This document shows positions 1-32,837 of a stretch of DNA of 32,837 nt, piece after piece (the stretch's first letter is position 1; each line of letters starts with the position of its first letter). Origin of the DNA: Actinomycetes bacterium (GTDB lineage Bacteria > Actinomycetota > Actinomycetes > Nanopelagicales > Nanopelagicaceae); the NCBI GenBank assembly GCA_025355805.1, contig JANXYY010000042.1, positions 1 to 32,837 of the forward strand, given 5' to 3'. The notes under the pieces were generated by a model. The model saw nothing but the letters and a program-made list of their open reading frames with translations. It was not told the DNA's origin and searched no databases. The position numbers were made by a program, and so were the translations under genes.

Positions 1-758
1 CCGCTTACATATCCGCCCGAAGCGCCCCCCAGAGCTTTACCAAATGTCCCGGTGACGAAATCGATACGACCTTCGACGCCTGCTAATTCTGGAGTTCCAC
101 GACCGTTTGCTCCGATGAATCCCACTGCGTGGGAATCATCAACCATAACAAGTGCGCCATATTGTTCTGCAAGATCACAGATTTCACTTAGCGGCGCAAA
201 ATAGCCGTCCATCGAGAACACACCATCTGTGACAATCACACGCTGTCTTGCATCCTTCGCGGCAATGAGTTGCACTTCGAGGTCTTTCATGTCGCGGTTG
301 CCATAGCGATAACGCTGAGCTTTCGAAAGTCGGATGCCATCAATGATCGATGCATGATTTAGTTCGTCAGAAATGATCGCATCCTCAGGCCCAAATAGAG
401 TTTCGAATACTCCCCCGTTGGCGTCGAAGCAGGAGGAGAACAAGATGGTGTCTTGAGTTCCGAGGAATTCGCTCACTCGCCGCTCGAGTTCGACGTGCAA
501 CTCTTGAGTGCCGCATATAAAGCGGACACTGGCGAGACCGAAGCCCCAGTCATCCATCGCTTTCTTCGCCGCAGAAATGATGACGGGATGGTTTGCCAAA
601 CCTAAATAATTATTGGCGCAAAAATTGAGAACATCTTTGCCACCGACCTGAATATGTGAGGATTGAGCGGACGCGAGTTGACGTTCGCTCTTGAATAATC
701 CCGCGGCCCGAATCTCATCGAGAGTGCTCTGCAATTGGGCCTGCATTGTGCCGTACAT
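1..758 (-). CDS. kbl: Glycine C-acetyltransferase (2-amino-3-ketobutyrate CoA ligase), 3' end truncated by window edge
   Basis: Own minus-strand translation from ATG at 758: [30 protein letters not shown]...[16 protein letters not shown]...[49 protein letters not shown], typical of the KBL/AONS PLP family. It lies immediately downstream of tdh. AAGGA RBS-like sequence upstream. Confidence 0.95.
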
Positions 759-782
759 AAGTGTCCTTAGTGTCGAATTGTT

Positions 783-1826
783 TTAAAGGGTGCTCCAGTC
801 GAGCACAACTTTCCCACCAGTTCCGGCGCGGGCGGCGGCGAAACCTTCACTCCAACGACGAACTGGAAAGCGATCGGTGATTACGGAAGAAAGGGCTTCG
901 CGAAGCCACGCACTCGATTGGAGCATGGCACTCATTGCCACCCAAGTTTCGTACATTTCGCGGCCGTAAATTCCCTTGATCGTGATCATGTGGGTCACGA
1001 CTTTGGCCCAATCGACGTCAATCGATTCGTTAGGGAGCCCGAGCATCGCTACTCGTCCGCCGTGGTTGAGGTTGCTGATCATTTCCGGCAACGCGCTTGG
1101 GTTCCCAGACATTTCGAATCCCACATCGAATCCTTCAAGCATGCCAAGCGTCCGCTGCGCCTCTGCAATCCGAGACTGAGTCACATTCACAGTGAGGTCC
1201 GCTCCCATTCGACGCGCCAACGCCAGTCTGGGCTCGGAAACATCCGTCACTACGACGAAACGAGCACCGATGTGTCTGGCAACTGCCGCAGCCATCAATC
1301 CGATCGGCCCCGCCCCAGTGATCAGAACATCTTCACCGACTAGCGGGAAACTGAGCGCCGTATGTACGGCATTTCCGAATGGGTCGAAGATTGCGCCTAA
1401 ATCCGGGTCGATGTCATTTTGATGCACCCACACATTGGACTCGGGTAGAACAACGTATTCGGCGAATGCTCCATCACGGTTCACGCCAATTCCCTGAGTA
1501 CGGATGCACATGTGGCGACGACCTGCGCGACAGTTTCGACAAATTCCACAGACGATGTGACCTTCACCGGAGACTCGAGCTCCGACGTGAACATCCCGTA
1601 CGTCGGATCCGATTTCGACCACTTCACCAAAAAATTCATGGCCAGGAATGATCGGAGGTTTGAGAGTGCTCGATGCCCAAGCGTCCCAGGATTCGATGTG
1701 CAGGTCGGTGCCGCAAATTCCAGTGCGCAAAACACGAATTTTGACTTCGTGATCACCTGGCTGAGGTTCGGGCCGTTGGGCTAACTCCAGCCCCGGTGCA
1801 CTGGATGGCTTGAACAAGGCGAGCAC
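783..1826 (-). CDS. tdh: L-threonine 3-dehydrogenase
   Basis: Zn-dependent MDR motifs ([47 protein letters not shown]) and adjacency to kbl. Confidence 0.94.
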
Positions 1827-1833
1827 GTCATTG

Positions 1834-1839
1834 AGTCTA
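1834..1839 (-). promoter_or_regulatory. TAnnnT -10 box (TAGACT), leaderless-type, for tdh
   Basis: TAGACT on the minus strand, 7-nt spacer, GTG at 1826. Confidence 0.6.
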
Positions 1840-1860
1840 TGCGGTTACCGCCAGACCCTC

Positions 1861-2667
1861 CTAAGAGCGCTCGTCGAGCAAGAGTTGCACTAGATCTTCA
1901 GGGGCAAACGAGTCAGGCCAGCTGGGATTAGATCGACCAACTCCCACGGCAATGACGAAAGAAGCGCGCTCTTGCGCACTGTCACCGCCGTGTCCGCCTT
2001 CATCCACGTGTCCATGATCGGTGGTGAGCACGATTAGCCATCTTTCCCCGTGTTCTTCGGCACGTTTCGTTACCGCCAGATGAAGTCGAGCTAGGTGAGC
2101 ATCGACACGGCCAATGGCTTCCACATAATGCGTTCCCATAACTCCATTGCTGTGCCCGGCATCGTCGGCATCGCAGAAGTAAACGAAACTTACGTCGGGG
2201 CCTGCTTTTGTTACTGCGTAAACCGCAGCGTCGGCAATTTCGGCGTCGATTCGGCGGTAGCCGTAGGTCTCTCCGTCGCGCGAAATAACCCGATGCTGGC
2301 CCGCTCGTTGCTGATCACGTCGCTCGTGAATGACCGGACCGATCCCGGCAGGATCTACTAAGGGAGGCCAACCCGCGGCGGCAAAGGTGGTCGTGGACTG
2401 GTCTGCATAGAAAGCGCGGCTGAGTAGGTCCGGTCGGATGAGCAGGTTGTGTCCGCTGAAACGATTGTCGGCTACCGCGTGTTGAGCGTTGGTTGATCCC
2501 GTGAGCAGCGTTGACCAACAAGGTCCTGAGAGGGTCGGTGCGTCCATGGTCATTTCAGTGAAGTGGCCCGCGTGCTTTAGCACGGTAAGTGCGGATGCCT
2601 GTCCAGAGTCCAAAGCGATTGGCAGAATCAGTCCGTCAATGCCAACCAGCAGAATTTTAGTTTTCAT
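1861..2667 (-). CDS. Type I phosphodiesterase / alkaline phosphatase superfamily protein
   Basis: GIDGL start, TLSGPCWSTLLTG nucleophile region, TTDHGHVDEGGHGG metal-binding motif. Confidence 0.8.
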   Translation of the reverse strand: MKTKILLVGIDGLILPIALDSGQASALTVLKHAGHFTEMTMDAPTLSGPCWSTLLTGSTNAQHAVADNRFSGHNLLIRPDLLSRAFYADQSTTTFAAAGWPPLVDPAGIGPVIHERRDQQRAGQHRVISRDGETYGYRRIDAEIADAAVYAVTKAGPDVSFVYFCDADDAGHSNGVMGTHYVEAIGRVDAHLARLHLAVTKRAEEHGERWLIVLTTDHGHVDEGGHGGDSAQERASFVIAVGVGRSNPSWPDSFAPEDLVQLLLDERS

Positions 2668-3208
2668 TTGCGGCCCGGTCCTGGAAATCTTCTTCCGCTA
2701 TTTGAGTTAATTGGCCGGTGTGAACGTCGTAGATTGCTCCACGTACTTCTAGCGTTTTAGGCATGAGCGGGAACGAGCGAATTCTTGTCAGGTCAGTGAT
2801 GGCCGCAGCGCGTTGGTCGAGTACCGTGCGCATTTCGAATGCGCGCGTATCAACGCCGGCGGATTTCCAAATGGCTTGATGAATCTCTTCCTCAGTCCCA
2901 CTCGCCATTCGACAATCGGTATGTGGCATAACCAGAACCCGATTAACCCCGAGTAGGTGAACGGCAAGCAACAACGTGCGAAGTACGTCCTCGGTTACTC
3001 GAGCGCCTGCATTTCGAAGGATCTTGGCATCTCCGGCACTCATGCCCACGATGCGCAGCGGGTCAATTCGTGAATCCATACAAGTAACGATGGCCAAACC
3101 TTTTTTTGCCTGACCTGTCAGGTCACTCGATTTGAATTCCAGCACATACTCCCCATTCGCACGGAAGATGTCTTCAAAGGGGTCATTCGGAATGCGAGGT
3201 GTGGACAT
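2657..3208 (-). CDS. Beta-carbonic anhydrase (start corrected from 3379 to ATG 3208)
   Basis: CMDSRIDP...GDAKILRNAGARVTEDVLRTLLLAVHLLGVNRVLVMPHTDCRM is a beta-CA signature. The residues upstream of MSTPRIP do not resemble the family, and a TATCAT box sits 7 nt upstream of ATG 3208. Confidence 0.88.
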   Translation of the reverse strand: MSTPRIPNDPFEDIFRANGEYVLEFKSSDLTGQAKKGLAIVTCMDSRIDPLRIVGMSAGDAKILRNAGARVTEDVLRTLLLAVHLLGVNRVLVMPHTDCRMASGTEEEIHQAIWKSAGVDTRAFEMRTVLDQRAAAITDLTRIRSFPLMPKTLEVRGAIYDVHTGQLTQIAEEDFQDRAANEN

Positions 3209-3215
3209 TTCAGGG

Positions 3216-3221
3216 ATGATA
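3216..3221 (-). promoter_or_regulatory. -10 box (TATCAT), leaderless-type, for carbonic anhydrase
   Basis: TATCAT on the minus strand, 7-nt spacer, ATG at 3208. Confidence 0.6.
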
Positions 3222-3226
3222 CTCAG

Positions 3227-4180
3227 GTGAACCTGGCCGCACCGCGTAGAACGATAATTGACTATCTGGAACGTAAAGGTGTGGCCATTCCACGCCCGCC
3301 CCTGATGAACTCGCGCCTGGACCTCACAACCCCCGATCCAGGGTATTTTGGCCCTGACAGCGCCAGTTGGAAGATTCATTCATCGCGCACTGCAACCCTT
3401 GGCGGCGTGCGCGCGGTGCTGATGCAATCTCTACTTCCCGAGGTTATGGATGGTTTTGTCAAGCATTCTGCCTATCGCTCGGACCCTTGGGGACGATTAA
3501 TTCGGACCGCTGAATACATTGGCGTAACAACCTTTGGAACGCGAGCCGAGGCAGAGGCTGCGGGACAACAGGTACGCAAAGTCCACCAACATCTCGGATT
3601 AGACGACGAAGCGATGCTGATTTGGGTGCACATTGGATTTGTATCTTCACTACTCGATGTATATGAAAGAACCACGCGCAAAGTTGATTCGGAATTGCGC
3701 GATCAGTATCTTCGAGAGCAAGTCATTGCAGCAGGCTTGGTTGGGATCGATCCGCAAAAAGTCCCTAGTACTTATGAGCAAATGACCTCCTATTTGGCGC
3801 AGATGGCTCCAAAACTTCATGCCACGAAAGAAGCCAAATCTGCCTTTCGATTCCTCCTAGCTCCCCCGCTAAGGGGTGCCTTTCTCTTCACACCAGCCAG
3901 GGCGTATTGGGGAAGCGTCGTGTGGATTTCGTTTCTTGCACTCCCCCGCGATTGGCGGGTCAAACTAGCCGGCGAGTTCTTCGCGGGGCTGCCGCGGCTG
4001 GTTGATTTGCAAACAAATCTGAGAATCGGACTCTTCGAGAAAGCCTATGGTCGGCTACCTTCGATACTGCAGAAGGGGCCGCATATACGCGCCGCCGAAG
4101 CGCGATTGGGCCTAGGTGGAACCGATTTTCTTTATCTCACGACGAATCCACGAGTTGGGGATTTGGTCAGCAACGGCTAA
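3227..4180 (+). CDS. MpaB/rubber-oxygenase-type protein (DUF2236 family); true start uncertain (GTG 3227 or downstream)
   Basis: DPGYFGPDSASWKIHSSRTATLGGVRAVLMQSLLPEVMDGFVKHSAYRSDPWGRLIRTAEYI...TFGTRAEAEAAGQQVRKVHQHL is typical of DUF2236/MpaB proteins. Confidence 0.85.
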   Translation: MNLAAPRRTIIDYLERKGVAIPRPPLMNSRLDLTTPDPGYFGPDSASWKIHSSRTATLGGVRAVLMQSLLPEVMDGFVKHSAYRSDPWGRLIRTAEYIGVTTFGTRAEAEAAGQQVRKVHQHLGLDDEAMLIWVHIGFVSSLLDVYERTTRKVDSELRDQYLREQVIAAGLVGIDPQKVPSTYEQMTSYLAQMAPKLHATKEAKSAFRFLLAPPLRGAFLFTPARAYWGSVVWISFLALPRDWRVKLAGEFFAGLPRLVDLQTNLRIGLFEKAYGRLPSILQKGPHIRAAEARLGLGGTDFLYLTTNPRVGDLVSNG

Positions 4181-4183
4181 TAA

Positions 4184-5170
4184 TTAGAGATTCTGTAGTC
4201 GCACACCCAAGTAGGCGATCGTGCCAACTAATATCCATGAGAGCACTCCCAAAATCAGTGCCCGACCGCCGGTGCCACGCATTTTTGAAAATTGAATGCC
4301 GGTTCCTAGACCGAAGAGCGCTGCAACGAGGAGAACTTGTTGAACAGTTTTCGCCATGCCAAGGAACGTAGGCGGAATTAGATTCGATGTTCGAAGCAGG
4401 AGTGCCGCCACGAAACCCATCACAAAGAGCGGAACTATAGATATACGTCGATCAGATCCGTCACCCTTGACTTTGCGCTTGTGTCGCATAGTGCCAACAA
4501 TTGCAACCATTGGTGCTAAGAGAATTACGCGCGTGAGTTTGACTACGATCGCAAAGGACAGGGCTCCGACGACTCGATTCGCCGTTGCGACCGTCTGCCC
4601 GACATCGTGAACACTTGCGCCGACAAAAGCGCCAAAGGCGGGCGCATCAAGTCCCAGGAGACCCTGCAGCGCTGGTAATAGGATGATTGCGATACTCCCG
4701 AAAAGTGTGACCAACGCGATCGCCACGTAAACCTCATCATCGCTCGCGTCAGCATTCCCCTCCATCGCCTTGATCGCGGACGCTCCACAGATCGAAAATC
4801 CAGTGGCTATCAATAGAGATTGCGACCGACTGACTCCCAAGGCACGACCGATTGCTTGCGTTCCGACAAATGTGGCGGCGACGGTGATGATTACAACGAT
4901 GAGCCCTTTCGTGCCAAGATGCGCTACTTCTCCAAGGGACAGTTGAAATCCCAAGAGCACAACCGCGATACGCAAGAGTCGATGCGAAGCGAACTTGGTG
5001 CCGATCTTGAAACGTTCTCGAAGCAGACCAAAGTTCACTGTAATCGCACCTAAGGCAACTCCTACCGTCGATGCGTTTAAGGAAGGAACGAATTTGGCAA
5101 CTCCAAATGAGAGCACCGTAGCCAATGCCGTTAAGGCTAAGCCATGAAAATAGTTTTTAAGCACTTTCAT
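4184..5170 (-). CDS. YeiH/UPF0324 family putative sulfate exporter membrane protein
   Basis: RIAVVLLGFQLSLGEV, FSICGASAIKAMEG, GAFVGASVHDVGQTVATA are hallmark YeiH motifs; many TM segments. Confidence 0.88.
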   Translation of the reverse strand: MKVLKNYFHGLALTALATVLSFGVAKFVPSLNASTVGVALGAITVNFGLLRERFKIGTKFASHRLLRIAVVLLGFQLSLGEVAHLGTKGLIVVIITVAATFVGTQAIGRALGVSRSQSLLIATGFSICGASAIKAMEGNADASDDEVYVAIALVTLFGSIAIILLPALQGLLGLDAPAFGAFVGASVHDVGQTVATANRVVGALSFAIVVKLTRVILLAPMVAIVGTMRHKRKVKGDGSDRRISIVPLFVMGFVAALLLRTSNLIPPTFLGMAKTVQQVLLVAALFGLGTGIQFSKMRGTGGRALILGVLSWILVGTIAYLGVRLQNL

Positions 5171-5184
5171 GAGAAAAGGAGGAG

Positions 5185-5823
5185 CTACTTGCCAGCAGTA
5201 GCTAGACCGTCGGCAACCGCAGCCTTTGTTGTGGCTCTACGCATGTGATGGCGACGACAGAGAACTTCGTAAGCGACCATATCTTCACCGGCCGTATCGG
5301 TATTGCCAACCGCGACCTGTTCTCCTTCGGTCACCATGTAACCATCAACAGTGCGCGCGTTGTGCGTTGCCCGACCTCCGCACCAACAGAGCGCTTCGAC
5401 TTGAAGAGTGTGAACTCGATCAGCCAATTCGACGAGTCGCGCCGAGCCTGGAAAGAGAGAGGTTCGAAAATCCGTAAGAATTCCGAATGCGAAGACGCCG
5501 ATCGCGAGTCCATCGACAATGTTCGCTAATTGTTCGATCTGATCCGATGTATAGAACTGCGCTTCGTCACAAACTAGGTATTCAACTCGTTCGCCTTGAG
5601 AAAGCAGGTCGACAACATAACGCCTAAAATCCAGATTCGCATCGACTTCGATCGCATCTGAATGCAATCCCAGGCGCGAAGAGAGAATTCCAGAACCGGC
5701 ACGATCCTTACTTGTGAAAAGAAGTCCTCGCCGACCCCGACTGACATGATTGTGGGCGGTCTGAAGAGCGAGCGTGGATTTGCCGCTATCCATCGTGCCG
5801 CAGTAATAGATCAATTCAGCCAC
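5185..5823 (-). CDS. tdk: Thymidine kinase
   Basis: YYCGTMDSGKSTLALQ P-loop, CDEAQFYT, zinc ligands CWC...CRRHH; GTG start. Confidence 0.94.
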   Translation of the reverse strand: MAELIYYCGTMDSGKSTLALQTAHNHVSRGRRGLLFTSKDRAGSGILSSRLGLHSDAIEVDANLDFRRYVVDLLSQGERVEYLVCDEAQFYTSDQIEQLANIVDGLAIGVFAFGILTDFRTSLFPGSARLVELADRVHTLQVEALCWCGGRATHNARTVDGYMVTEGEQVAVGNTDTAGEDMVAYEVLCRRHHMRRATTKAAVADGLATAGK

Positions 5824-5873
5824 GGGTCAGATCTTGCCATTTGGTTCCCGAAATACCTAAGCGTGATCTGGTA

Positions 5874-6617
5874 TTAGAAAAGGCGCGATCCCAGGTAGAG
5901 GGAACTGGCCATGCCGATGCCGAAAATTGCCCAGCGAAACACGGTCGGTCGAATCGTTGAAGCAAAATGTCCGCCGATTGAGCCACCAACTCCCGAGCCC
6001 ACAAATAGGAGGACAGCCTGCGGCCAGGCTACGCGCCCGCTCATAATAAAAATCGCGGTCGTGACGATTCCCGTGAAGCCAATTATGAAGTTCTTGATCA
6101 CGTTGATCTCGTGTGAAGTCAAGCGACCATCATGAGTGAGAGTGGCCAGGACCATAACTCCTTGACCCGGACCGAAGTAGCCCGAATAGATACCACTTGC
6201 AAAAATATTTGGGACCACGTGGCGAGGTCTTGGCTCGTAGCTTCGTTTAGGTACCGGAACGCGAATCAGCACAGAGAGCGCGGCAAAGAAAAGCAAAACG
6301 GGTACTGCAAAATCGAAGATACGTGTAGGAAGCGTGAGTAAAAGATAAATTCCGATCACTGCTCCCCCCGCTGACGAAATCGCAGTGCCGATCCAAGAAC
6401 GCAATTCAACTCTCGCACGTCGCAGGCTGGCTGCTAGGGCGAAAAGATTTGCGCTGCTCACGCCCACGGAGTTTGTGATGGTCGCTGCGATTGGATTCAA
6501 ACCCGTGGCCAACATCACTGGATAAGTGATTACGCTTCCACCACCAACGACACCATTGACCATCCCGACCACAACGCCGCTAATGAGCACGCCAAAAAAT
6601 GCGAGCGGAGAGCGCAT
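5874..6617 (-). CDS. TauE/SafE family sulfite/organosulfur exporter-like membrane protein
   Basis: GVVVGMVNGVVGGGSVITYPVMLATGLNPIAATITNSVG...SGIYSGYFGPGQGVMVL. Confidence 0.88.
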   Translation of the reverse strand: MRSPLAFFGVLISGVVVGMVNGVVGGGSVITYPVMLATGLNPIAATITNSVGVSSANLFALAASLRRARVELRSWIGTAISSAGGAVIGIYLLLTLPTRIFDFAVPVLLFFAALSVLIRVPVPKRSYEPRPRHVVPNIFASGIYSGYFGPGQGVMVLATLTHDGRLTSHEINVIKNFIIGFTGIVTTAIFIMSGRVAWPQAVLLFVGSGVGGSIGGHFASTIRPTVFRWAIFGIGMASSLYLGSRLF

Positions 6618-6622
6618 TCCGA

Positions 6623-6629
6623 TAGCCTA
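6623..6629. promoter_or_regulatory. Symmetric TAGCCTA: overlapping -10 boxes for the divergent TauE (minus) and alcohol dehydrogenase (plus) genes
   Basis: Minus TAGGCT (6624-6629), 6 nt from ATG 6617. Plus TAGCCT (6623-6628), 33 nt from GTG 6662, which has an AAGGA RBS. Confidence 0.5.
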
Positions 6630-6661
6630 GGTGGCACCGCACTCAGAACAAAGGAATCATC

Positions 6662-7705
6662 GTGATCCAGACCCGTGGCTACGCCGCAATCGCACCACAC
6701 ACGCCACTAGCACCATTTGAATTTACCCGCCGCGACTTGGGCGCACGGGATGTACAGATCGAAATCGGTTATGCCGGAATTTGCCATTCAGACATCCATC
6801 AGGTGCGTGAGGAGTGGGGTCCGTCAATCTTCCCAATGGTGCCTGGACACGAAATTGTTGGGAAAGTGGTCGCCTTGGGGAGCGAGGCCGGCAAACACAA
6901 AATCGGGGACACCGTCGGTGTCGGAGTGTTTGTGGATTCGTGTCGCAACTGCGCAAACTGTCTCGCGGGCAACGAGCAGTACTGCTTAGAAGGTCTTGTC
7001 CCGACCTACAACGGGTATGAAAAGGACGGCACGACGCCCACTTATGGTGGATACTCGAAAGTAATCGTCATTGACGAACGCTATGTCTTGCGAGTTCCCT
7101 CATCGCTTCCTACTTCTGGAGTGGCACCCCTGTTGTGCGCCGGAATCACACTTTATTCGCCCTTGAAACACTGGTCAGCGGGCCCGAACAAGAGGGTCGG
7201 AATAATCGGCCTCGGCGGTCTTGGCCACATGGGCGTGAAATTCGCACACGCACTGGGTGCAGAAGTGACGCTCTTTAGCCACTCACCAGGCAAAGAGTCG
7301 GACGCCCGTCGGTTCGGCGCCGATCATTTTGTGCTCGACACCGATAAAGAAGCTCTCAAGAAGGGTCGCAATTCTTACGACCTTATTCTGAGTACTGTCT
7401 CTGCTGAAATGGATCTCAATCCGTATCTCCAGTTGTTAGGCATGGATTCAACGCTTGTAATTATCGGACTTCCAGGTAAGCCACTCGCGATTGCCGCCGA
7501 AAACCTACTCAGCCAACGACGTAGCGTGGCGGGCTCAATGATCGGCGGTATTCAGGAGACTCAAGAGATGCTCGACTTCTGCGGTGAGCACGGAATCGTC
7601 AGCGATGTGGAAGTGGTTTCTGCCGGCGAGATAAATCTTGCCTATGACCGAACCGTGAAAAGCGACGTCAAATATCGTTTCGTAATCGACGCCGCCACTT
7701 TCTAG
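6662..7705 (+). CDS. Zinc-dependent NAD(P) alcohol dehydrogenase (YahK/cinnamyl-alcohol-dehydrogenase type)
   Basis: GICHSDIHQVREEWG, PGHEIVGKV, DSCRNCANCLAGNEQYC, GLGGLGHMGVKFAHALGAEV; AAGGA RBS upstream of GTG. Confidence 0.93.
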   Translation: MIQTRGYAAIAPHTPLAPFEFTRRDLGARDVQIEIGYAGICHSDIHQVREEWGPSIFPMVPGHEIVGKVVALGSEAGKHKIGDTVGVGVFVDSCRNCANCLAGNEQYCLEGLVPTYNGYEKDGTTPTYGGYSKVIVIDERYVLRVPSSLPTSGVAPLLCAGITLYSPLKHWSAGPNKRVGIIGLGGLGHMGVKFAHALGAEVTLFSHSPGKESDARRFGADHFVLDTDKEALKKGRNSYDLILSTVSAEMDLNPYLQLLGMDSTLVIIGLPGKPLAIAAENLLSQRRSVAGSMIGGIQETQEMLDFCGEHGIVSDVEVVSAGEINLAYDRTVKSDVKYRFVIDAATF

Positions 7706-7709
7706 TTAG

Positions 7710-8438
7710 TCACCCTTCGAATTCAGCCACGTCGCTGAGGTCAGTCAATTTTGTTGAGGAATGAACGAATTTGCTGACGACACCAAGCCAAATTGCCACC
7801 GATCGCCCGATCAGAAAAGCGAAGGCGATCGTTCCGATCCCAACTACTCCCCCGAGTAACCAGCCGATGCTTAGGACTAGAACTTCTATCGCGAGTCTCA
7901 CTCGCGCCACCGAAATTCCAGTTCTAAAATGAATCGCTGTCATCCAGCCATCGCGCGGGCCAGGCCCTAAGCCGCACGTTAAATAGAGACCACTTGCCGC
8001 ACCAACCATCACGATGCCACTCAAAACCATAAGGATCTGCAACCAAAGCGCATGAGCGGCTGGAATCACAGTAATGCCAATTTGAAGCGATCCAGAAATA
8101 ACAAGCATGTTCGCAATAGTGCCGAAGCCAGGGCGCTGCTTCAACGGCCACCAGAGCAGCAACACGGCGGCGCTAACCAGTAATGAGGCGACACCTAGAG
8201 ACAGACCCAGTTGCTTGCCAACACCCTGAGCAAAGACGGTCCATGGCCCATTCCCGATGCCTGCCTGGACGAAGAGCGCGTCACCAGTGCCGAAGAGATA
8301 GAGCCCAAAGATCAAAATCAAAAAAGTTTGAAATGAGGGTCGCCATTTCGAGGGGGCAGTCCACCTCGTAAGCGGAACCGAATGCGAGCCACGCCAAAAA
8401 CTCCGAAAACGAACTAATAACGAGTTTGAGGCTGACAT
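7710..8438 (-). CDS. YczE/YyaS/YitT-like integral membrane protein
   Basis: FGLYLFGTGDALFVQAGIGNGPWTVFAQGV and LTCGLGPGPRDGWMTAI motifs typical of YczE-like proteins. Confidence 0.75.
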   Translation of the reverse strand: MSASNSLLVRFRSFWRGSHSVPLTRWTAPSKWRPSFQTFLILIFGLYLFGTGDALFVQAGIGNGPWTVFAQGVGKQLGLSLGVASLLVSAAVLLLWWPLKQRPGFGTIANMLVISGSLQIGITVIPAAHALWLQILMVLSGIVMVGAASGLYLTCGLGPGPRDGWMTAIHFRTGISVARVRLAIEVLVLSIGWLLGGVVGIGTIAFAFLIGRSVAIWLGVVSKFVHSSTKLTDLSDVAEFEG

Positions 8439-8445
8439 CCAGCAA

Positions 8446-8451
8446 ACCCTA
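8446..8451 (-). promoter_or_regulatory. TAnnnT -10 box (TAGGGT), leaderless-type, for the YczE-like gene
   Basis: TAGGGT on the minus strand, 7-nt spacer, ATG at 8438. Confidence 0.55.
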
Positions 8452-8476
8452 CTGCTCGGCTGGTTATGTCTTGCAA

Positions 8477-8518
8477 AATTATTGAGGGCCTACCATTTTC
8501 GGCAGGCCCTCAATAATT
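8477..8518 (-). terminator. Strong intrinsic-type hairpin terminator downstream of the CDS at 8534-8965
   Basis: Perfect 15-bp inverted repeat AATTATTGAGGGCCT (8477-8491) / AGGCCCTCAATAATT (8504-8518) with a 12-nt loop. The minus strand continues through the A/T-rich stem base into AATTTTGC. Confidence 0.85.
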
Positions 8519-8533
8519 ATTTACGTTTGGTAT

Positions 8534-8965
8534 TTAGTCTGACTCAGATCCGCTCGTACCTTGCAAATCGGTAGAGATCGAGACGGTGGCATTACCTTGG
8601 CTATCGCCTTGGTTATCGTCACCGCTATCAGTTGAGTCGACTTCGACCGCAACATCAGCGCTATCCGTCTCATCTGCCGTATCGACAGCGTCGCTGTCAT
8701 CGTCTTGGTCGCCGACAGGCAGACCAGCAATTGAAGGCCTAGGAGCCTGGGTATTCGGAGTGTCGGTTGGTGTCACGATCGGGGTGGGTGTTGGTGTCAC
8801 GATCGGGGTCGCCGTCACGTCATTGGCGATGACTACCTGGGAAACACTTTTGAAAGATTTGGCTTTGTGGCTTGCTGAGGTTGCCATAGAGGCGGCACTG
8901 ACTCCCACCACGATGGCGGCTATCGCGGCCGTGGTAGCCAACGCAGATTTCACGGTTGATCGCAT
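8534..8965 (-). CDS. Small secreted/exported low-complexity acidic protein, unknown function
   Basis: Signal-peptide-like N-terminus (MRSTVKSALATTAAIAAIVVGVSAASMATSASHKAKS), TP-rich linker, Asp/Ser-rich acidic tail; GAAGGAG RBS upstream. Confidence 0.7.
   Translation of the reverse strand: MRSTVKSALATTAAIAAIVVGVSAASMATSASHKAKSFKSVSQVVIANDVTATPIVTPTPTPIVTPTDTPNTQAPRPSIAGLPVGDQDDDSDAVDTADETDSADVAVEVDSTDSGDDNQGDSQGNATVSISTDLQGTSGSESD
8766..8809. repeat. Tandem direct repeat (20 bp identical, 24-bp period)
   Basis: GTTGGTGTCACGATCGGGGT at 8766-8785 and 8790-8809, encoding the repeated TPIVTPTP linker of the acidic protein. Confidence 0.9.
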
Positions 8966-9052
8966 GATGGGCTCCTTCTCGTTCAGAAATTTTGCTTACG
9001 AAGGTTTAAGCGTTGGAGAACCTGTGCGCATTACGTCAATTCATGAAGAATT

Positions 9053-9793
9053 TTAATTGCCGCTTACCTGGTCTGTTTCGCTCGCTCCAGGGCTTGTCGA
9101 AGGTTGTGAACCATCCAAGCCATCACTAAGTCCTGAGATGGATGGTAGACCATCAACTTCGACGCTTCCGCGGACCGAAAGATTGCTATCGAGAGCAGGA
9201 ATCACGCTCTGCGCTCCGTGCTCATCGTGCGCACCGGCCCCGCCGTCTCCGATCAAAGGGAGAGTGGACGACTCAGAATCCGAGTTCGAGTTGGTCTCTG
9301 GACTTGATTCACTTGAAGGCTTGCGGGTTTGAACTTCGTTAGGTGATTGGCTCTGCTCACCATCCGGTGCTTCATTTGATGAACCCGGAGTTAACTCGTC
9401 GGAATTCGACTCAGAGGCCGACGGGCTTGGAGCCGCAACTGATGGAATTTGAATCGGCAATGAGATCACGTTAAAGACTCGCTGCACAATTCGCGAGACA
9501 GGCGACGGAAGAACCCCTGCATAGGCAAGGCTTGGGATTAAGATTGCGACCCCAAATAATGCGCCCGAGCCCGCTCTAATCTTTCTACGGCGGTTAACTC
9601 GCTTTTGAGACGCATTGAAGGCCTCGAGGAGTAATACCGGGACAGCACTAGGCAGTAAAGGAGAACTGGCGAACTCGCGAAGTGCGGCAAAAATTGGCTC
9701 GCCGGCTAAGTCATCCCCCAACTGAGTGCTCACAGTTACGTAAGCGTCATGAGGGGCGATTTTATTACGTAGCCACGCCCAAAGATTGCTCAT
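9053..9793 (-). CDS. Putative single-pass membrane protein co-encoded with an ECF sigma factor; candidate non-canonical sigma regulator
   Basis: Start overlaps the sigma stop by 4 nt. N-terminal ~75 aa cytoplasmic-type region, then RRRKIRAGSGALFGVAILIPSLAYAGVL TM, then a Ser/Glu-rich C-terminal tail. No Cys, so no zinc-finger anti-sigma motif. Confidence 0.7.
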   Translation of the reverse strand: MSNLWAWLRNKIAPHDAYVTVSTQLGDDLAGEPIFAALREFASSPLLPSAVPVLLLEAFNASQKRVNRRRKIRAGSGALFGVAILIPSLAYAGVLPSPVSRIVQRVFNVISLPIQIPSVAAPSPSASESNSDELTPGSSNEAPDGEQSQSPNEVQTRKPSSESSPETNSNSDSESSTLPLIGDGGAGAHDEHGAQSVIPALDSNLSVRGSVEVDGLPSISGLSDGLDGSQPSTSPGASETDQVSGN

Positions 9794-10368
9794 TCCTCCA
9801 CCCCGCCAATCTGTTCGCGGAGATTGGCCAATGCGCGGTGGACCAGAACCCGGATCGCATTGGGAGTCTTCTTCATCGCCTTCGCTGTCTCCTCAACGGA
9901 TAGATCGCCGATAATTCGAAGCATCAGAACTTCACTTTGAGCTGCTGGCAAGGCCCGAATCTTTTCAATAATTTCTTTCAATTCGGCACGATTAACGACG
10001 CCCTCCGAGAGGTCCCCTGGCGCCCCCATTGGCTCAATATCGTCAATGTCGACCGTCGCTTTCGGCCGTCTGGCCTTGAGTCTGGCCGCATCAATCATTC
10101 TGTTACGACCCACTTGATATAGCCAGGCACGGAAATCTCGGTAATCACCCTTAAATCGCGGAAGGTCTCTGACCACTTGTAGCCAGGTTTCACTTGCCAC
10201 ATCGCTGGCCGGTGGGTCGCCCATCGCTCCTTGGGCGTAAAGGAATCGCTCCAGACGGGGATTCAAAGCGCGCCACAACTCGCCAAAACAAATTTGGTCA
10301 CCCTTGATTGCAAGCCGCAAAACGGCGTCGAGCGCATCGGCTTCGCTTACGCTCGCCGCTTCGCCCAC
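9790..10368 (-). CDS. ECF-type RNA polymerase sigma factor
   Basis: Sigma-2-like (ASDVASETWLQVVRDLPRFKGDYRDFRAWLYQVGRNRMIDAAR) and sigma-4-like (ALPAAQSEVLMLRIIGDLSVEETAKAMKKTPNAIRVLVHRALANLRE) regions; AGGAGG RBS upstream of GTG. Confidence 0.93.
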   Translation of the reverse strand: MGEAASVSEADALDAVLRLAIKGDQICFGELWRALNPRLERFLYAQGAMGDPPASDVASETWLQVVRDLPRFKGDYRDFRAWLYQVGRNRMIDAARLKARRPKATVDIDDIEPMGAPGDLSEGVVNRAELKEIIEKIRALPAAQSEVLMLRIIGDLSVEETAKAMKKTPNAIRVLVHRALANLREQIGGVEE

Positions 10369-10462
10369 GAGATCCTCCTAGTTAAAAGGGAAAGATTACA
10401 TCTGATTTCAACTTGCGCGGCAGGATACGGCACGATCCGCAGAAAAGCCCTTGAACAATTTA

Positions 10463-11134
10463 CTAATGCAATTGCCAATCAATTGCTCCTGCACCGAGGG
10501 AGTTTAAAAGTGCGTTTGTTCGAGAGAATGGTCTGGAACCAAAAAAGCCACGGTCGGCTGACATCGGGCTTGGGTGTGCACTGCTGATGATCGGTGTGTC
10601 ATCAAGTATGACTTCCACAGTTCTCGCGTCCTTTCCCCAAAGAATCGCAACCATTGGGCTCCTGCGAGCAACGAGGGCGCGGATCGCGCAATCAGTGACA
10701 AATTCCCATCCCCGGCCTCGATGAGATCCCGGGCTACCTGGCGAAACCGTCAGGACCCGATTTAGAAGGAGAACCCCTTGCGCACTCCAGGCAGAGAGAT
10801 CGCCATGCGCCGGAGTTGTGATTTCGAGGTCGCTTCTCAATTCCCGATAAATGTTCTGCAGACTACGCGGAAGTGGACGCGTGTCGCTGGCTACCGCAAA
10901 AGATAGACCGATCGCATGACCAGGTGTCGGGTATGGGTCCTGACCAACAATCAACACGCGCACCAAATCAAAATCGGTTTGAAATGCACGGAGAATATGT
11001 TCGCCATTCGGCAAATATCCTCGACCTTCAACAATTTCATTGCGTAAGAATTTGCCGATGGAATTAATGTTCATCGAAGCTTCAGATAGTGGATCACGCC
11101 ACGACGGATGAACTTTAGCCAGTGGGTCACGCAT
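10463..11134 (-). CDS. ung: Uracil-DNA glycosylase, family 1 (likely start 11134)
   Basis: [57 protein letters not shown]. Confidence 0.95.
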
Positions 11135-11138
11135 TGGG

Positions 11139-11948
11139 CTAAACACTTTCTCGAGAGAGCGCATACATGGCTACCGCCGCCGCCGATGCCACATTGAGCG
11201 AGTCGATTCCCTGTTTCATCGGGATTCGAAGTAAGAGATCAGCGATGCCACGAGTCCCAGCGCTTAGGCCATGGCCTTCGGTTCCCAATACCAACGCAAA
11301 TCGTGACGGCAGGGAGATTTCACTGACACTGCTCGCAGAAATGTCTGGGGTGAGCGCGACGATCGCTAACCCTGCGTCGCGTATAAGAGGAGAGCTATCA
11401 GGCCAAGCTGTCAGGCGACTCCAAGGAAGAGAGAAAATAGCCCCCATCGAAGTTCTAATAGCTCGACGGTAAAGCGGGTCGGCACACTGCTGGTCGATGA
11501 GCAAAGCATCGAAACCGAATGCTGCGGCACTCCGGACGATAGCGCCTACGTTTGTGTGATTGACCAAGCCCTCAAGAACAATTACGCGATCCGAACTCTG
11601 GAGCAAATCTTCTGGTTCAGGCAAAGCGCGTCTAACCATCGACGCGAGTGCACCGCGGTGCACGTTGTAGCCGGCAATTGTTTCCATCATTTCATTTGAT
11701 GAGATCAAAATCGGGGTCTGCGCATCCACCCAGGGAAGGACAGATTCGAGCCATTTCTCTTCGCATAAAACTGAGCGGAACAGGTAACCGGCCATGGCGG
11801 CGCGTGAAATCACGGTCTGACCCTCTGCAATGAATATTCCGAATGTCGATTCATTTTTCGTCCGAAGTGCGACGTCCGTAAGGTCTCGGTAATCACGGAG
11901 TAAATCGCTCACAACATCGTTCGGTGCCTGATCCAGTTTGATAATCAT
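11139..11948 (-). CDS. SpoU/TrmH family RNA 2'-O-methyltransferase (likely start 11948)
   Basis: [65 protein letters not shown] are SpoU motifs 1-3. Start corrected because the upstream extension overlaps the TauE gene. Confidence 0.92.
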
Positions 11949-11953
11949 GGTCT

Positions 11954-12703
11954 TCAGGCAAGCCAAAACCGAAAAGCTGCAGTTAATCCGACTACGCCAA
12001 TCAGGGCCCGATACGCGTTCGTGGGAATCTTCCGACCGTACTTGGAACCAACCCAGGCCCCCAAGGTGGAACCAATTGAGATAGCCAAAACGATAGACCA
12101 ATTTACCGGAGCAATCAGCGCAAAAATGATTCCCGCTATGAGGTTCGAGGTTCCCGCCAATGCGTTTTTAATTGCGTTCGCTCTGAAGACAGTTTCACCA
12201 GCGAATGCCGTCAATAGACCGATTAAAATAATTCCTTGAGCAGCCCCGAAATAGCCGCCGTAAATTCCAGTCAAGAAGATTCCCACTCGCACGGATCGAG
12301 AGAGGCGCATAACTTCCTGAGTTCGATGGAATTTGATGATTATCGGCTGGGCAAGCATGAGCGCTACGCCCAAGAGAATCAGGAAGGGCACCACCAGGGT
12401 AAAGTTTTTAGCTGGAAATTTTAGCAAGGCCAGGGCTCCTACTAAGCCTCCGCCGGCGCTCCACCCCAGCATTTCAGTGAGCCGACTCTTTGCGCCGATC
12501 AATTCGTGTCGACTGCCGCGAAACGCAGCAAAAGCGCCAGGCACCAAGCCCAAATTATTGGAAACATTTGCTGTAATTGGGGGAAATCCAAAGGCAACGA
12601 GAGTTGGAAACGTGAGAAGTGTCCCCGATCCGACCATCGAATTTATAGCGCCTGCACCGAAACCTGCGAGGGTGATCAACGGCCACATCCAGACGTTTGC
12701 CAT
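11954..12703 (-). CDS. TauE/SafE family membrane protein (second copy type)
   Basis: GFGAGAINSMVGSGTLLTFPTLVAFGFPPITANVSNNLGLVPGAF...TGIYGGYFGAAQGIILI. Confidence 0.9.
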   Translation of the reverse strand: MANVWMWPLITLAGFGAGAINSMVGSGTLLTFPTLVAFGFPPITANVSNNLGLVPGAFAAFRGSRHELIGAKSRLTEMLGWSAGGGLVGALALLKFPAKNFTLVVPFLILLGVALMLAQPIIIKFHRTQEVMRLSRSVRVGIFLTGIYGGYFGAAQGIILIGLLTAFAGETVFRANAIKNALAGTSNLIAGIIFALIAPVNWSIVLAISIGSTLGAWVGSKYGRKIPTNAYRALIGVVGLTAAFRFWLA

Positions 12704-13485
12704 TAGCCACCCAACCTGGCGAACCAGCGCTGGTCATGATTATCGATGATGATTGGTAATTCGAAAGCGTCACTCAAAACATCGCTGGTCAAAACACCCT
12801 CGATTGCCCCAGCTGCGATCATCGTCCCCTTTTTAAGGACCAATGCGTGAGTTATGCCTGGTGGAATTTCTTCCACATGATGAGTAATCAAGATTGAGAC
12901 CGGAGCCAACGGATCTCGGGTCAATTTGGAAAGTCTGGCGACCATATCCTCACGACCACCCAGATCAAGGCCCGCAGCGGGCTCATCTAAAAGCAGCAGC
13001 TCTGGGTCTGTCATGAGCGCCCGAGCAATTTGGACCCTCTTACTCTCCCCCTCGCTTAACGTGCCGAATGTGCGGGTGGCTAAATGTTCGACCCCCAGCG
13101 CCGCCAGGAGTGCCAAGGATCGAGAGGCATCCCATAAGTCGTAACCCTCACGCCAGCGGCCGAGGACCCCCCAGGCGGCCGTTAGCACCACATCAGAAAC
13201 GGCTTCTTCGGGTGGGATGCGCTCGCTGAGGGCCGAAGAGCAAATCCCGATTCGCGGCCGTAATTCGAAAATATCAACACTGCCGAGTCGCTCGCCCAGT
13301 AGGGTGACTTGACCTCGAGTCGGAAATAGACTTCCGGCCAAAATCTGCATCAGCGTAGTTTTACCGGCGCCATTGGGCCCCAAGATGACCCACCGCTGAT
13401 CGGCATCAACGGACCAATCAATCCCGGTGAGGATGGAATTTCCACTACGAACCACTCCGACGTCGACTAACTCGATGACTCGCAC
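12703..13485 (-). CDS. ABC transporter ATP-binding protein
   Basis: Walker A GPNGAGKTT, signature LSEGESKR, Walker B LLLLDEPAAGLD, H-loop ITHH. Confidence 0.93.
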   Translation of the reverse strand: MRVIELVDVGVVRSGNSILTGIDWSVDADQRWVILGPNGAGKTTLMQILAGSLFPTRGQVTLLGERLGSVDIFELRPRIGICSSALSERIPPEEAVSDVVLTAAWGVLGRWREGYDLWDASRSLALLAALGVEHLATRTFGTLSEGESKRVQIARALMTDPELLLLDEPAAGLDLGGREDMVARLSKLTRDPLAPVSILITHHVEEIPPGITHALVLKKGTMIAAGAIEGVLTSDVLSDAFELPIIIDNHDQRWFARLGG

Positions 13486-13491
13486 GGGGAA

Positions 13492-13516
13492 AACTTACCC
13501 GCCCGCCGGGTAACCT
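13492..13516. promoter_or_regulatory. Divergent pair of leaderless-type promoters for the ABC ATPase (minus) and serB (plus)
   Basis: Minus TAAGTT (13492-13497), 6 nt from GTG 13485. Plus TAACCT (13511-13516), 6 nt from GTG 13523. Confidence 0.6.
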
Positions 13517-13522
13517 GACGAC

Positions 13523-14713
13523 GTGAGCGAGTCGACAACATTGATTACGGTTACCGGCACTGACCGACCAGGAATTACGGCCGCCCTATTTTCACTCCTG
13601 GCCGAGGACGAACAGATACGTGTTCTCGACCTTCAACAAGTCGTGATTCGCGGCAAACTCACTCTCGGCACCGTGATCTCCGAACCCAGACAGCCGACAC
13701 TTTTACTCAAACGCCTCGAAGACCTAGCGCTCGCCGAAGGTGTCCATCTCACTGTGGTCCAGAGCGACAATGGGCAACCCGCTTCGGTTGAAGAAGACCA
13801 TCTCTACGTGACCGTCATGAGCGCAGAACTCAAACCAGTTGCCCTGGCCTTGGTGGCCGGGAATTTGGCTAAGAGTGGGGCAAACATCGAAAGAATCATT
13901 CGAATCGCTGCCTACCCGATTACGGCGATTGAATTCCAAATTATCGGTGCTCCCCTCGATCTCTTGCAACGAACGCTAAGCGAATCCCCGAGGATTCCCG
14001 GAGTTGACATCGCAGTTCAACGTGGTGGGCTCTCCAGACGCGGCAAAAAACTTGTGGTTATGGATGTGGACTCCACTCTGATCCAGGATGAAGTTATCGA
14101 ACTGCTGGCTCAGGAGGCTGGCGTCTTTGAACAGATTAGGGAGATTACAGAAAAGGCAATGCGCGGAGATCTCGATTTTATCGAGGCGCTAACGGAGCGG
14201 GTTGCACTTCTCAAGGATCTGCCAGTCTCAGCCATTGAAGCGGTGCAAAAGCAAATTCGATTAACGCCTGGCGCCCGTACTTTGATTCGTACGTTGAAAC
14301 GCCTCGACCACCGGATCGGACTTGTTTCTGGAGGTTTTCACGAGGTTATTGACCCATTGGCCGCCGAGCTTGGAATTAGTTTGGTCGCTGCAAATCGCCT
14401 TGAAATCTTTGACGGGTTACTAACCGGCCGAGTGATTCCACCAATCATTGATCGTGCTGGGAAAGCCCGAGCCCTCCAAGACTTTGCGAAACAGGCCGGC
14501 GTTCGGCTTTCTCAAACCGTTGCGATCGGCGATGGGGCCAACGATTTGGACATGCTTGCAATCGCGGGCCTTGGAATTGCTTTTAATGCAAAGCAAGTTG
14601 TTCAGGATGCGGCCGATACCTCTGTGAGCGCTCCATTTTTGGACGGAGTTCTTTATTTGTTGGGTATCACGCGCGAGGAAGTCGAGAACGCGGATCGATC
14701 TAGTGGGGTCTAA
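13523..14713 (+). CDS. serB: Phosphoserine phosphatase with two N-terminal ACT domains
   Basis: ACT motifs (LITVTGTDRPGITAALFSLLA; HLYVTVMSAELKPVALALV), HAD motif VMDVDSTLIQDEVIELLA, GDGANDLDMLAIAGLGIAFNAK. Confidence 0.95.
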   Translation: MSESTTLITVTGTDRPGITAALFSLLAEDEQIRVLDLQQVVIRGKLTLGTVISEPRQPTLLLKRLEDLALAEGVHLTVVQSDNGQPASVEEDHLYVTVMSAELKPVALALVAGNLAKSGANIERIIRIAAYPITAIEFQIIGAPLDLLQRTLSESPRIPGVDIAVQRGGLSRRGKKLVVMDVDSTLIQDEVIELLAQEAGVFEQIREITEKAMRGDLDFIEALTERVALLKDLPVSAIEAVQKQIRLTPGARTLIRTLKRLDHRIGLVSGGFHEVIDPLAAELGISLVAANRLEIFDGLLTGRVIPPIIDRAGKARALQDFAKQAGVRLSQTVAIGDGANDLDMLAIAGLGIAFNAKQVVQDAADTSVSAPFLDGVLYLLGITREEVENADRSSGV

Positions 14714-15612
14714 CTTGAATATTTGAAGGAGGTTGCTCCCTCGCCCTGTAGAACGTCAGAATAGTTTTTGAGCAATTCCAGATTTCGCTCTGCCAAGTGA
14801 TCAAAGGATTGCCCCACGCTAGAACCAGGCGTGAGATTCTGCATTGCCTTCACTGGATCCAAGCGCGCGCTAACCCACCCCTCGTGAGTTGCCCCTCTGG
14901 CGATAACTTCAGCAATTGGGGTAACGATCATGGAATTACCAAAATAGAGTGCACCACCAGGATCGGCACCAACCGCATTCGCACCAATCACAAATACATG
15001 ATTGTCATAAGCTCGTGCACGATTGGTTAGTTCCCAAATATCTGCCGAACGCAAAAGCGCCGAAGGGCGAGCGATGATTTCTGCCCCCAGTAATGCCTGG
15101 ATTCGAGAAAGTTCGGGATAATCACCATCGAAGCAGATGATCATGCCAATCTTGCCAAGCTCAGTGTCGACAACGGCAACCTGATCGCCAGGAGTTACCC
15201 ATCCCCCACGCGAAAATAATTCCGAGCAAAACGGATGCGTCTTGCGATAGCGCCCCAAGATTTCACCCGTTGGACCAATCAGAACCGACGAGTTAAAAAC
15301 TTCCCCGCGACGATCTCCCCGCTCGTATGTTGCATGCACGAGGTGAATACCAAGCCGAGCTGCGACATCAGTGAATGGCGCGGTTAATCGACCTGGGATG
15401 ACATCAACCAGATCCCACAGTTGCTCAGGTGAAATTCCCGGAGTGAATCCAGTCGTCACGGTTTCTGGAAGCACCACAAGGTTGGCCCCGGTGCTGGCGA
15501 CGCACCGCTCAATAAAGTCGATCGCTTTCGCGATATTGGCTTTGACAGATGCTGCAGTCAAAGGCCCTGGTACCGGCGATATTTGAATCGCAGCTGCTGT
15601 AAATTCGCGCAT
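14710..15612 (-). CDS. Carbon-nitrogen hydrolase (nitrilase/amidase superfamily)
   Basis: Glu-Lys-Cys triad contexts: VVLPETVTTGF, GRYRKTHPF, GMIICFDGDYPE; GAAAGG RBS; next to the CoxG end. Confidence 0.93.
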   Translation of the reverse strand: MREFTAAAIQISPVPGPLTAASVKANIAKAIDFIERCVASTGANLVVLPETVTTGFTPGISPEQLWDLVDVIPGRLTAPFTDVAARLGIHLVHATYERGDRRGEVFNSSVLIGPTGEILGRYRKTHPFCSELFSRGGWVTPGDQVAVVDTELGKIGMIICFDGDYPELSRIQALLGAEIIARPSALLRSADIWELTNRARAYDNHVFVIGANAVGADPGGALYFGNSMIVTPIAEVIARGATHEGWVSARLDPVKAMQNLTPGSSVGQSFDHLAERNLELLKNYSDVLQGEGATSFKYSS

Positions 15613-15624
15613 TCGTCAAGCCTT

Positions 15625-16239
15625 TCAGTGAGAGATAAGCCAACCAACGATAACGCCAATCAACGCGATAGCTGCGCCGATTGAAAGAAGTGAAAGATTG
15701 CTCGATTGCGTGGCTGTCAAGGCATCGGAGTTAATTGTGAGTGGCTGTAATGTCTCGGTGCGCGGTAAAGCCTGGACCACCGAGGAGGTTTGCGCTCTGG
15801 TATCACCCGAAAGATAACGATCAACGCTTTTAAAGAATTCGCCAGCAGTCTTCTTGGCCACTCCCCCAAGAACTCTTTGGCCTACACCGGCTATCACTCC
15901 GCCGACCACCGCATCGGCGTCGTAAGTTAGAAGCGTCCCGGCGCCTTCGGCAGTGAGTGTTATTTGCACTTCGGCTTGAATAGTTCCCGGGGCACCCGAA
16001 CCTGAGGCACGCATCGTAAAACTGTTGGGTGGTACCCGATTGCTTAAATCAACTTGGCCTACGTAACTACCCTTGATGGCCGCCACGCCTGCGCTGATCA
16101 CCATTTTGTAGGAATCGGGACCGATTTGTTCCAAGGATTGACACCCGGGCAAAGTCCTCGTTAGAACTGCCGGATCAGTCAGTGCGGCAAATACTTGTTC
16201 AGGGCTCTGGCCGATGTTCGCGGATCCGGCAATTTTCAT
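15625..16239 (-). CDS. CoxG/SRPBCC family protein (carbon monoxide dehydrogenase subunit G-like)
   Basis: MKIAGSANIGQSPEQVFAALTDPAVLTRTLPGCQSLEQIGPDSYKM...GTLLTYDADAVVGGVIAGVGQRVLGGVAKK; C-terminal TM helix as in CoxG. Confidence 0.92.
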   Translation of the reverse strand: MKIAGSANIGQSPEQVFAALTDPAVLTRTLPGCQSLEQIGPDSYKMVISAGVAAIKGSYVGQVDLSNRVPPNSFTMRASGSGAPGTIQAEVQITLTAEGAGTLLTYDADAVVGGVIAGVGQRVLGGVAKKTAGEFFKSVDRYLSGDTRAQTSSVVQALPRTETLQPLTINSDALTATQSSNLSLLSIGAAIALIGVIVGWLISH

Positions 16240-18647
16240 TTCTGCTTCTCCCCTATTTTTAAAGTTGGCACAAGACCATTTTGATGATCAATTCGGAGTT
16301 GCCACAATTCGCTCGGCGAAATTGGCATCTTTCTAATCTCGAAACCTTCGGCATCTTCGATGGCAGAAGCCAGTAACGCCGAGCCTGGGATGACCCCAGC
16401 TTCGCCAGCACCCTTGATTCCGAGTGGATTAAGTGGAGATGGCGTTTCCAAGTGACCGGTTTCGATGAACGGCACCTCGGTCGCATATGGCATTAGAAAA
16501 TCCATAAACGACGCATTGAGAAGCTGCCCATTCTCGTCATATTCCATGCGTTCATACAGCGCTCCGCCAACACCCTGCGCTACTCCCCCGTGAATTTGCC
16601 CTTCGACAATCATCGGATTAATCAGACGTCCGCAGTCATGCACGACCACGTATTTGAGTATCTTGATTTCTGCGGTCTCTGGATCGGTCTCAACGATCGC
16701 CGCATGCATGCCGCTGGCAAACGTCGATTGCAGCGGAGAATAATAGTCGCGGGACTCGAGTCCCGGCTCTTCGCCCTCAAGAATTGGGGGCTTTGACGTG
16801 TCGCCCACTGCAAATTGAGTCGCGGCTTGAGCAGACTCGTCGAAGGCATACCTCAAAGGATTCGAGAGCACCGCAATTGTTTTTAAGGGAATGCAGTTGG
16901 TGGGGTCGCCCTTAACTTGCACGACTCCACCGATGATTTCGAGATCTCGCGGGTCACATTCAAGGGCATCGCCGGCAATCCGAAGCGCTTTCTCGCGGAC
17001 ACTCCTGGCAGCAAGAGCGATCGCGTTGCCACTCATAACAGCTGCCCTCGAAGCAAATGTCCCAACCGCGTAAGCAAATCTTCGGGTATCTCCAGTTTCA
17101 ACAAATACATCCTCGATTGGAACACCTAACTCCTCCGAGACGATTTGGGCAAAGGCTGTCTGATGACCCTGGCCTTGGCTGGTAAGACCCGTTGAAACAT
17201 TAACTCGCCCACTTGTTTCGACTTGGACGAAGCCGCCCTCATAGGGTCCGACACCAGTCCCCTCGACGTAGCAAGCCATACCGATGCCGACTTTGCGTCC
17301 AGAGAGCCGGGCCAATTGCTGGTATTCCTCGAAGTCGTCCCAGCCAATCATTTTCTTAAGCATTGCCATGGATGCTGGGTAATCACCCGAATCGTAAATC
17401 AGTGGGCGACCATCCTGGAAGGTCAAGTGTTGGTCGTACGGCATCTCGCCTGGCTGAATGAAATTTACGTCGCGAACTTTATCTCGACTCATACCCAGAT
17501 AATTGGCGATGGCGTCAATCGTTCGCTCCATCGCAAAAACACCTTGCGGTCTTCCCGCACCGCGATAAGGAGTGACTATCACCGTATTTGTGTAAAGGGA
17601 GGTAAATTCAACGCGGTATGAACTCGGCTTATATGGCCCGAGAAGTTGGGTTGAAGTGATAATCGGAACGATGATTCCGTAGGGTGTGTATGAACCGTTG
17701 TCATGAAAAAAAGTGACATCAAGCCCAGCAATCCGGCCGTCGTCATCAAAGCCGACTTCGACATGATGTGATTGTTGTCGTTCATGTGCACTTGAGATGA
17801 AGTGCTCACGACGATCCTCGGTCCATTTCACTGGATGATTCAAAATTTGGGCTGCCCAAGGAATCAGCACTTCTTCCGGCCAGGGGTGCATGATCTTTAC
17901 CCCGAAACCCCCACCAACATCAGGAGCAGTGCACTCAACTTTCTGCAGGGGAAGGTTCAGTTTGGCAGCGACGGCGGCTCGCACGCCGGTAGAAGTCTGG
18001 GTCGAAGACCAGAGGCGCATCTCTTTAGCGTCAGAATCCCAGACGGCGTACACCCCTTTGCCTTCAAGAGGCATGGAAGCACTGCGTTCAATCTCAAGAT
18101 CTAAAACGATCTGGTGTTTTGAGTTCGCGATCTCGCTGCGGGCATCTCCCACTTCTTGGATCATATGTGCGGAAATGTTGTCGGAAACATCTGCATGCAC
18201 TAAGTGATCGGCAGCGCGCGCAGATTCGATACCAACTACGGGAGGGAAGATTTCATATGACACTTCAATCAGACCAACTGCATCCTCGGCAATGTAGCGA
18301 TTGCTCGCCACCACCATGACGATTGCCTCACCGACGTGCCTCACGTACTCCTTGGCCAACGAATATCCAGTTCGACCTGCAGTCAGGCTCGGGTGTGGAA
18401 TTAAGAGCGGAAGACGCTCCGCCATTCGGCCTTCAAGATCCTCATAGGTATAGATAGCAATGAGGCCATCGACGCTGATGGCTGCCGATGCGTCGATTTC
18501 CAGTATTCGAGCAGATGCATGTGGGCTACGAAGGAAAGCAACTTCATAGGCACCTTGGCCTAAATCATCCAGATACCTGCCATCCCCCCGAACCAAGCGT
18601 GGATCTTCGCGGCGTAATATTGGTTCGCCAAAAGTTCTTGTGGTCAT
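16236..18647 (-). CDS. Molybdopterin-binding xanthine-dehydrogenase/CoxL-family large subunit (not form I CODH)
   Basis: GEPILRREDPRLVRGDGRYLDD, PDVGGGFGVK, TPYRGAGRPQG, TGLTSQGQGHQTAFAQIVSEELG, GIKGAGEAGVIPG. Active-site loop reads PYRGAGR. Confidence 0.95.
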   Translation of the reverse strand: MTTRTFGEPILRREDPRLVRGDGRYLDDLGQGAYEVAFLRSPHASARILEIDASAAISVDGLIAIYTYEDLEGRMAERLPLLIPHPSLTAGRTGYSLAKEYVRHVGEAIVMVVASNRYIAEDAVGLIEVSYEIFPPVVGIESARAADHLVHADVSDNISAHMIQEVGDARSEIANSKHQIVLDLEIERSASMPLEGKGVYAVWDSDAKEMRLWSSTQTSTGVRAAVAAKLNLPLQKVECTAPDVGGGFGVKIMHPWPEEVLIPWAAQILNHPVKWTEDRREHFISSAHERQQSHHVEVGFDDDGRIAGLDVTFFHDNGSYTPYGIIVPIITSTQLLGPYKPSSYRVEFTSLYTNTVIVTPYRGAGRPQGVFAMERTIDAIANYLGMSRDKVRDVNFIQPGEMPYDQHLTFQDGRPLIYDSGDYPASMAMLKKMIGWDDFEEYQQLARLSGRKVGIGMACYVEGTGVGPYEGGFVQVETSGRVNVSTGLTSQGQGHQTAFAQIVSEELGVPIEDVFVETGDTRRFAYAVGTFASRAAVMSGNAIALAARSVREKALRIAGDALECDPRDLEIIGGVVQVKGDPTNCIPLKTIAVLSNPLRYAFDESAQAATQFAVGDTSKPPILEGEEPGLESRDYYSPLQSTFASGMHAAIVETDPETAEIKILKYVVVHDCGRLINPMIVEGQIHGGVAQGVGGALYERMEYDENGQLLNASFMDFLMPYATEVPFIETGHLETPSPLNPLGIKGAGEAGVIPGSALLASAIEDAEGFEIRKMPISPSELWQLRIDHQNGLVPTLKIGEKQK

Positions 18648-19138
18648 GGCTGCATCATTTCGTTACGGATCTCGGCAGCCCGCAATACGCTTTTGATGAT
18701 GTTTTGATATCCGGTACATCGACACAGATTTCCAGCTATTGCTTCCCGGGCCTGGCCCTCTGTGGGATTTGGGTGTTCGTCGAGGAACGCACTTATTGTC
18801 GTGATGAATCCAGGGGTGCAGAATCCACATTGCAAGCCATGACACTCATGGAATGCCTGCTGAACAGGTCCGAGAGATCCATCCTGATTCGCAAGCCCTT
18901 CGACTGTGACAATCTCACCGCCATCAACGCTCACCGCGAATAGCAAGCATGACCGAACCGCTTTGCCGTTGAGTAAAACGGTGCACGCGCCGCACACCCC
19001 ATGTTCGCAGCCAACGTGAGTACCCGTTAGTTGAAGATCATGTCGTAGAAAATCTGAAAGTAGCCTCCGTGCTGGAACGCTACCTGAACGTGGAAAACCA
19101 TTCACGGTCATGCTGACGTCGATGTGCTTCTCGCTCAT
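18644..19138 (-). CDS. 2Fe-2S small subunit of molybdenum hydroxylase (CoxS-like)
   Basis: CEHGVCGACTVLLNGKAVRSC and CGFCTPGFI...NLCRCTGYQNI. Start MSEKHID at 19138 gives an ATGA overlap with the upstream CoxM-like stop. Confidence 0.95.
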   Translation of the reverse strand: MSEKHIDVSMTVNGFPRSGSVPARRLLSDFLRHDLQLTGTHVGCEHGVCGACTVLLNGKAVRSCLLFAVSVDGGEIVTVEGLANQDGSLGPVQQAFHECHGLQCGFCTPGFITTISAFLDEHPNPTEGQAREAIAGNLCRCTGYQNIIKSVLRAAEIRNEMMQP

Positions 19139-20019
19139 TGTTTTACCGCCACCCTGTCCAGCGCATTCTGGTAGGCACACTGGAGTCCCCTTTTCGACAA
19201 AACTTCCACCAGATTTTTACGATATGCAGTGGTAGCGTGAATATCACCATCGGGGTCCACGCTTGAAGCAATAAAGCGCGCGGCTTCGCGCCAGTGCTTG
19301 CTATCTATTCGAATTCCTTTGAGTATTCCACTCACGTCAATGACGATAGGTGTTGGGCCAACCGAGAAAAGCGAGATTCGAGCTCGGTCGATCTGATGGT
19401 CCTCACCAAGGACTATGGCAGCACACACTCCAACGAGTGCATAATCACCATGTCTTCGTGATACCTCTACGCACGCTGTGCCCATCGTCGTCGGCAGCCT
19501 GCCAAAGGTGACGCGGGTCGCCATCTCTCCAGAATTGATCGCGGATTCAAGAGGACCAAGAAAGAAATCAGAACCAGTTACTTCGCGGGTTCCGTCTTGC
19601 CCTTCAATGGTCACGACTCCGTCTAGAAGGGAAAGGACCGCGGTCAATTCACCCGATGGATCGGCATGAGCAATAGATCCAACGCTAGTGCCACGATTAC
19701 GGATGACCGGGTGCGCCACGTACGAAAGGGCTTGAGCGAGCAGCGGTACGGCTTTGCGCACTGCTTCAGAAGTTAACAATTCTTGGTGACGTACCGTCGG
19801 GCCGATTTCAACATGTGTAGGTGAGATTTTGAGAGCAGAAAAATCCGGAACCAAATTGATATCAACGAGTACTTTGGGGCTGGCCAAGCGCATTGATAGC
19901 AAGGGGATCAAACTCTGTCCACCGGCTAGAACCTTCCCATCCTCGCCGGCCGCCGCCAATGCAGCCAGGACACCAGCACGCGTCCTCGGACGCACATATT
20001 CAAAGGGTGCAGGTTTCAC
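19135..20019 (-). CDS. FAD-binding medium subunit of molybdenum hydroxylase (CoxM-like)
   Basis: FEYVRPRTRAGVLAALAAAGEDGKVLAGGQSLIPLLSMRLASPKVLVDIN, AHPVIRNRGTSVGSIAHADPSGELTAVL. Confidence 0.95.
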   Translation of the reverse strand: MKPAPFEYVRPRTRAGVLAALAAAGEDGKVLAGGQSLIPLLSMRLASPKVLVDINLVPDFSALKISPTHVEIGPTVRHQELLTSEAVRKAVPLLAQALSYVAHPVIRNRGTSVGSIAHADPSGELTAVLSLLDGVVTIEGQDGTREVTGSDFFLGPLESAINSGEMATRVTFGRLPTTMGTACVEVSRRHGDYALVGVCAAIVLGEDHQIDRARISLFSVGPTPIVIDVSGILKGIRIDSKHWREAARFIASSVDPDGDIHATTAYRKNLVEVLSKRGLQCAYQNALDRVAVKQ

Positions 20020-20099
20020 GGGACAATGTTGCCCTTTTCTCTGTCGGTACGCGTTGTGAACTTACGCCGATTACTAGGCAAAGTATGGTGGAAAGGATA

Positions 20100-20129
20100 C
20101 GGGGGTCGTCCCGATTGGAGCGACCCCCG
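20100..20129 (-). terminator. Hairpin terminator downstream of the permease gene
   Basis: CGGGGGTCG (20100-20108) / CGACCCCCG (20121-20129), 9-bp perfect stem, located 15 nt past the permease stop; followed on the minus strand by TATCCTTTCC. Confidence 0.7.
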
Positions 20130-20144
20130 CCTAATACCTTGCGC

Positions 20145-21512
20145 TTAGTGGATTTGCGACATCGATTCTGCACCGTGCTTGTGCTTCATTGATTCTGGCG
20201 CCAGGAAGTTTGCCAGGTGCCAGCCGAGAACCGCCACGATTGTTCCTGCTGCGATTCCAGCGATGGAGAAGGTGTTGGTGATCTTCATCGTGACGTCTCC
20301 GACCGCCAAGATGATTCCCGCTGCGAGTGGAACAAGATTGACCGGGCTGGAGAAATCTACTCTGGCTTCAATCCAGATTTTGGCGCCAAGTAAACCGATC
20401 ATTCCGTAAAGAATTGCCGTGATCCCCCCAAGAACTCCTCCGGGAACCGCGGTGATGATTGCACCAAACTTTGGCGAGAGCCCAAAGAGGATGGCAAAAA
20501 TGGCTGCGATGTAATAAGCAAGTGTTGAATAAACGCGAGTAGCGGCCATGACGCCAATATTCTCGGCATAGGTGGTTGTTGGTGAGCCACCCACCGCAGA
20601 GGCGATCATGGTTCCGACACCATCGCCGATAAGGGCTCTACCGAGTACATCGTCCAGGTTTTCGCCAGTCATTTGGGCGACTGCCTTGACGTGTCCCGTG
20701 TTCTCGGCAATCAGCGCAATCACCGCTGGGATGACGAGAAGGACGAAGGAGGCATGGAAAGTCGGGGAGTGGGTGCCCGGCATTCCAAACCAGGCAGCAT
20801 CTTTAACGCCGCTCAAATCAACACGATGTGTTCCCGTCGGAAATGGCTTTCCGGTTGCTGCACTAATTCGGTCGTATCCGTTGAGCTTGGCAATATCGAA
20901 AAGCCAGGAGACAATGAATCCGAAAATTAGGCCCAAGAAGATCGTGATTCGAGAGAGGAAGCCCCGTAGCACGACCGCCATGATCAAGGTGCCCACCATG
21001 GTTATGAAAGCCACCCATTGGTCTTGGGGCCAATAGATTTTGGCGGCTACCGGAGCCAAGTTAAAGCCGATCAGCATCACCACTGCACCGGTTACCGCTG
21101 GTGGTAAAACCTTATTTACCACTGCACCGCCCACGAAGTGGACGAGTACTCCAACCAGTGCCAAGAGCAGGCCTGCGATCAGAATTGCGCCAGTGACTGC
21201 GGCGCTATTGCCACCTCCGGCTCTAATAGCCGCCACACCACCGACGAAAGAAGCTGATGTGCCTAGGTAACTGGGTACTCGGTTACCAACGATCAACAAG
21301 AAAAGGATCGTGGCAACCCCGGACATCATGACCGCTAAGTTCGGATCCAACCCCATGATAAGAGGAAAGACGAAGGTGGCACCGAACATCGCCATCACGT
21401 GCTGTGCACCAAGACCAATCATGCGACCGTAACTGAGTCGTTCGTCCGGGCGAATGACTTCACCCGCACCGACATTTTTGCCGTCCCCTGCAAGTTTCCA
21501 TCCAAAGGCCAT
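20145..21512 (-). CDS. NCS2-family uracil/xanthine permease (start corrected to 21512)
   Basis: LGAQHVMAMFGATFVFPLIMGLDPN, LAENTGHVKAVAQMTGENLDDVLGRALIGDGVGTMIASAVGGSPTTTYAENIGVMAATRVYS. AGGAGGGG RBS upstream of ATG 21512. Confidence 0.94.
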   Translation of the reverse strand: MAFGWKLAGDGKNVGAGEVIRPDERLSYGRMIGLGAQHVMAMFGATFVFPLIMGLDPNLAVMMSGVATILFLLIVGNRVPSYLGTSASFVGGVAAIRAGGGNSAAVTGAILIAGLLLALVGVLVHFVGGAVVNKVLPPAVTGAVVMLIGFNLAPVAAKIYWPQDQWVAFITMVGTLIMAVVLRGFLSRITIFLGLIFGFIVSWLFDIAKLNGYDRISAATGKPFPTGTHRVDLSGVKDAAWFGMPGTHSPTFHASFVLLVIPAVIALIAENTGHVKAVAQMTGENLDDVLGRALIGDGVGTMIASAVGGSPTTTYAENIGVMAATRVYSTLAYYIAAIFAILFGLSPKFGAIITAVPGGVLGGITAILYGMIGLLGAKIWIEARVDFSSPVNLVPLAAGIILAVGDVTMKITNTFSIAGIAAGTIVAVLGWHLANFLAPESMKHKHGAESMSQIH

Positions 21513-21570
21513 GGGCGAGCCCCCTCCTAAAAGGGCGTGGTATCGAGATATGCGTTCCCGACACCCCAAT

Positions 21571-21586
21571 CGTGACCCACGTCACG
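21571..21586. promoter_or_regulatory. Candidate CRP/GlxR-type operator upstream of the permease gene
   Basis: Perfect palindromic arms CGTGAC-CCAC-GTCACG, which contains GTGA-N6-TCAC, the core of CRP-family sites. Confidence 0.5.
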
Positions 21587-21719
21587 AACTTTTTCGCTGG
21601 TCGGAATCTACGGTCTATCCTGCGGTTCAACTTCTCTTAAGAATGACAGGGAAAGTCACCGCTTCTTGTGAATAATTACCAGCGTGTCACGGTCAGATTT
21701 ATATAGTTCAAGCGCTAAA

Positions 21720-23399
21720 TTAAAGACCGCGCATCGTCAAAATTCGAAGTGCCAAAGCGAGTGACAGTCTTAGGTGGGCATCCGTCGTGAACGGGCCAAG
21801 CATTCTTTCCAATTTGCCGATTCGGTATCGCAACGTGTTGTAGTGGAAATGAAGTAGTCGCGAGGTTTCTGCCACATTTAAATTTGTGTCTAACAGAGCT
21901 TGGAGAGTTCTACGAAGGTCGGCCGCCTCGGGGTCGATGCGAGTTGCCAACTCCCCCAAGGTCTCATTCAAAAATGACCTCAGTTCCGCCGAATCGGGTA
22001 CCAGGCTCAGCACCCGAAACACTCCCAGGGAGTCGAAATCAGCTACCCGCCCAGGCCCGTTCACCTGACGCCCGACGCGAACCGCCTGGCGAGCCTGCTC
22101 ATAGGCAGCCGGGAGTCCATCTGGGCCTTTCGTTATGCGCGAAACGCCCGCCGTAAATTTTCGTCTACCACCGCCACCATCACCGGAAACCGCGGCGGCA
22201 ATTTCGTTCAGCGTGGCGATTGGCGTCGCTCCTTCTGAACTGCCAAGGATGGCAACTATTTCGCTACTGAATCCGACCACAGCTGCTCGTGAGTCCCTCG
22301 CATGAACTACCGATTCCCAGGCAAGGGCGAAACGATCCGAAGCGGTCCGAAATTCACTCGCGGTATTGCCGCTTCCCTGATCCAATTCTGCAACAACCAG
22401 TATCAGCGGACGATCCAGGTCCCAGCCCAATGAACTGCTGTACGGAAGAGTGTGTTCGGCGCCACCGGCTCGTCCTGCGAGCAAATCTCGAAGAAAATCG
22501 CCCTGATATTTACTCTCAACGGCTGCAATCGCTTGACGTTTTATGAGAGCGAGCGCAGCAACGGTCGCGGATCGCTCGAGAATCGTCACATCCATCGATG
22601 AAAATGCTCGTTGCGCGAAAACTGCAATCCGACCTTGCTCCCCCTGGGCGGCAACAATTGGAGCGGCTGCGACGAAGGCCATTGTCCCGTCTTCATAACG
22701 CACTTCCTGAGCACCGTAGCGTTGGTGTTCGACAATCAGCCGTCCTGTTGCATCAAATGCTGCCCCCGGAGCGAGACTGCGCTCACCTGCTTCGGCTAAA
22801 ACGCGGCCGTCGGGGGTTGTGACGATGGCCAAGCCTTCGAGTAGGCGGGTGACCTCTGTGACAAGCTCGGGTAATCCACCTCCTTCGAGCACGATAGCAA
22901 CGAGGGCTCGATGGACGGCATCGGAGCGTTCAAGTGTGGCGACATGTCGCTCAAGAATTACCGATAGACATTCATTAAGAATGTCGTCGAAGCCCACTTG
23001 GTCTGGTAGCTCGATAATAGGGAAAGCCAGTCGGTCGGCTTGAACCAGCATGTCGAGCGGAATTCCATCTAAATATCGACCTACTTTGATTGCGATCCCA
23101 GCTAAGCCGAGGGCGTCCAAATCCTCAATCAGAGTTGCGGTGGTCTGTGGGTGTTCGCGAAGGGGGTAGCCAGTGGTCAGCAGGAGTTCGTCAGGTTTGA
23201 CCCAGGACTGTATGTCCGGCACTTCCATCACGTTTAATCTGGCTACCAATCTGGAGAGCCCGGCCGCGCCGGCCACCACCTTCGCATTGGAAAGCGAGGG
23301 GGTTTGGAGCAACTCTTCTAGCGGTACGCCATAGCGACCGCTCTCTCCACTGGGCATCTCCTGGAGCGAAGTTGGCATTTCGTTGGCAATGCCTGACAT
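21720..23399 (-). CDS. PucR-family transcriptional regulator (PurC-like N-terminal domain plus PucR C-terminal HTH); start likely 23399
   Basis: VPLEELLQTPSLSNAKVVAGAAGLSRLVARLNVMEVPDIQSWVKPDELLLTTGYPL; C-terminal LLDTNLNVAETSRLLHFHYNTLRYRIGKLERMLG. Confidence 0.94.
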   Translation of the reverse strand: MSGIANEMPTSLQEMPSGESGRYGVPLEELLQTPSLSNAKVVAGAAGLSRLVARLNVMEVPDIQSWVKPDELLLTTGYPLREHPQTTATLIEDLDALGLAGIAIKVGRYLDGIPLDMLVQADRLAFPIIELPDQVGFDDILNECLSVILERHVATLERSDAVHRALVAIVLEGGGLPELVTEVTRLLEGLAIVTTPDGRVLAEAGERSLAPGAAFDATGRLIVEHQRYGAQEVRYEDGTMAFVAAAPIVAAQGEQGRIAVFAQRAFSSMDVTILERSATVAALALIKRQAIAAVESKYQGDFLRDLLAGRAGGAEHTLPYSSSLGWDLDRPLILVVAELDQGSGNTASEFRTASDRFALAWESVVHARDSRAAVVGFSSEIVAILGSSEGATPIATLNEIAAAVSGDGGGGRRKFTAGVSRITKGPDGLPAAYEQARQAVRVGRQVNGPGRVADFDSLGVFRVLSLVPDSAELRSFLNETLGELATRIDPEAADLRRTLQALLDTNLNVAETSRLLHFHYNTLRYRIGKLERMLGPFTTDAHLRLSLALALRILTMRGL

Positions 23400-23406
23400 G
23401 GGTAGC

Positions 23407-23428
23407 ACCGTAGCGAACCGGATACCTT
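23407..23428. promoter_or_regulatory. Divergent pair of leaderless-type promoters for pucR-like (minus) and the DUF2877-fdrA-DUF1116 operon (plus)
   Basis: Minus TACGGT (23407-23412), 7 nt from ATG 23399. Plus TACCTT (23423-23428), 6 nt from ATG 23435. Confidence 0.6.
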
Positions 23429-23434
23429 CCTGTC

Positions 23435-24151
23435 ATGGAGCATCTGGTGGCATCTTTTCTCCTGAGCCCATTTTTGACCCGACCCTGCTCGAATTTGGAA
23501 ATCCTGGGGTCCTCAAGTTCTCTCATCTGGCTGGCCCTCGACGGCCAGGCCGTAACGATTCAGCGTTCTGCCCCTGACTCTCAAATTGCCTTGCCAAGTT
23601 CGATTTTCTTGGGTGGTGAAAAACTCTTGACGGCTCTGGAAATATCGCTGTGTGATGGGCGTCTAGCTTTAGACCGTTCACCGCTTCTGATCACAAGGTG
23701 GTGGCGTCCACCCAGAGCACCATTGGTTCACATCGAGCTCTCCTTTACTCCCGCACCGAAAATTGAGGCTCTGCTAGGTCTTGGCCGTGGCCTGACTCCC
23801 GAGGGTGATGACCTGCTCGCGGGTTGGTTGATAGCGGCGCGTTCAATCGGGCACCCAGAATTCGAAGAAGTCCGCGCCCAGATTCTCTTGAATGCATCCC
23901 GTAAAACCACCACTTTCTCAGCGGCTCTTCTAAAATTCGCAACTGAGGGATATGGGATTGCGCCTCTCATCGAGTACGTGAACGCGTGTCTGCGATGCTC
24001 GAATAAATCTAATGAGATCAGAAGGCGATTAGAACGCGTTGGTCACACGTCAGGGGAATCGCTAGCGATCGGCGTTGAGATCGCTTTAGGGTTCCACAGC
24101 AACGGGATAGATTTCGGTAAATACCCTCTTCTACAAGGAGCAATCGCATAA
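23435..24151 (+). CDS. DUF2877 protein (YlbF/AllH-like), oxamate carbamoyltransferase-type subunit
   Basis: LLGLGRGLTPEGDDLLAGWLIAARSIG motif; position directly upstream of FdrA and the DUF1116 gene. Confidence 0.8.
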   Translation: MEHLVASFLLSPFLTRPCSNLEILGSSSSLIWLALDGQAVTIQRSAPDSQIALPSSIFLGGEKLLTALEISLCDGRLALDRSPLLITRWWRPPRAPLVHIELSFTPAPKIEALLGLGRGLTPEGDDLLAGWLIAARSIGHPEFEEVRAQILLNASRKTTTFSAALLKFATEGYGIAPLIEYVNACLRCSNKSNEIRRRLERVGHTSGESLAIGVEIALGFHSNGIDFGKYPLLQGAIA

Positions 24152-25629
24152 TGGCCCAAGTACATATCGAAGTTAGACCTGGGGCATATCGTGACTCCGT
24201 GTCGTTGCTCGAAGTGAGCCGTGCTGTTGCTTCGAGCCCCGGAGTGGAAGATGCCATCGTCGCGATGGGGACACCGCTAAATGTCGACCTGATGCGCGAA
24301 CTTGGTTTTCATCTCGATCAACCAAGCCCCAACGATTTAATAATTGCGATTCGAGCGATCGACCAAGCAGCAATTATCAACGGGCTCTCCACGATGGCGG
24401 CGGAATTTTCGTCAATCGACCAGCGTGCGCGATCTGCAAGTGGTGATGGCCAACTCGCTCCTCCAAGGAGCGTGGGTCGCGCGCATGATGCAGATTTAGC
24501 CCTCATTTCGGTCCCGGGGACCGGTGCGTTCGCGGAAGCAATTGACGCACTCGAAGCTGGTCAATCAGTCATGCTCTTCAGCGACAATGTGCCCATCTGG
24601 CAAGAAATTATTTTGAAAGAGTTTGCCTCAAGTCGCAACTTAATCGTGATGGGACCCGATTGTGGAACAGCCGTGATTGGCGGAGTCGGTCTCGGTTTTG
24701 CAAATGTAGTAAGACCAGGACCCATAGGGATTGTGGCGGCGTCTGGAACCGGTGCCCAACAAGTACTGGCTCTGTTGGATTTGGCCGGTGTTGGGATAAC
24801 GCACTGCATAGGTGTTGGCGGACGGGATCTTTCTGCAGAAGTTGCCGCTCGGTCGACGATGAGTGCAATCGCGGCACTCGCCGAAGATCCCGACACGAAA
24901 ACGATAGTTCTCATCTCGAAACCGCCAGCGGCGGAAGTCGCCGAATTGGTCAGGTCGAGCACTAGCGCGATTTCAAAGCCCGTCGTATTTGCCCTCTTAG
25001 GTGAAGGTTCGCCAGATCTGACAAAAACTACGGAAGAAATTCTAGGGACAATCGGCGTTGTAGTACCCGATTGGCCGTCCTGGGGCGAAGTGTCCACGCT
25101 ACGAGCGACCGGGAAATATCTTCGTGGACTGTATTCGGGCGGCACCATCTGCGATGAGGCAATGGTGATCGCAGCGAATCAGTTGGGCCAGATTCGTTCG
25201 AACATTCCGCTACGAGCGGAGTGGAAACATGATCCATTCGCAGAATCGATTGAACACACTTTCATTGACTTCGGTGATGACGCGATGACTGTGGGACGGG
25301 CGCATCCGATGATTGATTCAACATTGCGAATTGAACGTCTGCATAAGGAGATGGCCGATCCGAGTTGCGGAGTCATCATCATGGATGTGGTTCTCGGACA
25401 TGGAGCAGACGCCGACCCAGCACCTGCTCTCTCATCGGCGATTAGTGAAGCACACGACCATGGCCAGAAAACACCTGTAATTATTTCTCTCATCGGGTCT
25501 TCAGGCGACCCGCAGGGGCTTATTCGACAGGCTGAGATCCTCAGTGGTGTGGGCGCTTTCGTCACCGTAAGCAATGCCACCGCCGTGAACATCGCAATTT
25601 CGCTAATCCAGATGAACGAGGCGTCATGA
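24151..25629 (+). CDS. fdrA: FdrA family protein (succinyl-CoA-synthetase-like; AllF-like)
   Basis: VHIEVRPGAYRDSVSLLEVSRAVASSPGVEDAIVAMGTPLN, NLIVMGPDCGTAVIGGVGLGFANVVRPGPIGIVAASGTGAQQVLALLDLAGVGITHCIGVGGRDLS; RBS AAGGAG. Confidence 0.93.
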   Translation: MAQVHIEVRPGAYRDSVSLLEVSRAVASSPGVEDAIVAMGTPLNVDLMRELGFHLDQPSPNDLIIAIRAIDQAAIINGLSTMAAEFSSIDQRARSASGDGQLAPPRSVGRAHDADLALISVPGTGAFAEAIDALEAGQSVMLFSDNVPIWQEIILKEFASSRNLIVMGPDCGTAVIGGVGLGFANVVRPGPIGIVAASGTGAQQVLALLDLAGVGITHCIGVGGRDLSAEVAARSTMSAIAALAEDPDTKTIVLISKPPAAEVAELVRSSTSAISKPVVFALLGEGSPDLTKTTEEILGTIGVVVPDWPSWGEVSTLRATGKYLRGLYSGGTICDEAMVIAANQLGQIRSNIPLRAEWKHDPFAESIEHTFIDFGDDAMTVGRAHPMIDSTLRIERLHKEMADPSCGVIIMDVVLGHGADADPAPALSSAISEAHDHGQKTPVIISLIGSSGDPQGLIRQAEILSGVGAFVTVSNATAVNIAISLIQMNEAS

Positions 25630-27053
25630 ACGAACTCCGTGGCTTGCTACAGAATAACAATCTCAAGATCGCCACGGCCGGAGTCCCTCTTCTGGCTGAT
25701 GCACTGTCCGACCAATTAGTGCCAATCTCCCGGATCGACTGGCGCCCCGCGGTTCCCGGTTCGCAGGAGGCACTAAACCGAGTGATGGCCGATGGACGTC
25801 GCGACGGAGCTAATTCGTTAGCACTTGCTCGAATGTTGGCGGCGGGGGCGTTGTTGGTAGATGTGCGGCAGGCTAAAGATGCTCTTGGACTCGAACCTGG
25901 AACATTTCTTCACGCAGGTCCGCCATTGACGTGGGAGCGTGCTTCCGGTCCAATGCGCGGCGCACTCTTGGGTGGAACGATCTTTGAAGGAATCGCCTCC
26001 GATGCCGAAACTGCCGAGAAGATCTTGTCCAGCGGCGGTATCGATTGGGAACCCTGTCATCATCGCGATGCCGTAGGCCCAATGGCCGGGGTTGTTACAC
26101 CCTCAATGTGGATGTTCGAGCTCTTAGATCCCACCACTGGTAATCGTTCATGGTGTTCCCTCAACGAAGGACTTGGCAAAGTATTGCGTTACGGGGCCTA
26201 TTCGGGCGAAGTTATCGATCGATTGCGATGGATGAGAGAGGTTCTCGGGCCATTGCTCAAACTTGCGGTTCAACGCCGTAACGAAAGTCCTGCGGGACCA
26301 ATCGATGTACAAGCGATTCTTGCTCAAATGATTCAGATGGGCGACGAAGGGCACAATCGAAATCGAGCAGGGACTCTTATGTTTCTTCGTGACCTGTTGC
26401 CTGATCTCATCGAATCCGGTGCGGCAAATTCAGATGTAGCGACGTCGGCTCGATTCATGGGTGGAAATGATCATTTCTTTCTGAATTTGGTAATGCCGGC
26501 CTGCAAATTACAGACCATGGCGGCACGCAATATCCCGGGGTGCTCCGTCGTCACCGTTATGGCCAGAAATGGCACTGACTTTGGGGTACAGGTTTCGGGA
26601 ACGGGCGACACTTGGTACACCGGGCCCGCCGAGATTCCAGTGGGACTCTTCCTTGGTTCTTACACCGAAAAGGACGCGAACCCCGACATCGGAGATAGCG
26701 CAATAACTGAAACCGCTGGAGTAGGCGGATTCGCAATGGCGGCGGCTCCTGCAATTGTCCGATTTATCGGAGGTACGGTGCCGGACGCACTTGCGGCAAC
26801 TCGTCGGATGTACGAGATCACCGTTGGCGAAAATGTGAGTCGCGGAATTCCTGTACTTGAGTTTCGAGGATCTCCCACCGCAATCGATGTAACTCGAGTG
26901 ATTCGCACCGGAATTTTGCCGCAAATTAATACCGGAATGGCCGGTCGGATTGCCGGGGTTGGTCAAGTTGGTGCCGGGTTAGTGAACCCGCCTATGGAGT
27001 GCTTCGAAGGCGCTATTCAGGGGCTTGCACAGGCCGCACCTCAGGTGGGTTGA
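25626..27053 (+). CDS. DUF1116 family protein (YlbE/AllG-like)
   Basis: Overlaps the fdrA stop (ATGA). HRDAVGPMAGVVTPSMWMFEL, DEGHNRNRAGTLMFLRDLLP, FMGGNDHFFLNLVMPACKLQTMAARNIPGCSVVTVMARNGTDFGVQVSG. Confidence 0.92.
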   Translation: MNELRGLLQNNNLKIATAGVPLLADALSDQLVPISRIDWRPAVPGSQEALNRVMADGRRDGANSLALARMLAAGALLVDVRQAKDALGLEPGTFLHAGPPLTWERASGPMRGALLGGTIFEGIASDAETAEKILSSGGIDWEPCHHRDAVGPMAGVVTPSMWMFELLDPTTGNRSWCSLNEGLGKVLRYGAYSGEVIDRLRWMREVLGPLLKLAVQRRNESPAGPIDVQAILAQMIQMGDEGHNRNRAGTLMFLRDLLPDLIESGAANSDVATSARFMGGNDHFFLNLVMPACKLQTMAARNIPGCSVVTVMARNGTDFGVQVSGTGDTWYTGPAEIPVGLFLGSYTEKDANPDIGDSAITETAGVGGFAMAAAPAIVRFIGGTVPDALAATRRMYEITVGENVSRGIPVLEFRGSPTAIDVTRVIRTGILPQINTGMAGRIAGVGQVGAGLVNPPMECFEGAIQGLAQAAPQVG

Positions 27054-27583
27054 AAATCCAGATCATCGCCAACTGCAAGGTCATCGATCGCGATTTCATC
27101 CACAAGCCCTCCTTGGTTCCGCAAATAATTGCGGGCTCCCTTATCACCTGAGAGCGAATTCAGGAGCGGTCTCCAGTGTTCACGCGTGATTACGACTGGA
27201 TGCGTTGGTGCGCCGCTATAGGTTGCGGTGGCCAATCCGCGCTCGCTAGCGAGTACTCGGGTGAAGGCAGCAGGCGTCAGACCAGGAAGGTCCACCAGCG
27301 TCAAGCAGATCCGCTCGTAGACCGAATCGATGGCGTACTCGATCGCAACTCTAAGCGAGCTAGAAATACCCTTTTCCCAATTCGGATTGATGAGAGTCTC
27401 ATCTGCGTCCGGGACCTCGCCAATCCAAGCCCCAAGTACCACCACAACTGATTGGCAACCGCCTAGACGTAGATTGGCAACCGCCCGATCAACTAACCGA
27501 ATGCCTTGGTAATTGAAGGGCGCTTTCGGTCCACCAAAGCGAACGCCTGCTCCGGCTGCTAAGGCAACTCCCAACGTTTTCAT
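27041..27583 (-). CDS. MobA/MocA-like NTP transferase (molybdenum cofactor cytidylyltransferase-like)
   Basis: LAAGAGVRFGGPKAPFNYQGIRLVDRAVANL, LVDLPGLTPAAF, YSGAPTHPVVITREHW...GDKGARNYLRN. Confidence 0.88.
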   Translation of the reverse strand: MKTLGVALAAGAGVRFGGPKAPFNYQGIRLVDRAVANLRLGGCQSVVVVLGAWIGEVPDADETLINPNWEKGISSSLRVAIEYAIDSVYERICLTLVDLPGLTPAAFTRVLASERGLATATYSGAPTHPVVITREHWRPLLNSLSGDKGARNYLRNQGGLVDEIAIDDLAVGDDLDFQPT

Positions 27584-28675
27584 TTAGAGATGGATTGGCC
27601 CTTCGGATTCTCGCAAAGGCAGACCAGTTCCACCCCATCGATATTTAACTATCTCAGCCGCGATCGAAAGCGCCGTTTCTTCTGGAGTTCGAGAACCAAG
27701 ATCTAAACCAATGGGTGAATGTAGGCGGGCAATCGATTCAGGACTGACTCCTTCCTCACGAAGCCTGGCTACGCGATCGCGGTGAGTTCTTCTAGATCCC
27801 ATTGCTCCGACGTATCCGGCGCTCGATTCAAGGGCAATCTTTAAAACTGGAACATCAAATTTTGGGTCATGAGTAAGCACCGCGATGGCCATGCGCGGGT
27901 CAATCGTTTGGGTTGCCAAATATCTATGTGGCCAATCGATGACGACCTCATCGGCGTCGGCGAAGCGTTTTTTAGTGGCAAAAATTGAGCGAGCATCACA
28001 AACCGTCACGTGGTAACCCAAAAACTTGCCCAATCTGGCAAGCGCTGCTGCAAAATCTATTGCACCAAAGATTATTAGGCGGGCCTTTGGTGCTGATGAA
28101 TTAACAAATACTTCGATTTCAGTCTCAAGGCGTTGACCATCAATGCCATATCTGAGGAGTCCACTATTGCCGTTGGCCACCATCCCCAGAGCATCATCGA
28201 AAATCGCCTCGTCGAGTCTCTCGCTGCCGGTACTACCGACGAAGCCTGTGGGGGAAATAACCAAGTGAGTTCCTACCCAAGCATCTCCGCGGACGACAGT
28301 AGCAACCGCGAATCCCTCACTTTCGCCACGATTCCGGAGCAACTCGGAAACCCATTCATCATTCATGCATATTCGTTCGGTAAAAACTTCAATCGTTCCA
28401 CCGCAAGTTAAACCGACGGCGAATGCCTCGTCATCACTCACGCCGTAGGTGCTGTACGCGCATTTGCCGTCTGCCAATACAAATTTTGAGACGTCATAAA
28501 GCGCGCCTTCTACGCAGCCACCACTAACTGAACCAACAACCTCATCGTCACCTGTCACCATCATTGAGGATCCTGCGGGTCTGGGCGCTGAATTCCACGT
28601 TTTAACGACCGTCGAAACGACGAACGCGTCCCCATCGCCCGCGTGGTTTCGGATTTCGGCAATCAGCTCGATCAT
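27584..28675 (-). CDS. XdhC/CoxF family molybdenum hydroxylase maturation protein
   Basis: STVVKTWNSAPRPAGSSMMVTGDDEVVGSVSGGCVEGALYD; LIIFGAIDFAAALARLGKFLGYHVTVCDAR; YVGAMGSRRTHRDRVARLREEG; HSPIGLDLGSRTPEETALSIAAEIV. Confidence 0.94.
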   Translation of the reverse strand: MIELIAEIRNHAGDGDAFVVSTVVKTWNSAPRPAGSSMMVTGDDEVVGSVSGGCVEGALYDVSKFVLADGKCAYSTYGVSDDEAFAVGLTCGGTIEVFTERICMNDEWVSELLRNRGESEGFAVATVVRGDAWVGTHLVISPTGFVGSTGSERLDEAIFDDALGMVANGNSGLLRYGIDGQRLETEIEVFVNSSAPKARLIIFGAIDFAAALARLGKFLGYHVTVCDARSIFATKKRFADADEVVIDWPHRYLATQTIDPRMAIAVLTHDPKFDVPVLKIALESSAGYVGAMGSRRTHRDRVARLREEGVSPESIARLHSPIGLDLGSRTPEETALSIAAEIVKYRWGGTGLPLRESEGPIHL

Positions 28676-29799
28676 CTGGGGTCGGCAATCTCATGGCATA
28701 GATCATCAAAAGAATTGAATGAATGACCACTGACGAGCCGATCAAGATGTGGCAGTGCGATCTCCATCCCTGCAGTTAGCGGTGCAAATCCGGGTCTATG
28801 CATATGCGGATTTACCCAAATGATTCGTTTGGCAAGACGCGAAAGATGAGCGACTCCGTCGCCTAGCATCTGCACATCGCCTCGCTCCCAACCATCGCTA
28901 GCGATTACGACGATCGCCCCGCGAGCAATACTTCTGGCCCCGAATTCGCGAATGAACGAACGCAATTGGCTACCAAGCCTGGTACCACCAGACCAATCGG
29001 GAATATCATGGAGGGCCAAATTGATTGCTCTTTCTACGTTTGATTCGGAAAGCGATCGGGTCACGCGAGTCAGACGCGTCCCGATAGTAAACACTTCGGT
29101 CGACCTACGAGCCCTCTTCGTCGCGTAGGCAAATTGTAAGTAGGCACTTGCATACGCCCGCATGGATCCGCTGATGTCAATGAGGAAAAGAATTCGGCGC
29201 GGTGTTCGACGACGATCACGTAGAAATATATCGGACACTTCTCCTCCGGCTCTTAAAGCCGCACGCACCGTTTTACGCCGATCAAAATAATCTGATCCTC
29301 CAATTTCAAATCTACGAGAACGTCTGGTTAGTGCCGCTGGTCGAAGTTTGGCTATCCAGCCTTCGACTAGCGCTCGATCGGTAGGCGAGAGCAGCGCTAT
29401 GTCTGCCTCGCGCAAGGATTCAACGGCCGAGGCAGAAACGACTGGTTTCTCACGAGGTCCTTGGTCCAGATCTGCCTCCCCTAGATCTACGCCCACCGGA
29501 ATCGCGCGCTCACTCGTTGCGGCATTTGGTTGATCCGCAACGCCGAGCAAACCTCCAAACCAGGCTTGAAAGGCTCGGTCATAAATTGGCAAATCCTCTT
29601 TGCGTGAACAGAAGGAGAGCTTGCCCGCCAGGTAAACATGATCACGGTCGCTTGAGCCCAGAGCCAAGACCGCGCGGTACAGGGTTTGGACTCGATTCTG
29701 ATCAACCTGGATACCTAAGGAGCTCAACGTATGAGCAAAACCGAGGAGCACTCGGTCGATCTCAGGATGCGAGTAAGGCTCGGACTTGGGCAATGTCAT
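28672..29799 (-). CDS. VWA-domain CoxE-like protein (start likely ATG 29799)
   Basis: LFLIDISGSMRAYASAYLQFAYATKRARRSTEVFTIGTRLTRVT (MIDAS DxSxS), VIASDGWERGD, IIWVNPHMHRPGF, typical of CoxE. Confidence 0.92.
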   Translation of the reverse strand: MTLPKSEPYSHPEIDRVLLGFAHTLSSLGIQVDQNRVQTLYRAVLALGSSDRDHVYLAGKLSFCSRKEDLPIYDRAFQAWFGGLLGVADQPNAATSERAIPVGVDLGEADLDQGPREKPVVSASAVESLREADIALLSPTDRALVEGWIAKLRPAALTRRSRRFEIGGSDYFDRRKTVRAALRAGGEVSDIFLRDRRRTPRRILFLIDISGSMRAYASAYLQFAYATKRARRSTEVFTIGTRLTRVTRSLSESNVERAINLALHDIPDWSGGTRLGSQLRSFIREFGARSIARGAIVVIASDGWERGDVQMLGDGVAHLSRLAKRIIWVNPHMHRPGFAPLTAGMEIALPHLDRLVSGHSFNSFDDLCHEIADPR

Positions 29800-30607
29800 C
29801 TTGATACTTAAGGAGTGCGCCCAACGAGAGGCCGGCAAGTTCTGGTGAAATATCTCGTGCCCCAAGCGCAAGTAGAGTTGCTGCCCAGTCGAGTGATTCA
29901 GCGGTCCCCGGCGCTTTGATCAGATCCAATTTACGAATTCGCTCAACCGTGGTAGCGATCTCGTGTGCCAGTGCCTCACCTATCCCGGGCAAGCGAGTTC
30001 GAATAATGGTGATCTCCCGTTCGATGCTTGGGTGTTCCAGGAATTGATAGAGACACCGACGTTTGAGTGCATCATGGACGTCGCGCGTGCGATTAGAGGT
30101 CAAAATGGTGAGAGGCGGTGATTGTGCGGCGATCCGTCCGAGTTCGGGGATCGTAATTGCGAAGTCGCTTAATATTTCAAGCAGAAAGGCTTCAAATTCG
30201 TCGTCTGCTCGATCTACTTCGTCGATCAAGAGAACACATGGTTCTTCGAGTGCGCGCAACAATGGCCGAGCCAAGAGAAATCGTCGGTCATAAAGATCGT
30301 GTTCAATTTGATCAACGTCGTGCATCCCTGCACTTTCAGCGGCGCGGACGTGCAGAATTTGCCTTGGAAAATCCCAGTCATAAAGTGCTTGCGAGGCATC
30401 TATTCCTTCATAGCATTGCAATCTGATGAGCGGCAATTCCAACACTTCGGCCATCGCTCGAGCCAGTTCCGTTTTACCAACGCCCGGATCTCCTTCGAGG
30501 AAGAGCGGTTTGTTCAACCTCATCGCGAGCCAGAGCGCCATGGCGCTGCTCTCCTCCGCTACATAGCCAGTCGCGGCCAGCGCGACGCGAATTTCTTCGG
30601 CATCCAT
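29762..30607 (-). CDS. MoxR/CoxD-type AAA+ ATPase (start corrected from 30835 to ATG 30607)
   Basis: Walker A GDPGVGKTELARAMAEVL, Walker B CVLLIDEVDRADDEFEAFLLEIL, sensor LTILTSNRTRDVHDALKRRC. A TAATCT box lies 7 nt upstream of ATG 30607. Confidence 0.94.
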   Translation of the reverse strand: MDAEEIRVALAATGYVAEESSAMALWLAMRLNKPLFLEGDPGVGKTELARAMAEVLELPLIRLQCYEGIDASQALYDWDFPRQILHVRAAESAGMHDVDQIEHDLYDRRFLLARPLLRALEEPCVLLIDEVDRADDEFEAFLLEILSDFAITIPELGRIAAQSPPLTILTSNRTRDVHDALKRRCLYQFLEHPSIEREITIIRTRLPGIGEALAHEIATTVERIRKLDLIKAPGTAESLDWAATLLALGARDISPELAGLSLGALLKYQDDIAQVRALLAS

Positions 30608-30614
30608 GGTGGCT

Positions 30615-30620
30615 AGATTA
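30615..30620 (-). promoter_or_regulatory. TAnnnT -10 box (TAATCT), leaderless-type, for MoxR/CoxD
   Basis: TAATCT on the minus strand, 7-nt spacer, ATG at 30607. Confidence 0.6.
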
Positions 30621-31040
30621 CCTGTTGATTCGGTTGGCGATCTCAAGTGCCATCGCACGAGACCTGGCACCATCGGAATTCTGAATTGCCATCGTGTTAA
30701 GTCGTGTTCCATCCGCGAGGTCAAGACTGGCCCATGGGGCGTCTTGGGCGAACCGAACGGAGATAATTTGGCTCCAATCGAGACGTTGTTGGCGCAAAAT
30801 GTTGACCACAAGAAGTCCACTCGAACTGATCTCAAGCCGGGGTCTCGCGACTAGAAGCAGAACCAATATCACAATGGAACTAACTGCCGGCATAGTTACG
30901 CGCCAGACATAAGAGAAGAGCGCTCCGCCAGGTTCGGCGACTGCTGCAAAAATGGTCAGGCTTAACACGACAACTGCCAACCATAAAGGAATCTTCCTAC
31001 CTAAATTTGGTCGGAAGATTTGTTTAGCCTCGTGATCCAC
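30618..31040 (-). CDS. PH-domain-containing membrane protein
   Basis: Two TM segments followed by RPRLEISSSGLLVVNILRQQRLDWSQIISVRFAQDAPWASLDLADGTRLNTMAIQ, a bacterial PH-like pattern. Confidence 0.75.
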   Translation of the reverse strand: MDHEAKQIFRPNLGRKIPLWLAVVVLSLTIFAAVAEPGGALFSYVWRVTMPAVSSIVILVLLLVARPRLEISSSGLLVVNILRQQRLDWSQIISVRFAQDAPWASLDLADGTRLNTMAIQNSDGARSRAMALEIANRINR

Positions 31041-31058
31041 TGGCCATCACTGGAGCGT

Positions 31059-31904
31059 TCAGAGTCGACAAGCGTGGATGTCAGTGACCAAAATGCCACG
31101 TGCTCCGAGATCCCATAACTCATCCATGACTCGGTTGGTTTCCTTGCGCAGAACCATCGCGCGCACTGCGGCCCAACCTGAATCGTGCAATGGAGAGACC
31201 GTGGGCGATTCGATGCCTGGCGTTATGTGACAGGCGGCTGAAACTAGTTCTTGGCGCACGTCGTAATCCATCAAAACATATTGACGGGCGATGATGACGC
31301 CTTGGACTCGACGAATCAACAACTCGATCGCAGACGAACGTTCGACGCCATCGCGCATAATGAGGACTGCTTCGCTTAGCAAAATCGGTTCACCGATTAG
31401 CTCTAACCCGGCCTGGCGCAGAGTGGTACCCGTGGAAACTACGTCAGCTATCGCATCGGCCACTCCGAGGCGAACAGCGCCTTCGACTGCACCATCGAGG
31501 CGCACAACTTTGGCCTGAATTCCATTGGTAGCTAAGTGTTTTGCGACGAGCACCGGATACGAAGTAGCTATTCGTAAGCCGGCCAAGCCTGAAATATCTT
31601 TGGTACGTTCTGGAGTTGTCGCGTAGCGAAACGTTGAGCCGCCAAAACCGAGGGGCAAAATTTCATGTGCGGGCGCTGCGGAATCTAGCAACAGGTCACG
31701 CCCAGTGATTCCGGCATCAAGTTGTCCTGACCCGACGTATACAGCGATGTCGCGTGGCCGGAGGAAGTAGAACTCAATATCGTTTTCAAGATCCTGCAAA
31801 ATTAGATCTCGTAGATCGTAACGCTGACGGTATCCAGCCTCTTTCAGCATCTCTACTGAAGCCTCAGAAAGCGATCCTTTGTTCGGAACGGCGACACGCA
31901 ACAT
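31059..31904 (-). CDS. hisG: ATP phosphoribosyltransferase, long form (start corrected to 31904)
   Basis: MLRVAVPNKGSLSEASVEMLKEAGY, LDAGITGRDLLLDS, RIATSYPVLVAKHLATNGI, DLVSTGTTLR-like DVVSTGTTLRQAGLELI, C-terminal HisG_C-like region. Confidence 0.95.
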   Translation of the reverse strand: MLRVAVPNKGSLSEASVEMLKEAGYRQRYDLRDLILQDLENDIEFYFLRPRDIAVYVGSGQLDAGITGRDLLLDSAAPAHEILPLGFGGSTFRYATTPERTKDISGLAGLRIATSYPVLVAKHLATNGIQAKVVRLDGAVEGAVRLGVADAIADVVSTGTTLRQAGLELIGEPILLSEAVLIMRDGVERSSAIELLIRRVQGVIIARQYVLMDYDVRQELVSAACHITPGIESPTVSPLHDSGWAAVRAMVLRKETNRVMDELWDLGARGILVTDIHACRL

Positions 31905-31911
31905 GCTTCCC

Positions 31912-32175
31912 CTAAAGTTTTTCGTAGACATCAGTTGGGGTAATGCCACGAGCAAGCATCATCACCTGCAGGTGGTATAGAAGTTGGCTGATTTCAAGAG
32001 CAAGATCGGCACCACTCTCGTACTCGGCGGCGAGCCAGACCTCCGAGGCTTCCTCCACAACTTTCTTACCAATCGCATGTACACCGGCATCAAGCAATTC
32101 AACAGTTCGCGAACCGGTGGGACGATCTCTGGCTGCGGCTTCCAATTGGGGCCACAGTTCGTCGAAGGTCTTCAT
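31912..32175 (-). CDS. hisE: Phosphoribosyl-ATP pyrophosphatase
   Basis: [53 protein letters not shown]...[18 protein letters not shown]; adjacent to hisG. Confidence 0.95.
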
Positions 32176-32834
32176 TTGTTAAGTCTAAACGGTGATCCTT
32201 GTTCCTCTCTACTGATTTTTAACCATGAGACGAAGCCCCAGATCACAAAGGCGCCGTAAATTAGGTAGAGCGTGGCCGAGGGGTAATAGCCAGCCTTGAC
32301 TAAGAGCGGAACGCCGACAGCGTCAACGGCCAACCAGACCAACCAGAATTCCACGTAGCCGCGGGCCATTCCATAGGTTGCCAATGCACTCCCGGTGAAA
32401 ATCCACGCATCTGCCAATGGCCCCCATGATCCGAGTAACTTCAATACATAGTAAGAGCAGATGAAAAAGAGAACCGTAACGGGCAGAATCTGCAATTTCT
32501 CGCGAGTAGTCGTCCAGTGCGGAACAACCGAACTGTGTTCGAGCGTTTCTCGACGACTTTTATGCCAGGTATACCAGCCGTAAATACTGAGTGCCGCGAA
32601 GAGCACCTGTCGCCCAGCTTGGCCATAGAGATTCTTATCCTGCGGCGTCTGGAAAACCGCACCAAGAAATACCGTGAAAAGGAGAACGTTCCCAATAATG
32701 CCGATCGGCCACGTCCCTACTCGCCGGCGCATTCCAAGAACGGCGCTGGCTAAGCCAAATAGGTTTCCAATGACCTCGCGCCAGAGAATGGCTTTACTTC
32801 CGAAATGAATCTCAGCGGCGAAGAGCCAGTGCAT
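32172..32834 (-). CDS. pnuC: PnuC-family nicotinamide riboside/nicotinamide mononucleotide transporter (5' end at window edge)
   Basis: [107 protein letters not shown]. Confidence 0.92.
32182..32187 (-). promoter_or_regulatory. TAnnnT -10 box (TAGACT), leaderless-type, for hisE, embedded in the 3' end of pnuC
   Basis: TAGACT on the minus strand, 6-nt spacer, ATG at 32175; lies within the last codons of pnuC. Confidence 0.5.
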
Positions 32835-32837
32835 TAG

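Follow-up and report, generated by a model that had tools for sequence, protein, structure and literature searches.

A contiguous 16-kb gene block (positions 14710–30607) on an actinobacterial contig probably encodes the front half of an ATP-conserving variant of the oxidative pyrimidine pathway. The literature describes this pathway as a rare one (PMC3758960). In its classical form it ends in ureidomalonase, which yields malonate and urea (PMC3758960; PMC7662398). The window, by which we mean the whole 32,837-nucleotide stretch of DNA that was analysed, belongs to a fragmented genome of 1.83 Mb, 87% complete, in which it forms a single contig.

All of the genes that an earlier note had named in this block are present, each confirmed by family matches, with best-family E-values running from 2.8e-13 (MoxR, PF07728) and 7.6e-21 (AllH, PF11392) to 0 (CoxL against NF040766). 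The reverse strand encodes a C-N hydrolase (14710–15612; PF00795, Pfam 2.8e-46), a CoxG-like protein (15625–16239; PF06240, 6.5e-28), the CoxL-type large subunit of a molybdenum hydroxylase (16236–18647; NF040766, 1481.7 bits) with its CoxS-type [2Fe-2S] subunit (about 18644–19138; PF01799, 8.6e-31, and PF00111) and CoxM-type FAD subunit (19135–20019; PF00941, 9.9e-39, and PF03450), an NCS2 nucleobase permease (20145–21512; PF00860, 2.3e-77) and a PucR-family regulator (21720–23408; PF07905 and PF13556). The three subunits of an AllFGH-type transcarbamylase follow on the forward strand: AllH/DUF2877 (23435–24151), AllF/FdrA (24151–25629; NF004760, 398 bits) and AllG/DUF1116 (25626–27053; PF06545, 6.3e-91). 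Back on the reverse strand are a MobA/MocA-like molybdenum-cofactor nucleotidyltransferase (27041–27583; PF12804, 7.7e-24), an XdhC/CoxI maturation protein (27584–28675; PF13478 and PF02625), a CoxE VWA protein (28672 to about 29799; PF05762, 6.2e-47) and a MoxR/CoxD-type AAA ATPase (29762 to about 30607; NF047784, 248 bits, below the cut-off). Overlaps of 1–4 bases at AllH/AllF, AllF/AllG, CoxM/CoxS, CoxS/CoxL, CoxL/CoxG and XdhC/CoxE give the block an operon-like arrangement. Its gene order, whose conservation beyond this genome the earlier note had singled out as a check, recurs across many other actinobacterial genera and is therefore well beyond chance.

The best NCBIfam model for the permease is RutG (371 bits, below the RutG cut-off), and the C-N hydrolase has a counterpart of 63–73% identity that adjoins CoxG/CoxL in relatives with the same cluster, its place being taken in other relatives by a PF01425 amidase. 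The leader of the NCS2 gene gave no Rfam match to a riboswitch, and the upstream regions in more distant relatives share no obvious common leader. A GTGA-N6-TCAC palindrome before NCS2 (21571–21586) is absent from four sister-genus NCS2 leaders and from the region before hyuA, and we found no conserved regulatory motif linking the window contig with the second contig described below.

Barbiturase and carbamate kinase are encoded outside the window, on contig C129 of the same genome, where genes for HyuA, HyuB, a CoA-transferase, an ACC-like protein, carbamate kinase, barbiturase and an SseB-like protein stand in a row. The C129 barbiturase shares 78% identity with PDB 5HWE, ‘Barbiturase’ (635 bits, against 306 bits or less for cyanuric-acid hydrolases). 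It carries Asn at the position of Arg188 (A. caulinodans numbering), which is Arg in most cyanuric-acid hydrolases, and the same Asn occurs in all close barbiturase partners in relatives. A published analysis gives Gln for the barbiturase subgroup at this position; our alignment has Asn in 5HWE. Judged by its sequence, this protein would provide the barbiturase (EC 3.5.2.1) that the oxidative pyrimidine pathway requires, and it is most likely the ring opener. Mis-binning of the two contigs is unlikely, because each is flanked by the same genes (hisG; fabI, pheST) in independent assemblies.

We infer each substrate and reaction of the following route from this gene set. Uracil, and perhaps thymine too, would be imported by the NCS2 protein and oxidized to barbiturate by the CoxMSL hydroxylase, itself matured by CoxD, CoxE, XdhC and the MobA-like protein. 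The C129 barbiturase would hydrolyse barbiturate to ureidomalonate. The AllF–AllG–AllH complex could then phosphorolyse ureidomalonate to malonamate and carbamoyl phosphate, in the way that the E. coli enzyme cleaves oxalurate. Carbamate kinase would then convert carbamoyl phosphate to ATP, NH3 and CO2, and the C-N hydrolase would act as an amidase that releases malonate and NH3 from malonamate. Malonate may proceed through malonyl-CoA to acetyl-CoA by way of the type III CoA-transferase and the carboxyltransferase-like protein, with HyuAB placed outside these steps. Both nitrogens would leave as ammonia, and urease would not be needed.

A pyrimidine substrate is suggested by the RutG-like permease, the barbiturase, the CoA-transferase and the neighbours of the cluster in relatives, which include cytosine deaminase in Actinomadura and in genomes G109 and G447, and thymidine phosphorylase with a nucleoside ABC transporter in Nocardioides and Pimelobacter. 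The earlier note had read the block as a single pathway in which an N-heterocycle is taken up and hydroxylated, the ring product is opened or deamidated by the nitrilase homologue, and a carbamoyl group is recovered. Import, hydroxylation by CoxMSL and carbamoyl recovery by the FdrA trio are retained here, as is its suggestion that middle steps might lie elsewhere, since candidates for the missing middle and end steps are on C129. Its leaning towards purines or ureides gives way to the pyrimidine context, and the barbiturase displaces the nitrilase homologue as ring opener, the C-N hydrolase fitting better as a malonamate amidase. The proposed route shares with that of Rhodococcus erythropolis (uracil/thymine dehydrogenase, barbiturase and ureidomalonase) a barbiturase of the same subgroup, the putative sequence from uracil through barbiturate and ureidomalonate to malonate, and the pyrimidine-salvage neighbours in relatives. 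It differs in the proposed AllFGH phosphorolysis, carbamate kinase and amidase, which would give ATP and two NH3 rather than urea, and in offering a gene candidate for the first enzyme.

The association of these genes extends well beyond this genome. PF09663, the ring-opening amidohydrolase family, was found in 21/21 CoxL genomes among 150 relatives (Fisher 1e-23) and in 24/30 among 396 genomes of the phylum (Fisher 9e-30), both tests ignoring shared ancestry. Across the union of these sets, 48 CoxL-family actinobacterial genomes, PF09663 occurs in 42, AllG in 43 and all three together in 38. CoxL, AllG and barbiturase lie within 13–45 kb of each other in 14 genomes, and AllG stands beside CoxMSL in most loci. 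The window's own family has a strong carbamate-kinase match in 5/5 genomes with the cluster and in 0/11 tested genomes without it. Some genomes depart from this pattern. PF09663 has no match in six CoxL genomes; loci were read for two of these, and in both AllG is next to HyuAB and CoxL, one of them with a PF04199 hydrolase in place. Two Actinomadura loci and genome G110 hold the rest of the gene set without this CoxL.

These loci also bear on whether the pathway might end in the classical way, with the C-N hydrolase or another amidase splitting ureidomalonate into malonate and urea and AllFGH serving a side substrate. Besides the precedent of ureidomalonase, three genomes of group f77 carry CoxMSL, barbiturase and amidase without AllFGH, which is the classical urea-forming three-step layout and counts towards an oxidative pyrimidine pathway as such; the ring-openers in these genomes share only some 40% identity with barbiturase. 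Rhodococcus sp. ZPP likewise has CoxMSLG, CoA-transferase and amidase with no AllFGH nearby. We nevertheless consider a urea-forming end unlikely, given how regularly AllG accompanies CoxMSL, the position of carbamate kinase next to barbiturase, and the absence of any detectable urease from this 87%-complete genome. Across the phylum, carbamate kinase by itself cannot tell one layout from the other, because the f77 genomes have one elsewhere in the genome.

The AllFGH homologue itself could point to the formation of oxalurate in a purine or ureide pathway, in which case AllFGH would be a genuine oxamate carbamoyltransferase and CoxMSL a dehydrogenase of the xanthine type. All three subunits are present in the window and are homologous to those of E. 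coli (AllF 36%, AllG 44% and AllH 36% identical, the last over 102 amino acids), whose characterized enzyme uses oxalurate/oxamate (PMC11326118), and PucR and NCS2 proteins are also found in purine use. This explanation is nonetheless very improbable. In our tree, AllG belongs to an actinobacterial clade (40 rows, 99% support) that is separate from its E. coli counterpart; CoxL scores 382 bits against curated xanthine dehydrogenase models, far below the cut-off of 780; and barbiturase is both linked to CoxL and co-occurs with it. A conventional allantoin pathway elsewhere in the genome, which the earlier note had named as a possible refutation, is not supported either: the 87%-complete genome yielded no uricase, allantoinase or dihydropyrimidinase, its PF01979 matches being a TRZ/ATZ-type deaminase, two hutI copies, a dihydroorotase and two unassigned proteins. 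The missing dihydropyrimidinase is also the enzyme that a reductive pyrimidine pathway would require. By analogy with the E. coli AllFGH–AllK system (PMC11326118), we favour ureidomalonate over oxalurate as the likely substrate, a molecule longer by one carbon (one CH2). Carbamate kinase is also part of the genome here but, unlike in that system, adjoins barbiturase and not AllFGH.

CoxMSL is a candidate uracil/thymine dehydrogenase, on the basis of linkage and co-occurrence. We know of no gene assigned to the uracil-oxidizing enzyme of the oxidative pathway, which is known by its activity. A literature search, which covered few subscription papers and is thus weak evidence of novelty, returned neither a gene for uracil dehydrogenase nor a link of AllFGH to barbiturase. 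The subunit set, the M-S-L order, the accessory proteins CoxD, CoxE, CoxG and XdhC, and the NF040766 title, ‘aerobic carbon-monoxide dehydrogenase large subunit’, all recall a form I aerobic carbon monoxide dehydrogenase with unrelated catabolic genes alongside. However, the CoxL loop reads PYRGAGR and lacks the Cys of the CO dehydrogenases (YRCSFR in 1N5W, YACSFR in 8UEM); PYRGAGR is found in nearly all close CoxL members read, with FRGAGR in one. The best PDB match is the large subunit of quinoline 2-oxidoreductase (1T3Q, 443 bits), an N-heterocycle hydroxylase, which belongs to another pathway and is only a distant homologue. Together with the constant association with barbiturase and AllG, a nucleobase context, this makes a CO dehydrogenase highly implausible. 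A nicotine or nicotinate route was also rejected, as the weak best matches (PucR to PmfR, the MobA-like protein to NboR) are far below cut-offs and the neighbours are unsupportive.

Cyanuric acid (s-triazine) catabolism is similarly hard to credit: AtzD/TrzD-family ring-openers do accompany AllFGH-type genes (fdrA-DUF1116), carbamate kinase (arcC) and NCS2 on Aminobacter and Klebsiella plasmids, but these have the cyanuric-type Arg (position 188 is Arg in L201, a 100% match to TrzD, and in L202) and no molybdenum hydroxylase, for which cyanuric acid has no need, whereas the partner here is barbiturase-type.

A broader generalization seems to us evenly balanced: that the missing uracil dehydrogenases are to be found in the actinomycetotal molybdenum hydroxylases called ‘CO dehydrogenase group 5’, and that AllFGH/DUF1116 proteins are general N-acylurea phosphorylases (for ureidomalonate from pyrimidines, oxalurate from allantoin, and carboxybiuret or biuret from triazines), pyrimidine rings being broken with recovery of ATP instead of loss of urea. 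If our reading of the block is correct, it holds a gene candidate for the first enzyme of the pathway, uracil oxidation, and, in the C-N hydrolase, one for the last amidase. It would also add an ATP-yielding branch that has not been reported before, with ureidomalonate as the substrate of an AllFGH-type transcarbamylase, and would carry the AllFGH enzyme, assigned only recently, outside allantoin metabolism. Finally, it suggests that one NCBI family, at present titled aerobic CO dehydrogenase, has the wrong name, an error that would lead to too many Actinomycetota being counted as CO oxidizers.

All fourteen genes named by the earlier note are present in the window as described, arranged in three transcriptional blocks. 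The first runs permease-CoxM-S-L-G-C-N hydrolase and is on the minus strand. In the second, PucR (minus) is transcribed divergently from AllH-F-G (plus), where AllF is FdrA, AllG DUF1116 and AllH DUF2877. The third, CoxD-CoxE-XdhC-MobA-like, is also on the minus strand, behind hisG (31059-31955) and a small bPH-domain gene (30618-31040) adjoining the CoxD end of the cluster. Gene order is conserved: AllG is present in 23 of 150 related genomes, and its neighbourhoods repeat CoxD-E-XdhC-MobA-AllG-F-H-PucR-NCS2-CoxM-S-L-G-C-N hydrolase, frequently adjoining hisG, a position kept in relatives from several families. Carriers are found in several families of the class, with named genera including Nocardioides, Pimelobacter, Aeromicrobium, Embleya and Nonomuraea. 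The NCS2 leader (21512-21600; no Rfam match) contains a possible hairpin hiding the ribosome-binding site (GCCC...AGGAGG...GGGC), as in sister genomes, and a perfect palindrome, CGTGAC-N4-GTCACG, lies just upstream of it in the window only. A glyoxalase-like gene of about 127-130 aa, absent from the window, follows AllG in a sister genus (L037:19396-19779, L040:10594-10986), and an FMN riboswitch (Rfam RF00050; L040:14658-14785, minus strand) lies near the cluster of a sister genome.

AllFGH acts on a linear N-acylurea. The cluster lacks any cyclic-ureide-opening enzyme. The idea of the earlier note that the nitrilase homologue might open the ring was not supported; its other suggestion, that middle steps may be encoded elsewhere, was. 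The pyrimidine idea was first tested by searching the genome (1.83 Mb, 185 contigs, 87% complete; the window is contig C111) for barbiturase (PF09663), which gave one strong match, on contig C129 rather than in the window. Absences from this genome are provisional because it is incomplete. The C129 row comprises HyuA, HyuB, a type III CoA-transferase, an ACC-like carboxyltransferase, carbamate kinase, barbiturase and an SseB-like protein, and recurs in a sister genome by the same housekeeping genes (fabI, pheST). A binning error is disfavoured, because the C129 row keeps fabI and pheST and the C111 block keeps hisG. The bin may contain two strains, given two near-identical imidazolonepropionase genes, one on each of contigs C71 and C42 (L205, L209). 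The best NCBIfam match of HyuAB is caprolactamase, below cut-off; at a guess, HyuAB serves thymine-derived or ATP-driven lactam cleavage. The SseB-domain protein (232 aa, L180:11558-12256) follows the barbiturase gene here and in several relatives.

By identities computed in this analysis, the C129 protein matches PDB barbiturase 5HWE at 78% and TrzD at about 47%. The cyanuric-acid hydrolase of A. caulinodans has an arginine, Arg188, that is conserved throughout its family except in two subgroups, one of them barbiturase, where the residue is given as glutamine (PMC4051656). Our alignment instead places Asn there in 5HWE, the C129 protein and the PF09663 partners of this CoxL, a non-Arg residue in both versions; TrzD and the plasmid proteins of Aminobacter and Klebsiella carry Arg. 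On these plasmids, an AtzD-family hydrolase forms a row with fdrA, DUF1116, DUF2877 and carbamate kinase (Aminobacter sp. SR38 pSR8, L201:6052-19413, its hydrolase matching TrzD at 100% identity across the region compared; Klebsiella pneumoniae pHS08204, L202:2443-11372, with an NCS2 permease), an arrangement suggesting that cyanuric-acid catabolism includes a phosphorolysis of the AllFGH type.

The PYRGAGR loop of CoxL, shared by nearly all close relatives read, stands in place of the YRCSFR of CO dehydrogenase 1N5W and makes that activity very unlikely; among solved structures, quinoline 2-oxidoreductase is the nearest. The 'aerobic CO dehydrogenase' name that NF040766 gives this family (window 16236-18647), whose members lack the catalytic Cys motif, is probably a misannotation. 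We know of no gene for uracil dehydrogenase, and none was found in the open-access literature searched.

Counting CoxL above the NF040766 cut-off, PF09663 occurs in 21/21 CoxL genomes among the 150 relatives and AllG in 20/21 (the exception, G104, is 72% complete), counts that ignore shared ancestry in genomes spanning many families. Across 396 genomes of the phylum, again ignoring shared ancestry, the figures are 24/30 and 26/30; six CoxL genomes have no PF09663 match. Fourteen genomes carry CoxL, AllG and barbiturase on one contig within a span of 13-45 kb; in G147, barbiturase is about 19 kb from CoxL, and AllG is 1.7 Mb away. Within the family to which the window belongs, all five genomes with the cluster gave a strong carbamate kinase match, against 0/11 others tested.

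Natural variants reshuffle this set. In three f77 genomes, CoxMSL occurs with a PF09663 protein and a PF01425-type amidase, side by side in G321 and split over short contigs in the other two, with no AllG match in any of the three; this is the layout expected of a three-enzyme route with urea as an end product. In Rhodococcus sp. ZPP, CoxMSLG is accompanied by permease, PucR, XdhC, CoA-transferase, HyuAB and amidase, with no AllFGH nearby. In Actinomadura macra, a single stretch combines AllHFG with cytosine deaminase, permease, C-N hydrolase, CoA-transferase, ACC-like protein and barbiturase but has no CoxL. The proposed last amide step would fall to the C-N hydrolase in some loci and to the amidase in others. 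In G179 (f36), AllFGH adjoins CoxL and HyuAB, and a PF04199-type hydrolase occupies the place expected for barbiturase. AllFGH genes also have a PF04199 'cyclase' hydrolase as neighbour in Anaerolineae, Clostridia, Elusimicrobia, Hydrogenedentota and archaea (L057, L059, L061, L097, L115 and other L055-L124 loci), often alongside a distant molybdenum hydroxylase, NCS2 permease and C-N hydrolase; these loci likely represent a parallel pathway using another ring-opener.

The functions assigned to the pathway genes rest on homology, linkage and co-occurrence. AllF, AllG and AllH are 36%, 44% and 36% identical to their E. coli counterparts, and the window AllG falls, in a 118-row tree, in an actinobacterial clade of 40 proteins (99% support) separate from E. 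coli AllG. From oxalurate, the E. coli complex makes oxamate and carbamoyl phosphate (PMC11326118). Ureidomalonate is oxalurate plus one CH2, so malonamate and carbamoyl phosphate would be the expected products of the homologue. A search of this 87% complete genome found no urease. Whereas the reported end products of the classical oxidative pyrimidine route are malonate and urea, the proposed route would release two NH3 and gain one ATP from each uracil, leaving malonate for the CoA-transferase.
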